The notes beneath the pieces were generated by a model. The model was not told the DNA's origin, ran no database searches, and was given only the letters and a program-made list of their open reading frames with translations. A DNA stretch of 46,362 bases from Bacteroidales bacterium. GTDB taxonomy: Bacteria; Bacteroidota; Bacteroidia; Bacteroidales; P3. The DNA is taken from positions 1 through 46,362 of the forward strand of contig JAFZKV010000080.1 of the NCBI GenBank assembly GCA_017551765.1. The letters are read 5' to 3'. Position 1 is the stretch's first letter. Every line of letters starts with the position of its first letter. Positions 1-46,362 of this stretch are shown one piece after another. A program made the translations under genes and the position numbers.

Positions 1-3000
1 GAGCGCTTCAACCTAAACACCGTGATGACGGGTACTTTGGACCCCAGCCAACGTCTTCTGCTTATTAAGTTCGTGATAAAACACCGAACCATCGGCGGAC
101 AAGCCAATCCGAATCGCATAGGTTGGTGGCTTGACAATATCAAGGTGAGTTCCAGCGCTGACCCTATGGTGACACCGAAGATCAACATGATGATGTATCC
201 CGACGGCTACTTTCTGGCAAGCAGCCGTGGCGCGAGAATAGAACTTGAGGCCACTACTGCTGTGGCAGCGGGCATCAACCCCGACTCGGTATATATCAAC
301 TACAAGGTGGGTAGTGACCAGACGGTTTATCGTGTGACGATGACGCCGAAGCCAGGTGTGGCCAACCGCTACGTGGCTCGGATACCTTTCTGTGGTTACG
401 ATACGGTAATGCAGTTCTACTGTGTGGTGCGTGACGCTACGAGTAACGCCAACCGTGTCACATTCCCCGCAGCCGACAACTCATGGGTGAGTTATATCTG
501 TGTGCGTGGCACGTCGCAGCCGGCGGTGACGACTCCACCAGGCTATGAGACTATGTTCAACTACGACTTGTTCCCGTTCCCGTCCACGGCTGACCACAAG
601 AGTGAGTTTATATATGACTCGGCCTTGCTGGCAGATGCAGGATATGGTCCGGGAGCCATCACCTCGTTTCGGTACACGCTGGCTGGTAACACGGTGTACC
701 AGAACCGACCGCGCTTCCAACTGAGGATGAAAAATATACCTGCCGACTATGTGGCGGATTCTGTTGGTTCCAGCATCCCGTTTACGTCGAGTTACATGCA
801 CATCGTTTATGACTCGGCCTACAATATCGGTACATTGAGTGCCGGTACACAGCAGACATTCAATCTACAGGATACCTTCTTTTATGCCGGTAAGGACCTC
901 ATGGTGCAGATTATCATTGATGGTAATGCGGACCCGTCGGCCACAAGCATCAAGCATATCAGGGCGCATAATGCAAAGCACTCTCTGATAAGGTTCGGTG
1001 TCACGGCCAGCCTGGGCGCCAATGCTTTCACGTCTGTTGACTTCAACAAGGCAAACTACTCCTCTGGTCTGCGCCCCGCTTTCATTTTCAGTGAGTATCC
1101 CAATCAGCCTCTGGTGTATGACGCGGGCATCAGCGAGTTGGTAGACCCCAACTTCACGGTGCCGATGACGGTAATCCCTGGTAGCATTGCGGTGAAACTG
1201 AAGAACTACGGTGCCGCCGCATTTAACGCTATAACTATTTCCTATTCCATTGACGATACTGTTACCGGTTCCTATGATTGGACCGGCACGCTGAATGGCA
1301 GCCAGACACTAAATGCCGGCGATGAAGTGTTGGTGACGATTGCCAATTCGGTGGTGCTCGGTGCGGGCTACCACACCCTCAAGGTATGGGTAGAGGATAC
1401 GCTGACGGCCAACGGCCAGCTGTTCCGCGATCATGAGCCGCTGAACGACACCCTCAGCACACCGTTTATCGTTTGCGAAGGTCCCCTGGGCGGTGTACGC
1501 AATATTGGCGGTAACAACCCCGACTACAACACTATAGAAGAGTTCCTGTTGTCGCTGAACCGCTGCGGCATGAACGATAGCCTGATTGTACGGTTGGCAC
1601 CAGGTAGTTATCCTGCCTTTACGATGCCGACGGTCAACGGATTGTCGGAACAGAATTATCTCGTCTTCGAGTCGATGAATGACACGAAGGCGGCCCTCTA
1701 TGCCGACACATTAACAAGCCAGGCATCCATTGCTAATCTTGAGAATGTTGCCAATGTGCGCTTCCGCAATGTGCGCTTTGTGCGCCGCAATGCGTCGATT
1801 GATGGAACTTTGCTGTCCAATATGGTCTTGATGGGGCCGAGCAGTGTTAATTGCCGCTTTGAGAAGTGTGATTTTATCGACAGTGTGGATAATCCCGTAG
1901 CTCCGCTCCGTATTGTGGCAATGCTGAATAATGGCTATGCCAGCAACTTGTTGGTTGATAGTTGTACCTTTGTGGGAGGCCGCGTGGGTGTTGATGTCAA
2001 AGGCTTGGCACCAGACATCAGGGCTACGGGCAACGTGGTGAAGCGCTGTCTCTTCCGCAACCAGAACGAGAGCGCTGTCAGAGTGGAGAACCAGACCGGC
2101 ATTATCATTGAGGACAACGAGATGTACGATGTACTGGGTAACTCGAGTTATGTGGTGCAGATGAGTGAGTGCTACGGCCCCACACGCCTGCAACGCAACA
2201 GGATATACACCTCGCACGGTGCAGGTGCCGTGGGTGTGAGCAATATTATTGGCACGGAAGCTGTCCATGCGTTGGTGGCCAACAACATGGTCGTGTGCAA
2301 CGATGACGGTACGGCCAACTTGATGCGTACAGCCTTTAATATCATCCAGGCTACCTATCTGGATGTATTCTTCAATTCGGTGAAGATGACGGCCCCGGCA
2401 CGTGGTAACGTGGCGGCAGCAACCTTCGGAGGCGGTGTGCTGAACAATAGCCGCTTTATGAACAATATTGTGGTGACGCTCGATGAGGTAAACTATGCAT
2501 TGAGTTACTTGCCGTTGACCAGCACTACCAACATTGTGTGTAACAACGTGTACTACTCTTTAGGTCCTGTGATGAACCGCAGAGGTTCTGCCTCCTACAG
2601 CACGGTGGCCAATTGGGCCACAGCCGTGCCTGAGGACACGACTTCTCTGTTCCTTAATCCCAACTTCCTTAATGGCAGTTTGGTGGACCTGCGTACCTAC
2701 AACCGACAGGTGAAAGGTCTTGCAGTGCCGATGGCATCTGTGCCAACCGACTTGTTTGGTACTCCTCGTGATACTGTCGGCCCCTGCGTAGGTGCTTTCG
2801 AGTTTGTGTCGTTGGGCTATGACTTTGAGCCTGAATCAATGCTGAGTCCGATGGCGGAAGACTGTTATATGCCAGACCAGGTGGAGTTGGTGATAGTGAT
2901 GCGTAACAGCGGTGTGAACAGTTATACCTATGGAGCAGGGCAGAACCTACAGCTTTCCTATCAGGTGAATGGAGGCACGGTTACCACGTTCAATGTAACG

Positions 3001-6000
3001 CAGTCGGTACCGGCTGAAGATACGGTAACGCTATATACGGGCCACACGGTGCACCTCCCAGCCAACGGTGTGGAGGATTCTAGCTATCATATCCGGGTGT
3101 GGACCTCGTTTGGACAAGACCCCAACCAAACCAACGACACCAATACCTTTACGGTTATCAGCCGCTACCATCCAGCGGCTCCCGCAGACGATACGGTTTG
3201 GACAGGCTATGCTACTTCGGCTATTGTGACACCGACGAATGGTGTTGACACATGGAGCGTATACGAGGATGCTGCTGCACCAGAGAGACCTTCGCAGATT
3301 TATTGGTATCATACACAGAACGATGCAGAACCGTTCTATGTGGGTCATACCTACACGACCGACACATTACGCGAGAATACCCAATACTATATCCGTCAGC
3401 GTCGCGCCATGCCTATTGTGCGCTTTACGCAGGTGGAGATCATCCAGCCTTCAGGAACAAATATACCAGCAGGTATCACCACCCCCATGCCTTATTGGAT
3501 GAATACCGGTCGCAAAGCAGCGGTGCAGTTGACGAATATCGGCGATGCCACAGCCTATATACAGGGAGATACCTTGATGACCGTTTCGCCCAACACGTCA
3601 GGTCTAAATGCCAAGTATTATGTCTTCGGCGATGTGGCCATTGAACCTGGTCGCTCGTTGGTGGTGCAGTTCCTTTCGAGCACAGCCGCTACCGATCCCA
3701 ATTGGACTGTCTATGATAATGCTTCCGGCAACACCGCCATCAACTATAACACCAATATTGCTTTTGTTTATAAGACCGGTGGCAGGGTGGAGGATGCCGT
3801 GCCGTTCAATGCCGTTATCACTGCTACCACTAACTATCCAGTGAAATGGTCTACTCTTGGTGTACCTTCTTATGTGTGGAATGGTGGAGCTATCCCGTTT
3901 GAGAATGGCATTGCTGGTGTCTATCGTACTGCTTTCAATGGTGATTCTACCGACTGGGTATATTCTACAAACGACAATCCCATGTTCCTTGGAAGCACCA
4001 ACAGCGAATGGGTGCGCTATATAGACCGTGGCTGTGAAGGTGAGTTGGCCACTATGACGGTGGCCATCCTTAACCCGCCGGCAGTGGAACTTGCAGTGGG
4101 AGAACCCGTGTTACCTGATGGTGGTTGTGGTCTGGGCGATGAGAATGTCACCGTGACAGTACACAACTATGGTACCAACAATGTGGATTCCTTCCAGCTG
4201 AACTACTCTACCGGTGGCACCTCGGTGGTCACAGAGACGGTGACGGCGGGCGTGGCCAGCAACGATAGTGTTACGTATACCTTCAATACACCGCTCAACC
4301 TCTCATTTGGTGTGGATACCGAAGTGGTGGTATATGTGTGGGTAACGGCCTATCCGGGAGACAACGAGCAAGCCAACGATACGAACCAGGCAACCGTAGT
4401 GTCGCGGTTTACCCCAGGGATTCCTGATACGATTGCCGACCGCACGGTGGCTTATGCTGGCCGCGATACCATAACGATTGCTTATCCGTCAGGTACTATC
4501 CCCGTGTGGTATGACTATGACATGAACGCGGTGGATACTTCCTACACCCATGTTTCTGACATCCTGTACTATGGTGGTACAATGGGCGTACGGTATACAG
4601 CCATCTACGATGAGAACAAGACCGTAGGTTTAGGTATAACGCTTCCAACCAAAACTGCTTATCCGCAGCCCTACCAGCCCAATAACACTTATGCAAAGCA
4701 ACAGTATATCTTTAGCCCATCTGAACTTGCGGCCGCTGGTCTTACTGCAGGCAACATATACTCCATCAGTTTCTTCCTCGATTCTATCTATAAGGTCAAC
4801 AACACTACCCAGCGTGACTCGGTGGTGTTCAGTAATTACAAAATATCTCTCGGACTTGCAAGCGATACTATATTCAGTGCCAACAATGCATGGAAGACCA
4901 CAACGGAGGTATTCCAGCGTCAGCCATTGACGATTTACCGTAGCCAAAGCAAGCAGTGGATTACCCATGAGTTTGACACTCCGTTCTATTGGGACGGCAC
5001 ATCTTCCCTCGTGGTACAACTGTACCACACGGTGCCTACGGCCATCACCACAGGTGTGCAGTCACGTTATACGGCCAAGGCTAATACTACGTTGTACAAG
5101 GCTCAAAACAGTGCTTTGGCCGAAGACTTCAGTGGCAACGGTACAAGAAATGCCAACCGTCCAAATATCATGTTTGGCAGCAAAGGATATGGGTGTGCTG
5201 GCGACATGAGAACTTATCAAGTGCATGTAAACAACGTACCAGCCGTCGATGCGGCACTCAGTTGGCCTTCTGCCGGTGGCAATGGAGAGGCTCCTAACTC
5301 CTGTGACATAATTGCGCCGATGGTCAACATCCGTAATCAGGGCGACAGCACTCTCAATGGTCTGAAGCTTTACTACTTTGTGGATGATGAAGCGGTGGAC
5401 AGCATCTTTGTGACAGATACTATTCTCCCCGGACAGTTACATGGTGCAACACTCTTTAGCCGTACCTTCATCCCTGGTCGTCACACGATGACCGTTGTGG
5501 CAGGTGCTGAGAATGACAATGTGACAAGCAATGATACCATCACCCGCTCCTTCATGGTGCGCTTCTGTGGTGGCATTTACACTATTGGTGCCGATAGCAG
5601 TGCTGACTACCATACATTCGGAGCGGCCATAGACACACTTAACATTGTCGGTATTGCTGGACCTGTGACCTTCCAAGTAGCCGATGGCGGATATAACGAG
5701 CAGGTGACTTTGGGTGAGGTATACGGCAGTTCCGTGACCAATACCATCACCTTCTCGGGTCAGAATGACAGCGTGTGGCTGACGGCAGCTACTACGCAGG
5801 CCAATAACTTTGTTATGAAGCTTGACGGAGCATCCAATGTTAGGATTAACAACATTACAATTGCTTCACGTCCGGCTTCAGGAAACTATGGCAATGCCCT
5901 GGTGATTGCCAATTCCAACAATGTGAGCATTACGAACAGTAACCTCCGAGTGAAGGGAACGATTTCCAACAAAGATGCTTCATGCTTGGTGTTACAAGGG

Positions 6001-9000
6001 GATATATCGGGCTTGAGAGTGTTCAACAATGTCATGGATAGCGGATTTTACGCTGTCAATGCCGGATTTGCTCAGAGCCTTGAAAGTATCACCGTCACTA
6101 ACAACACATTCAATGGTTTTGCCTCATGGGGTATCTATTTGCGTGGAGCCTCAAGCGTCAAGGTTGACCAGAATATCCTGCGCTCTGGCAACGCCACCAA
6201 CAGCCGTGGCTTGATAGGTATCTATCTTGCAGCAATCACTGATAGCGTTTCTGTCCAGAAGAACCAAATCTATTTGATTGATGCCACCCAGGGAGCCAAG
6301 CGAGGCATTCAGTTGGAGAATGTCTGTGGCACCGTACTCAATCAGGGCTATATAGCCAACAATATGATTAGCACCTACGGTACAGCCTCCAAGGGCCTGC
6401 CTAACCTTAACAACAAGACCGCTTCGGCAGGTATAGCTATTGACTCATCTTCCACTTATCTTAATATTTTCTTCAACACTGTGCGCGTTTATGGTACCAA
6501 TGCAACAAACACCGCTGATATGTCCTATGGCTTCTTTAGCGGCAATACGGTATCCCATTTGCAGGTGTTGAACAATATCTTCTCCAACTTTAGTTATGGT
6601 TTTACCTACTATGTTGCTGCTTTGAACACTGTCACTACCTCCAACTTCAACGCTTATTATACCCAGAGTGCCGCACCGTTCTTCTGGGGTTTGGGATACC
6701 AATCGCTGGCCATGATGCAGGGTGCCAATGGTGACGATGGCAATTCACTCTTTGAAGAGCCTTATTTTGTCTCCATCGACGACTTGCACTTGACCATGAC
6801 TAACCTTGTTGACAAGGCACAGTACAACACAGAGGTGCCAGATGATATCGACGGCAACATCCGCCCGCAGATTCCTACGCCCACTATTGGTGCCCACGAG
6901 ATGGAGCGTCTCACCCACGATATGGCCATTGTGCGCATCATAGAGCCTGTGCTGAACGCCAATCCACAGAATGTGGAGAGTGATTCGCTTCGTGTGATAG
7001 TGAAGTTCTACAACAATGGTCGCTCCAATGAGTTGAATGTCCGTTGGTATACTTACCTCAAAGACCATGAGGCTGAAACGCACTCCGACACTATTTCGCT
7101 TGGCAGCTTCTTACCTGCGCAGTTTAAGACCGATACGGTGATGATCCCCACAGTTTTGGGCATCATCGACACACAGTTGTTGCGTGTAATACTGATTTGT
7201 GAAACCGACACCACGTTGGACAACAACTACGATTCGACGCTGATTTTCCTTGACCCCGCTTATAACTTGAAGGCGGATGCTGTTACGGTTCTTGACAATC
7301 CTGCAGTAGCGGCCGGCTGTGATATGAATCATACTCAGGTCAAGATTACCCTCAAAAATCAAGGACGCAAGACCTTTGCCGCTGGCATGCAGGCCAAGAT
7401 AGGCTACCAATGTGAAGTCAAGACACCAGCCAATCTGGTGATTCCTGGTATGACAGGTATAGTGGAAGAATGGGTTACCTTCGACGATGACCTGTTGCCG
7501 CTTGCCTCCGCCACTAAGGTTTTCGACTTCGACAGCCTCGCCAACCTCTATCCGACCGACACGGCGCTCAACATAGTGGTGAAAGTCAGAGGCTGGTGCT
7601 ACTATCAGTACGACATCACGCATGCCAACGACACCACGGCATGGGTGAACAAAAACTCTCACTACCGTCCCACACCGCCCCTCGGACACGACACCACTCT
7701 TGCTTATGGCACATGGGGAGCTGTACGTGCCGAGCAACACACTGCCCATGCGGCATCCTCTTTGGCTGGCCGCCCCATCCGTTGGCATCGTGATTCGACC
7801 GATGCACCGTTCTATAGCCCCAACAACTACAATACATCGCGTATTTGGAACAATACCCCACAGTATTTCCATGACTCTACTTATTATTTACAGTGTTTCA
7901 GCGACAAGAACTGCCCCAGCTACTTCTCTTCGGTCACCGTGCATGTGGCCCCACCCGTTGAGCACGATATGGCCTACGAGGCAGTGCTGGCACCGTTGGG
8001 CAGCCGCGTCTATATGGAGGACGACACCGTGCGTGTCCGCATCGCCAACTATGGATACACGGCAGAGTCTAATTTCCCCATCACTTATCAGCTGAAGAAG
8101 AACAACAATATTCTACAGACAGTGACGGAAACCGTGACGGCAACCATCCTCCCGGGTGATACCTACGTCTTCACATTCGATACATTACTCAATATTACCA
8201 ATACGTTGACTGCGGTACAGAACTACACCCTCAAGGTGTGGACCGACCTTGCCACCGACATGGTGCGCCGCAATGACACTATCCGTACACCGTACGCCTT
8301 CACCACGAAGCCTGAGTCGACTTATAATGCCGCTACACCTCCCGGCACTACAACCTTTGACATTACTCGTGTCTCGTTCAACCAGATTGACATCGAGATG
8401 CCTCCCCTTGCTAACCGTGGTTATAACAATCTGGCATCCTTCACCTCGCCCGACTATCCTGTGGTGCATGTACATCGCGGCACCCAAGACTCCTTGGTGC
8501 TCCAAATTACCCCCTTCGACGCCACCATGCAGACCTTCCGTCTCAAGGCGTGGGCCTTCATCGACTATGACCGTAGCGGTGTGTTCTCGTTGGAAGAGAT
8601 GGTCGTCAGTGGCGAGACCTTCTACGAAGATGAGACCCCGGCCTACCTCATCACCATTCCGCAGTCGGCCTCCTACGGCTATATGCGCATGCGTGTGGTG
8701 GTTGGCATGTATTCTTCCTATTCCGACAATAGCGTCATTCCCTTCAATGGTGTTACCTCCGACTATGATGGCCATGCGATTGACTTCCTGCTCTATGTCG
8801 ATGAGGAACCGCCCGCGAAAGACCTTGCCCTCACACAGTTTATCTCTATGCGCAATCCTTTGGTGCTCGACCATAACCCCAAGCAGGTCAAGTTCCGTAT
8901 GACCAACCTCGGCACACAGGCCATCACCAACGTGGATATTAACTATAGTTTTGTTGGCGATACCATCGACACTACTGCCGCGGGAGTCATTCATTGGAGC

Positions 9001-11349
9001 GGTAACCTCGCGGGCGGCACCAGCACCATCGTTTCGCTGCCCGAACACCTCTTCCCCTACGGAACCTCCACGCTCACCATCTGGCATGAAATGGAAGGCG
9101 ATCTTAATGCCAGCAACAACATCTTGACCCACGAGTACAACAAGTTCTATGTTGTTACGCTGATAATGAACGATGACTTTGAGTCCGATGACCTCTGGTA
9201 CGCTCCCGCTGGCTACAACGAGAACACACCAAACTATAGTGTGTACACGCACAACTATTGGGAGCGAGGCATGCCGCGCAAGACACGCATCGACACCACT
9301 TACTCGGGTGAAAATGCATGGGTCACCGACCTTCGCAACAACATTGCAACCGGTACCCGCGGTAACGTCAGCTACCTCTACACACCTATCATCAACATTT
9401 CGCAGATACGACCCGACACTATCTCCTTCCGCCTGAGACGCAATCTCATCAACGGCAGCGCCCTGCATATCGAGTTCTATAACTTCGAGAACAAATGGGT
9501 CAAGCTCGACCACGATTCAGTTCTAACCTTCTACACGGATTTGGAAAACCGTGTCTTCGAAGGTACCACATCCAACAATGAGAGCTACACCCGCTACTAT
9601 ATCCCAAGTAGTTTGGTCAGTGGTGACTTCCCCGAGCGCCTGCAGTTCCGCTTCGTCTACACCACTCCGATGGGAGCCGCCAGCGCCGCCTTCGGCGAGG
9701 GCTGTGCAGTCGATGACTTCCGCATCGGGCGTGCGCGCCGCAACGTTGACGTCGGCGTCATCGACATCACCAAACCTGTCGAACCCAAGTACGGTCAGAC
9801 GCTCTATCCCGAGGTCGTAGTGAAGAACTACGGCACCGACACCATCCGTCAATTCCAGATAGCCTATACCCACTACGGCACCAATCTACCATCAGAAAGC
9901 ACCGTCAATACCGTCTTGGCTCCTCTTGCCACCGATACCTTCCTCTTCGATGCTCCCTTCATTGTCACCAGCGACTTCCCCGACACCTTCTACATCCAGG
10001 CCTTCACTATCCAAGCTGCTGACATCTACTATGACAATGACAGCGCCAAGCGGCCCTTCTATCTGTCGCCTCTCGACAATGACATCAGCGCTGAGGAATT
10101 CCTTGCGCCGCTCGACTACATTATTGCTGGCGACACCTCTGTGCACGTCACCATGCGTGTCCGTAACTTCGGTGTGAACCCCATCTACCATGCTGTTGCA
10201 TCCTACACCGTCAACGGCCTTGATCTCGTCAACGAGGAGTTGAACTTCAACGCCCTCTTGGGTAGGCCGCTGCTCTTCAACGAGTACTACAACTACACCT
10301 TCCACCAGCCCATGCGCGCCTATATGGGCCTGATGAATCTCACAGCCTACGTTAAGAGCGACACCAACGAATACATCTACAACGACACCATCACCAAGCG
10401 CGTCGAGGGTATCACCTCCGTCAGCGACCTGGCGGCGGCAGCGGTCATCCTCGACACCTTGACCTCAATCAACGATGTGCGCATCGGTTTGGTGATTGAC
10501 AACCGTGGTGCCCGTGGTGCCAACTACTTCGAGGTGGGCTATTGGATTGATAATGACACCAGCACCATGGTGCGCGAAACCTATGGCAGTACATTGCCCT
10601 TGCCGGCCCTCAGCCGCGGCTACTACCTCTTCGACAGCGTCCTGCCCGTCCGTCCGGCTCCCTACAACCATGTCTCTGCCTTTGTGCACATCGACAACGA
10701 CAACGACCCCTCCAACGACACCACCAATGTCTTTGCCGAACAATACACCGACATTGAGGTCGTGAAGGTGCTCGTTGAGGAGAACGCCAGCAACGACTGC
10801 CGCGTCTTCATCGAATTGCGCAACATCGGCAACCTGGCTCTCGTGGACAAGACCCTCCGTCTCCGCGCCACCATCAATGGCAACGAGCTATCCTACAACG
10901 TCCGTCGCCGCATCAACGCCGGACAGACCATCCACGTCGAGTTCGACCGCACTATACCCAAGTCGCCCACCCGCCACTACGAGGGCACAGGCCGCGTGTT
11001 GGAGATTCCTGGTGATAACAACAATACCAACAACCAGACCTCGGTCGTCGAGGTGGTCAACTACGTGGAGGGCATCCCCACTGTCAATGCCGACCGCTTC
11101 ATCCTCGACCAGAACTATCCCAACCCCTTCACCCACCAGACCACCGTCCCCTTCACCCTGCCTAATGCAGCCACCGTACGCTTCTTCGTCATGGACGCTA
11201 TGGGCCACATAGTGCACTCTGCCGAGCGCTTCTATCAGGCCGGCGACAACACCATCACCATCGACATGGACGCCTACCCCGCAGGCTTCTACTTCTACGG
11301 CATCGAGGTCAATGGACAGCGTCAGATGCGCAAGATGATTTTGCGGTAA
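1..11349 (+). CDS. Giant multidomain T9SS surface protein, 5' end outside window
   Basis: The frame is open from the first base, so the gene starts upstream; at least 3,780 residues are visible. The first residues, ending in GWWLDNIKV, look like the tail of a jelly-roll domain. Two parallel beta-helix regions (about residues 495-900 and 1850-2250, counting from nt 22) contain many short N/V-rich repeats. A related beta-rich domain occurs twice (near 193-365 and 1559-1735). Several CARDB-like segments separate them (for example 375-485). Residues 1155-1280 resemble a lamin-tail fold and residues about 2830-2920 a GEVED domain (FIDYDRSGVFSLEE). Residues 3050-3245 form another jelly-roll-like domain. 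The last 85 residues are a classic type A T9SS sorting domain, with QNYPNPF and a basic KMILR end. The protein is probably exported by T9SS and surface-attached as an adhesin or matrix protein. No catalytic site was recognised. Domain names are by eye. Confidence 0.9.
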   Translation, partial: ERFNLNTVMTGTLDPSQRLLLIKFVIKHRTIGGQANPNRIGWWLDNIKVSSSADPMVTPKINMMMYPDGYFLASSRGARIELEATTAVAAGINPDSVYINYKVGSDQTVYRVTMTPKPGVANRYVARIPFCGYDTVMQFYCVVRDATSNANRVTFPAADNSWVSYICVRGTSQPAVTTPPGYETMFNYDLFPFPSTADHKSEFIYDSALLADAGYGPGAITSFRYTLAGNTVYQNRPRFQLRMKNIPADYVADSVGSSIPFTSSYMHIVYDSAYNIGTLSAGTQQTFNLQDTFFYAGKDLMVQIIIDGNADPSATSIKHIRAHNAKHSLIRFGVTASLGANAFTSVDFNKANYSSGLRPAFIFSEYPNQPLVYDAGISELVDPNFTVPMTVIPGSIAVKLKNYGAAAFNAITISYSIDDTVTGSYDWTGTLNGSQTLNAGDEVLVTIANSVVLGAGYHTLKVWVEDTLTANGQLFRDHEPLNDTLSTPFIVCEGPLGGVRNIGGNNPDYNTIEEFLLSLNRCGMNDSLIVRLAPGSYPAFTMPTVNGLSEQNYLVFESMNDTKAALYADTLTSQASIANLENVANVRFRNVRFVRRNASIDGTLLSNMVLMGPSSVNCRFEKCDFIDSVDNPVAPLRIVAMLNNGYASNLLVDSCTFVGGRVGVDVKGLAPDIRATGNVVKRCLFRNQNESAVRVENQTGIIIEDNEMYDVLGNSSYVVQMSECYGPTRLQRNRIYTSHGAGAVGVSNIIGTEAVHALVANNMVVCNDDGTANLMRTAFNIIQATYLDVFFNSVKMTAPARGNVAAATFGGGVLNNSRFMNNIVVTLDEVNYALSYLPLTSTTNIVCNNVYYSLGPVMNRRGSASYSTVANWATAVPEDTTSLFLNPNFLNGSLVDLRTYNRQVKGLAVPMASVPTDLFGTPRDTVGPCVGAFEFVSLGYDFEPESMLSPMAEDCYMPDQVELVIVMRNSGVNSYTYGAGQNLQLSYQVNGGTVTTFNVTQSVPAEDTVTLYTGHTVHLPANGVEDSSYHIRVWTSFGQDPNQTNDTNTFTVISRYHPAAPADDTVWTGYATSAIVTPTNGVDTWSVYEDAAAPERPSQIYWYHTQNDAEPFYVGHTYTTDTLRENTQYYIRQRRAMPIVRFTQVEIIQPSGTNIPAGITTPMPYWMNTGRKAAVQLTNIGDATAYIQGDTLMTVSPNTSGLNAKYYVFGDVAIEPGRSLVVQFLSSTAATDPNWTVYDNASGNTAINYNTNIAFVYKTGGRVEDAVPFNAVITATTNYPVKWSTLGVPSYVWNGGAIPFENGIAGVYRTAFNGDSTDWVYSTNDNPMFLGSTNSEWVRYIDRGCEGELATMTVAILNPPAVELAVGEPVLPDGGCGLGDENVTVTVHNYGTNNVDSFQLNYSTGGTSVVTETVTAGVASNDSVTYTFNTPLNLSFGVDTEVVVYVWVTAYPGDNEQANDTNQATVVSRFTPGIPDTIADRTVAYAGRDTITIAYPSGTIPVWYDYDMNAVDTSYTHVSDILYYGGTMGVRYTAIYDENKTVGLGITLPTKTAYPQPYQPNNTYAKQQYIFSPSELAAAGLTAGNIYSISFFLDSIYKVNNTTQRDSVVFSNYKISLGLASDTIFSANNAWKTTTEVFQRQPLTIYRSQSKQWITHEFDTPFYWDGTSSLVVQLYHTVPTAITTGVQSRYTAKANTTLYKAQNSALAEDFSGNGTRNANRPNIMFGSKGYGCAGDMRTYQVHVNNVPAVDAALSWPSAGGNGEAPNSCDIIAPMVNIRNQGDSTLNGLKLYYFVDDEAVDSIFVTDTILPGQLHGATLFSRTFIPGRHTMTVVAGAENDNVTSNDTITRSFMVRFCGGIYTIGADSSADYHTFGAAIDTLNIVGIAGPVTFQVADGGYNEQVTLGEVYGSSVTNTITFSGQNDSVWLTAATTQANNFVMKLDGASNVRINNITIASRPASGNYGNALVIANSNNVSITNSNLRVKGTISNKDASCLVLQGDISGLRVFNNVMDSGFYAVNAGFAQSLESITVTNNTFNGFASWGIYLRGASSVKVDQNILRSGNATNSRGLIGIYLAAITDSVSVQKNQIYLIDATQGAKRGIQLENVCGTVLNQGYIANNMISTYGTASKGLPNLNNKTASAGIAIDSSSTYLNIFFNTVRVYGTNATNTADMSYGFFSGNTVSHLQVLNNIFSNFSYGFTYYVAALNTVTTSNFNAYYTQSAAPFFWGLGYQSLAMMQGANGDDGNSLFEEPYFVSIDDLHLTMTNLVDKAQYNTEVPDDIDGNIRPQIPTPTIGAHEMERLTHDMAIVRIIEPVLNANPQNVESDSLRVIVKFYNNGRSNELNVRWYTYLKDHEAETHSDTISLGSFLPAQFKTDTVMIPTVLGIIDTQLLRVILICETDTTLDNNYDSTLIFLDPAYNLKADAVTVLDNPAVAAGCDMNHTQVKITLKNQGRKTFAAGMQAKIGYQCEVKTPANLVIPGMTGIVEEWVTFDDDLLPLASATKVFDFDSLANLYPTDTALNIVVKVRGWCYYQYDITHANDTTAWVNKNSHYRPTPPLGHDTTLAYGTWGAVRAEQHTAHAASSLAGRPIRWHRDSTDAPFYSPNNYNTSRIWNNTPQYFHDSTYYLQCFSDKNCPSYFSSVTVHVAPPVEHDMAYEAVLAPLGSRVYMEDDTVRVRIANYGYTAESNFPITYQLKKNNNILQTVTETVTATILPGDTYVFTFDTLLNITNTLTAVQNYTLKVWTDLATDMVRRNDTIRTPYAFTTKPESTYNAATPPGTTTFDITRVSFNQIDIEMPPLANRGYNNLASFTSPDYPVVHVHRGTQDSLVLQITPFDATMQTFRLKAWAFIDYDRSGVFSLEEMVVSGETFYEDETPAYLITIPQSASYGYMRMRVVVGMYSSYSDNSVIPFNGVTSDYDGHAIDFLLYVDEEPPAKDLALTQFISMRNPLVLDHNPKQVKFRMTNLGTQAITNVDINYSFVGDTIDTTAAGVIHWSGNLAGGTSTIVSLPEHLFPYGTSTLTIWHEMEGDLNASNNILTHEYNKFYVVTLIMNDDFESDDLWYAPAGYNENTPNYSVYTHNYWERGMPRKTRIDTTYSGENAWVTDLRNNIATGTRGNVSYLYTPIINISQIRPDTISFRLRRNLINGSALHIEFYNFENKWVKLDHDSVLTFYTDLENRVFEGTTSNNESYTRYYIPSSLVSGDFPERLQFRFVYTTPMGAASAAFGEGCAVDDFRIGRARRNVDVGVIDITKPVEPKYGQTLYPEVVVKNYGTDTIRQFQIAYTHYGTNLPSESTVNTVLAPLATDTFLFDAPFIVTSDFPDTFYIQAFTIQAADIYYDNDSAKRPFYLSPLDNDISAEEFLAPLDYIIAGDTSVHVTMRVRNFGVNPIYHAVASYTVNGLDLVNEELNFNALLGRPLLFNEYYNYTFHQPMRAYMGLMNLTAYVKSDTNEYIYNDTITKRVEGITSVSDLAAAAVILDTLTSINDVRIGLVIDNRGARGANYFEVGYWIDNDTSTMVRETYGSTLPLPALSRGYYLFDSVLPVRPAPYNHVSAFVHIDNDNDPSNDTTNVFAEQYTDIEVVKVLVEENASNDCRVFIELRNIGNLALVDKTLRLRATINGNELSYNVRRRINAGQTIHVEFDRTIPKSPTRHYEGTGRVLEIPGDNNNTNNQTSVVEVVNYVEGIPTVNADRFILDQNYPNPFTHQTTVPFTLPNAATVRFFVMDAMGHIVHSAERFYQAGDNTITIDMDAYPAGFYFYGIEVNGQRQMRKMILR

Positions 11350-12668
11350 TGCTACGGCAATTCAAGGACTATATCGACCGGCAGCACCTCCTCCCCGACG
11401 GGCGGCAGGTGCTGCTGGCCGTCAGTGGCGGCCGCGACTCGGTGGCCCTCACCGACCTCATGCGTCGTGCCGCACTGCCTTTCGCCATCGCCCATTGCAA
11501 CTTCCACCTGCGCAATGCCGAGAGCGACCGCGACCAGGACTTTGTGCGCCGTCTTGCGGCCTCCCTCAACGTGCCCTTCCACACCGTCGACTTTGATACC
11601 CGCAGCTATGCAGCCGACCACCACGAAAGCATTGAGGAAGCTGCACGCCACCTGCGCTACGACTACTTTGCCGACCTCTGTGCCGCCCACGGCTACCCCT
11701 GCGTGGTTACCGCCCACCACCGCGACGACTCCATCGAGACCCTTTTCCTCAACCTCCTGCGCGGCACAGGTCTTCACGGCCTCCACGGCATACGTCCCCA
11801 CTCGTCACTCATCACTCATCACTCATCACTTACAATAGTCCGCCCTATGCTCTGCTTCTCGCGTGCCGACATTGACCGCTATGTTGCCGACCACGGGCTT
11901 GACTATGTCGACGACAGCACCAACTTCGAGTCCGACGCGCGCCGCAACGCCCTGCGTCTCCGTGTGCTGCCGCTCCTGCGCGAGCTCTACCCCTCCTTCG
12001 ACGTCACCCTGCAGGCCGACATCGACCGCTTCGCCGATGCCGGCGAGGTCTACGATCGCTATGTCGCCGACCTCCGCGCGCGCCTCGTCGCCGAGGAGCC
12101 TTCGCGCCTCCCCACCCATCACTCCCCACTCATCACTATTCAGCTGCAAGACCTCCCCGAGCCGCGCGCCACGCTCCTCTACGAGTTGCTGAGACCCTAT
12201 GGCTTCAACGCCGACAGCGCCGCCGCCATCTTGGCCAAACCCCTGCGCACCGGAAGCTGCCACCGCTCGCCCTCCCATGAGGCTGTTGTCGACCGTGGCC
12301 GCCTCGTTGTCGCACCTCTTGTCAGTCCCGTCGCCCCGACCATCAGCATAGAGGAACTACCCACCGACTCATCACTCATCATTCATCACTCATCACTCGC
12401 CATCACCGTCGACGCCGACCTCCTGCGCCAGCCCCTCACGTTGCGCACGTGGCGCGCCGGCGACCGCTTCTGCCCTTTCGGCATGAAACAGTCGCGCCTG
12501 GTCAGCGACTTTTTGAAAGACAGTAAACTAAGCCTTATTGAGAAGCGCCACGTATATGTGCTCATCGACGCCGAGGGCCACATCGTGTGGCTCGTAGGCC
12601 TTCGCGCCGACAACCGCTTCCGCGTCACCGCCGCCACCCGCCGAACCCTGCGCCTCACCTGTGCCTGA
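11349..12668 (+). CDS. tilS: tRNA(Ile)-lysidine synthase TilS
   Basis: TilS attaches lysine to C34 of the CAU-anticodon tRNA-Ile in the cytoplasm, so that the tRNA reads AUA. The ATP-pyrophosphatase loop SGGRDS lies at residues 26-31. The N-terminal PP-loop domain continues with HCNFHLRNAESDRD and HHRDDSIETLFLNLLRGTGL. The C-terminal tRNA-binding domain shows RAGDRFCPFGMKQSRLVSDF. The ATG overlaps the TAA stop of the giant gene by one base, so translation may be coupled. Length (439 aa) is normal for the family. Three in-frame stretches are foreign to the family: near residues 151-161, 256-265 and 340-351 the protein reads HHSS-type peptide encoded by 7-bp ACTCATC repeats. The frame stays open and the motifs stay intact, so the enzyme is probably functional. 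The neighbouring gene on the other strand ends 5 bp away (convergent). Confidence 0.95.
   Translation: MLRQFKDYIDRQHLLPDGRQVLLAVSGGRDSVALTDLMRRAALPFAIAHCNFHLRNAESDRDQDFVRRLAASLNVPFHTVDFDTRSYAADHHESIEEAARHLRYDYFADLCAAHGYPCVVTAHHRDDSIETLFLNLLRGTGLHGLHGIRPHSSLITHHSSLTIVRPMLCFSRADIDRYVADHGLDYVDDSTNFESDARRNALRLRVLPLLRELYPSFDVTLQADIDRFADAGEVYDRYVADLRARLVAEEPSRLPTHHSPLITIQLQDLPEPRATLLYELLRPYGFNADSAAAILAKPLRTGSCHRSPSHEAVVDRGRLVVAPLVSPVAPTISIEELPTDSSLIIHHSSLAITVDADLLRQPLTLRTWRAGDRFCPFGMKQSRLVSDFLKDSKLSLIEKRHVYVLIDAEGHIVWLVGLRADNRFRVTAATRRTLRLTCA
11800..11830 (+). repeat. Heptamer array 1 inside tilS (ACTCATC)
   Basis: Four tandem 7-bp words, ACTCGTC then three copies of ACTCATC, start at 11800, 11807, 11814 and 11821. 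They lie in frame in tilS and encode an S/H/L/I/T-rich insert between the PP-loop domain and the next conserved TilS block. Confidence 0.9.
12114..12141 (+). repeat. Heptamer array 2 inside tilS (ACTCATC, degenerate)
   Basis: Four 7-bp units (ACCCATC, ACTCCCC, ACTCATC, ACTATTC) start at 12114, 12121, 12128 and 12135, again in frame. This is a decayed copy of the same word as the array at 11800. Confidence 0.8.
12367..12401 (+). repeat. Heptamer array 3 inside tilS (ACTCATC)
   Basis: Five 7-bp units (ACTCATC, ACTCATC, ATTCATC, ACTCATC, ACTCGCC) start at 12367, 12374, 12381, 12388 and 12395. They lie in frame, just before the C-terminal TilS domain. Confidence 0.88.
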
Positions 12669-12673
12669 TTGGA

Positions 12674-14044
12674 TTATCTCAGCACCGCCACTTTGCGTGT
12701 CGGTAGGTTGCCCACGCGCACCATATAGATGCCCGCCGGCAGTGCATGGTCGCCCACAGGACGCCCCAGCATGTCGTACACCCTCACCTCGCGGCCCTCG
12801 GCCCCCTCCACCACGATGTTGCCGCACTGGCTGGTGATGCGTACCCCGTCGGCCTCAACCTCATTGATGCCTACAGCCATGAAAACCACCTCGTTGCTCC
12901 AGTCGCTCCACACAATGGTGTCATAGGCAGATGTGGTGTAGCGGCAGGCCTTGCGCACCCACACCGAGTAGCGTGTGTCAGGCTGCAGGTCGGTGAAGGT
13001 AAAGGATGTGTCGGTAGTGTAGAACATGTCGCCCGAGTCAGGGTCGGTGCCCGCAATGTCCCATGGCGTGATGGAGATCTGGTACTGCTCCGGCGTATCG
13101 TTCTGCCGCCAAGCCACTGTTGCCGACAATCCACCTCTTTCGACCAACCTCAGACGTGGCTCCACGCACCGCAGTTTGATAATAGGAAAGACTGTGCCCC
13201 ATGCCCATTTGGAACTTGTGTAAAAGTTATAATAATCAGGGGAAAGTATTGAGAAAGCAGCATTGAAACCGTAATTGTTAAAGGTAGAGTATTCGGGATT
13301 TAACATCATCATCCAAGGTTGTTGCCGTGTGGAGTCATATCCACACATAAGCAACTCATTGCCAAAAGAGGAATCTTCAGAGCAATACTGTCCACCAATA
13401 AAGAAAGTGTCCACTATTCCGGACGGAACGGGCGAGCCTCCAATTTGGCCAGATTTCAGAGAAATAGGATTGTCGAAGAAAAACTCATAGCAGTTGCTGG
13501 TGAAAACACTGTCGTCCTTTAACGATGTGTGGGTGCTGAAATCATATCCGAAATGATAGTCAAAATAACAGCGTTTCACCGGAGCCTGCCACATATTGAG
13601 TGTGTCAATTTGTCCGATGGAATCAATGTAAATATAGGAAGGATCTGGCACTCCTTCAGGTCCCTGTATGGGTGTGACAACAGAGTGGTAGAATATGCCA
13701 TGCACAAGCAATAGTTCGGGTATCATTTCCGAGTCAGGAATGTTATGTGCCGTCAGGGCAATGCCGTAGATAGTATAGTTATTATTGGCATAAGCTTGAT
13801 ACTCCTGTAAAAAGAGGTCCGACAACACGAGGTTGTTTGTTCCACAATGGTTGCCAAATAATATTGGAGCCAATGATTCGTTGTAACATATACCTCCATG
13901 CCACCATGAATAAGGAACGTCAGGTGGATAAATATGAGTTATCGGATTAAACCCATACCACGGGTCGCCGTAGCGCACGGTGTCCTGTGCGCGCAACGCG
14001 AAAACTGATATCAATAGGCTTGCCAATAATACAATTCTTTTCAT
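12674..14044 (-). CDS. T9SS cargo protein with Fn3-like domain (paralogue A)
   Basis: This secreted protein has 456 aa from the ATG at 14044. An in-frame upstream extension to 14083 is rejected because the -7 promoter box lies at 14078-14071. The N-terminus MKRIVLLASLLISVFALRAQ is a signal peptide. A central domain of unknown fold covers roughly residues 20-300. An Fn3-like domain follows (about 300-390, with the hallmark LQPDTRYSVWVRKAC). The C-terminus is a short type A T9SS sorting domain (EVRVYDMLGRPV, LPAGIYMVRV, KVAVLR). It is clearly related to the protein at 34616-35881: both have an NCYEFFFDNP / PCYEFYFDTP block, a WAWGTVFPII / WGWAFPII block, and the same Fn3 and sorting-domain order. 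Function is unknown; it is a likely exported surface or extracellular protein. It is convergent with tilS with a 5-bp gap. Confidence 0.88.
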   Translation of the reverse strand: MKRIVLLASLLISVFALRAQDTVRYGDPWYGFNPITHIYPPDVPYSWWHGGICYNESLAPILFGNHCGTNNLVLSDLFLQEYQAYANNNYTIYGIALTAHNIPDSEMIPELLLVHGIFYHSVVTPIQGPEGVPDPSYIYIDSIGQIDTLNMWQAPVKRCYFDYHFGYDFSTHTSLKDDSVFTSNCYEFFFDNPISLKSGQIGGSPVPSGIVDTFFIGGQYCSEDSSFGNELLMCGYDSTRQQPWMMMLNPEYSTFNNYGFNAAFSILSPDYYNFYTSSKWAWGTVFPIIKLRCVEPRLRLVERGGLSATVAWRQNDTPEQYQISITPWDIAGTDPDSGDMFYTTDTSFTFTDLQPDTRYSVWVRKACRYTTSAYDTIVWSDWSNEVVFMAVGINEVEADGVRITSQCGNIVVEGAEGREVRVYDMLGRPVGDHALPAGIYMVRVGNLPTRKVAVLR

Positions 14045-14070
14045 GGTTAGGGCGGGTTGAATTTCGACTG

Positions 14071-14101
14071 CAAAGATACGCACTTTTTCCGACGCTGCAA
14101 A
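14071..14101 (-). promoter_or_regulatory. Promoter of cargo paralogue A
   Basis: On the minus strand a TTTG -33 box (14101-14098) and TATCTTTG -7 box (14078-14071) are separated by 19 bp, matching the Bacteroidota consensus. The predicted leader to the ATG at 14044 is about 20-25 nt. The -33 box abuts the A-rich end of repeat family R1. Confidence 0.85.
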
Positions 14102-14200
14102 ATTTTTTTTTATCCCGCTGCGCGTAATCCATTAATCCTGATAAAAAAATCCCCAAGATTTACAGGATTTCTGCCGGAGGCGGGGAGGTAAAAAAACGGT
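14102..14200 (-). repeat. R1 repeat, copy A (upstream of paralogue A promoter)
   Basis: Read on the minus strand, the element starts with CCTCCCCGCCTCCGGC, carries AAATCCTGTAAATCTT in the middle and ends with GGATTACGCGCAGCGGGA followed by an A-tract. Its ends are partly inverted copies of each other. It matches the copies at 34482-34570 and 36003-36119. In all three cases the A-rich end runs into a TTTG -33 promoter box, in the same orientation as the downstream gene. Confidence 0.85.
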
Positions 14201-14392
14201 GACAAAAATAGGTCGTGCACGATGTAAATGGGTAGTCGGAGGCCGGTAGTCGGTGGTCGGTTCGACCTTCAAACTACCCCGAGAAGGCTCCTTTGTCGGA
14301 CAAAAGCAGGCAATGGCGTAATTTTATGGTGTTAATAATCACTGTTTCAGAGCGTAATACGCTGTTTGGGTGTCGGGGTGGCTACGCACCCC

Positions 14393-14491
14393 CTCCGACT
14401 GTGGTCCGACTCAAGTCCGAGTCAAGTCCGACTGATGTCCGACCACAGTCGGACAAAATACGGTGTATCTACGGTGCAGATACGAATATGT
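14393..14491. repeat. 11-bp lattice array, word GTCCGAC
   Basis: Nine units of 11 bp run without a break. The first five carry GTCCGAC or a one-base variant at 14393, 14404, 14415, 14426 and 14437. The next has the inverted word GTCGGAC at 14448. Then come three units beginning TACGGTG, TACGGTG and TACGAAT at 14459, 14470 and 14481. The segments 14395-14410 and 14437-14452 are inverted copies with one mismatch, so a hairpin is possible. The last unit runs into the palindrome GTCGTGCACGAC. Confidence 0.88.
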
Positions 14492-14557
14492 CGTGCACGA
14501 CATAAGTTGGGTGTCCGGTGGCCGGTCGTCGGTGGCCGGGAATGGGGTCGCTGAACA

Positions 14558-14592
14558 CCGGCTACTGACTACCAACCACCGACCACCCACTA
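14558..14592 (-). repeat. Heptamer array covering the plug gene stop codon
   Basis: Five 7-bp units (CCGGCTA, CTGACTA, CCAACCA, CCGACCA, CCCACTA on the plus strand) start at 14558 and repeat every 7 bp. The stop codon of the plug gene (minus strand TAG, 14592-14590) is the last triplet of the array. Confidence 0.85.
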
Positions 14593-15879
14593 TGGGTTCG
14601 CCAGGCGGCGGACGGCGACGAGGCGGTCGGCGCGGTCGGAGGGGCTGCGGTGGTAGACGAAGACGGTGTAGCGGTTGGGGGCCTCGCGGTGGTCCCCCTC
14701 AAGGCGGGCGGTGGCTGAGGGGTAGCTGGTGGCCGGTAGCTGGTGGCCGGTAGTCGGTGGCCGATGGACGGGAACGACCAGCAGCTGGTAGGCGTAGTAG
14801 CCTTGCTTGAGCAATAGGCGTTTGGTGTAGGCGTGGTACTTGGGGTTGTATTCCATCTGGCTGAGGCTGTCGAGCCGCCAGTCGGTGAGGGCGCCGACGA
14901 TGTGGACGGTGCCGTCGAGCATCGGCTGCGCCATCGGCAGGCTGAAGTTGACCCACACATAGTCGGCCTCGAGACGTGGGTTGTTGCGGTCCCAGATGTT
15001 GACTTTCATGCCGCCGTTGAGGGTGGTGGTGGCAATGTAGTGCTTGGCCGAGCGGTCTTCCTCGGGGCGCAGGATGGCGAAGGTTTCGCCGCCGTATTCC
15101 TCGACGCGGACGATGTTGTACATGGGGGTGCGCAGGTTGCTGCAGTCGAAGTAGCGGAAGTTGTTGCCGCCGTGGAAGATGTTCTCCTGACGGTAGCGGT
15201 AGGCGAGGCCCTGGCCGTCGTAGCCGCTGAAGGCGAGCTCGCTGAGGTTGTCGAGGCGGCCGTTCTGTTGCACCATAACATGCATATACTCAGGTCGCAG
15301 CTGTATCATGAAGGGCTGTTGCTGCCCCTCCTGCAGCACCACGTCGACCTCCTGGCGGCGGTCGATGTCGATGCCGTCGTAGGGGCGTGTGACGGTGGCC
15401 TCGACCTTGACGGCCTGCTCGCTGACGCAGAAGCGGCGGCGCAGCAGGGGGGTGGTGTCGGACAGGACTTCGACGATGTAGTTGCCCGAGTGGGTGAACT
15501 CGGCGTAGGCGGCAGGCAGGGTGGTGCTGTAGTGCACGTAGTCGGTGAGGGTGGTGAAGGAGAAGTCGTAGTTGTCGACGGTGCCTTCGGCAAAGCCGTT
15601 GAGGAACTCGATGGGGTCGAGGCCGTCGGTCCGCCATTGGCGGTCGCAATGCAGCAGGTGCCAGGTGAGGGACTCGGGCTCGGCGCGCAGGATGTCGAAT
15701 TCGAGCACCAGACGGCGGTTGCTACCGAGGGTGAGCACGGGGAAGTCGAGTTCGGAGCCTTCGACATAGAGCTGGACGCTCTTCACGTCGCCGCGCATGG
15801 CGGTGTCGCCGAGGGTTTGCGCCTTCAGAGGCATCGCGCAGCAGAGCAGCGCCATGAGGGTCGGCAGGAGTCGTTTCAT
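14590..15879 (-). CDS. Type IX secretion system plug protein (DUF5103 family)
   Basis: This 429-aa protein has signal peptide MKRLLPTLMALLCCAMPLKAQ. The body matches the DUF5103 / T9SS plug family: an N-terminal beta domain (about 25-145, HLLHCDRQWRTDGLDPIEFL), a middle block with RPEYMHVMVQQNGRLDNL and FHGGNNFRYFDCSNLRTP, and a C-terminal starch-binding-like region with NPKYHAYTKRLLLKQGYYAY and EGDHREAPNRYTVFVYHR. In Flavobacterium the plug closes the SprA translocon channel on the periplasmic side when no substrate is passing, so this gene links the locus to the T9SS operon at 23-30 kb. A heptamer array at 14723-14764 inserts about 14 P/T/H-rich residues between the two C-terminal blocks. 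The start codon lies 10 bp after the upstream leucine-rich-repeat gene, which suggests co-transcription. Confidence 0.88.
   Translation of the reverse strand: MKRLLPTLMALLCCAMPLKAQTLGDTAMRGDVKSVQLYVEGSELDFPVLTLGSNRRLVLEFDILRAEPESLTWHLLHCDRQWRTDGLDPIEFLNGFAEGTVDNYDFSFTTLTDYVHYSTTLPAAYAEFTHSGNYIVEVLSDTTPLLRRRFCVSEQAVKVEATVTRPYDGIDIDRRQEVDVVLQEGQQQPFMIQLRPEYMHVMVQQNGRLDNLSELAFSGYDGQGLAYRYRQENIFHGGNNFRYFDCSNLRTPMYNIVRVEEYGGETFAILRPEEDRSAKHYIATTTLNGGMKVNIWDRNNPRLEADYVWVNFSLPMAQPMLDGTVHIVGALTDWRLDSLSQMEYNPKYHAYTKRLLLKQGYYAYQLLVVPVHRPPTTGHQLPATSYPSATARLEGDHREAPNRYTVFVYHRSPSDRADRLVAVRRLANP
14723..14764 (-). repeat. Heptamer array inside the plug gene
   Basis: Six 7-bp units start at 14723 (TAGCTGG, TGGCCGG, TAGCTGG, TGGCCGG, TAGTCGG, TGGCCGA), in a 14-bp higher-order pattern. 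They are in frame with the plug gene near residues 372-386, between two family-conserved blocks. Confidence 0.9.
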
Positions 15880-15889
15880 GGTGCAAAAG

Positions 15890-17752
15890 CTAATATATGA
15901 TTACTTTCTGGGCAGGCATAGAGCCTACTTTGACCAGATAGACTCCGGCGGCGGGTTGCGTTTTGCTCACCTCGCGGCCTATCAGGTCGTAGACGCGGAA
16001 CTCGTCCACCGGCCGTCCATCGAGGCTCACTTCAATGTGCCCTTCTGTGACGGCAATATGTATAGGGTTTGTCTTGCCAGGTTCTTCGATGCTTTCGGTG
16101 CTGCCCACAGCGAAGATGGCTTGTATGGCAGTGTCCTGCACTACAGCGAGGAAGCGGTGGGGCTCTGTGTTGCCGTCGCTCCATTGCTCGAAATGATAGC
16201 TGAGGAAGGGAGTGGCCTGCACTTCAGCTTCGTTGTTGTCGCAGTCAGGTTGGCGGAGTACTTGCACTATGCCGTGAGAACTGTGGTCGGGAGTGGCGCG
16301 GAAACTATAGGTGAATTCTTCCTCAGTGGGGAGCTGGTTCCAGAAGGAGGTATTCTGGTAGGTTGGGGCGGCGTCGCAGGGAACGCGGAGGGTGGCAGTG
16401 GACGGTATATTGGCGAAAGTATTGGATTGGGCTGTAGGTGGGGTGACTCCGCGCATGTGGATTTTAGATAGATGGATGCAACCACTCAGTATCCGTTGGC
16501 CCAAGGTTGTGACGCCACGACCGAAGAATATGTCGGTCAAATGATCGTTGTTCCAAAAAGCGAGGTCTCCAATGGATGTGATGCCATCGGGTATGTTGAT
16601 GGAAGGCAAACTGTAGCAATTTGCGAAAACGCCGTCGCCAATGGAGGTAATGCCTCTGCCGATGTTGACGGAAGTCATGCTTCCGCACCCCAGGAATGCC
16701 GAGTCGCCGAGGAAGGTAACATTGTCGGGAATGGTGATGGAGGGGAGGCTATTGCAACCTTGAAAAGCCAGCCGATTGATAGCGGTGACACCGTGGCCAA
16801 TACTGACTGCGTTTAGACCAATGCAATTGGCGAAAGCAAAGTCGTCAATAGTGGTGACGGAATCGGGAATGATGACGTGGGTTAGATTTTGCAGGCACGA
16901 ACACACGCGGGAGGGGATGACCTTGACGTGTTCGCCAAAGATGAAGTGGGAGATGTTGTTACATTCAGCAAATGGCAAAAAGGAGGATATGTTTATTGCC
17001 ATCGTCGAGCAGTTTTCTGCATTGAATGATACGGTGCTCAGGTTTTCGCAACCATAGAAGGCCCGCATGCCGAGGTAAGTTAGGGACCGTGGAATGGTAA
17101 CGGTACTTAGGCCGCTGCAACCTAAGAAAGCATCGTCGTTGATATGGGTGATGGAGTTGGGGATATTGATGGAGGATAATTCACTGCAATAAAAGAAAGC
17201 TCTGCTGGCAATGGAGGTGACGGAGGAGGGGATTACGGTGTTCTTACAACCAATCAACAGAGTATTGGAAGCAGTCTCAATAATTGCATTGCAGTTGTTT
17301 CGGCTGTCGTAGACGGTGTTGTCGCTTGATACGACGAGATAGGAGCATTTCTTTTTATTGAAAATGTTATTGCCAATGTATGTGACGCCGCTGCCAATAG
17401 AAAAGGAGATGATGCTGTCGCAACCATCAAAGGCTCCTCCCCAGATGGTGGTGACGGTGTTGGGTATGGTGACGGAGGTCAGCATATAACATTGCTTAAA
17501 GGCGTCGGGAGCAATTATCGTGACAGGGTAGGTATTTCCATTGTGTTCGATGCTGTCGGGAATGATGAGGTCGCCAATGGGCGTAGGGTAGCCTGTCCAA
17601 CCTGTAGATGTTGGAGAACAAATAGAAATGGACTGTGTGTTTTCGTTGAAAGAAAAGTAAATTCTTTGCTGTGGATTCAAATCAATATAGCCGCATATCG
17701 CTTGCAGGGATATCAGCAACACGGTCGCAATCAGTATTATCTTCTTCTTCAT
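15890..17752 (-). CDS. BspA-like leucine-rich-repeat protein, T9SS cargo
   Basis: This 620-aa protein starts with signal peptide MKKKIILIATVLLISLQAIC. About a dozen LRR_5 (BspA / Treponema type) repeats of roughly 23 residues fill residues 60-460, with units of the form SITIPDNVTFLGDSAFLGC. A short beta domain follows (about 480-545). The end is a type A T9SS sorting domain (DEFRVYDLIGREVSKTQ, AAGVYLVKVGS, QKVIIY). BspA-type proteins bind host or bacterial surface components; the ligand here cannot be told. It probably shares a transcript with the plug gene downstream. A TATTTTTG -7 box lies at 17805-17798 on the minus strand, but no clear -33 box was seen at the usual distance. Confidence 0.9.
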   Translation of the reverse strand: MKKKIILIATVLLISLQAICGYIDLNPQQRIYFSFNENTQSISICSPTSTGWTGYPTPIGDLIIPDSIEHNGNTYPVTIIAPDAFKQCYMLTSVTIPNTVTTIWGGAFDGCDSIISFSIGSGVTYIGNNIFNKKKCSYLVVSSDNTVYDSRNNCNAIIETASNTLLIGCKNTVIPSSVTSIASRAFFYCSELSSINIPNSITHINDDAFLGCSGLSTVTIPRSLTYLGMRAFYGCENLSTVSFNAENCSTMAINISSFLPFAECNNISHFIFGEHVKVIPSRVCSCLQNLTHVIIPDSVTTIDDFAFANCIGLNAVSIGHGVTAINRLAFQGCNSLPSITIPDNVTFLGDSAFLGCGSMTSVNIGRGITSIGDGVFANCYSLPSINIPDGITSIGDLAFWNNDHLTDIFFGRGVTTLGQRILSGCIHLSKIHMRGVTPPTAQSNTFANIPSTATLRVPCDAAPTYQNTSFWNQLPTEEEFTYSFRATPDHSSHGIVQVLRQPDCDNNEAEVQATPFLSYHFEQWSDGNTEPHRFLAVVQDTAIQAIFAVGSTESIEEPGKTNPIHIAVTEGHIEVSLDGRPVDEFRVYDLIGREVSKTQPAAGVYLVKVGSMPAQKVIIY

Positions 17753-17797
17753 ATTGTTGTATTGGTTTTGAGGTTAAAACACATGTATATACGACTG

Positions 17798-17805
17798 CAA
17801 AAATA
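17798..17805 (-). promoter_or_regulatory. Probable -7 promoter box of LRR gene
   Basis: TATTTTTG on the minus strand lies 46 bp upstream of the LRR start codon. The expected TTTG -33 box is not at 19-20 bp; only a weak CTTG sits 16 bp away. No clear promoter for the divergent miaB was recognised in the same gap. Confidence 0.5.
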
Positions 17806-17863
17806 CGTTTTTTTTTCAATACAAGAGTAAAATAATTTTATACTTGTTGCGTTTTTATGCTAC

Positions 17864-19192
17864 ATGATGGAGAAGATATACATAGAAACGTATGGTTGTC
17901 AGATGAATTTTGCCGACACTGAGGTGGTGGGTTCCATCCTCGTGGCGGCGGGCTACGGCCTCACGGAGACGATAGAGGAGGCCGATTTTGTGCTCATCAA
18001 CACCTGTGCCATACGCGACAATGCCGAACAGCGCGTGCGCCACCGTGTGCGCGAACTGAGGGCCCTGCAAAACCGCCATGCGCGCTTGCGCGTGGGCATC
18101 CTGGGATGCATGGCCGAGCGGCTGCAGGACAGGCTGATGGCCGAGGAGGACAACCTGTCGTTTGTCTGCGGCCCCGACGCCTACCGTAGGCTGCCCGAGC
18201 TGCTGCGTCAGGTGCGCGAAGGACAGAAGGCCGCCGAGGTGGAGCTCAGCACCGTAGAAACCTATGCCGACATTGAGCCTGTGCGTCTCGGAAGCAACGG
18301 CATCACGGCCTATATCAGCATCATGCGCGGCTGCCAGAACTACTGCGCCTATTGCGTGGTGCCCTACACGCGTGGCCGCGAGCGCAGTCGCGACCCGCAG
18401 ACCATCGTGGACGAGGCCCGCACGCTTTTCGAGCAGGGCTACCGCGAGGTGACGCTGCTGGGACAGAATGTGAACAGCTACCGGTGGGCGGTGGACGGTG
18501 GGTCGTCGGTGGGTTTCCCCGAACTGATGGAGCGTGTGGCGCTGATTTCGCCGCTGCTGCGTGTGCGCTTCGCCACGTCGCACCCCAAAGACCTCAGCGA
18601 TGACCTGCTGGAGGTGATGGCGGCACACCCCAATATCTGCCGCTGCATACACCTGCCCGTGCAGAGCGGCAGCGACAGGATGCTGAAGTTGATGAACCGC
18701 AAGTACACGGTGGAGTGGTATCTCGACCGTGTGGCGGCCATCCGTCGATACCTGCCCGACTGCTCCATCACGACCGATGTCATAGCAGGCTTCAGCACCG
18801 AGACCGAGGAGGACCATCAGGCTACCCTCGAACTGTTCAGGAAAGTGCGCTACGACTATGCCTATATGTTCAAGTACTCGTTGCGCGAGGGCACCTATGC
18901 CTGGCGCCATCTGGCCGACGACATCGACGATGCCGAGAAGACGCGTCGCTTGAACGAGATTATCGCCCTGCAAGGCCAGATAGCCCTGGAGAACAACCGG
19001 CAAGAGGTGGGGCGCGAGTATGAGGTGCTGGTGGAGGGTGAGAGTCACCGCTCGAAAGAGCGCCTTTTCGGCCGCAATAGCCAGAACAAGGTGCTGGTGT
19101 TCGACCGAAAGGATGCCGTCCCGGGCACTTACCGGCGTGTGCGTGTCACCGACTGCACAGCCGCCACGCTGTTGGGAGAGCTGGTTGGGTGA
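17864..19192 (+). CDS. miaB: tRNA-2-methylthio-N6-dimethylallyladenosine synthase MiaB
   Basis: MiaB is a radical-SAM methylthiotransferase that modifies i6A37 to ms2i6A37 in tRNAs reading UNN codons. Of 442 residues, C12, C48 and C82 are the three N-terminal (UPF0004) cluster ligands. C157, C161 and C164 form the radical-SAM CxxxCxxC motif (RGCQNYCAYCVVPYTRGRE). A C-terminal TRAM domain follows (about 380-440). Start is ATG 17864, with a second ATG at 17867. Residues 208-217, encoded by G-rich near-heptameric DNA at 18485-18512, form a G/S/V-rich stretch just before FPELME, where the family normally has a short linker. It leads a tight plus-strand cluster; the next gene starts 34 bp later. 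Confidence 0.96.
   Translation: MMEKIYIETYGCQMNFADTEVVGSILVAAGYGLTETIEEADFVLINTCAIRDNAEQRVRHRVRELRALQNRHARLRVGILGCMAERLQDRLMAEEDNLSFVCGPDAYRRLPELLRQVREGQKAAEVELSTVETYADIEPVRLGSNGITAYISIMRGCQNYCAYCVVPYTRGRERSRDPQTIVDEARTLFEQGYREVTLLGQNVNSYRWAVDGGSSVGFPELMERVALISPLLRVRFATSHPKDLSDDLLEVMAAHPNICRCIHLPVQSGSDRMLKLMNRKYTVEWYLDRVAAIRRYLPDCSITTDVIAGFSTETEEDHQATLELFRKVRYDYAYMFKYSLREGTYAWRHLADDIDDAEKTRRLNEIIALQGQIALENNRQEVGREYEVLVEGESHRSKERLFGRNSQNKVLVFDRKDAVPGTYRRVRVTDCTAATLLGELVG
18485..18512 (+). repeat. Possible heptamer array inside miaB
   Basis: TGGGCGG, TGGACGG and TGGGTCG follow one another every 7 bp, then TCGGTGG. The words resemble those of the arrays in the R2 elements, and the frame stays open. 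This copy is weaker than those in tilS and the plug gene. Confidence 0.5.
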
Positions 19193-19218
19193 TAAGTTAT
19201 TAAGTGATAAGTGTAAAG
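19191..19218 (+). repeat. Short degenerate repeat GATAAGT between miaB and PASTA gene
   Basis: GATAAGT occurs at 19191-19197 and 19206-19212, with an 8-bp variant between and a GTAAAGA-like unit after. It overlaps the miaB stop codon and fills most of the 34-bp gap. It may be a small relative of the heptamer arrays. Confidence 0.5.
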
Positions 19219-19226
19219 ATTAAGAT

Positions 19227-20111
19227 ATGGCAAAAGAGAATTTCTTCAAACGTTTCCCGTGGGCACTGCACCTGCTGATTATGCTGGGTGTGTCGCTTGT
19301 CGTGCTGATGGTGGTGCTTTTCTTCATCCGCATCTATGCGCGTCAGGGAGAGGAATATGAGTTGCCCGATGTGGTGGGGCGCAATATTGCCGAGTTGCAA
19401 GACGATAACCCCATTGAACTCGACGTGGTGGTGATGGACTCCATCTTTCGTCCAGGCGAGGCCGGTGGCCTTATCCTGACCCAAGACCCCAAGGCCGGCA
19501 CAATGGTGAAGAAAGGGCGCAAACTCTACATCACCATGACGGCCTATACCCCCGAGGATGCCGTGCTGCCCGAGTTGGCAGGCCTCACGGTGCGTCAGGC
19601 GGTGAATGAGTTGTATGCCGAAGGCCTCGTGGTGGGTAAGTTGAAGTTTGTGGAAGATCCCTATAAGAACAACGTCATAGACCAGACATGCAAAGGCAAG
19701 ACCCTCTATGCGGGCCAGCAGATTGAGCGCGGTTCGGTGGTGGATCTGGTGGTGGGTTTGGGCGACGGCTCGGGCCGCAGTGTGGTACCCTTCACCATTG
19801 GTAAGACGGCCGACCGTGCGCGGCGCGACATTGTGTCGGCTTCGCTCAATGTGGGCCGTGAGCACTATAGCGGCGTGAAGCATCGCCAGACAGCTGTGGT
19901 GTGCCGCCAGGAGCCCGACTATACGGGTGTGTCGAAGTATCCCTATGGCACCTCGGTAGACCTGTGGTTTATCGATGCCGACGCCACCGATGTGGACCGC
20001 ATGGTGCGCGAGTTCAAGGTGGACTCAAGCAAGATTGAGGACCCCAATTTTATTGATGATGGACGCCCCACGCCTGACGAGATAGAAGCCAACGAGGAAT
20101 GGTCATGGTAA
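19227..20111 (+). CDS. PASTA domain membrane protein
   Basis: This 294-aa protein has a short cytoplasmic head, one transmembrane segment (about 13-35) and three PASTA-type repeats outside the inner membrane (about 43-110, 112-180 and 184-252). The repeats carry the usual pattern, for example LPDVVGRNIAEL and LPELAGLTVRQAVNELYAEG. PASTA domains recognise peptidoglycan muropeptides or act as spacers. No kinase domain is fused, unlike the Ser/Thr kinases of Gram-positive bacteria. The acidic tail (DDGRPTPDEIEANEEW) has no known function. The 3' end overlaps the next gene by 13 bp. Confidence 0.88.
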   Translation: MAKENFFKRFPWALHLLIMLGVSLVVLMVVLFFIRIYARQGEEYELPDVVGRNIAELQDDNPIELDVVVMDSIFRPGEAGGLILTQDPKAGTMVKKGRKLYITMTAYTPEDAVLPELAGLTVRQAVNELYAEGLVVGKLKFVEDPYKNNVIDQTCKGKTLYAGQQIERGSVVDLVVGLGDGSGRSVVPFTIGKTADRARRDIVSASLNVGREHYSGVKHRQTAVVCRQEPDYTGVSKYPYGTSVDLWFIDADATDVDRMVREFKVDSSKIEDPNFIDDGRPTPDEIEANEEWSW

Positions 20112-21964
20112 AGCGGACGGTCATACTGTTGGCGGTGCTGCTGTCGCTCTCGGTGACGGCCCAGGAGGTGCTGTCGCCGGTGCAGTGGATGCCGGTGAAG
20201 CGTGCCGCTGCCCCCAAGACACAGCATGCAGCCTTGAGCCTTCCGTTCTTCGACGACTTCGCCTCAGGTACCCTTAATCCCGCTTTGTGGCAGCAGGAGG
20301 GCGGGGCACAAGTGATGCCCGATGTGAGCCCGCTGGCGCCTACGGTGGGCACCTTGACCCTCGATGCATTGGATGCGACGGGTAACCTGTATGAGCAGGC
20401 TACAACGAGCCTCTTTCCGGCCGATACGGCCACTTCTCTGCCTCTGCGCCTGGACAGTCTGACACCTTCAGACTCGGTGGTGCTGAGTTTTTACTATTTG
20501 CCTGGTGGCGGCTATGGTAATATGTGGGAACGTGTAGGATATGCCCCCGACAGTCAAGATACGCTTTTCCTTGAATTCTATAGTCCGGCCGACAGCGAGT
20601 GGCACACGGTGTGGTGCACCAAAGGCATCAGTGTCGATACACTGATGGCACGCACAGGTCACGGATGGCAATACGTGGCGGTGGCTATTGATGACAGCGG
20701 TTATTTCGACAGCACATTCCGTTTCCGTTTCCGCAACTATGCCAGCCTGGAGGCGACGCCCAAGGCCGGCAAGGCGGCCAACTGCGATTATTGGCATATT
20801 GACTATCTGATGATTGACGGTGGACGGACGGTGGCAATGGAGCCGGCGGTGCGTGATGTGGCTTTCGCTGCACCAGCACAGTCGTTCCTGCAAGAATACC
20901 GAGCCATGCCTTACCGTCAGTTTACGGCGGCGGACATGGCCACGTCCACCGAGGTGAAGATTACCAACCGCTACTCGTCTCAGTTGGCGTCGCGCTACGC
21001 CTATTCTGTACAAGACAGCAACGGCAATGAGTTGTACCTGTATGACGGTGGTTATGAGAACGCTCCGCCATACATGCCCGATGGGACCTACCAGACATCA
21101 TCGGCCCATGCTACACCGCCAATAGCCTATAGTTTCCCGCTGATGGCGGCACCCGAGACCTTCACCATTGTTCATACGGTGCGCGAAGGTGCCGGTGGCG
21201 ATGCCTATAGGCAGAATGACACCGTGCGTTACCGCCAGGAGTTTGCCAATTACTATGCCTATGACGATAGCACTGCCGAGAATGGCTACAGTTTAACCTC
21301 TTACAATTCCACCACTTCGCTGGCCTACCGTTTCGATTTGAACGTGGAGGATACGCTGACGGCGGTGGACCTGTATTTCAATTCGACGCAGAACGACGCC
21401 AACGCTGCCATACCGTTCTACTTGATGCTGTGGAGTGTGGGGGCGGACGGAAAGCCGTCGCAGGTGCTTTACCGTGACCAGAACCGGCGCAGGGCTACTA
21501 CAGGCGGCTATGACCGTTATGTGCTGGAGGCTCCTACGGTGGTCTCGGGCAGCCTGTTTGTAGGCTTCGAGCAGGTGGGTAATGACTTTATCAATCTTGG
21601 CTTCGACCGGAGTCTGAATACCTCAAACCGCATCTATTACTTCTCCGACAGTGTGTGGCGCCAGAGTTTTCTTAGCGGCTCGCTGATGATACGTCCTTGC
21701 TTTGGAGCTTCTGCCGCGGTTGGAATAGGGGAGATGACGGTGGAGAATAGAGAGTGGTGTTTGTATCCCAATCCGGCTTCGGAAACGGTCAAGGTCAGTG
21801 GAGAGGTGGCTGTGATGGAGCTTTACGACATGCAGGGGCGCCGTGTGGCTGTATGCCGCCAGCCGGAGATGCCTGTCAGCCACCTGCCGGAGGGCCTCTA
21901 TCTTGTCAGGGTCATATCTCCTGAGGGACAACAGCATTGTGCTAAATTGATAATCAAACACTGA
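20099..21964 (+). CDS. T9SS type A sorting domain protein, possible surface cargo
   Basis: This protein has up to 621 residues. The first ATG (20099) and a second at 20105 both fall inside the end of the PASTA gene in another frame, so translation is probably coupled. After the signal peptide (KRTVILLAVLLSLSVTAQ), residues 45-240 form a jelly-roll-like beta domain, beginning LPFFDDFASGTLNPALW and ending NCDYWHIDYLMIDGG. A second beta-rich region covers about 250-530. The last 75 residues are a sorting domain (WCLYPNPASETVKVSG, MELYDMQGRRVAV, LPEGLYLVRV, KLIIK). No enzymatic motif is evident. It lies between the PASTA and rluD genes and ends 2 bp before rluD. Confidence 0.88.
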   Translation: MVMVKRTVILLAVLLSLSVTAQEVLSPVQWMPVKRAAAPKTQHAALSLPFFDDFASGTLNPALWQQEGGAQVMPDVSPLAPTVGTLTLDALDATGNLYEQATTSLFPADTATSLPLRLDSLTPSDSVVLSFYYLPGGGYGNMWERVGYAPDSQDTLFLEFYSPADSEWHTVWCTKGISVDTLMARTGHGWQYVAVAIDDSGYFDSTFRFRFRNYASLEATPKAGKAANCDYWHIDYLMIDGGRTVAMEPAVRDVAFAAPAQSFLQEYRAMPYRQFTAADMATSTEVKITNRYSSQLASRYAYSVQDSNGNELYLYDGGYENAPPYMPDGTYQTSSAHATPPIAYSFPLMAAPETFTIVHTVREGAGGDAYRQNDTVRYRQEFANYYAYDDSTAENGYSLTSYNSTTSLAYRFDLNVEDTLTAVDLYFNSTQNDANAAIPFYLMLWSVGADGKPSQVLYRDQNRRRATTGGYDRYVLEAPTVVSGSLFVGFEQVGNDFINLGFDRSLNTSNRIYYFSDSVWRQSFLSGSLMIRPCFGASAAVGIGEMTVENREWCLYPNPASETVKVSGEVAVMELYDMQGRRVAVCRQPEMPVSHLPEGLYLVRVISPEGQQHCAKLIIKH

Positions 21965-21966
21965 GC

Positions 21967-22977
21967 ATGGACGACGACAGCATAGACCTTGAACAACACG
22001 AACAGGACCTCTATGAGCATCATCGTTTCACGGTGGACCGAGGCCAGGCGCTGATTAGGCTTGATTTGTACTTACAGATGCGGCTGACGGGTGTCTCGCG
22101 CACCAAGGTACAGGCTGCCGCCAAGGCTGGCTGTGTGAGGGTCAACGACAAAGAGACCAAGTCGAGCTACAAGGTAAAGCCGTTGGATGTCATCACGGTG
22201 CTGCTGCCCGAGCCGCCGCACGAGTTTGAGATGTTGCCCGAGAAGGTGGACTTCCCGATCGTGTACGAGGATGAGGATGTGCTGGTGGTGGACAAACCCG
22301 CAGGCTTGGTGGTGCATCCGGGAGTGGGGAATTGGACAGGCACGCTGGTGAATGGCTTGCTGTATTATTTTGGCGACAAGGCGACGCCCTATCTTGTGCA
22401 TCGCATCGACAAAGATACGTCGGGCTTGCTGTTGGTGGCCAAAAACGAGGAGGCGCAGGTGGTGTTGGCCAAGCAATTCTTTGAGCATACTATTGAGCGT
22501 AAGTACAACGCCTTGGTGTGGGGTGACTTTGATGAAGACGAGGGCACTATAGTGGGTAATTTGGCCCGTTCGCCGCGTGAGAGGCGTATGATGGCAGTGT
22601 GTGACGAGGAACATGGAAAGCATGCCGTCACGCATTGGAAGGTGCTGGAGCGATTTGGATATGTCACGTTGGTGGAATGTGTGCTGGAAACAGGCCGCAC
22701 GCATCAGATACGTGCTCACATGCGCCACATTGGGCATCCGTTGTTCAGCGATGCCTTATATGGTGGCGATGCCATTCTGAAGGGTACCACGTTATCGCGC
22801 TACCGTCAGTTTGTAGAGAATTGCTTCGCTGTCTGTCCGCGGCAGGCATTGCATGCCCGTGTGCTTGGCTTTGAGCATCCACGTACCCGAAAACATCTTC
22901 ATTTTGAGAGCCCTTTGCCCGACGACATGCAGCAACTCATCGAGCGTTGGCGCAGCTATGCGGTGCATCACGAATAG
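21967..22977 (+). CDS. rluD: RluD-type 23S rRNA pseudouridine synthase
   Basis: This 336-aa enzyme isomerises uridines in RNA; the RluD subfamily acts on helix 69 of 23S rRNA. An S4 RNA-binding domain (about 28-80) precedes the catalytic domain. Asp148 in HRIDKDTSGLLLVAK is the expected nucleophile. Further family blocks are VVDKPAGLVVHPG and ETGRTHQIRAHMRHIGHPLFSD. Assignment to RluD rather than RluA/RluC rests on the S4 domain, length and overall similarity, and remains approximate. It is the last gene of the miaB-PASTA-cargo-rluD cluster and faces the T9SS operon across a hairpin-rich gap. Confidence 0.92.
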   Translation: MDDDSIDLEQHEQDLYEHHRFTVDRGQALIRLDLYLQMRLTGVSRTKVQAAAKAGCVRVNDKETKSSYKVKPLDVITVLLPEPPHEFEMLPEKVDFPIVYEDEDVLVVDKPAGLVVHPGVGNWTGTLVNGLLYYFGDKATPYLVHRIDKDTSGLLLVAKNEEAQVVLAKQFFEHTIERKYNALVWGDFDEDEGTIVGNLARSPRERRMMAVCDEEHGKHAVTHWKVLERFGYVTLVECVLETGRTHQIRAHMRHIGHPLFSDALYGGDAILKGTTLSRYRQFVENCFAVCPRQALHARVLGFEHPRTRKHLHFESPLPDDMQQLIERWRSYAVHHE

Positions 22978-23001
22978 GCAAATAAATACTAACACCAACC
23001 G

Positions 23002-23093
23002 ATCAACAATTGTTCAACGCTATTTCAACGGTATTTCAACGGAAAAAAGCGTTGAAATACCGTTGAACTGCCATAGAACAAACCATGAAGGGT
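23002..23093. repeat. 11-bp lattice hairpin, word TTCAACG
   Basis: TTCAACG words sit at 23013, 23024 and 23035, with a decayed ATCAACA at 23002. Inverted CGTTGAA words follow at 23050 and 23061, with decayed CATAGAA and CCATGAA at 23072 and 23083. Each run has an 11-bp step. The segments 23024-23041 and 23050-23067 are a perfect 18-bp inverted repeat around an 8-nt loop. No T-tract follows, so it is not a standard terminator. Confidence 0.92.
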
Positions 23094-23099
23094 AGTACC

Positions 23100-23193
23100 C
23101 ATCCATGACTTTTCTATGCCCGTTCTTTGGTCGTTCTTTGCTTTTTTTCAAAGAACGACCAAAGAACGCCCGATAAACAATCAAGGAATGGTC
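23100..23193. repeat. 11-bp lattice hairpin, word CGTTCTTTG
   Basis: CGTTCTTTG lies at 23122 and 23133, with decayed versions in phase at 23111 and 23100. The inverted word CAAAGAACG lies at 23150 and 23161, with decayed versions at 23172 and 23183. The segments 23122-23141 and 23150-23169 are a perfect 20-bp inverted repeat with an 8-nt T-rich loop. It lies in the convergent gap between rluD and the T9SS operon and could end transcription from either side, but neither strand has a U-tract after the stem. Confidence 0.92.
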
Positions 23194-23212
23194 GGCCCCA
23201 GGTCAGTGTGGG

Positions 23213-24073
23213 TCAGTATTCCCACATGTCGTTCTCGATATCGAAGACTTTGTCTTCGATACGTTCACTTTCGAGGAGGGCGTCTTCGCCGGTAAGGTAT
23301 TGGCTGATGCTGCGCGTGTAGCGGTTGCTCTCTTTGGTGATGTAGGCGTTGTAGCGCTGGTAGACGAAGACATAGTCCCACGAGGGTTGGCCGACAAGGT
23401 TGTTCATGTCGGTGTAGGCGGTGTTTTGGGCCAACAGTCGGCGTACCTCAGGATTCTGCATGGGGACCCAGAAGATGGGCAGCAGGCCAAGGTAAATCTC
23501 CTCCTCGGTGTTGGCAAATTTGTGGTAGGATTGTTTCAATGGCGCCAATGCTAAACGACGGGAATCCTGGCGAGTGTCTTGCTTGCCGATGAACCAAGCC
23601 TCGCGCAAGGCAAACTGCAGTATTTCGGCTCCGTCAAATTCGCGTGGGCGTATAACGGTCTGGTATAGTTCGTTGTCGTCCTCGTCGTAGCCAATCTCAA
23701 GCTGTATGGTGTCGGGACGGGTGTATTGGCGCACAAAAAGTTCGTTGTCGATGGGCACCGTCAGGGCATCGTCCTCATAAATGGGTAGGCTGCCGTCGAC
23801 AAGGGCATCCCATAGGACATAGGCGAGGCTCTTTTTGCCCGAGCGGTCGGGGTTCTCTATAGGATAATAGAAGAATTGGTTGAACAGCTCGTTGAGGTCG
23901 ATTGTTTTCCACAGCATGGTGCTCCACGCCACATCGCTCTCGCGCAGAAAAGGGTAGGGCATGGGTTCCTGACGACCGGTCAGTCGGTGGGGATAGAATT
24001 CGTCGGGCGATTGTTGGGCCCAGGAACAGACCGTCAGCGTCAGCAGCAATGCTATGGACAAGCGTTTTCTCAT
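23213..24073 (-). CDS. Second GldN-like T9SS protein (GldN/GldO-type paralogue)
   Basis: This 286-aa protein has signal peptide MRKRLSIALLLTLTVCSWAQ. It is collinear with the 292-aa GldN encoded next to it: LRESDVAWSTMLWKTIDLNE against LRESDVVWEMAVWRQIDLNE, the shared NQFFYYPIE, and an almost identical tail (IEDKVFDIENDMWEY). GldN/PorN forms a periplasmic ring with the lipoprotein GldK below the outer membrane. A tandem second copy recalls gldN and gldO of Flavobacterium johnsoniae, but the divergence here is much greater. It is the last gene of the operon, 74 bp after gldN, behind a 12-bp inverted repeat. It may be a specialised or weakly expressed ring subunit. Confidence 0.88.
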   Translation of the reverse strand: MRKRLSIALLLTLTVCSWAQQSPDEFYPHRLTGRQEPMPYPFLRESDVAWSTMLWKTIDLNELFNQFFYYPIENPDRSGKKSLAYVLWDALVDGSLPIYEDDALTVPIDNELFVRQYTRPDTIQLEIGYDEDDNELYQTVIRPREFDGAEILQFALREAWFIGKQDTRQDSRRLALAPLKQSYHKFANTEEEIYLGLLPIFWVPMQNPEVRRLLAQNTAYTDMNNLVGQPSWDYVFVYQRYNAYITKESNRYTRSISQYLTGEDALLESERIEDKVFDIENDMWEY

Positions 24074-24085
24074 GGGTAGAATAGG

Positions 24086-24127
24086 AAAGGAGTTAAGGGT
24101 TGGCCGATGTCAACACTTAACTCCTTT
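24086..24127 (-). promoter_or_regulatory. Inverted repeat in the gldN - gldN2 gap
   Basis: AAAGGAGTTAAG (24086-24097) and CTTAACTCCTTT (24116-24127) form a perfect 12-bp stem with an 18-nt loop in the 74-bp intercistronic gap. No run of U follows on the minus strand. It could lower or process the message for the second gldN copy, or protect the upstream 3' end. Confidence 0.65.
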
Positions 24128-24147
24128 TGCTTCCTTAATAACGGGAA

Positions 24148-25026
24148 TTAGTATTCCCACATATCGTTCTCGATGTCAAAGATTTTGTCCTCAATGAGCT
24201 GTGACTCAAGGATGGCGTCCTCGCCGGTGAGATATTGGGTAATCTCACGGTTGTAGACATTGCTCTCGCGTGTAATGTAACTGTCGAAGTAGCGCTGAAT
24301 GAAGATGTCGTCATACGAACGCTCGGCCACATCGTTGTTCTGGTCATAGGCGTTGGCGTTCACCAGCACCTGACGCACGCGCATGTCGTCCATCGGAATC
24401 CAGAAACTCCACTCAGCCACCTCTTCGCTCTCACCGGAGCGCAGGATGTTCTTCATGAAGCGGAAGGCAAGGCCTGTGATGCGCACTTTCTGGCGCGAAT
24501 CCTGTTTGTCGATGTACCAATACTCTTTGAGTTTGAGAAGACGTGCCGTAGCAGGGTCGAAGTCCTCGGGGATGGTGTCGTTGAACACCTCCTGATCGCC
24601 GAATTCATCTTCTTCACCGTAGCGTACTTTCAGCTGGCGTCCCTGCATGTTGACAAGCGCTTTGCTCCATTCCTGGGGAACCTTCATATCGTCATCCTCA
24701 TAGATGTCGAAGTCGCCATTTTGGGCGGCATTCATGATGAGGTTGACGAGATTGATACGGCGCTGCTCGTTCTTGCCCTGCTCGATGGGATAATAGAAGA
24801 ATTGGTTGAAGTTCTCGTTGAGGTCTATCTGACGCCAGACAGCCATTTCCCACACCACATCGCTCTCGCGCAGGAATGCATAGGGCATGGCGCGTTTACC
24901 AACCACGATGCCTTTCTGGTAGAAGTCGTTGGGGTTACGACCCTCTTCGGCATCAATGACGCTCTGTGCGTTGACGCTGATGGCAAGTGATGCCAAGGCG
25001 AAGATACTTAACAAAACCTTTTTCAT
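24148..25026 (-). CDS. gldN: T9SS protein GldN/PorN
   Basis: This 292-aa periplasmic protein has signal peptide MKKVLLSIFALASLAISVNAQ. Family features include FLRESDVVWEMAVWRQIDLNE, a lysine/glutamate-rich central region, REYDDIF-like and TQYLTGEDAILESQLIEDK blocks, and the conserved aromatic C-terminus. GldN joins GldK in rings that connect the outer-membrane translocon to the inner-membrane GldLM motor. It is the fifth gene of porP-gldK-gldL-gldM-gldN and starts 44 bp after gldM. Confidence 0.94.
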   Translation of the reverse strand: MKKVLLSIFALASLAISVNAQSVIDAEEGRNPNDFYQKGIVVGKRAMPYAFLRESDVVWEMAVWRQIDLNENFNQFFYYPIEQGKNEQRRINLVNLIMNAAQNGDFDIYEDDDMKVPQEWSKALVNMQGRQLKVRYGEEDEFGDQEVFNDTIPEDFDPATARLLKLKEYWYIDKQDSRQKVRITGLAFRFMKNILRSGESEEVAEWSFWIPMDDMRVRQVLVNANAYDQNNDVAERSYDDIFIQRYFDSYITRESNVYNREITQYLTGEDAILESQLIEDKIFDIENDMWEY

Positions 25027-25070
25027 ATCATTATCATTTATTAGTTTTCTATGTCTTTCTGAGAGTGTGC

Positions 25071-26714
25071 TTACTTGTTGATGGTCAGGATGCAGCTGCT
25101 CGTCCGAGGAATACCGTCCGGCATCATCACCTTGGCGTCCACATAAATCTTGTCGCCACGGTTGGCGCGCTTGATGGCCGACAGCAGGTCGGGCTCGAAG
25201 GAGTTGCCGTTCATGTTGAAGGGCTTGTTACCCACGAATACCTCAAGACTCATCACGCGGATGCTTCCCTTGGGGATCTTGAAGGTAAATCCTTCGCCGG
25301 CACGGGCCACAACGGTGGCACCAGAAGCCAGATTGGCGCGAGACACTTTGGCACCGTTGGAGAAGCCGCCGACAGTGATGATGGGGTCAGGAATGGGCTT
25401 CACCTGGAAGGTGGGCTGGCCCATGCGCTGGGAACCCTTGTCGATGACGGCATCCACTCCGATGACCATCTTCTTGCCGCCAGGGGTGGGCTTGACCAAG
25501 TACTTCCCTTCGCCTTCGGTGGGGGTAAGGGTACCTTGACCTTCAAGAATGGAAGCCTTGACGTTGCGGCTGTCGACACCAGGGACCGAGACGGTGATGG
25601 GGTTGTCGATACCGGCGTAAAGAACCTGCATGTTGTCAAGCGAAACAACGGCTACGGGCTTGGCCACAAAGTAATTGTCGCTGATGGGGTATTCTTGCGT
25701 ACCGCCGTCGGGGGTGGTGACGTATGCCGTTCCGGTGATGCGCTGCACGCCGAGTGTGTTGCAAACGGTGCGGTAATGCACAGAACCGCTGTCGGTCGAG
25801 TTCAGTTGCTGTCCGTTGACGGTGGCGGTGAAGTGCTGTTTGGAGTCGTAGGCAGCCACGTTGATGTCGGTCTCATAGACGCCACCTTGGATGATATAGG
25901 TGGATTTGGGACGCGAAATCATGGCAATCTGGTCAAACTTGAAGTCACCCTTGTCAACCTGTTTGTAGAGCATATTGACGGCATCGAACTCGGCGTTCAT
26001 GGTCTCGGCTTTCAGTCGCGTCAAAGTCACAAGAGCGGAGCCTGACACCACTTCGGAGAAGCAGAGTACTTCCCAATCCAATAACTCATTGTCGGGGTTG
26101 ATTTCCTTGTGCTCCACATTGAGCGCAATAGAGACATGGTTGGAGTCCTCACCCAAAATCTCTTTGACTTGTTTCTTATATTCAATAATCTTATTCTTCA
26201 GCTCGAGACCAGCGCCGCCATCAATAAACATTCGGGAACTTTCATGAAGCTCGTCCATTTTCAGCCAACGGAAGCCGGCAATCTCAATGGCCTTCTTGAT
26301 GCTGTCAAAGTTGGGCGATTTGTCTTCGTTAACGACGGGGATCTTGCGTGTTTTCTTGGGATTGTTAATGTCGATAGGCACCTCTGCGGTAGAGTTGAGA
26401 GCGGCCATGAAAGTGTATTCGAGACTATCGATATAGCCGCCCATAGCAACAGAAAGCTCACGTACTTTCTGAGCCTTGTCGTATTGCTCTTGGACCTTGT
26501 CGGGGCTGTTCTGCAGAGCCTTTGAGAAGTTCGCATACGTCTCGTCAAGTTTAACCTGAATGTTCTCGTTTGACTTTGTCATGGCGGAACCCACGGTCTT
26601 GAAACCGTTGACAACTTCAGCGGAGACATTCAGAGCCAACATGGCGGTGTACACGAGGTACATCATCGTAATCATCTTTTGTCTCGGGGTTTCCGGACAG
26701 TTTGTTGCACCCAT
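25071..26714 (-). CDS. gldM: T9SS motor protein GldM/PorM
   Basis: This 547-aa protein has a single N-terminal transmembrane helix inside the family signature CPETPRQKMITMMYLVYTAM, followed by a long periplasmic part with helical D1 (about 40-215) and beta domains D2-D4 to the C-terminus. GldM dimers with the GldL ring form the proton-driven rotary motor that powers secretion and, in gliding species, adhesin movement. The length fits the family. A 53-bp gap separates it from gldL, and it is followed by gldN. Confidence 0.96.
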   Translation of the reverse strand: MGATNCPETPRQKMITMMYLVYTAMLALNVSAEVVNGFKTVGSAMTKSNENIQVKLDETYANFSKALQNSPDKVQEQYDKAQKVRELSVAMGGYIDSLEYTFMAALNSTAEVPIDINNPKKTRKIPVVNEDKSPNFDSIKKAIEIAGFRWLKMDELHESSRMFIDGGAGLELKNKIIEYKKQVKEILGEDSNHVSIALNVEHKEINPDNELLDWEVLCFSEVVSGSALVTLTRLKAETMNAEFDAVNMLYKQVDKGDFKFDQIAMISRPKSTYIIQGGVYETDINVAAYDSKQHFTATVNGQQLNSTDSGSVHYRTVCNTLGVQRITGTAYVTTPDGGTQEYPISDNYFVAKPVAVVSLDNMQVLYAGIDNPITVSVPGVDSRNVKASILEGQGTLTPTEGEGKYLVKPTPGGKKMVIGVDAVIDKGSQRMGQPTFQVKPIPDPIITVGGFSNGAKVSRANLASGATVVARAGEGFTFKIPKGSIRVMSLEVFVGNKPFNMNGNSFEPDLLSAIKRANRGDKIYVDAKVMMPDGIPRTSSCILTINK

Positions 26715-26767
26715 TGTCTATTCCTTTCTTTAAATTACACGTGGAGTTTAGTTAGACATGCGGTGTA

Positions 26768-27619
26768 TTAAAGGCGGGTCTGCATGGCGGCCAGCATGTT
26801 GCCGTATACGTTGTTGAGTTCGGCCACCTTGCGGGTGAGGGCGTCAACTTGTTCTTTGTATTTCACGATGCCTTCGGCCGAGTCGGTGAAGTTGGCCAAC
26901 ATGGCGCTCATCTTCTCCTCGAATTCCTTGTTGAGGTTCATCTGGGCCGAGGCGTTGTTGATTTGCATCTCGTACATGGCGTTGATGCTGCTCAGGCTGT
27001 TCGACATCTTCTTCATCTCGTCGACATAGCTCACTTCGCCACCCAGCGACTCGGCGGTCTCGCGATAGATGGACGAGAGGGTCGAGATGGCTTCGGGAGC
27101 GCCCTGCATGCTCTCAAGCAATCTGCCAGCTTGGCCGGCCACGTTGTCCAAGTTGCTGATAAACTTGTCGGTGGCAGCGGTAACGTTGGCCATGTTGTTC
27201 ATGGCGTTGGTCGTTTCGGCCAGGTTCTTCATGCCTTGACCTAGACGGTCGATGAGTTCGGGGCTGATGTTGGCATCTTCCAGCATCTTGTCGAGCTTGG
27301 CGCTCAGCGGGTCTTTGCTCACCGGCTTCTCGATGGGGTTGCCGTTCTCGTCAAACTCGATTGCGTTCTCGTCGACCATGCCTGCAAGTTCGGGATACAC
27401 GAGGCTCCAATCCCACTCCTTGTGAGGGGGCTCAAAGGCCGAGAGGAAGAAGATGATGGTCTCTGTGGTCATACCTAAGATAAGCATCAGGTTGGCACCC
27501 GGCCAGTGCATGATTTTGAACAGAGCACCGAAAATAACGACAGCTGCACCAATACCGTACAGCTTGGCCATGAAGTTCTTATACGCTTTACTGCGAACGA
27601 TGTTGTCTAAGACGCTCAT
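26768..27619 (-). CDS. gldL: T9SS motor protein GldL/PorL
   Basis: This 283-aa inner-membrane protein has two N-terminal transmembrane helices (about 20-36 and 43-62) that hold the family hallmark FKIMHWPGANLMLILGMTTE. Glu53 in the second helix matches the membrane glutamate needed for proton-coupled motor function in Flavobacterium GldL. The cytoplasmic remainder is mostly helical, with likely coiled coil around 180-280 (EFEEKMSAMLANFTDSAEG). It lies between gldK and gldM in the T9SS operon. Confidence 0.96.
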   Translation of the reverse strand: MSVLDNIVRSKAYKNFMAKLYGIGAAVVIFGALFKIMHWPGANLMLILGMTTETIIFFLSAFEPPHKEWDWSLVYPELAGMVDENAIEFDENGNPIEKPVSKDPLSAKLDKMLEDANISPELIDRLGQGMKNLAETTNAMNNMANVTAATDKFISNLDNVAGQAGRLLESMQGAPEAISTLSSIYRETAESLGGEVSYVDEMKKMSNSLSSINAMYEMQINNASAQMNLNKEFEEKMSAMLANFTDSAEGIVKYKEQVDALTRKVAELNNVYGNMLAAMQTRL

Positions 27620-27682
27620 AACTTTGTGTTTTTGTGTGTTTGCTTATGTGTGAATGTGTTTTTTGTCTGATGAATTGGTTGT

Positions 27683-29044
27683 TTAGCGGGCCACGTTGCT
27701 GGCGGTACGGAGGTTGTCACCCTTCACACGGCCGAGGTAGGGCTGCACGCAGCGGAAGCCGATGTAGCTCTTGGCGGTGTCCATGAACTCATAGCTGCGG
27801 GTCTGCACCTGGATGAAGTACTTCTGGTCCTTCCAGCTGCCGCCACGAATAACTTTGCGTTTCATGGCCAGCGGGTCGTCGTCCTTCGCGTCGTAGTTGT
27901 AGTAGGGGGTCTGCGAGTTGGCGATGATGTAGGTCGACTCATTGTAGGCGTCGAGGCACCACTCGCTGACGTTGCCAGCCATGTCGTACAGGCCGTAGTC
28001 GTTGGGGGCATAGTGGCCCACCATCAGGGTCTTCACGCCACCGTCGTCGTCATAGGCGCCGCGCAGGGGCTCATAGTTGGCCAGGAAGCAGCCGTTCGGG
28101 TTGCGCACATAGGGGCCACCCCACGGATAGCTCTGGGAGGCGATGCCGCCACGGGCAGCGAACTCCCACTCGCTCTCGGTGGGCAGACGGAAGTCGTTCA
28201 AAGTGCTGTAGTTGATGCTCTCAAGGTATTGGTTCAGCATGTTGGAACGCCACACGCAGAAAGCCTTGGCCTGACGCCAGCTGACACCCACCACGGGATA
28301 GTTGTCGAAGGCGGGCGAGGAGAAGTAGCTGCGGCTATAGTCCTCGTTCATCGAGTAGGTGTAGTCGTGCACCCAGCAGAGGGTGTCGGGGTAGATGTTG
28401 ATATACTCACGCTGTATCTGGCTCGAACGGTTGTTCAGGCCTTTGGGGCGCACGGAGAAAGATGTGCCGCGGTACTCGCTCTTGCCGGCAGTGCCGTTTT
28501 CTTTCTTCGCCACCTCGGAGTAATTAATATAATAGTATTCATAATTCAATTTAGACACATCGACCACACGGCGGTGGTTGATGTCGACGATGTAGAAGCC
28601 ACCGTCAATCAATGCCTGACGCACGTCGGCGTCGGCATAGTCAATCTTGGTCTTGTAGTTGATGATGGGCGGGTCGAGGGGTTCGCCGTATTTGTCTTCC
28701 TCAATCAAGAAACCATCAATACCGGCATTGCCGAGGATGCGGCGTGCCACCGAGTCGCGCACCGCATAGACGAATTGACGGTACTCGTTGTTGGTGATTT
28801 CGGTTTCGTCCATGAAGAACGAGCCAATCTGCATCTTGCGCGGTTGGGTGGGTTCACCGTATGTGACGCCCTGCACACCGGCGCCCATAGTGTAGTTGCC
28901 TTGGTTGATGAACACCATGCCTTTCAGGTCGATGTCTTCAAAATAAGGACGGTCGTTCACGCCGACGAGTTCACCCTTGTTGGGCGAGCTGCAACTGCAG
29001 AGCATGGCTGCCGAGGCGGCGAGGATGAGAACAAACTTTTTCAT
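27683..29044 (-). CDS. gldK: T9SS lipoprotein GldK/PorK
   Basis: This 453-aa outer-membrane lipoprotein has signal MKKFVLILAASAAMLCSC, with Cys18 the likely lipidated residue (Cys16 is an alternative). The rest is a formylglycine-generating-enzyme-like (sulfatase-modifying factor) fold, with VSWRQAKAFCVWR, RLPTESEWEFAARGG, YDMAGNVSEWCLDA and RKVIRGGSWKDQ. In T9SS this fold serves a structural role: GldK rings anchor GldN under the outer membrane. It lies 75 bp after porP and 63 bp before gldL. Confidence 0.95.
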   Translation of the reverse strand: MKKFVLILAASAAMLCSCSSPNKGELVGVNDRPYFEDIDLKGMVFINQGNYTMGAGVQGVTYGEPTQPRKMQIGSFFMDETEITNNEYRQFVYAVRDSVARRILGNAGIDGFLIEEDKYGEPLDPPIINYKTKIDYADADVRQALIDGGFYIVDINHRRVVDVSKLNYEYYYINYSEVAKKENGTAGKSEYRGTSFSVRPKGLNNRSSQIQREYINIYPDTLCWVHDYTYSMNEDYSRSYFSSPAFDNYPVVGVSWRQAKAFCVWRSNMLNQYLESINYSTLNDFRLPTESEWEFAARGGIASQSYPWGGPYVRNPNGCFLANYEPLRGAYDDDGGVKTLMVGHYAPNDYGLYDMAGNVSEWCLDAYNESTYIIANSQTPYYNYDAKDDDPLAMKRKVIRGGSWKDQKYFIQVQTRSYEFMDTAKSYIGFRCVQPYLGRVKGDNLRTASNVAR

Positions 29045-29119
29045 ATTACACGTATTTTATTAATTTCCTATAACGTATGTTTAACTAAAAATGTTTCCTT
29101 TTTTTGTTTTTTTAATTGT

Positions 29120-30178
29120 TTATAGCAAGAAGCGGGTGGTTCGTGACACCGTGGGCGGGTCTTTCGGGATGATGATGCGGAAGGTGCCGTTGACGAATAT
29201 CTCCAGCGAACCGAAGCTGCGGCCTGCCTTGAAGCCGCCGAGTTTCGAGGTGGTGAGGTCGTATGCCACGCCGACGCGCAGCCAATTCAAGTTTGCAAAG
29301 TTCCAATTCACGCCCGCCAGGAAGGTGACAGCGTCGCCCAGACGGTATCCGAGGCCGCTCCAGAAAAAGTTCTCATAGTCCAGCAGCAGTGCCGCCTCGG
29401 CCTGCACGGTGGAGAAGTTGGCGGTCTTGGCCATCAGCGAGGGCTTCAGTTTGAACGAGGGATTGTAGGGGAAGGTGTATTCGTAGCCGCCTATCAGGTA
29501 CAGGGTCCTGGCGTTGCTGAAGGCCAGCTGGTCGCTGTGCGAGGCCAGCAGGTTCTTCACCGACAGGCCCACATAGTATTCGCTCGGCACCTGATAGTAG
29601 AGGCCTGTCGACACATCCACCATGAACTCCGACACCGCCTGTCCGTTCACCGCGGGGTCGCCCGATTGGTTGATGGGGTTCACGGGGTCACCCGTGAAGT
29701 CGCTTATACCCACCAGGTTCTGCGTGTTAAAGGCGAAGTTGTAGAGGTTCATCTCCACACCGGCCGCCAGGTTGCCGCGGCCCCAATAGATGCGGAACGC
29801 GTAGTCGAGGTTGATAGTGGTATTGTTGTGGTAACCGATTTGCTCTGAATTGAAGGTCAATCCTAAGCCGCCATGCAGCCACGACACCGGCATGTCGAAA
29901 GAGGCGAGGATGTTGGTCGGGGTGACACCGGCTTCCACCGTCGGTGTCGGAGCCTGCAGGTCCAACCCCATCCATTGGTTGTTGTAGAGGAGCGAGAAAG
30001 AGAGTGCACCCGAACTGCCCGTATAGGCGGGGTTATAGCTCAGTTGATTGAACATGAAATGGGTGTACTGACCCTCATTTTGGGCCGTGGCAACAGACAA
30101 AAATAGGGCCATCATCACAAAAAATGACGCTGTTTTTCGAGTCCAATGTAGGTTCTTTTGTCTATATTTTATCGCCAC
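29120..30178 (-). CDS. porP: PorP/SprF family outer-membrane T9SS protein
   Basis: This 352-aa protein has a cleavable signal peptide (KTASFFVMMALFLSVATAQ) and the PorP/SprF signature directly after it (QYTHFMFNQLSYNPAYTGS), then an alternating beta-barrel pattern to the C-terminus. PorP-type barrels are core T9SS parts in Porphyromonas, while SprF-type proteins assist export of particular adhesins. Its place immediately before gldK argues for the core PorP role. It is the first gene of the T9SS operon; the promoter lies at 30287-30256, leaving a leader of about 70 nt. Confidence 0.93.
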   Translation of the reverse strand: MAIKYRQKNLHWTRKTASFFVMMALFLSVATAQNEGQYTHFMFNQLSYNPAYTGSSGALSFSLLYNNQWMGLDLQAPTPTVEAGVTPTNILASFDMPVSWLHGGLGLTFNSEQIGYHNNTTINLDYAFRIYWGRGNLAAGVEMNLYNFAFNTQNLVGISDFTGDPVNPINQSGDPAVNGQAVSEFMVDVSTGLYYQVPSEYYVGLSVKNLLASHSDQLAFSNARTLYLIGGYEYTFPYNPSFKLKPSLMAKTANFSTVQAEAALLLDYENFFWSGLGYRLGDAVTFLAGVNWNFANLNWLRVGVAYDLTTSKLGGFKAGRSFGSLEIFVNGTFRIIIPKDPPTVSRTTRFLL

Positions 30179-30255
30179 AGTGGCTTGTTTTTTAGTTCTT
30201 TATATAGTATTTACGCTCAAATGCCCCCCTCTGTTTTGGGGTGGATTTGATTGTG

Positions 30256-30287
30256 CAAAGATAATAATAATTTATAAATAGGCCAAA
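30256..30287 (-). promoter_or_regulatory. Promoter of the T9SS operon
   Basis: On the minus strand a TTTG -33 box (30287-30284) and TATCTTTG -7 box (30263-30256) are separated by 20 bp. This is one of the best matches to the Bacteroidota consensus in the window. The leader contains CCCC...GGGG, a small hairpin near 30225-30242. Confidence 0.85.
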
Positions 30288-30310
30288 AAAAGTTTATTTT
30301 TTTTCTTCAT

Positions 30311-31093
30311 TCAAGGGTTTTGCACCCTGATTTGGATGGCCGGAAAGGAGGGTTTCAGTGCCTTGCGGAGCTGCTCGGCCTGCTGGTGTGTCAGCCTGAC
30401 GTCGAGGGACACGCTCAGGCTGTCGCCGTCGGCTGCCGGCTCCACGCGCACCTGGTCGCGGTAGGCCTCGGGCAATTTGATGACCATCAGGTAGGCCTGC
30501 CCGTGCGAGGCCACGGTGCCGAGGTAGAGACCATAGGTGGTGCCGCCTGTTCGGGGCGATGAGGCATAGACGGGTATCTTGCCTTGGGTGGCTGCCGGCG
30601 CGGGGGCTTTGGCCTGTGGCGTGGGATAGCGCTTCACGCTCACCGAGTCGAACATCCCCTCCTGCGCCGCCCAACGCTCCTCGTAGCCCGTGGGCAGCAC
30701 GCGGATGGTCACCGGCTGGCAGCCGCGGATGCCGATGGCTTTGGCGGCGCGGTGGGTCATGTCGATGACGCCGCGCTTAGGGCAGCGGTCGTTGACCTTC
30801 ACAATCACCTGCAGCCCCGTGTTCTGGTTGGTGACGAGAATATAGGTGCCAAGCTTTATCTTCCAATGCGCGGCGGTGAACTTGTTCTGGTCGAACACCT
30901 CGCCGCTGGCGGTCTTGCGGCCCACAAACTTGTCGTGGTAGAAGGTGCCTTTGTTGGGGTACTCCGTCACCGTGTCGCGCCAATCATAGTATTGCGCCTG
31001 CGCAGGGTTGAAAAATGAAAAATGGAAAATGAAAACCATGCTTGCGCAGAACGCAAGCGTCTTTCCCGTTACTATGTGTCTTTCACTTTTCAC
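30311..31093 (-). CDS. RlpA-like double-psi beta-barrel protein
   Basis: This is up to 260 aa from a GTG at 31093; an internal ATG at 31039 would give 242 aa but no charged N-region. A signal peptide precedes a DPBB domain (about 48-133) with KTASGEVFDQNKFTAAHW, VKVNDRCP and IDMTHRAAKAIGI, as in septal lytic transglycosylase RlpA; VNDRCP replaces the usual VNDRGP. The C-terminal part (about 185-258) is SPOR-like in size and position. RlpA cleaves denuded glycan strands in the periplasm; activity here is inferred. Odd point: the ribosome-binding region and GTG lie inside a TTTCACT heptamer array, and the hydrophobic core of the signal peptide (MVFIFHFSFFN) is encoded by a second heptamer array. 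Confidence 0.82.
   Translation of the reverse strand: MKSERHIVTGKTLAFCASMVFIFHFSFFNPAQAQYYDWRDTVTEYPNKGTFYHDKFVGRKTASGEVFDQNKFTAAHWKIKLGTYILVTNQNTGLQVIVKVNDRCPKRGVIDMTHRAAKAIGIRGCQPVTIRVLPTGYEERWAAQEGMFDSVSVKRYPTPQAKAPAPAATQGKIPVYASSPRTGGTTYGLYLGTVASHGQAYLMVIKLPEAYRDQVRVEPAADGDSLSVSLDVRLTHQQAEQLRKALKPSFPAIQIRVQNP
31010..31037 (-). repeat. Heptamer array encoding the rlpA signal-peptide core (GAAAAAT)
   Basis: GAAAAAT, GAAAAAT, GGAAAAT and GAAAACC start at 31010, 31017, 31024 and 31031 on the plus strand. On the coding minus strand the array specifies the F/I/H-rich hydrophobic stretch of the RlpA signal peptide. Confidence 0.88.
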
Positions 31094-31115
31094 TTTTCAC
31101 CTTTCACTTTTCACC
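31081..31115 (-). repeat. Heptamer array between the KdsC-like gene and rlpA (TTTCACT)
   Basis: Five 7-bp units, TTTCACT or TTTCACC on the plus strand, start at 31081, 31088, 31095, 31102 and 31109. The array touches the stop codon of the KdsC-like gene (31118-31116) and contains the likely GTG start and ribosome-binding region of rlpA (GTGAAAG-type words on the minus strand). Confidence 0.92.
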
Positions 31116-31637
31116 TTACCATACCACAGCGTCGGGGTGGAACCATTGGCCGTGCAGGCGCAGCACCTGCTCGATGACGTCGCGCACACAGCCCTTGCCG
31201 CCTTCATACAGCGAGATATAGTCGGCAATCTCTTTGATTTCCACGGCCGCGTCGGCGGGGCAGGCCGAGACGCCGGCACGCTGCAGCAGGGGATAGTCCG
31301 GCAGGTCGTCGCCCATGCACAGCACCTCCTCGTCGCGCAGCCCGTTGTCGGCCAGAAACTTCTCGTAGGTCTTGATTTTGTCGCCGCAGCCCGTGTAGCA
31401 CTGTGTCACGCCCAGCATCGCCATGCGGTTGTCGATGCTGGCCGACGTGGCACCGCTGATGACGGCCACCGTGTAGCCCTTCTTCACGGCGTACTGCACC
31501 GCGAAGCCGTCCTTGATGTTGCCGCAGCGCACCGTCTCACGGTCCGCATAGACCCACACGTCGCCGTTGGTCATCACCCCGTCGAAGTCGAAGACGAAGG
31601 CGCGCACCGGCTGCAGTTTCTCTTTGTAGTTTATCAT
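31116..31637 (-). CDS. KdsC-like HAD phosphatase (KDO-8-phosphate phosphatase)
   Basis: This 173-aa protein, the usual KdsC length, has the HAD nucleophile motif FDFDGVMTNG (Asp17, Asp19), motif II ISGATS, and the late motif GDDLPDYPLLQRAG. KdsC hydrolyses 3-deoxy-D-manno-octulosonate 8-phosphate in lipid A inner-core synthesis in the cytoplasm; related enzymes act on other nonulosonate phosphates. No other Kdo gene is in view. It starts 12 bp after the deacetylase-like gene and is followed, through a heptamer array, by rlpA. Confidence 0.82.
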   Translation of the reverse strand: MINYKEKLQPVRAFVFDFDGVMTNGDVWVYADRETVRCGNIKDGFAVQYAVKKGYTVAVISGATSASIDNRMAMLGVTQCYTGCGDKIKTYEKFLADNGLRDEEVLCMGDDLPDYPLLQRAGVSACPADAAVEIKEIADYISLYEGGKGCVRDVIEQVLRLHGQWFHPDAVVW

Positions 31638-31649
31638 ATTCTCTCTATG

Positions 31650-32960
31650 TTATTTAGCCATGTCGAGCATCTGCTCGTACACCTCGCGCCAGCCCTCCCA
31701 GCCGTCGAGGTCGCACAGGTTCTGGTTGTGCACCACGCAGCAGAAAGTTCCGTCCACCTGCCGTGTGCTGTTTATCAGCGCCCTGTAGCGTTCCAGACCC
31801 TCCTCGGGCGTCAGCCTCAGGTGGCGTTGCAGCACGGTGTCCATCACGCAGAAGGGGTGCAGCACGAGCTCTGTCTCGTGGTCGCGCTCCAAGTCGTAGA
31901 AGGGGAACGGCACGCTGATGCCGGCGCGGAAGCCCGTGTCGTCGGCATAGCCCATCGTGTAGTCGTGCCTGATGCCTGCGTGCTGCAGGATGCGGTAGGA
32001 CAGCGGCAGCTGCAGGCGCAGGAAATGGTAGCGCGAGCGCACGATGGTGCGGTGTAGGATGGCCTCCAGCCGCTTGGTCTCGGTGTCCACCGTGTGGGGG
32101 TGTTCCAGGGCGCCGTAGCCCGGGTGGATGCCTATCTTGGCGTGGTCGCCCAGATGCTGCAGCAACTCGCGAGTGTGCGGATTGAGGTAGTTGGCCGGCT
32201 TGTCATAGTGCCCGTAGTCGGCCAGCAGGCAGAAGAAGAGCAGGTAGGAGCCTGGCGCGCGCTGTCGCTGGTCGATAATGTAGTCGAACGAGTCGTAGGG
32301 GTCTGCCTCGCGGCCCGCCAGCACGCGGCAGCGCCGCCGCACCTCGGCCAGGTCGCGGCGCACCACCAGGTCGCGCAGGGTGCCCGCCAGCGTGCGGAGC
32401 ACTCCCTTGTGGCGGTAGCGCCAGGCGGCGTCGATGTCCACCGTCTGCACAAAACGGTAGGTGCGCGGCGGGAAGGCATAGTCGGGATAGCGCTCTTCAA
32501 TCAGCCGCTTCAGCAGGCAGGCCCATTGGTCCACCACCGGCTCGTCCTTGAAACCGGCCTGCACGGCCAGGTGCTCCGGCGTGGCGAAGCGGCCGTGCTC
32601 GTCCTCGCGGTGAGGCAGATACTCCTCGTAGCGGCTCACCATGTAGAACGTGGCCGCCAGCAGGTCGAAGGGTAGCTCCAACCCCCGTCCGTAGACGGGA
32701 AACAGCATCCACTGTCCGTCGCGCTGGAAGGGGCGCGGCTCCTGCTCCTCAATCGAGGTCCCAAACAGCAGGCCGCAGCTCTTCACGTGCAGGCTGTCGC
32801 CAATGCGGCGCGGCCCGTAGCAGAACTTGGCATCGTCGTGGCGCAGGAAGTAGTCCTCGTCGGTGGTGATGCTGAAGTCGGTGTGCAACAGGTGTTTGAG
32901 CAGCACGTTGAGGGTGTAGCCCAGCCGGTTGGTCAGTCGTGGTACGTATACGAGCAGCAT
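31650..32960 (-). CDS. Polysaccharide deacetylase family protein
   Basis: This is 436 aa from ATG 32960; a TTG four codons earlier is rejected because it lies in the upstream gene. The sequence resembles Bacteroidota polysaccharide deacetylase-like proteins with an N-terminal extension: TVDIDAAWRYRHKG carries the TxDxD-like metal/catalytic region, IGIHPGY the His motif, and RYHFLRLQLPLSYRIL and DDTGFRAGISVPF late family blocks. The substrate is unknown; candidates are a cell-surface polysaccharide or peptidoglycan. The ATG lies 1 bp after the ldcA stop, so translation is probably coupled. A TATCTTTG box overlaps the end of ldcA just ahead of the start. Confidence 0.75.
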   Translation of the reverse strand: MLLVYVPRLTNRLGYTLNVLLKHLLHTDFSITTDEDYFLRHDDAKFCYGPRRIGDSLHVKSCGLLFGTSIEEQEPRPFQRDGQWMLFPVYGRGLELPFDLLAATFYMVSRYEEYLPHREDEHGRFATPEHLAVQAGFKDEPVVDQWACLLKRLIEERYPDYAFPPRTYRFVQTVDIDAAWRYRHKGVLRTLAGTLRDLVVRRDLAEVRRRCRVLAGREADPYDSFDYIIDQRQRAPGSYLLFFCLLADYGHYDKPANYLNPHTRELLQHLGDHAKIGIHPGYGALEHPHTVDTETKRLEAILHRTIVRSRYHFLRLQLPLSYRILQHAGIRHDYTMGYADDTGFRAGISVPFPFYDLERDHETELVLHPFCVMDTVLQRHLRLTPEEGLERYRALINSTRQVDGTFCCVVHNQNLCDLDGWEGWREVYEQMLDMAK

Positions 32961-32961
32961 A

Positions 32962-33876
32962 TCAGGGTGCAAAGATACGACATTTTTTTGATTTGTGGAC
33001 CTCCAGCGTGCAATTAATTCCCAGCGGAATGGCTAAGTTGTTGTCGCCCAGGTGCCCGAAGGGGGCGCCGAAGGCTATGGGATAGTGTTTGTCGGCCACC
33101 GCTTCCATCACAATTTGCTCCGCCGTGCGGCCGAAGGGCACCGTGTTGTCGTGCATGTCGCTCAGCCCGCCCACCACCAGGCCCGCCAAGCCGTCGAGCA
33201 TGCCCGCGCGCCGCAGCGCCTGCATCATGCGGTCGATGTGGTAGAGGTACTCGTCCAGGTCCTCGATGAGCAGTATCTTGCCGCGTGTATCTATCTGTGA
33301 ACGTGAGCCCAGCAGGCTGTAGAGGATGCTTAGGTTGCCCCCCACCACCGGCGCCTGGGCCAGCCCCTCGCGGTTCAGCGTGTGGGGTTCCCATTCGTGG
33401 TCCACGTAGTCGCGGTTGTGTCCGAACAGGAAATCGTGCATCGTGCGTGTGGCGGGAGTCTCCTCGCCGTGCATGTTGACGGGCATCGTGGCGTGCAGCG
33501 TCGGCAGGCCCAACGTGCTGTGTATGTGGCTGTGCAGCACCGTGATGTCGCTGTAGCCCACCACCCATTTAGGGTGCTCCGCCAGGCGGCTGAAATCGAG
33601 CCGGTCGATGATGCGCACCGTGCCGTAACCGCCGCGGCAGCAGAAGATGGCCTTCACCTCGGGGTCGTCCAACAGGCTCTGCAGCAGCGTGGCGCGGTGC
33701 CGGTCGCTGCCGGCCAGCTGACCCTCCTCGGCGTAAAGGCCCTTGGGCACAACCACCTCCAGCCCCCACGACTCCAGCATGCCGATGGCCGGCGCCATCT
33801 CGTCGGGGCTCACCTTGCGGGCCGGCGCCGCCAGGGCCACGCGGTCGCCCTTGTGCAGAAAGTGCATTTTCTCCAT
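32962..33876 (-). CDS. ldcA: LD-carboxypeptidase (S66 family)
   Basis: This 304-aa serine peptidase is of the muramoyl-tetrapeptide (L,D) carboxypeptidase family, which removes the terminal D-Ala from tetrapeptides during murein recycling. The expected triad is Ser109 (VGYSDITVLHSH), Glu205 (LLIEDLDEY) and His275 (GAPFGHLGD). CCRGGYGTVRIIDRLDF is the conserved block before the nucleophile. No signal peptide is seen, which fits a cytoplasmic enzyme. It is the first gene of the ldcA-deacetylase-kdsC-rlpA cluster and diverges from paralogue B across the repeat-rich gap. Confidence 0.92.
   Translation of the reverse strand: MEKMHFLHKGDRVALAAPARKVSPDEMAPAIGMLESWGLEVVVPKGLYAEEGQLAGSDRHRATLLQSLLDDPEVKAIFCCRGGYGTVRIIDRLDFSRLAEHPKWVVGYSDITVLHSHIHSTLGLPTLHATMPVNMHGEETPATRTMHDFLFGHNRDYVDHEWEPHTLNREGLAQAPVVGGNLSILYSLLGSRSQIDTRGKILLIEDLDEYLYHIDRMMQALRRAGMLDGLAGLVVGGLSDMHDNTVPFGRTAEQIVMEAVADKHYPIAFGAPFGHLGDNNLAIPLGINCTLEVHKSKKCRIFAP
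32970..32977 (-). promoter_or_regulatory. Candidate internal -7 box inside the 3' end of ldcA
   Basis: TATCTTTG on the minus strand lies about 10 nt ahead of the deacetylase-like ATG and encodes part of the last LdcA residues (RIFAP). If used, the transcript would be nearly leaderless. No TTTG is found at -33, so this is tentative. Confidence 0.4.
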
Positions 33877-33931
33877 TATATTATCCCATAACGCGCACCC
33901 CCGAAAAATATTGTATCCGCACCCTTAGGAA

Positions 33932-34343
33932 AATAGGTCGTGCACGATGTAAATAGTGGTCGGTAGCCGGTAGCCGGTGGTCGGTTTTCGGCCCGAATAC
34001 CTACCTACTGACTTCGCTCTAACACCGCCCTAACGCCCACTGTTGTCCTATTGTTGTCCTATTGATGTCCCATTGTTGTCCGTTTAATAATCGAACAACA
34101 AACGGACAACAAACGGACAACAAACGGACATCAGTCGGAGTTACATTGGAGTTACACGGGCTTTGTTCGGTACTAATAACCAATTTATTGCGTGCCGAAC
34201 TTTACATTTCCTGCCCTGATATCAGCGCCGCTGCATGTGGCACCAGCCAGAATGTCTTGGTTGTCTCCGTTGTTGTCCCCAATCACCGGCCACCGACCAC
34301 CGGTTACCGACCACCCTAAAATACATCGTGCACGACATAAATC
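33932..34343. repeat. Composite repeat element R2B (GTGCAC palindromes, heptamers, 11-bp lattice)
   Basis: The gap 33877-34615 has no credible gene. This element is bounded by the palindromes GTCGTGCACGAT (33937-33948) and ATCGTGCACGAC (34325-34336). Inside each end lies a heptamer array: TGGTCGG/TAGCCGG at 33957-33991, and inverted CCGACCA/CCGGCCA at 34286-34313. An 11-bp lattice array fills 34019-34161. The segment 34162-34285 shows no clear pattern. The same parts make up 14207-14592. Confidence 0.87.
34019..34161. repeat. 11-bp lattice array, word TTGTTGTCC and inverse
   Basis: Thirteen consecutive 11-bp units. Two CTAAC units start the run; GTCC cores lie at 34045, 34056, 34067 and 34078; then comes an 11-bp spacer; GGAC cores lie at 34104, 34115 and 34126, with GGAG at 34137 and 34148. 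TTGTTGTCCGTTT (34073-34085) and AAACGGACAACAA (34100-34112) are perfect inverted copies. Confidence 0.92.
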
Positions 34344-34349
34344 TGTTTT

Positions 34350-34476
34350 ACACACTCCTCCACCACCGCTTCGCGGCGGTCCCCCTCCCCTAACTAAGGG
34401 GAGGAGCCAGATAGTACTCCTCTCCCTGCTGCTCCCCTAAGTTAGGGAGCTGTCACGAAGTGACTGAGGAGTGTGT
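34350..34476. repeat. R3 element, complete copy (MITE-like)
   Basis: This 127-bp element has perfect 11-bp terminal inverted repeats ACACACTCCTC (34350-34360) and GAGGAGTGTGT (34466-34476). Inside are small palindromes such as CTCCCCTAACTAAGGGGAG, CTCCCCTAAGTTAGGGAG and GTCACGAAGTGAC. It codes for nothing. A partial copy lies at 35893-35997, on the other side of paralogue B. Confidence 0.85.
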
Positions 34477-34481
34477 CCCAA

Positions 34482-34570
34482 CCTCCCCGCCTGCGGCGGT
34501 AATCCAACAATCCAAAAAAGATTTACAGGATTTATGGATTACGCCGCAGGCGGGAGAATAAAAAAAATTT
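34482..34570 (+). repeat. R1 repeat, copy B (upstream of paralogue B promoter)
   Basis: It starts CCTCCCCGCCTGCGGC, contains GATTTACAGGATTTATGG and ends GGATTACGCCGCAGGCGGGA plus an A-tract. Its ends are inverted copies. The A-tract runs into the TTTG -33 box at 34568-34571. It is the best-preserved of three copies. Confidence 0.87.
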
Positions 34571-34599
34571 GTGCACCTCGGTTTTTCTTCGTATTTTTG
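34568..34599 (+). promoter_or_regulatory. Promoter of cargo paralogue B
   Basis: TTTG (34568-34571) and TATTTTTG (34592-34599) are separated by 20 bp, matching the Bacteroidota consensus. The start codon at 34616 follows within about 12 nt of the expected transcription start, so the leader is very short. Confidence 0.85.
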
Positions 34600-34615
34600 C
34601 AAAAAATTTGATGCC

Positions 34616-35881
34616 ATGAAACGTATTGTTCTGATTTTCGTAGTTTTGTTGTTGTGTGGTAGTGCGTCAATGCAGGCACAGATTGACGACCCATCCCGGG
34701 TGTATGATGTTGTGACGGACACGGCTTCGTATTATCTTTTTTCCAAACCTAAGCCCTGTTTTGATGGTGTGTACTATTGGGCATTTACACCCACGAACAG
34801 AATGGTTCAGGAATATGTTGTTCACGACACTGTGACCGTTTATGGGGTGGCTATCACATTTGAGAATAATCTTGGTCCAATGCCCGAGGAAGACACAAGT
34901 TTCCATGTTTGGTTGTTTAAGTACAAAGGACCTTCTTTTGCTACAAGCACCACTCAATATTACGAGTTCCTGCCAATTGATAGTGTTAGACTCAACCGTT
35001 CCAATCCACGTTTCTGCTGGTTTCTATATGAAGACACCTGCGAGAAGGAAAATACATATCAGGCTCCCTGTTATGAGTTTTACTTCGACACGCCAGAACA
35101 GATTAATCGCATAACAGACACATTTTATGTAGGGCGTTCCAAAGATTATGTACAATATGCACCTGGTGAACTTGGCCTTAATTTGAGGGAATACGGTGCA
35201 CGATATGACAATTCGCTGCCGGCTCATGTTTATAAGGATGCCAGTCCAGGACAGGATGTAAATGACCGTTTCGTGCTTCGAGATTGGTATGACGATAAGC
35301 GATGGGGATGGGCGTTTCCCATCATCGGCTTTAGGTGCGGGCCGATACAATGGTATAATTTGGACTTCTATGAAGGAAGAATAGCCCAAGTGCGCTGGCG
35401 CAGTGTCGAAGAGGGTACTGTGTACAATGTGCGCCTGGTGGGCGACGATGGCAGCGACACCACTTACATCACATCCGACACCACCTATACCTTCACGCAG
35501 CTGTTGGACGGGGTCCGCTACAACGTGATGCTGCGTAAACAATGCCACTATGCCACCTCGAACTACGACACAACGGTCTACGGTGAATGGCTGTCATATA
35601 TCTTCTTCGGGGGAAATAACGACAGTGTGGGCATTGCGCAGCCCGAGGTGGAGGGTTTTTCGCTGGTGCCCAATCCGACCAGCGGCGCGGTGCTGCTGAC
35701 CGCTGATGCTGAACTGACGGGCGTGGAGGTCTACACCTCCGCCGGTGTGCCGTTCCTGCGCCTGCCGGCATCGGGACGCACTGTGCGCTTCGACACCACG
35801 ACCTGGCCTGCGGGCACCTACCTGCTGACGGTGAGTACTACGCAAGGCATTGTTACTCGACGCCTGACGGTGACGCGGTAA
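34616..35881 (+). CDS. T9SS cargo protein with Fn3-like domain (paralogue B)
   Basis: This is 421 aa from ATG 34616; an upstream in-frame GTG at 34571 lies in the promoter and is rejected. Signal peptide MKRIVLIFVVLLLCGSASMQAQ. A central domain of unknown fold (about 25-240) is followed by an Fn3-like domain (about 245-335; LLDGVRYNVMLRKQCHYATS) and a type A T9SS sorting domain (FSLVPNPTSGAVLL, GVEVYTSAGVP, WPAGTYLLTV, RRLTVTR). It is a paralogue of the protein at 12674-14044, with matching PCYEFYFDTP and WGWAFPII blocks. Both genes share an R1 repeat abutting the promoter and an R2 element further upstream. It is also flanked by R3 copies. Function is unknown. Confidence 0.88.
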   Translation: MKRIVLIFVVLLLCGSASMQAQIDDPSRVYDVVTDTASYYLFSKPKPCFDGVYYWAFTPTNRMVQEYVVHDTVTVYGVAITFENNLGPMPEEDTSFHVWLFKYKGPSFATSTTQYYEFLPIDSVRLNRSNPRFCWFLYEDTCEKENTYQAPCYEFYFDTPEQINRITDTFYVGRSKDYVQYAPGELGLNLREYGARYDNSLPAHVYKDASPGQDVNDRFVLRDWYDDKRWGWAFPIIGFRCGPIQWYNLDFYEGRIAQVRWRSVEEGTVYNVRLVGDDGSDTTYITSDTTYTFTQLLDGVRYNVMLRKQCHYATSNYDTTVYGEWLSYIFFGGNNDSVGIAQPEVEGFSLVPNPTSGAVLLTADAELTGVEVYTSAGVPFLRLPASGRTVRFDTTTWPAGTYLLTVSTTQGIVTRRLTVTR

Positions 35882-35892
35882 AACACACTAGG

Positions 35893-35997
35893 ACACACTC
35901 CTCCACCACCGCTTCTCGGCGGCGCTCTACACAAAGCTCTGCCCGGAATGCCACAGGCATTCCTCTTCCCTCCCCTAACTAAGGGGAGGAGCCAGGT
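35893..35997. repeat. R3 element, partial copy
   Basis: It begins with ACACACTCCTCC (35893-35904) and CACCACCGCTTCTCGGCGG. A different 45-bp middle follows, then the CTCCCCTAACTAAGGGGAG palindrome. The right terminal repeat is missing. It starts 12 bp after the paralogue B stop, in the same orientation as the complete copy at 34350. Confidence 0.78.
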
Positions 35998-36002
35998 GGA
36001 TT

Positions 36003-36119
36003 TCCAAGATTTACAGGATCTCCGCGCAGCGGGGAGCATAAAAAAACAGGATTTCTGGATTACGCCGACAGGCGGGAGTTTGAAAACCGCCGGCGGGAGG
36101 TGGAAGAAAAATAAATTTG
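36003..36119 (+). repeat. R1 repeat, copy C (upstream of vanX-like promoter)
   Basis: It contains AAGATTTACAGGATCTCC, CGCGCAGCGGGGAGCAT and GGATTACGCCGACAGGCGGG, then a further CCGCCGGCGGGAGG segment and an A-rich end leading into TTTG (36116-36119). It is more rearranged than the other copies but has the same orientation relative to the downstream gene. With the partial R3 copy it accounts for most of the 355-bp gap 35882-36236. Confidence 0.75.
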
Positions 36120-36147
36120 CGTTTTCGGATTAGTTTGTGTATATTTG
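36116..36147 (+). promoter_or_regulatory. Promoter of the vanX-like gene cluster
   Basis: TTTG (36116-36119) and TATATTTG (36140-36147) are separated by 20 bp. The leader to the ATG at 36237 is about 80 nt, and includes CCCCCAAAAGGG near 36164. Confidence 0.8.
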
Positions 36148-36236
36148 CAGCGATGAATTGCAGCCCCCAAAAGGGTTGATGCGTGTGTAATGTGCTGATT
36201 TATTTTGGTTAATGTGAAAATTAAACATATTATAAT

Positions 36237-37001
36237 ATGACTAAACAAATCCTTTGTGCCCTCGGAACGCTGTTGCTGCTGGCCGCCTGTGGCGGCAAGG
36301 GCAGCTGCCCCGACAGCCAGGAGGTGACGCTGGCTCCCGAGGAGAACAGCGCCGACTTTGTGACCCTCACCGATGTGGTGCCCGACGCTATCCTGGAGAT
36401 ACGTTATTATGGCACCTACAATTTTGTGGGCGCCCGCATCGACGGCTACCTGCAGCCCACGGCGCTGCTCACGCGCCGCGCCGCCGACAGCCTGCGCGCC
36501 GTCAGCGACGACCTGAAGGCCCAGGGCTACCGCCTGAAAATCTACGATGCCTACCGTCCCCAGATGGGGGTGGACCACTTTGTGCGGTGGGGCAAGGACC
36601 TCGAGGACACGCTCATGAAGCCCTATTTCTATCCCAACGAGACGAAGGATAGCCTGTTTATCAAGGACTATATCGCCACCCGTAGCGGCCACTCGCGCGG
36701 CTCGACGGTGGACCTGACGCTTTTCGACATGCGGACCGAGAAGGAGGTGGACATGGGCGGCACGTTCGATTGGTTCGGCCGTGAGAGCCACCCCGACTGC
36801 GGCGGCAATCCCGAGACGGGCCTCTACCGCAAGAACGACACCGTCACGGCCACGCAGTTTGCCAACCGCATGCTGCTCCGCACCGCCATGCTGCGCCACG
36901 GTTTCAAGCCCTATGACTGTGAGTGGTGGCACTTCACCCTGCGCGACGAGCCCTACCCCGACACCTACTTCGCTTTCCCTGTGCAACAACTGAATAATTA
37001 A
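36237..37001 (+). CDS. VanX-like D-Ala-D-Ala dipeptidase, lipoprotein
   Basis: This 254-aa protein has a lipoprotein signal (MTKQILCALGTLLLLAAC, lipidated Cys18). The M15D zinc-dipeptidase motifs are complete: SGHSRGSTVDLTL supplies His152 and Asp159, and ECEWWH-like CEWWHF supplies Glu229 and His232. The spacing matches VanX. VanX-family enzymes hydrolyse D-Ala-D-Ala. A periplasmic or outer-membrane-bound form outside a van cluster is more likely to recycle or scavenge the dipeptide than to confer glycopeptide resistance: no vanH or vanA homologue is nearby. It heads a closely packed plus-strand series. Confidence 0.9.
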   Translation: MTKQILCALGTLLLLAACGGKGSCPDSQEVTLAPEENSADFVTLTDVVPDAILEIRYYGTYNFVGARIDGYLQPTALLTRRAADSLRAVSDDLKAQGYRLKIYDAYRPQMGVDHFVRWGKDLEDTLMKPYFYPNETKDSLFIKDYIATRSGHSRGSTVDLTLFDMRTEKEVDMGGTFDWFGRESHPDCGGNPETGLYRKNDTVTATQFANRMLLRTAMLRHGFKPYDCEWWHFTLRDEPYPDTYFAFPVQQLNN

Positions 37002-37019
37002 TCCTATATCTACAGTATC

Positions 37020-37598
37020 ATGAAAAAATCACTGCTGATTGCGGCCCTGATGGCCGTTGCGATGAGCGCCAGCGCTCAATGGTTCGATTTCTCAAACAAC
37101 AAGGACCGCTATGAGGTCGGTTTCAATATTGGTGTGGCCGGTCTGAACACTACTTATCAAGACTTTGGGGCCGGTGCCAGCATCAGTGCTTGGGGTGTCT
37201 ATATCGACTGCCTCTCGGCAGGCCCGGAGCACCGCTATGACAATCATGTGAACGGAAACTTGTGGGAAGACTCCACGGCCGTGGTTGTCAATGCCGGTTA
37301 CCAAATCCCCGTGCTTCCGTGGCTCCGTATGATGCCGATGGTAGGCTATTGCCAGACCACCTACGGCCTCACCGATGCCTCGACGGTCAACGTTGAGACC
37401 AACGAGAACAGCAGCTCCATCTATCACGACTATGTGGTCCTTGCGGGCACACGCAAGCATTACTTCAACTTCGGTGCCGGCATTATCGTGTCGCCTTTCA
37501 AGTGGTGCAGCATCTACGGTGTCTACAGCCGCAACGCCATCTACGGCGGCATCAGCGTCAACCTGGGCGGCGTCAATTGGAATGAAATGGGAGATTAA
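37020..37598 (+). CDS. Small envelope protein, probable outer-membrane beta-barrel
   Basis: This 192-aa protein has a clear signal peptide (MKKSLLIAALMAVAMSASAQ). The rest has alternating hydrophobic/polar strands with aromatic ends (YEVGFNIGVAGLNTTYQDF, WLRMMPMVGYCQTTYGL, HYFNFGAGIIVSPF, AIYGGISVNLGGVNW), as in small outer-membrane barrels. I do not recognise the family. The start is 18 bp after the vanX-like stop, and the next gene starts 21 bp after its end, so it is probably co-transcribed with both. Confidence 0.7.
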   Translation: MKKSLLIAALMAVAMSASAQWFDFSNNKDRYEVGFNIGVAGLNTTYQDFGAGASISAWGVYIDCLSAGPEHRYDNHVNGNLWEDSTAVVVNAGYQIPVLPWLRMMPMVGYCQTTYGLTDASTVNVETNENSSSIYHDYVVLAGTRKHYFNFGAGIIVSPFKWCSIYGVYSRNAIYGGISVNLGGVNWNEMGD

Positions 37599-37619
37599 CT
37601 ATTTTTATTACATCACGAT

Positions 37620-37961
37620 ATGACTTTACAAGCGATTGTTGACAAGCTCGGCGCCTCGGTGGGCCTTGGCGCCGACAAGTTGGATAAGGAGGTGGAGCAC
37701 TGCTTCGCCTCGGACCTGATGAGCGACGTGCTGACCTTGAAGGACACGCCGGTGCTCATCACGGGCCTGTGCAATGTGCAGACCATCCGCACCTGCGACA
37801 TGGCCAACCTGGAGGTGGTTATCTTCGTGCGCGGCAAGCGCCCCACGGAGGACATGGTGGAGCTGGCCGACGAGAATGACATGGTGCTCATCTGCACACC
37901 CTATTCGATGTTCAAGACCTGCGGCCTGCTGTGGGAGTTGGGCATGAAACCGTTATATTGA
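37620..37961 (+). CDS. DRTGG-domain protein
   Basis: This 113-aa protein covers a single DRTGG-like domain (LVITGLCNVQTIRTCDMANL region and late VLICTPYSMFKTCGLLWELG). DRTGG domains are small modules of unknown biochemical role, known from CBS-DRTGG proteins and from clusters with hydrogenase-like iron-sulfur proteins. The next two genes, an anti-sigma-type ATPase and a hydrogenase-like protein, are its usual partners in anaerobes, which supports the call. It ends 6 bp before the ATPase gene. Confidence 0.8.
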   Translation: MTLQAIVDKLGASVGLGADKLDKEVEHCFASDLMSDVLTLKDTPVLITGLCNVQTIRTCDMANLEVVIFVRGKRPTEDMVELADENDMVLICTPYSMFKTCGLLWELGMKPLY

Positions 37962-37967
37962 TAGATT

Positions 37968-38381
37968 ATGCATCAGGAGTATACAGTGATAGAAGGCGAC
38001 TTTGTCAATGCCGGCAAAGCGAGCAGCTCGGTGAAGAAGACGCTGAAGCAGCTGAATGTGAACCCGCAGGTGGTGAAGCGTGTGGTGGTGGCCCTCTACG
38101 AGGCCGAGGTGAACGCCATCGCCCATGCCTATGGCGGCAAGGTGCTGGTGGACATCGACCCCGATAAGATACGTATGGTGGTGGCCGACAAGGGACCCGG
38201 CATCCCCGACATCGCCCTGGCTATGCAGGAAGGCTACAGCACCGCGCGCCCCGAGGTGCGCGACATGGGCTTCGGCGCCGGCATGGGCCTGCCCAATATG
38301 CAGAAGAATGTCGATAAAATGAATGTGACTTCCGAGGTCGGCGTGGGCACCACCGTCGAGATGGAAGTGAACTTTGTATAG
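37968..38381 (+). CDS. Anti-sigma-type (RsbW-like) GHKL ATP-binding protein
   Basis: This 137-aa stand-alone GHKL ATPase has an N-box EAEVNAIAHAYGG (Glu47, Asn51-region), G1 box DKGPGIPD (74-81) and G2 box GFGAGMGLPNM (101-111). RsbW/SpoIIAB relatives phosphorylate anti-anti-sigma factors or bind sigma factors. No partner STAS protein is nearby; the DRTGG and iron-sulfur neighbours suggest a redox-linked switch instead. The gene ends 1 bp before the next start codon. Confidence 0.86.
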   Translation: MHQEYTVIEGDFVNAGKASSSVKKTLKQLNVNPQVVKRVVVALYEAEVNAIAHAYGGKVLVDIDPDKIRMVVADKGPGIPDIALAMQEGYSTARPEVRDMGFGAGMGLPNMQKNVDKMNVTSEVGVGTTVEMEVNFV

Positions 38382-38382
38382 T

Positions 38383-39744
38383 ATGTTTTACCACGCCCTA
38401 CAGATAGAAGAGCCGCGCTGCATAGGATGCTCGCGCTGCATGAAGATTTGCCCCACCGAGGCCATCCGCATTTTTGGCGGCAAGGCCTCCATACAGGAAC
38501 ACCGCTGCATCGACTGCGGCAAGTGCTACGAAGTCTGTCCGGCGCAGGCCATCAGCATCAAGGACGACGACTTCGAGGCGTTCCGCCGCTACCCCCATTC
38601 GGTGGCTCTGCTGCCGGCGGTCTTTATGGGTCAGTTCCCTGACGACATCAGCGTGTCGAAGGTCTACGCCACCCTCTACGAGTTGGGGTTCGCCCACGTG
38701 ATGGAGGTGGAGAGCGCCGCCATGATATACAAGGAGGCCAAGGAGCGCTATGCCCGTGAGCACCCCGACATCAGGCCCCTCATCTCGTCGTTCTGCCCCG
38801 CCATCGTGCGGCTGATACAAATCAAGTATCCTTCGCTGGCGGAGAATGTGATGCCCATCAAGGTGCCGCTGGACCTCAGCGCCATGTATGCCGTCGAGGA
38901 ACTGATGAGCCGTGGCATCCCGCGCGAGGAGATTGGCCTGTTCTACATCACCCCCTGTGCCGCCAAGGTGTCGGCCGTCAAGGCCCCCGTGGGTGAGGAG
39001 AAGAGCATCATTGACGGTGTAATCAACATGAACTCGTTGTTCAACCGTGTGTACAAGCGCATGAAGGACAACGGCAAGAACCACCAATACAAGCCCTTGA
39101 CACGTCAGCGCCTGGGCGCCGACGCCATCCTCAGCACGCTGACCAACGGCGAGCGCCGCATCTGCACCGCCAAGCGCAGCTATGCCATCGACGGCATACA
39201 GAACGTGATGGACTTCCTCGACAAGATGGAAAACGAGGAGGTGGAAGGCGTGGAATTCCTCGAACTCAGGGCCTGCGACCAGAGTTGCGCCGGTGCCCTG
39301 CTCTCGTGCGACAACCGTTTCCTGTGCGGCGAGCGCATGTATGCCCGTGCGCGCAAGGCCGCCGAGCGCGAGCGCAACGGCGAGATGCCGCGTGACCGCG
39401 AGATGGAGAAGTATCAGGAATATCTGATTGAGCACTCGCTTGTCGAGGAGGTGCAACCCCGATCGATGATGGTGCTCGACAGCGACATAGGCAAGGCGCT
39501 GGAGAAGATGGAGAAGATTGAACGGCTGAAGGTGCAGTTGCCACAGATTGACTGCGGTGTCTGCGGTGCGCCCACCTGCGAGGCCTTCGCCACCGATGTG
39601 GTGTGCGACAAGGCCCACCTGCACCAATGCGTCTTCTATCGCATCCACTTGGAACAGAACGGCAAGATGAGCCTCCGCGACGGCGGCGCCAACATGAAGA
39701 GCATCTGGGGCGAGGACCGTATCGAAAAAGAGATAGAACTTTGA
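38383..39744 (+). CDS. [FeFe]-hydrogenase-like iron-sulfur protein, probable redox sensor
   Basis: This is 453 aa from ATG 38383; a TTG three codons earlier overlaps the upstream stop. Two [4Fe-4S] ferredoxin motifs lie at C13-C16-C19-C23 and C42-C45-C48-C52. The middle is the hydrogenase large-subunit C-terminal domain, reduced: SFCP (C138), TPCAAK (C192) and ACDQSC (C298, C302) keep the four cysteine ligands of the H-cluster cubane. The proton-relay cysteine is Phe137, and the glycine-rich ECMGCPGGC context is lost. A C-terminal putative Fe-S domain has DCGVCGAPTCEAF (C391, C394, C399) and C408/C416. Catalytic H2 turnover is doubtful; sensing or electron transfer with the two preceding genes is more likely. 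Confidence 0.87.
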   Translation: MFYHALQIEEPRCIGCSRCMKICPTEAIRIFGGKASIQEHRCIDCGKCYEVCPAQAISIKDDDFEAFRRYPHSVALLPAVFMGQFPDDISVSKVYATLYELGFAHVMEVESAAMIYKEAKERYAREHPDIRPLISSFCPAIVRLIQIKYPSLAENVMPIKVPLDLSAMYAVEELMSRGIPREEIGLFYITPCAAKVSAVKAPVGEEKSIIDGVINMNSLFNRVYKRMKDNGKNHQYKPLTRQRLGADAILSTLTNGERRICTAKRSYAIDGIQNVMDFLDKMENEEVEGVEFLELRACDQSCAGALLSCDNRFLCGERMYARARKAAERERNGEMPRDREMEKYQEYLIEHSLVEEVQPRSMMVLDSDIGKALEKMEKIERLKVQLPQIDCGVCGAPTCEAFATDVVCDKAHLHQCVFYRIHLEQNGKMSLRDGGANMKSIWGEDRIEKEIEL

Positions 39745-41621
39745 CCGTCAGCAATTATTTTGCACATTTGCGCGCGTTGGTTGCGCAGGAATTGGAGGAG
39801 GAGAAGCGCGCCTACCAGCGCAGCCTTGAGGAGAAGGGTGTCACGCTGACGGGGACCATCCACGAGGCCGCTTGTCGCTATCCGATACGGTTGGGCAACA
39901 ACGCCTACAACGCCCTGGGACAGCTTACGGTGGAAGTGCGCTATGAGGTGGACGAAGACGAGGTGGAGCTCGACTTCGAGCCTGGAAAGCCTGTGACTTT
40001 CTTTTACCTGACCGATAGCGGTGCCAAGGAGTTGCCGCACCAATGCTATGTGGAGCGTGTGGGTGACGGCGCGATGGCGCTCAGCATGCCCAACAAGGCC
40101 GCCGCTCAGAGCCTGCACGACACTGCCGAACGGCACCTGTTGGGGGTGCAGCTGGGGATTGACAACACTACTTTCCGCGTGATGGCCGAAGCTTTGCATG
40201 AGGCGGAGTGTAAGGAGGATGAGCGCTTCGTGCGGCTGCGCGAGGTGCTCCTGGGTCAACGGCCGCCGTCGTTCCGTGTGCTGCCGCAACTGAGTTTTCC
40301 GTGGCTCAACCGTAGCCAGCAGGACGCCATACAGCGTGTGGTGGAGTCGCAGGAGGTGGCTATTGTGCACGGTCCTCCGGGGACGGGCAAGACCACCACG
40401 TTGGTGGAGGCCGTCATCGAGACATTGCAGCGTGAGATGCAGGTGCTTGTATGTGCACCGAGCAATGCTGCGGTGGATTGGATCAGTGAGCAGTTGATGC
40501 GTCGCGGTATCCATGTGCTGCGGGTGGGCAATCCGCTGAGGATGAGCGACGAGATGCTCGACTGTAGTTATGAGCGCCGCTATGCAGCGCACCCCGACTA
40601 TCACGAGCTGTGGAACATACGCAAGACGCTGCGCGAGGGTGCCAAAGGTGAGCAAGCCCACCGTCTGCGCAACCGCGAGACGGAATTGGAAATCAAGATA
40701 AATGCAGACCTTTTCGAGCAGGCACGCGTGGTGAGTTGTACGCTGATAGGCAGCGCCTACCGCCTCATGGAACGCCGCCACTTCTCCACACTGTTCATTG
40801 ACGAGGCAGCCCAGGCGTTGGAGCCCGCTTGCTGGGCGGCGATGCTGAAGGCCGACAGGGTGGTGATGAGCGGAGACCACCAGCAGCTGCCGCCAACGGT
40901 GAAGAGTCTGGAGGCAGCCAAAGGAGGCTTGGCCGACACGTTGATGCAGAAGGTGGTGACGCTGTGGCCGCAGGCGGTCAGTCTGCTGACGGTACAGTAC
41001 CGTATGAATGAGGAAATAATGGCCTTCCCGTCGCGATGGTTCTACGGCGGGCGCCTGCTCGCTGCCGACGAGGCGGCGCACCGTCTGGTGTCACCGATAG
41101 ACACACCCTTGATATGGCTCGACACCTCGGCGCTGGACTATGAGGAAAAGGAAAACCGGCATAAGAGCATCAGTAATAGCCAGGAGGCGCGGCTGGTGAT
41201 ACACACCCTGCGGGACTACATAGAGATGATTTCACCCCAGCGGGTTGAAAGTGAGCGGGTGGACTTTGGTATTATCACTCCCTACCGAGGCCAGGCGCGG
41301 CTGATACGTCGCCTGCTGAAGATGCAGCATTATTTCAGGAAGTTGCGCCGGCATATCACGGTTGGTACCGTCGACGGCTTTCAGGGACAGGAGCGCGACG
41401 TAATCGTTATCAGTCTGGTACGCGATAATGCAGGCGGCTCCATAGGCTTCCTGCGTGACCTGCGGCGTATGAATGTGGCGATGACCCGTGCGCGCATGAA
41501 ACTTATTATCGTAGGTAGCGCGCAGACGTTGGGCCACCATCGTTTCTACCGCGAGTTGGCGGAACATGTCAGGCGGTACGGAGAATTCGTTGAGGTGCCA
41601 CCAGCAGAAGAATCACGCTAA
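39741..41621 (+). CDS. SF1 DNA/RNA helicase, IGHMBP2/UPF1-like
   Basis: This is about 626 aa if it starts at TTG 39741, whose TTGA overlaps the TGA stop of the preceding gene. An upstream extension to 39603 would read through that gene in another frame and has an unlikely basic composition. The N-terminal beta-barrel-like region (about 20-130) precedes the helicase core: Walker A VHGPPGTGKTTTLVEAV (about 209), CAPSNAAVDW, Walker B TLFIDEAAQALEPA (about 352), SGDHQQLPPTVKS, LLTVQYRMNEEIMAFPS, IITPYRGQA, TVDGFQGQERDVIVISLVR and RMNVAMTRAR. It probably remodels nucleic acids in replication, repair or RNA metabolism. Its last 53 bp overlap comEC on the other strand. Confidence 0.88.
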   Translation: MTVSNYFAHLRALVAQELEEEKRAYQRSLEEKGVTLTGTIHEAACRYPIRLGNNAYNALGQLTVEVRYEVDEDEVELDFEPGKPVTFFYLTDSGAKELPHQCYVERVGDGAMALSMPNKAAAQSLHDTAERHLLGVQLGIDNTTFRVMAEALHEAECKEDERFVRLREVLLGQRPPSFRVLPQLSFPWLNRSQQDAIQRVVESQEVAIVHGPPGTGKTTTLVEAVIETLQREMQVLVCAPSNAAVDWISEQLMRRGIHVLRVGNPLRMSDEMLDCSYERRYAAHPDYHELWNIRKTLREGAKGEQAHRLRNRETELEIKINADLFEQARVVSCTLIGSAYRLMERRHFSTLFIDEAAQALEPACWAAMLKADRVVMSGDHQQLPPTVKSLEAAKGGLADTLMQKVVTLWPQAVSLLTVQYRMNEEIMAFPSRWFYGGRLLAADEAAHRLVSPIDTPLIWLDTSALDYEEKENRHKSISNSQEARLVIHTLRDYIEMISPQRVESERVDFGIITPYRGQARLIRRLLKMQHYFRKLRRHITVGTVDGFQGQERDVIVISLVRDNAGGSIGFLRDLRRMNVAMTRARMKLIIVGSAQTLGHHRFYRELAEHVRRYGEFVEVPPAEESR

Positions 41622-42978
41622 TAATAATTGCAGCCATCGCCCAAGGACTTGGAGTGATGTTTTCCACGACGGCGTGCGGGAGCGTCGATACCCATCCTGT
41701 CAGCGTATCGACGAGTTGCAATAACAGGCCAAGGGGCCATGCGGTGAGTGAGCAAGGAATGGCGAGGTAAAGTAGAGACAAACCCAGCAGTATGCCGGCC
41801 AGAGGTACGATGACCACGTTGGCAATGAGAAAGTAGAGAGGCAGCCGGTGGAAGGTGGCCGTCACGATGGGGAAGGTGGCCAAAGTGGCGGCGATGCTGA
41901 CGGTGGCCGCCTGCCACAACCAATTGCGGAAGGCGCGGATAACGGGTTGCGCCAGCAGTATGCCCGCCACAGCGGTGAACGACAACTGCCATCCCACATC
42001 GAACAGCAGCATGGGCTTCACCGCCAGCATGATGATGGCCGCCGCAGCCAAGAGGTTGAGGGAACTTGTGCGCCGCGCAAGGATGTTGGAGACGACAAAG
42101 AGGCTGAACATGAGTGCGGCACGAACTGTGGATGGCGCAAACCCCGTCAGCAGAGCGAAGCCCCACAGGACAATGAGTTGTGCTGTACCGCGCAGGATAC
42201 GTCCTCGTCGTGCTTTTCCCGCCCAAAAGAAGAGTCCGCCAATGAGGGCGGCCAGCAGGCCTACGTGCAGTCCACTGACGCACAGCAGGTGCACGATGCC
42301 GCTGTCGCGAAATGCCACATTCATTTTCGGGTCTATATCTCCGCGCCAGCCCAGCGTCATGGCCTCGGCGACGCCGGCGTATTTACGCTCCAGAGGCCCT
42401 CGTTGCATACGATGCAGCAAAACCATTCGGGTGTGCTCGATTTTGGCGCGGAGTGAGGTGCTGTCGCGTTGGGTGACAATGTAATGGTCGGATGTGACGT
42501 AGATTGAGCCCCTTAAGGTGTCGGGGTAGCCGTGCATCAGCAGTTGGTCGCCGCGTTGCAAAGAGGCGGCTGTGCTGTCTTTGCGCAGGTAGAGCGTGAT
42601 GTCGCCGCGACGAGGGTGGCTGTCCACGGAAATAACCTTGGCCTTGACGCGGTAGCAGCGTTCCCGAGGCAAGGGTGTTTCTGTTGTTTTCACAGCAAGA
42701 TAGACCTTCTCGGGACAATTGTTTGTCCAATGCTGCGGGGCGTATTGAGGGTCCTCAATGCGCATCAGCAAACCACCAATGCCGGAGATAAGTATCAGCA
42801 GCCCAAGAAAAGCAGGCAGATGCTTGGTGTGGAACAGTTTGAGCGCCACTCCGGCAAACAGGCCACCACAGCCTGACAGGATGAGCCAGAAGGACAATGG
42901 TAGCGAATGGAGATGGTGCGCTGCCAGCATGCCTGCCATCAGCGCCAGCGCTACCGCCACCAACGGGGCTTTACGCAT
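41569..42978 (-). CDS. comEC: ComEC/Rec2 family protein, membrane part only
   Basis: This 469-aa polytopic membrane protein has an N-terminal DUF4131-like part with two to three helices and an OB-like segment (about 90-180), then the competence domain starting AFRDSGIVHLLCVSGLHVGLLA and about eight helices. ComEC is the inner-membrane channel for single-stranded DNA in natural transformation. The usual C-terminal metallo-beta-lactamase-like domain is absent: the frame stops after the last helix (IISVILLLVAPQRILRTA). Short ComEC proteins of this kind occur in Bacteroidota, so this may be normal for the lineage. The gene overlaps the nitroreductase gene by 8 bp at its start and the helicase by 53 bp at its end. 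Confidence 0.87.
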   Translation of the reverse strand: MRKAPLVAVALALMAGMLAAHHLHSLPLSFWLILSGCGGLFAGVALKLFHTKHLPAFLGLLILISGIGGLLMRIEDPQYAPQHWTNNCPEKVYLAVKTTETPLPRERCYRVKAKVISVDSHPRRGDITLYLRKDSTAASLQRGDQLLMHGYPDTLRGSIYVTSDHYIVTQRDSTSLRAKIEHTRMVLLHRMQRGPLERKYAGVAEAMTLGWRGDIDPKMNVAFRDSGIVHLLCVSGLHVGLLAALIGGLFFWAGKARRGRILRGTAQLIVLWGFALLTGFAPSTVRAALMFSLFVVSNILARRTSSLNLLAAAAIIMLAVKPMLLFDVGWQLSFTAVAGILLAQPVIRAFRNWLWQAATVSIAATLATFPIVTATFHRLPLYFLIANVVIVPLAGILLGLSLLYLAIPCSLTAWPLGLLLQLVDTLTGWVSTLPHAVVENITPSPWAMAAIIISVILLLVAPQRILRTA

Positions 42979-43678
42979 GGTTCAGTATGAGTTCCTCCGC
43001 ACGCACTTTGGGTACATAATGGATACCGTCTCGGCGGTAGTAGGCGTGCGGTTCGTCTGCGTGTATGGGAGTCAGTTCGATACGCTCAATTCCTTTGCCG
43101 ATGGCCAGCACCATCAGCGGGTCGTAGGGCAGGTGGAAGGCCTCCTTCAACTTCTCTCGGTTAAAGGCTCCGATAATCAATCCGTTGAGACCCATTTCCA
43201 CTGTCTTGAACAGCATGCTTTGCAAAGCAATGCCAAGGTCTACGTCGACCAACTTACTCTCAGGCGTTGTGGAGCAGCAGATGATAAAGGCTTCGGGTTC
43301 GGAGCCTGGGAGGGGGAGGTGCAGTTCGGGGAGGGCTGCGCCAAGCCGGATGAGCGGCAGTACCAGCTCGGCGCCGGTCTCTTTGGTGACAAGGAAGAAG
43401 CGCAGTGTCTGTTGGTTGCAACCTGAAGGTATTTTGGAGCATACACCGACAATGCGTTCCAGCTCATGGCGGCTCACCACATAGTCCTTGTTATAGCCTC
43501 GGTGGCTGCGGTTTTTTTTCAGCAGATCGTCGACGGTATGGCCTATGCGTTTTATTGTTTTTTTGCCCGAACCGAGCGTTTCTTCGTATCTTTTTTCCAA
43601 ATAGTTGTCTGCCATTGGTCTGTTTTTTTGAGGGTGTGACGGCTTGTTATGGACGGCTTGTTTCCTGTTCATTTCCAT
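42971..43678 (-). CDS. Nitroreductase family protein
   Basis: This is up to 235 aa from ATG 43678; an alternative ATG at 43615 gives MADNYLEKRYEE and may be the true start. FMN-dependent nitroreductase features include KNRSHRGYNKDYVV, SGCNQQTLRFFLVT, DLGIALQSMLFKTVEMGLNG and MVLAIGKG. These enzymes reduce quinones, nitro compounds or flavins with NAD(P)H in the cytoplasm; the physiological substrate cannot be told. Short family members (about 200 aa) are typical. A TATCTTTG -7 box lies at 43721-43714 on the minus strand, about 35 nt before the first ATG. It overlaps comEC by 8 bp, so the two are probably one transcript. Confidence 0.85.
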   Translation of the reverse strand: MEMNRKQAVHNKPSHPQKNRPMADNYLEKRYEETLGSGKKTIKRIGHTVDDLLKKNRSHRGYNKDYVVSRHELERIVGVCSKIPSGCNQQTLRFFLVTKETGAELVLPLIRLGAALPELHLPLPGSEPEAFIICCSTTPESKLVDVDLGIALQSMLFKTVEMGLNGLIIGAFNREKLKEAFHLPYDPLMVLAIGKGIERIELTPIHADEPHAYYRRDGIHYVPKVRAEELILNHA

Positions 43679-43713
43679 TGAGATACAGGCGTGCCGCCCA
43701 CGTTGGCGGTTTG

Positions 43714-43721
43714 CAAAGATA
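43714..43721 (-). promoter_or_regulatory. Probable -7 box of nitroreductase-comEC
   Basis: TATCTTTG on the minus strand, in the divergent gap with the tRNA gene. No TTTG is seen at 19-20 bp upstream. Confidence 0.55.
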
Positions 43722-43739
43722 CATTTTTTTTGAAAATAA

Positions 43740-43771
43740 TTTGGTCAGTTTTAAAAATGTTTGTACTTTTG
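43740..43771 (+). promoter_or_regulatory. Promoter of tRNA-Val
   Basis: TTTG (43740-43743) and TACTTTTG (43764-43771) are separated by 20 bp. The tRNA starts at 43804, about 27 bp after the expected transcription start. Confidence 0.8.
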
Positions 43772-43803
43772 CACCCGCTTTTGAAGAGAAAAAGTGCTCG
43801 ATT

Positions 43804-43878
43804 GATCTGTTAGCTCAGTTGGTTTAGAGCGCTTGCTTGACAGGCAAGAGGTCACAAGTTCAAATCTTGTACAGATCA
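43804..43878 (+). tRNA. tRNA-Val, anticodon GAC
   Basis: A complete cloverleaf of 75 nt: acceptor GATCTGT (43804-43810) pairs with ACAGATC (43871-43877); D-stem GCTC/GAGC; anticodon stem CTTGC/GCAAG with loop TTGACAG, giving anticodon GAC; T-stem ACAAG/CTTGT with loop TTCAAAT; discriminator A at 43878. CCA is not encoded. It reads GUC and GUU valine codons. It has its own promoter and a strong terminator. Confidence 0.95.
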
Positions 43879-43884
43879 CATCTC

Positions 43885-43917
43885 CAAGCGATGCAGGTTG
43901 TTGCATCGCTTGTTTTT
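43885..43917 (+). terminator. Rho-independent terminator after tRNA-Val
   Basis: CAAGCGATGCA (43885-43895) and TGCATCGCTTG (43902-43912) form a perfect 11-bp stem with a 6-nt loop, followed by TTTTT. It starts 7 bp after the tRNA. Confidence 0.93.
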
Positions 43918-43927
43918 ATATCACTCC

Positions 43928-44026
43928 GACTGTTTTTCGATTGCTTTCCGGATGTTTAACTACTGTTTAACTAAAAAATGTAGTAAAACAGTAGTTAAAC
44001 AGTAGTGGTACAGAAGTTAAACGGTG
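43928..44026. repeat. 11-bp lattice hairpin, word GTTTAAC
   Basis: Nine consecutive 11-bp units fill the gap after the terminator. GTTTAAC lies at 43954 and 43965, with decayed GTTTTTC and GCTTTCC in phase at 43932 and 43943. After an 11-bp spacer the inverted words follow: GTAAAAC (43983), GTTAAAC (43994), a decayed GTGGTAC (44005) and GTTAAAC (44016). The segments 43954-43973 and 43981-44000 are inverted copies with one mismatch. Confidence 0.92.
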
Positions 44027-44077
44027 GGACTATGTAAGTTTTTTATAAATACTTTTTTCTGTTTGCCAAATAATTCG

Positions 44078-44085
44078 TATCTTTG
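44078..44085 (+). promoter_or_regulatory. Probable -7 box of the nucleotide-sugar operon
   Basis: TATCTTTG lies about 80 bp upstream of the dehydrogenase ATG (44166). A perfect TTTG is not found at 19-20 bp; TTTT is present there. Confidence 0.6.
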
Positions 44086-44165
44086 CACTTTCAAAAAACA
44101 ATACGCTGGGGTACGGATTGGGTCCGTCGAGCCCCAAGCCTTCGCTGTATTTAAAATATGCTATG

Positions 44166-45146
44166 ATGAAAAATTTTGCACTGATTGGAGTGGCGGGTTA
44201 TATTGCGCCGCGTCATTTGAAAGCCATCGCCGATACGGGCAACAATCTGGTGGGTGCCTATGACTTGTTTGACAGTGTGGGCAGGTTGGACAGTTCCTTC
44301 CCCGAGTGCGCTTTTTTTACTGAGCAGGTTTTGTTCGACCGTTTCTTTACCAAGCGCCAGCAAACGGATAATCCCATCGGGTGGCTCACGGTTTGCACGC
44401 CCAACTATACCCACGACGCGTTCATCCGCTACGGTTTGCGTTTGGGCTGCAATGTGATTTGCGAGAAGCCGGTGGTGCTGAACCCCTATAATATTGACAA
44501 CTTGATGGAGGTGGAGCGGCAGACCGGCCACCATGCCTACACGATCCTACAGTTGCGTCTGCATGACTCAATCAAGGCGCTGAAGCGCAAAGTGGAGGAA
44601 GGTCCGAAGGACAAAGTCTATGATGTGGACCTCACCTATATCACTTCGCGTGGCCGGTGGTACTATACCTCGTGGAAAGGCGATGTGCACAAGAGCGGAG
44701 GCGTGGCCACCAACATCGGGGTGCACTTCTATGACATGTTGCAGTGGGTGTTTGGCCCTGTACAGCGTAATGTGGTGCATGTGATGAGTCACGATCGCGT
44801 GGCGGGTTATTTGGAGCTGAAGCAGGCCCGTGTGCGCTACTTCCTCAGCATCAATGCCGCCTGTCTGCCGCCTGATGCTGTGCAGGGCGAAAAACGAACC
44901 TACCGCCTGATGACTGTCGACGGCGAGGCATTCGAGTTCAGCCAGGGCTTTACCGAACTGCATACTGCAAGTTATGAGGAGATTTTCGCCGGTCGCGGTT
45001 TCCGCATCAGTGAGGCTCGCAACAGCATACAGATTGTGAGTGATATACGGCACTCGACACCGATAGGCCTAAAGGGTGACTATCATCCGCTTGCCCGCTT
45101 GCCGCTGGCGCCGCATCCTTTCGGCTGGGATGATGTGAAATATTGA
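44166..45146 (+). CDS. UDP-N-acetylglucosaminuronate 3-dehydrogenase (WlbA/WbpB-like)
   Basis: This 326-aa Gfo/Idh/MocA oxidoreductase starts at the second of two adjacent ATGs, which gives the usual N-terminal strand MKNFALIGVAGYIAPRHLKAI and its nucleotide-binding glycine region. The EKP motif lies in CNVICEKPVVLNPYN. Later blocks are RGRWYYTSWKGDVHKSGGVATNIGVHFYDMLQWVFGP, split here only by function: the GGVATNIGVHFYD part holds the catalytic His/Asp region. In Pseudomonas and Bordetella, WbpB/WlbA oxidises C3 of UDP-GlcNAcA. The following aminotransferase and acetyltransferase complete the same route, which strongly supports the call. The next start is 7 bp away. Confidence 0.87.
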   Translation: MKNFALIGVAGYIAPRHLKAIADTGNNLVGAYDLFDSVGRLDSSFPECAFFTEQVLFDRFFTKRQQTDNPIGWLTVCTPNYTHDAFIRYGLRLGCNVICEKPVVLNPYNIDNLMEVERQTGHHAYTILQLRLHDSIKALKRKVEEGPKDKVYDVDLTYITSRGRWYYTSWKGDVHKSGGVATNIGVHFYDMLQWVFGPVQRNVVHVMSHDRVAGYLELKQARVRYFLSINAACLPPDAVQGEKRTYRLMTVDGEAFEFSQGFTELHTASYEEIFAGRGFRISEARNSIQIVSDIRHSTPIGLKGDYHPLARLPLAPHPFGWDDVKY

Positions 45147-45153
45147 TTGTGTT

Positions 45154-46302
45154 ATGGAAAAGATGCAGATGGTGGATTTGAGGGGGCAATACCTCAAAAT
45201 CAAAGACGAAGTGGATGCTGCCATGCAGGCGGTGGTTGACGGTACGTCGTTTATCGGAGGCAAGGCTGTGGCCGACTTTGCCGAGCACCTGTCGCGCTAT
45301 GTGGGTGGCTGCCCGGCGGTGACTTGTGCCAACGGCACCGACGCGCTGCAGATAGCCTTGATGGCGTTGGGTTTGAAGCCTGGCGACGAGGTGATTGTAC
45401 CCGCGTTTACTTATGTGGCCTCGGCCGAAGTGATTGGGTTGCTGGGCCTGACTCCCGTGATGGTGGACGTGGACCCGCGCACCTTCAACGTGACAGTCGA
45501 CAACATCAGTCGCGCCCTTACTGACAAGACCAAGGCCATTATTCCTGTGCATCTGTTTGGGCAGAGTTGCGACATGGAGCCGATACTTCGGTTTGCAGAC
45601 GAGCATCAACTGTATGTGATAGAGGATAATGCACAGGCCATTGGCGCAGAGTATACTTTTGCCGACGGTCATAAGGCCAAGACGGGCACAATGGGTACAG
45701 TGGGCTGCACCTCCTTCTTTCCGTCGAAGAACTTGGGATGCTTTGGCGACGGCGGTGCTATGTTCGCTCATGACGAAACCCTTTGTGAAAGGCTTCGCAT
45801 GATTGCCAACCACGGTCAGCGCGTCAAGTACCACCACGACATTATCGGTTGCAATTCGCGTCTGGATGCCTTGCAGGCAGCGGTGCTGGATGTCAAACTC
45901 CGCCACTTGGATGACTATTGTAGTGCCCGACGCCAGGCGGCTCACTACTATACCGAGCGTTTCAAGGCTTTTGACCCTGAGGAGGCTTGCCTGCTGACTC
46001 CGGTGGAGTTGCCGCAGAGTACGCATGTATATCATCAATACACGTTACAGGTGCTTGATGGCAGGCGTGATGCTTTGAAGGCCTGGCTCGCCGAGCGTGG
46101 CATACCGAGCATGGTCTATTATCCGCTACCGTTGCAAGAGCAGGAGGCTTTCAAAAAGATAGCCCGTGCGGCAGAGCCTCTTACGGTGTCGAAGCGGTTG
46201 GCCGGCTCCGTGCTTTCGTTACCCATGCACACGGAACTCACCCGAGAGATGCAGGATCGTGTGATAGATGCTGTAATTGAATTCTTTAAACATGGAAGAT
46301 AA
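45154..46302 (+). CDS. DegT/DnrJ/EryC1 sugar aminotransferase (WbpE/WlbC-like)
   Basis: This 382-aa PLP-dependent aminotransferase has NGTDALQIALMALGLKPGDE (phosphate-binding start), FTYVASAEVI, IEDNAQAIGA (the PLP-ring aspartate) and FFPSKNLGCFGDGG, where Lys192 should form the Schiff base. WbpE/WlbC converts UDP-3-keto-GlcNAcA to the 3-amino sugar with glutamate. The end overlaps the next gene by 11 bp, so translation is probably coupled. Confidence 0.9.
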   Translation: MEKMQMVDLRGQYLKIKDEVDAAMQAVVDGTSFIGGKAVADFAEHLSRYVGGCPAVTCANGTDALQIALMALGLKPGDEVIVPAFTYVASAEVIGLLGLTPVMVDVDPRTFNVTVDNISRALTDKTKAIIPVHLFGQSCDMEPILRFADEHQLYVIEDNAQAIGAEYTFADGHKAKTGTMGTVGCTSFFPSKNLGCFGDGGAMFAHDETLCERLRMIANHGQRVKYHHDIIGCNSRLDALQAAVLDVKLRHLDDYCSARRQAAHYYTERFKAFDPEEACLLTPVELPQSTHVYHQYTLQVLDGRRDALKAWLAERGIPSMVYYPLPLQEQEAFKKIARAAEPLTVSKRLAGSVLSLPMHTELTREMQDRVIDAVIEFFKHGR

Positions 46303-46362
46303 AGGATATTTCGTGCATGAGTCGTCCTACATTGACGACGATGTGCAGATTGGTGAAGGTAC
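46292..46362 (+). CDS. Acyltransferase of the hexapeptide family (WbpD/WlbB-like), 5' part
   Basis: The window ends after 23 codons. The visible start, MEDKGYFVHESSYIDDDVQI and GEG, is typical of left-handed beta-helix acetyltransferases such as WbpD/WlbB, which N-acetylate the 3-amino group to give UDP-2,3-diacetamido-2,3-dideoxy-glucuronate. The call rests on this short stretch and on the two preceding genes of the same pathway. The ATG at 46292 overlaps the end of the aminotransferase gene. Confidence 0.7.
   Translation, partial: MEDKGYFVHESSYIDDDVQIGEG

Follow-up and report, generated by a model that had tools for sequence, protein, structure and literature searches.

An 11-bp-step hairpin class within one Bacteroidales genus, possibly multiplied and overwritten by fold-back or ectopic template copying

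Why would intergenic DNA at several places on one contig be built on the same 11-bp step from different words? The earlier note raised this question for five gaps of the window, the whole stretch of 46,362 nucleotides analyzed here. Read directly, all five gaps hold 11-bp-step arrays at the places claimed; a unit finder listed 11-bp units in four of the five, 23100-23193 being the one not listed. Facing inverted arms, claimed for four gaps, were returned by an inverted-repeat search at all five (Table 1).

Table 1. Arrays, hairpin elements and their facing arms in the window; R1 is the covariance model described in the text.
Feature	Position	Strand	Details	Match or search
Array A	14393..14491	.	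GTCCGACTCAA units on 11-bp step, part-palindrome running into ATACGGTG units	
Facing arms, array A	14394-14420/14427-14453		27 nt, 81%	Inverted-repeat search
Hairpin element, class B	22988..23102	+	Core TTTCAACGGTA, loop GGAAAAAAGC	R1, 75.1 bits
Facing arms, array B	23010-23041/23050-23081		84%	Inverted-repeat search
Hairpin element, class C	23088..23202	-	Core GTTCTTTGGTC	R1, 68.9 bits (64.2 bits at 23097-23192)
Facing arms, array C	23097-23140/23149-23192		75%	Inverted-repeat search
Hairpin element, class D	34029..34144	.	Core TGTTGTCCGTT / ACAACAAACGG	R1, 76 bits either strand
Facing arms, array D	34020-34086/34088-34154		75%	Inverted-repeat search
Hairpin element, class E	43919..44034	+	Core TGTTTAACTAC	R1, 77.8 bits
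Facing arms, array E	43953-43973/43981-44001		95%	Inverted-repeat search

Periodicity was scored as self-similarity, with 18 of 22 matches as the criterion for lag 11. In a first sample of the window's own genome (G000; completeness 89.7%), which spanned 439,362 b and 110 gaps of at least 60 bp between simple in-house ORF calls of at least 110 aa, lag 11 gave 31 hits, vs 0, 0 and 0 in three dinucleotide shuffles; the shuffles, confined to this first sample, gave zero hits at every lag from 5 to 23. The full own-genome sample (768,532 b, 216 intergenic gaps) yielded 66 lag-11 hits in 65 gaps, with contig C41 and contig C43, which covers the same region, both counted. Lag 7 was the other populated step (36 hits), and multiples of 7 and 11 were populated as well (20 hits at lag 14, 12 at 21, 31 at 22, 7 at 28 and 8 at 33), while each remaining lag from 5 to 33 had 0-1 hits. 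The sister genome (G041, the record holding locus L103; Bacteroidales RGIG9971, yak reticulum) gave 69 lag-11 hits in 67 of 349 gaps, 31 hits at lag 7 and, outside the multiples of both steps, 0-4. Because 22 and 33 are populated and non-multiple lags are near-empty, the step is 11 and not an average of 10.5; the average helical repeat of B-DNA is 10.5 bp. The earlier note had let its claim stand or fall with a genome-wide excess over shuffled intergenic DNA and with membership in a known element family. The excess is present, and Rfam gave no family at gathering score in the window besides tRNA. The observation of 11-bp arrays is confirmed, and its interpretation as a whole is partly supported.

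The second step class, of 7 bp, consists of GGTCGGT/AGCCGGT and A/T-rich heptamers and occurs in the window at 14231-14261, 14721-14763, 33957-33987 and 34284-34315. At 33938-34341, element D lies between TCGTGCACGA palindromes that carry 7-bp arrays and face each other; the pieces around this element resemble the ends of a composite of about 400 bp, and similar ones flank array A and recur in the genome. A further 68 bp of 7-bp-step sequence (14510-14577), beside a shared array, are absent from the sister, and a tilS-like gene contains internal heptamer repeats at 11799-11830 and 12367-12398.

Four of the five window arrays (B, C, D and E) represent the same kind of element, a hairpin about 115 bp long whose arms each contain four 11-bp units and whose loop is short and A/T-rich. 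The earlier note had placed them correctly and drawn them too narrowly, since the elements are wider and of fixed extent (Table 1). Elements B and C overlap by 15 bp around a GGGTAGTACCC link, element D has extra 11-bp units on either side, and element E sits downstream of tRNA-Val. Many hairpin arms end in GGAGTCA-like letters. With arrays centred on the loop, the motif GG[AT]GT[CT]A occupies offset 50 in 16 own arms out of 78 and in 14 sister arms out of 54; other offsets have weaker peaks. Among 14 arms of more distant relatives it was seen in none. Array A belongs to a separate dispersed family; the hairpin model R1 has no match to it in the window and weakly matches three A-like arrays elsewhere.

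The hairpin class was defined from an alignment of 37 of 49 listed elements, with the A-class and some weak ones left out. The 37 elements align nearly gap-free over 117 columns, four TT:AA pairs are invariant across them, and a C:G pair recurs every 11 columns. Changes on both sides of a pair occupied 298 cells, vs 134 on average after shuffling and 52-97 in slid controls, a comparison biased in favour of the structure because it was drawn from the same 37 sequences. The covariance model R1 gave 101 matches for the own sample and 58 for that of the sister, both strands counted, most of them at the full 115-116 bp, which is the length of the model itself; its E-values are rough. These merged to 53 own places, three A-like arrays among them, and 30 sister places; the 53 comprise 52 from the own-sample scan, after two C41 duplicates were dropped, and one from the genome-wide scan, which gave at least 150 matches in the own genome with both strands counted. 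That the words "differ completely", as had been claimed, holds insofar as the words do differ and fails insofar as phased TT..C / G..AA letters are common to the hairpin classes.

Tandem pairs of hairpin elements about 111 bp apart with common end letters are frequent (L163:8643-8868, L068:1075-1300, L183:7985-8210), often a C or B element beside an H element; the pair in the window (22988-23202) is spaced at 100 bp.

The words are not private to their gaps, a point that the earlier note missed: each of the five window arrays has dispersed copies elsewhere in the own genome, and the arrays belong to families of fixed size. With 40 of 79 candidates scored, array A has at least 39 other own-genome places, 84-93% identical over 83-99 of its 99 bp. 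It has at least 40 places in the sister, where the orthologous locus L103 is 91% identical, four partial ones in G012 and none in G042 and G043. The C core recurs near letter-for-letter at 20 places in the own sample, with outer units that are locus-specific. R1 matches the own genome, 22 of 36 other same-genus genomes and one of 24 genomes from other families (G029, two matches), under stricter filters at which weak matches are lost. The word-independent lag-11 signal appeared 24 times in 42 relatives' loci and five times in 45 further same-genus gaps, and not once in 92 gaps from 11 genomes of other families. Five other species fill the same architecture with differing words, namely TCGAAGAACAA, CCGTTAAACAA/CCGTAGAACAA, GTAATACTACC, TCGTTGAAATA and CCGTAGAAGTA, which bears out this part of the earlier note's claim. 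One exact 46-nt C core and one exact 22-nt H word had no match in viral contigs, nor had the class D element of the window in plasmids and phages.

These counts come from draft assemblies, mostly metagenomic as far as titled, a setting in which palindromes assemble poorly; species were delimited by sequence identity, with flanks about 84-95% identical. Contig C41 was kept in the lag scan, the syntenic-gap counts and the R1 counts of the own genome and excluded from the gap-orientation density, the C-core copy count, the arm-mismatch test and the end-motif offsets; in the placement of orthologous elements, two of its three places were dropped. The contig pairs C41/C43, C13/C90 and C30/C49 of the own genome seemingly each carry one region twice, with identical match scores.

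Comparison of orthologous gaps with the sister species, which the earlier note had proposed, revealed gain, loss and change of core word. Among 140 syntenic gaps (C41 duplicates included), a lag-11 array was present in both species in 15, in the own species only in seven and in the sister only in three. The RluD/GldN junction spans 235 bp with elements B and C in the window and consists of overlapping stop codons in the sister; by eye it is compact in the more distant L104, L105, L109 and L114 too. At oC59:3448 the sister hairpin is 44 bp shorter at its tip. For 7-bp arrays, the same 140 gaps (C41 duplicates again included) gave 12 in the own species only, four in the sister only and five in both.

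Both flanks anchored 18 of the 53 own elements in the sister sample, and nine of these have an R1 element at the sister locus, one of them A-class in both species. At the eight loci with a non-A element in both, the core word, its class assigned by the presence of short words, differs in seven: C to H twice, D to H twice, H to B, E to B and B to H from own to sister, with oC112:409 keeping core C. Place and 11-bp phase are kept at these loci, so that, as the earlier note had put it, the architecture is conserved and not the word. The swapped-in cores are words known from other loci, as seen for C and B. The other nine placed loci have no sister R1 element; at some of them a different 11-bp array (oC18:8492, oC36:5491) or a decayed array is present, and the sister locus of element E has a decayed stretch and a different 11-bp array. 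Five A-class arrays at orthologous places keep the A word, and the A-class array oC59:8571 is absent from the sister. Two 11-bp arrays without a clear hairpin, L064:14694-14751 (GGGAAGTCCTT) and L071:3200-3245 (GGGGAGTGAAA), have the same word in the sister.

How much of the old element survives an exchange varies among the seven loci. The whole gap is kept within 1 bp at four (285/286, 182/181, 116/117 and 316/315). At oC134:6439 and oC41:508 the model match is 116 bp on both sides and the gap or interval lengths differ (347/303 and 278/205), and at oC107:13815 the swapped element differs by 23 bp (123/146). In the outer 33+33 bp, 55, 51, 48 and 46 of 66 letters match at four loci, and at the remaining three, with 36, 38 and 31 of 66, the units are unrecognizable. 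Non-orthologous controls (up to 300 draws) matched at 52% on average and at 51 of 66 letters at best, which only the pair at 55 exceeds. At oC43:7934, letters more than about 42 bp from the center are all but identical in both species and the inner ones differ.

A second line of evidence comes from young families in four species (G012, G019, G048 and G044), in which 58 of 59 copies were in register, L308 being left out. Of 2,610 cells, 58 were off consensus in both arms, 57 of them with the same letter, and 75 in one arm; independence would give 3.5 both-arm cells from marginals of 93 and 98. Counted as distinct haplotypes, which within one species are not independent events, and without L282, which ends in a contig-end fold-back, 48 cells were symmetric vs 75 one-arm, and one extra both-arm cell had different letters. 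By species, symmetric and one-arm haplotype cells numbered 6 and 1 in G012, 35 and 65 in G019, 0 and 2 in G048, and 7 and 7 in G044. Offsets 18-37 contain 31 of the 48 symmetric cells and six of the 75 one-arm cells; changes confined to one arm are found close to the loop and at the ends. In G012, the arms are identical over offsets 5-41 in 16 of 16 copies, with four different arm sequences. Since both-arm changes far exceed expectation and the G012 arms are identical, either each arm serves as template for the other or pairing is under strong selection. The 17 copies in G048 hardly differ over the inner 51 bp of each arm; at offset 52 conservation drops to 0.53, and outside the core offsets 55, 56, 59 and 62 are conserved at 0.91-1.00. 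Judging from this drop and recurrence in the letters, a new core seems to lie within older units in which the 11-bp register persists.

We put at somewhat under an even chance the reading that these are DNA hairpins multiplying within one Bacteroidales genus and overwritten by fold-back or ectopic template copying. As the mechanism we infer template switching. During replication, a hairpin would allow the growing strand to change template: by folding back it would copy its own arm and so make the two arms match, and by moving to another copy it would overwrite a core of about 50-100 bp in an older element, in a register set by the 11-bp units. The core word could then turn over fast and sweep many loci, with size and phase retained and, often, the old outer units too. 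Template switching would explain the arm symmetry, the core sweeps, the kept register and, where seen, the kept length. The earlier note had suggested templated extension or slippage with an 11-nt step; arm-symmetric variation favors the copying, and nothing found forces the 11-nt step, for which inheritance through the copying register may be the simplest answer. More tentatively still, the genus may host a hairpin population continually rewritten in place, with one arm regenerated from the other and cores sweeping between loci, so that size and 11-bp register are inherited and sequence is not. Against overwriting, the outer-unit scores of 46, 48 and 51 are not above the best non-orthologous pair, gap or interval lengths differ at three of the seven loci, oC112:409 keeps its core and five A-class loci keep theirs; one-arm changes also outnumber symmetric ones in G019 and equal them in G044. 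The symmetry of the arms might also result from selection for pairing or, in part, from short-read assembly of palindromes.

The nuclease SbcCD removes long-palindrome structures in E. coli, as the accessible part of one source describes (PMC3733652). SbcD is patchy here, passing the cut-off in 14 of 37 same-genus genomes, with none in the own genome (89.7% complete); among the ten genomes with at least 29 R1 matches, the own one included, it is present in three and was not found in seven. SbcCD cleavage is therefore unlikely as the sole trigger in the own lineage. Absence of SbcD is not a rule among element-rich genomes, and the finding of none in seven of the ten fits tolerance of long palindromes.

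The hairpins might instead be non-autonomous transposons, palindromic elements moved in trans by a transposase and inserted independently at favored sites such as the ends of old elements, an explanation that we consider unlikely. It accommodates the equal gap lengths because every family has the same size, and it fits the gain of 235 bp carrying two elements between RluD and GldN, the tandem arrangement of elements at a spacing of about 111 bp and the young G048 copies, nearly identical in differing flanks. Since the outer units are unrecognizable at three of the seven swapped loci or within the control maximum, independent insertion at a favored site is possible there. For lengths of at least 5 bp, the search for target-site duplications speaks against it: 71 own and sister elements and four young families show no consistent one, though one of 2-4 bp may exist, and in no set was a repeat of at least 5 bp outside the element seen in more than one copy. 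Flanking 4-bp repeats occur in three of 16 G012 copies (offset 58) and two of 17 G048 copies (offset 65); excesses of 2-bp repeats fall on 11-bp-step positions, the larger counts on the element's own letters. A RAYT (Y1_Tnp) gene occurs in 17 of 25 genomes, and searches for a transposase of this type (PF01797) drew no match in the own genome, G008, G017 or G019, though the last three are element-rich (56-60 R1 matches; 81-90% complete). Lengths kept at four of seven loci, a single pair above the control maximum and a possible 2-4 bp duplication lowered our estimate for copying and raised that for a transposon. Retroelement-driven copying is disfavored; reverse transcriptase gave no match in the own genome, and of the ten genomes with at least 29 R1 matches seven have none, G048 and G012 have one each and G019 has one below the cut-off. 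RAYT and reverse transcriptase seem not to be required as copying machines.

Selection on DNA architecture, by which phased TT/AA and G..AA letters bind a protein or bend DNA and the 11-bp step is kept while words drift, appears improbable as the main cause. It would account for the TT:AA pairs invariant at four helix positions and the C:G pairs every 11 columns in the 37 elements, and for a step held across unrelated words in the genus. Against it stand the strict 11-bp step with its multiples 22 and 33, vs the 10.5-bp average of B-DNA, and the placement of phased AA elsewhere in some species' families, such as GTAATACTACC in G012; arm-symmetric variation and core sweeps are left unexplained. 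The phased TT/AA letters nevertheless leave room for selection on DNA alongside template copying.

We regard as very improbable a structured RNA or terminator, in which the transcribed hairpin acts as RNA and 11 bp, as the earlier note remarked, is one A-form turn, even if the hairpins are long and carry compensatory pairs. Arm mismatches numbered 86 GT vs 107 AC (275 others), which shows no G.U tolerance and disfavors RNA-level selection. This test covered the 51 strongly palindromic of 131 arrays, a palindrome score that none of 131 mononucleotide-shuffled controls reached and that was computed over a longer arm than in the end-motif centring. The mismatches showed no over-dispersion (chi2 45, 51 hairpins), and in tandem gaps the sense-strand split was 48 to 45. 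Array density was similar across gap orientations, at 0.85 per kb in tandem, 0.93 in convergent and 0.96 in divergent gaps of the own genome and 0.58, 0.49 and 0.65 in the sister; intrinsic terminators are disfavored, as arrays are not excluded from divergent gaps. The A-form reading of the step is not supported, on the same two grounds, G.U tolerance and gap orientation. Rfam at gathering score matched only the tRNA in the window and nothing in the elements of four relatives, and sub-threshold hits were to microRNA-precursor models, many on both strands.

Slippage microsatellites that share a unit by chance, suggested by the tandem units within arms and the 7-bp arrays of the same genome, are hardly credible, as most R1 matches span the fixed length in full, the end motifs have their peak at a single offset, and only steps 7, 11 and their multiples have more than one hit in the own sample.

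The main new result is the exchange of words in place: over a distance no greater than that between two sister species, a new sequence takes over while location and architecture are retained. Template switching and arm-to-arm correction of DNA hairpins thereby become measurable in nature, and searches by sequence would split this one element class into many unrelated-looking families. Exchangeable letters at a fixed size and an 11-base step suggest an unusual way for repeats in a group of gut Bacteroidales to spread and rewrite themselves.

Among known systems, the literature covered, mainly abstracts and few subscription journals, describes no hairpin class with an 11-bp step and no word exchange, and the accessible text of a whole-tree hairpin paper (PMC13155455) contains neither "Bacteroid-" nor "periodic". 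BrickBuilt of Porphyromonas gingivalis is likewise an intergenic Bacteroidales repeat of tandem units with predicted long stem-loops; it consists of 23-nt direct repeats in variable number, with a leader and a tail, and without a BLASTn match outside the species, and word exchange is not described for it in the portion of the paper available (PMC4596501). The step here is 11, and lag 23 gave no hits in the own genome and one in the sister. REP and REPIN sequences, which go with RAYT transposases, are also intergenic hairpins that form populations within genomes (PMC3116915); the elements here have far longer arms with an 11-bp unit. The definition of REP and REPIN as GTAG- or CGTC-tagged palindromes of 20-40 bp, as given in an extract of PMC3733652, does not cover elements of about 115 bp with ends that read GGAGTCA, GGTNTTG, GGAGG and CTACCGG among others. 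Template-switch mutation that maintains hairpins offers the same one-step arm-to-arm copying as an explanation of symmetric changes; the part of the source at hand describes it for RNA genes and not for dispersed elements with core sweeps (PMC8794818). The hairpin elements may be MITEs, with which they share a short (about 115 bp), non-coding and dispersed form, inverted-repeat ends and species-level families. They differ in their internal 11-bp units, in orthologous cores that differ and in that no target-site duplication of at least 5 bp was found; a transposase search that covered PF01797 alone found no cognate. REP/REPIN and BrickBuilt each fail a tested feature, and the elements are filed among dispersed palindromic repeats.
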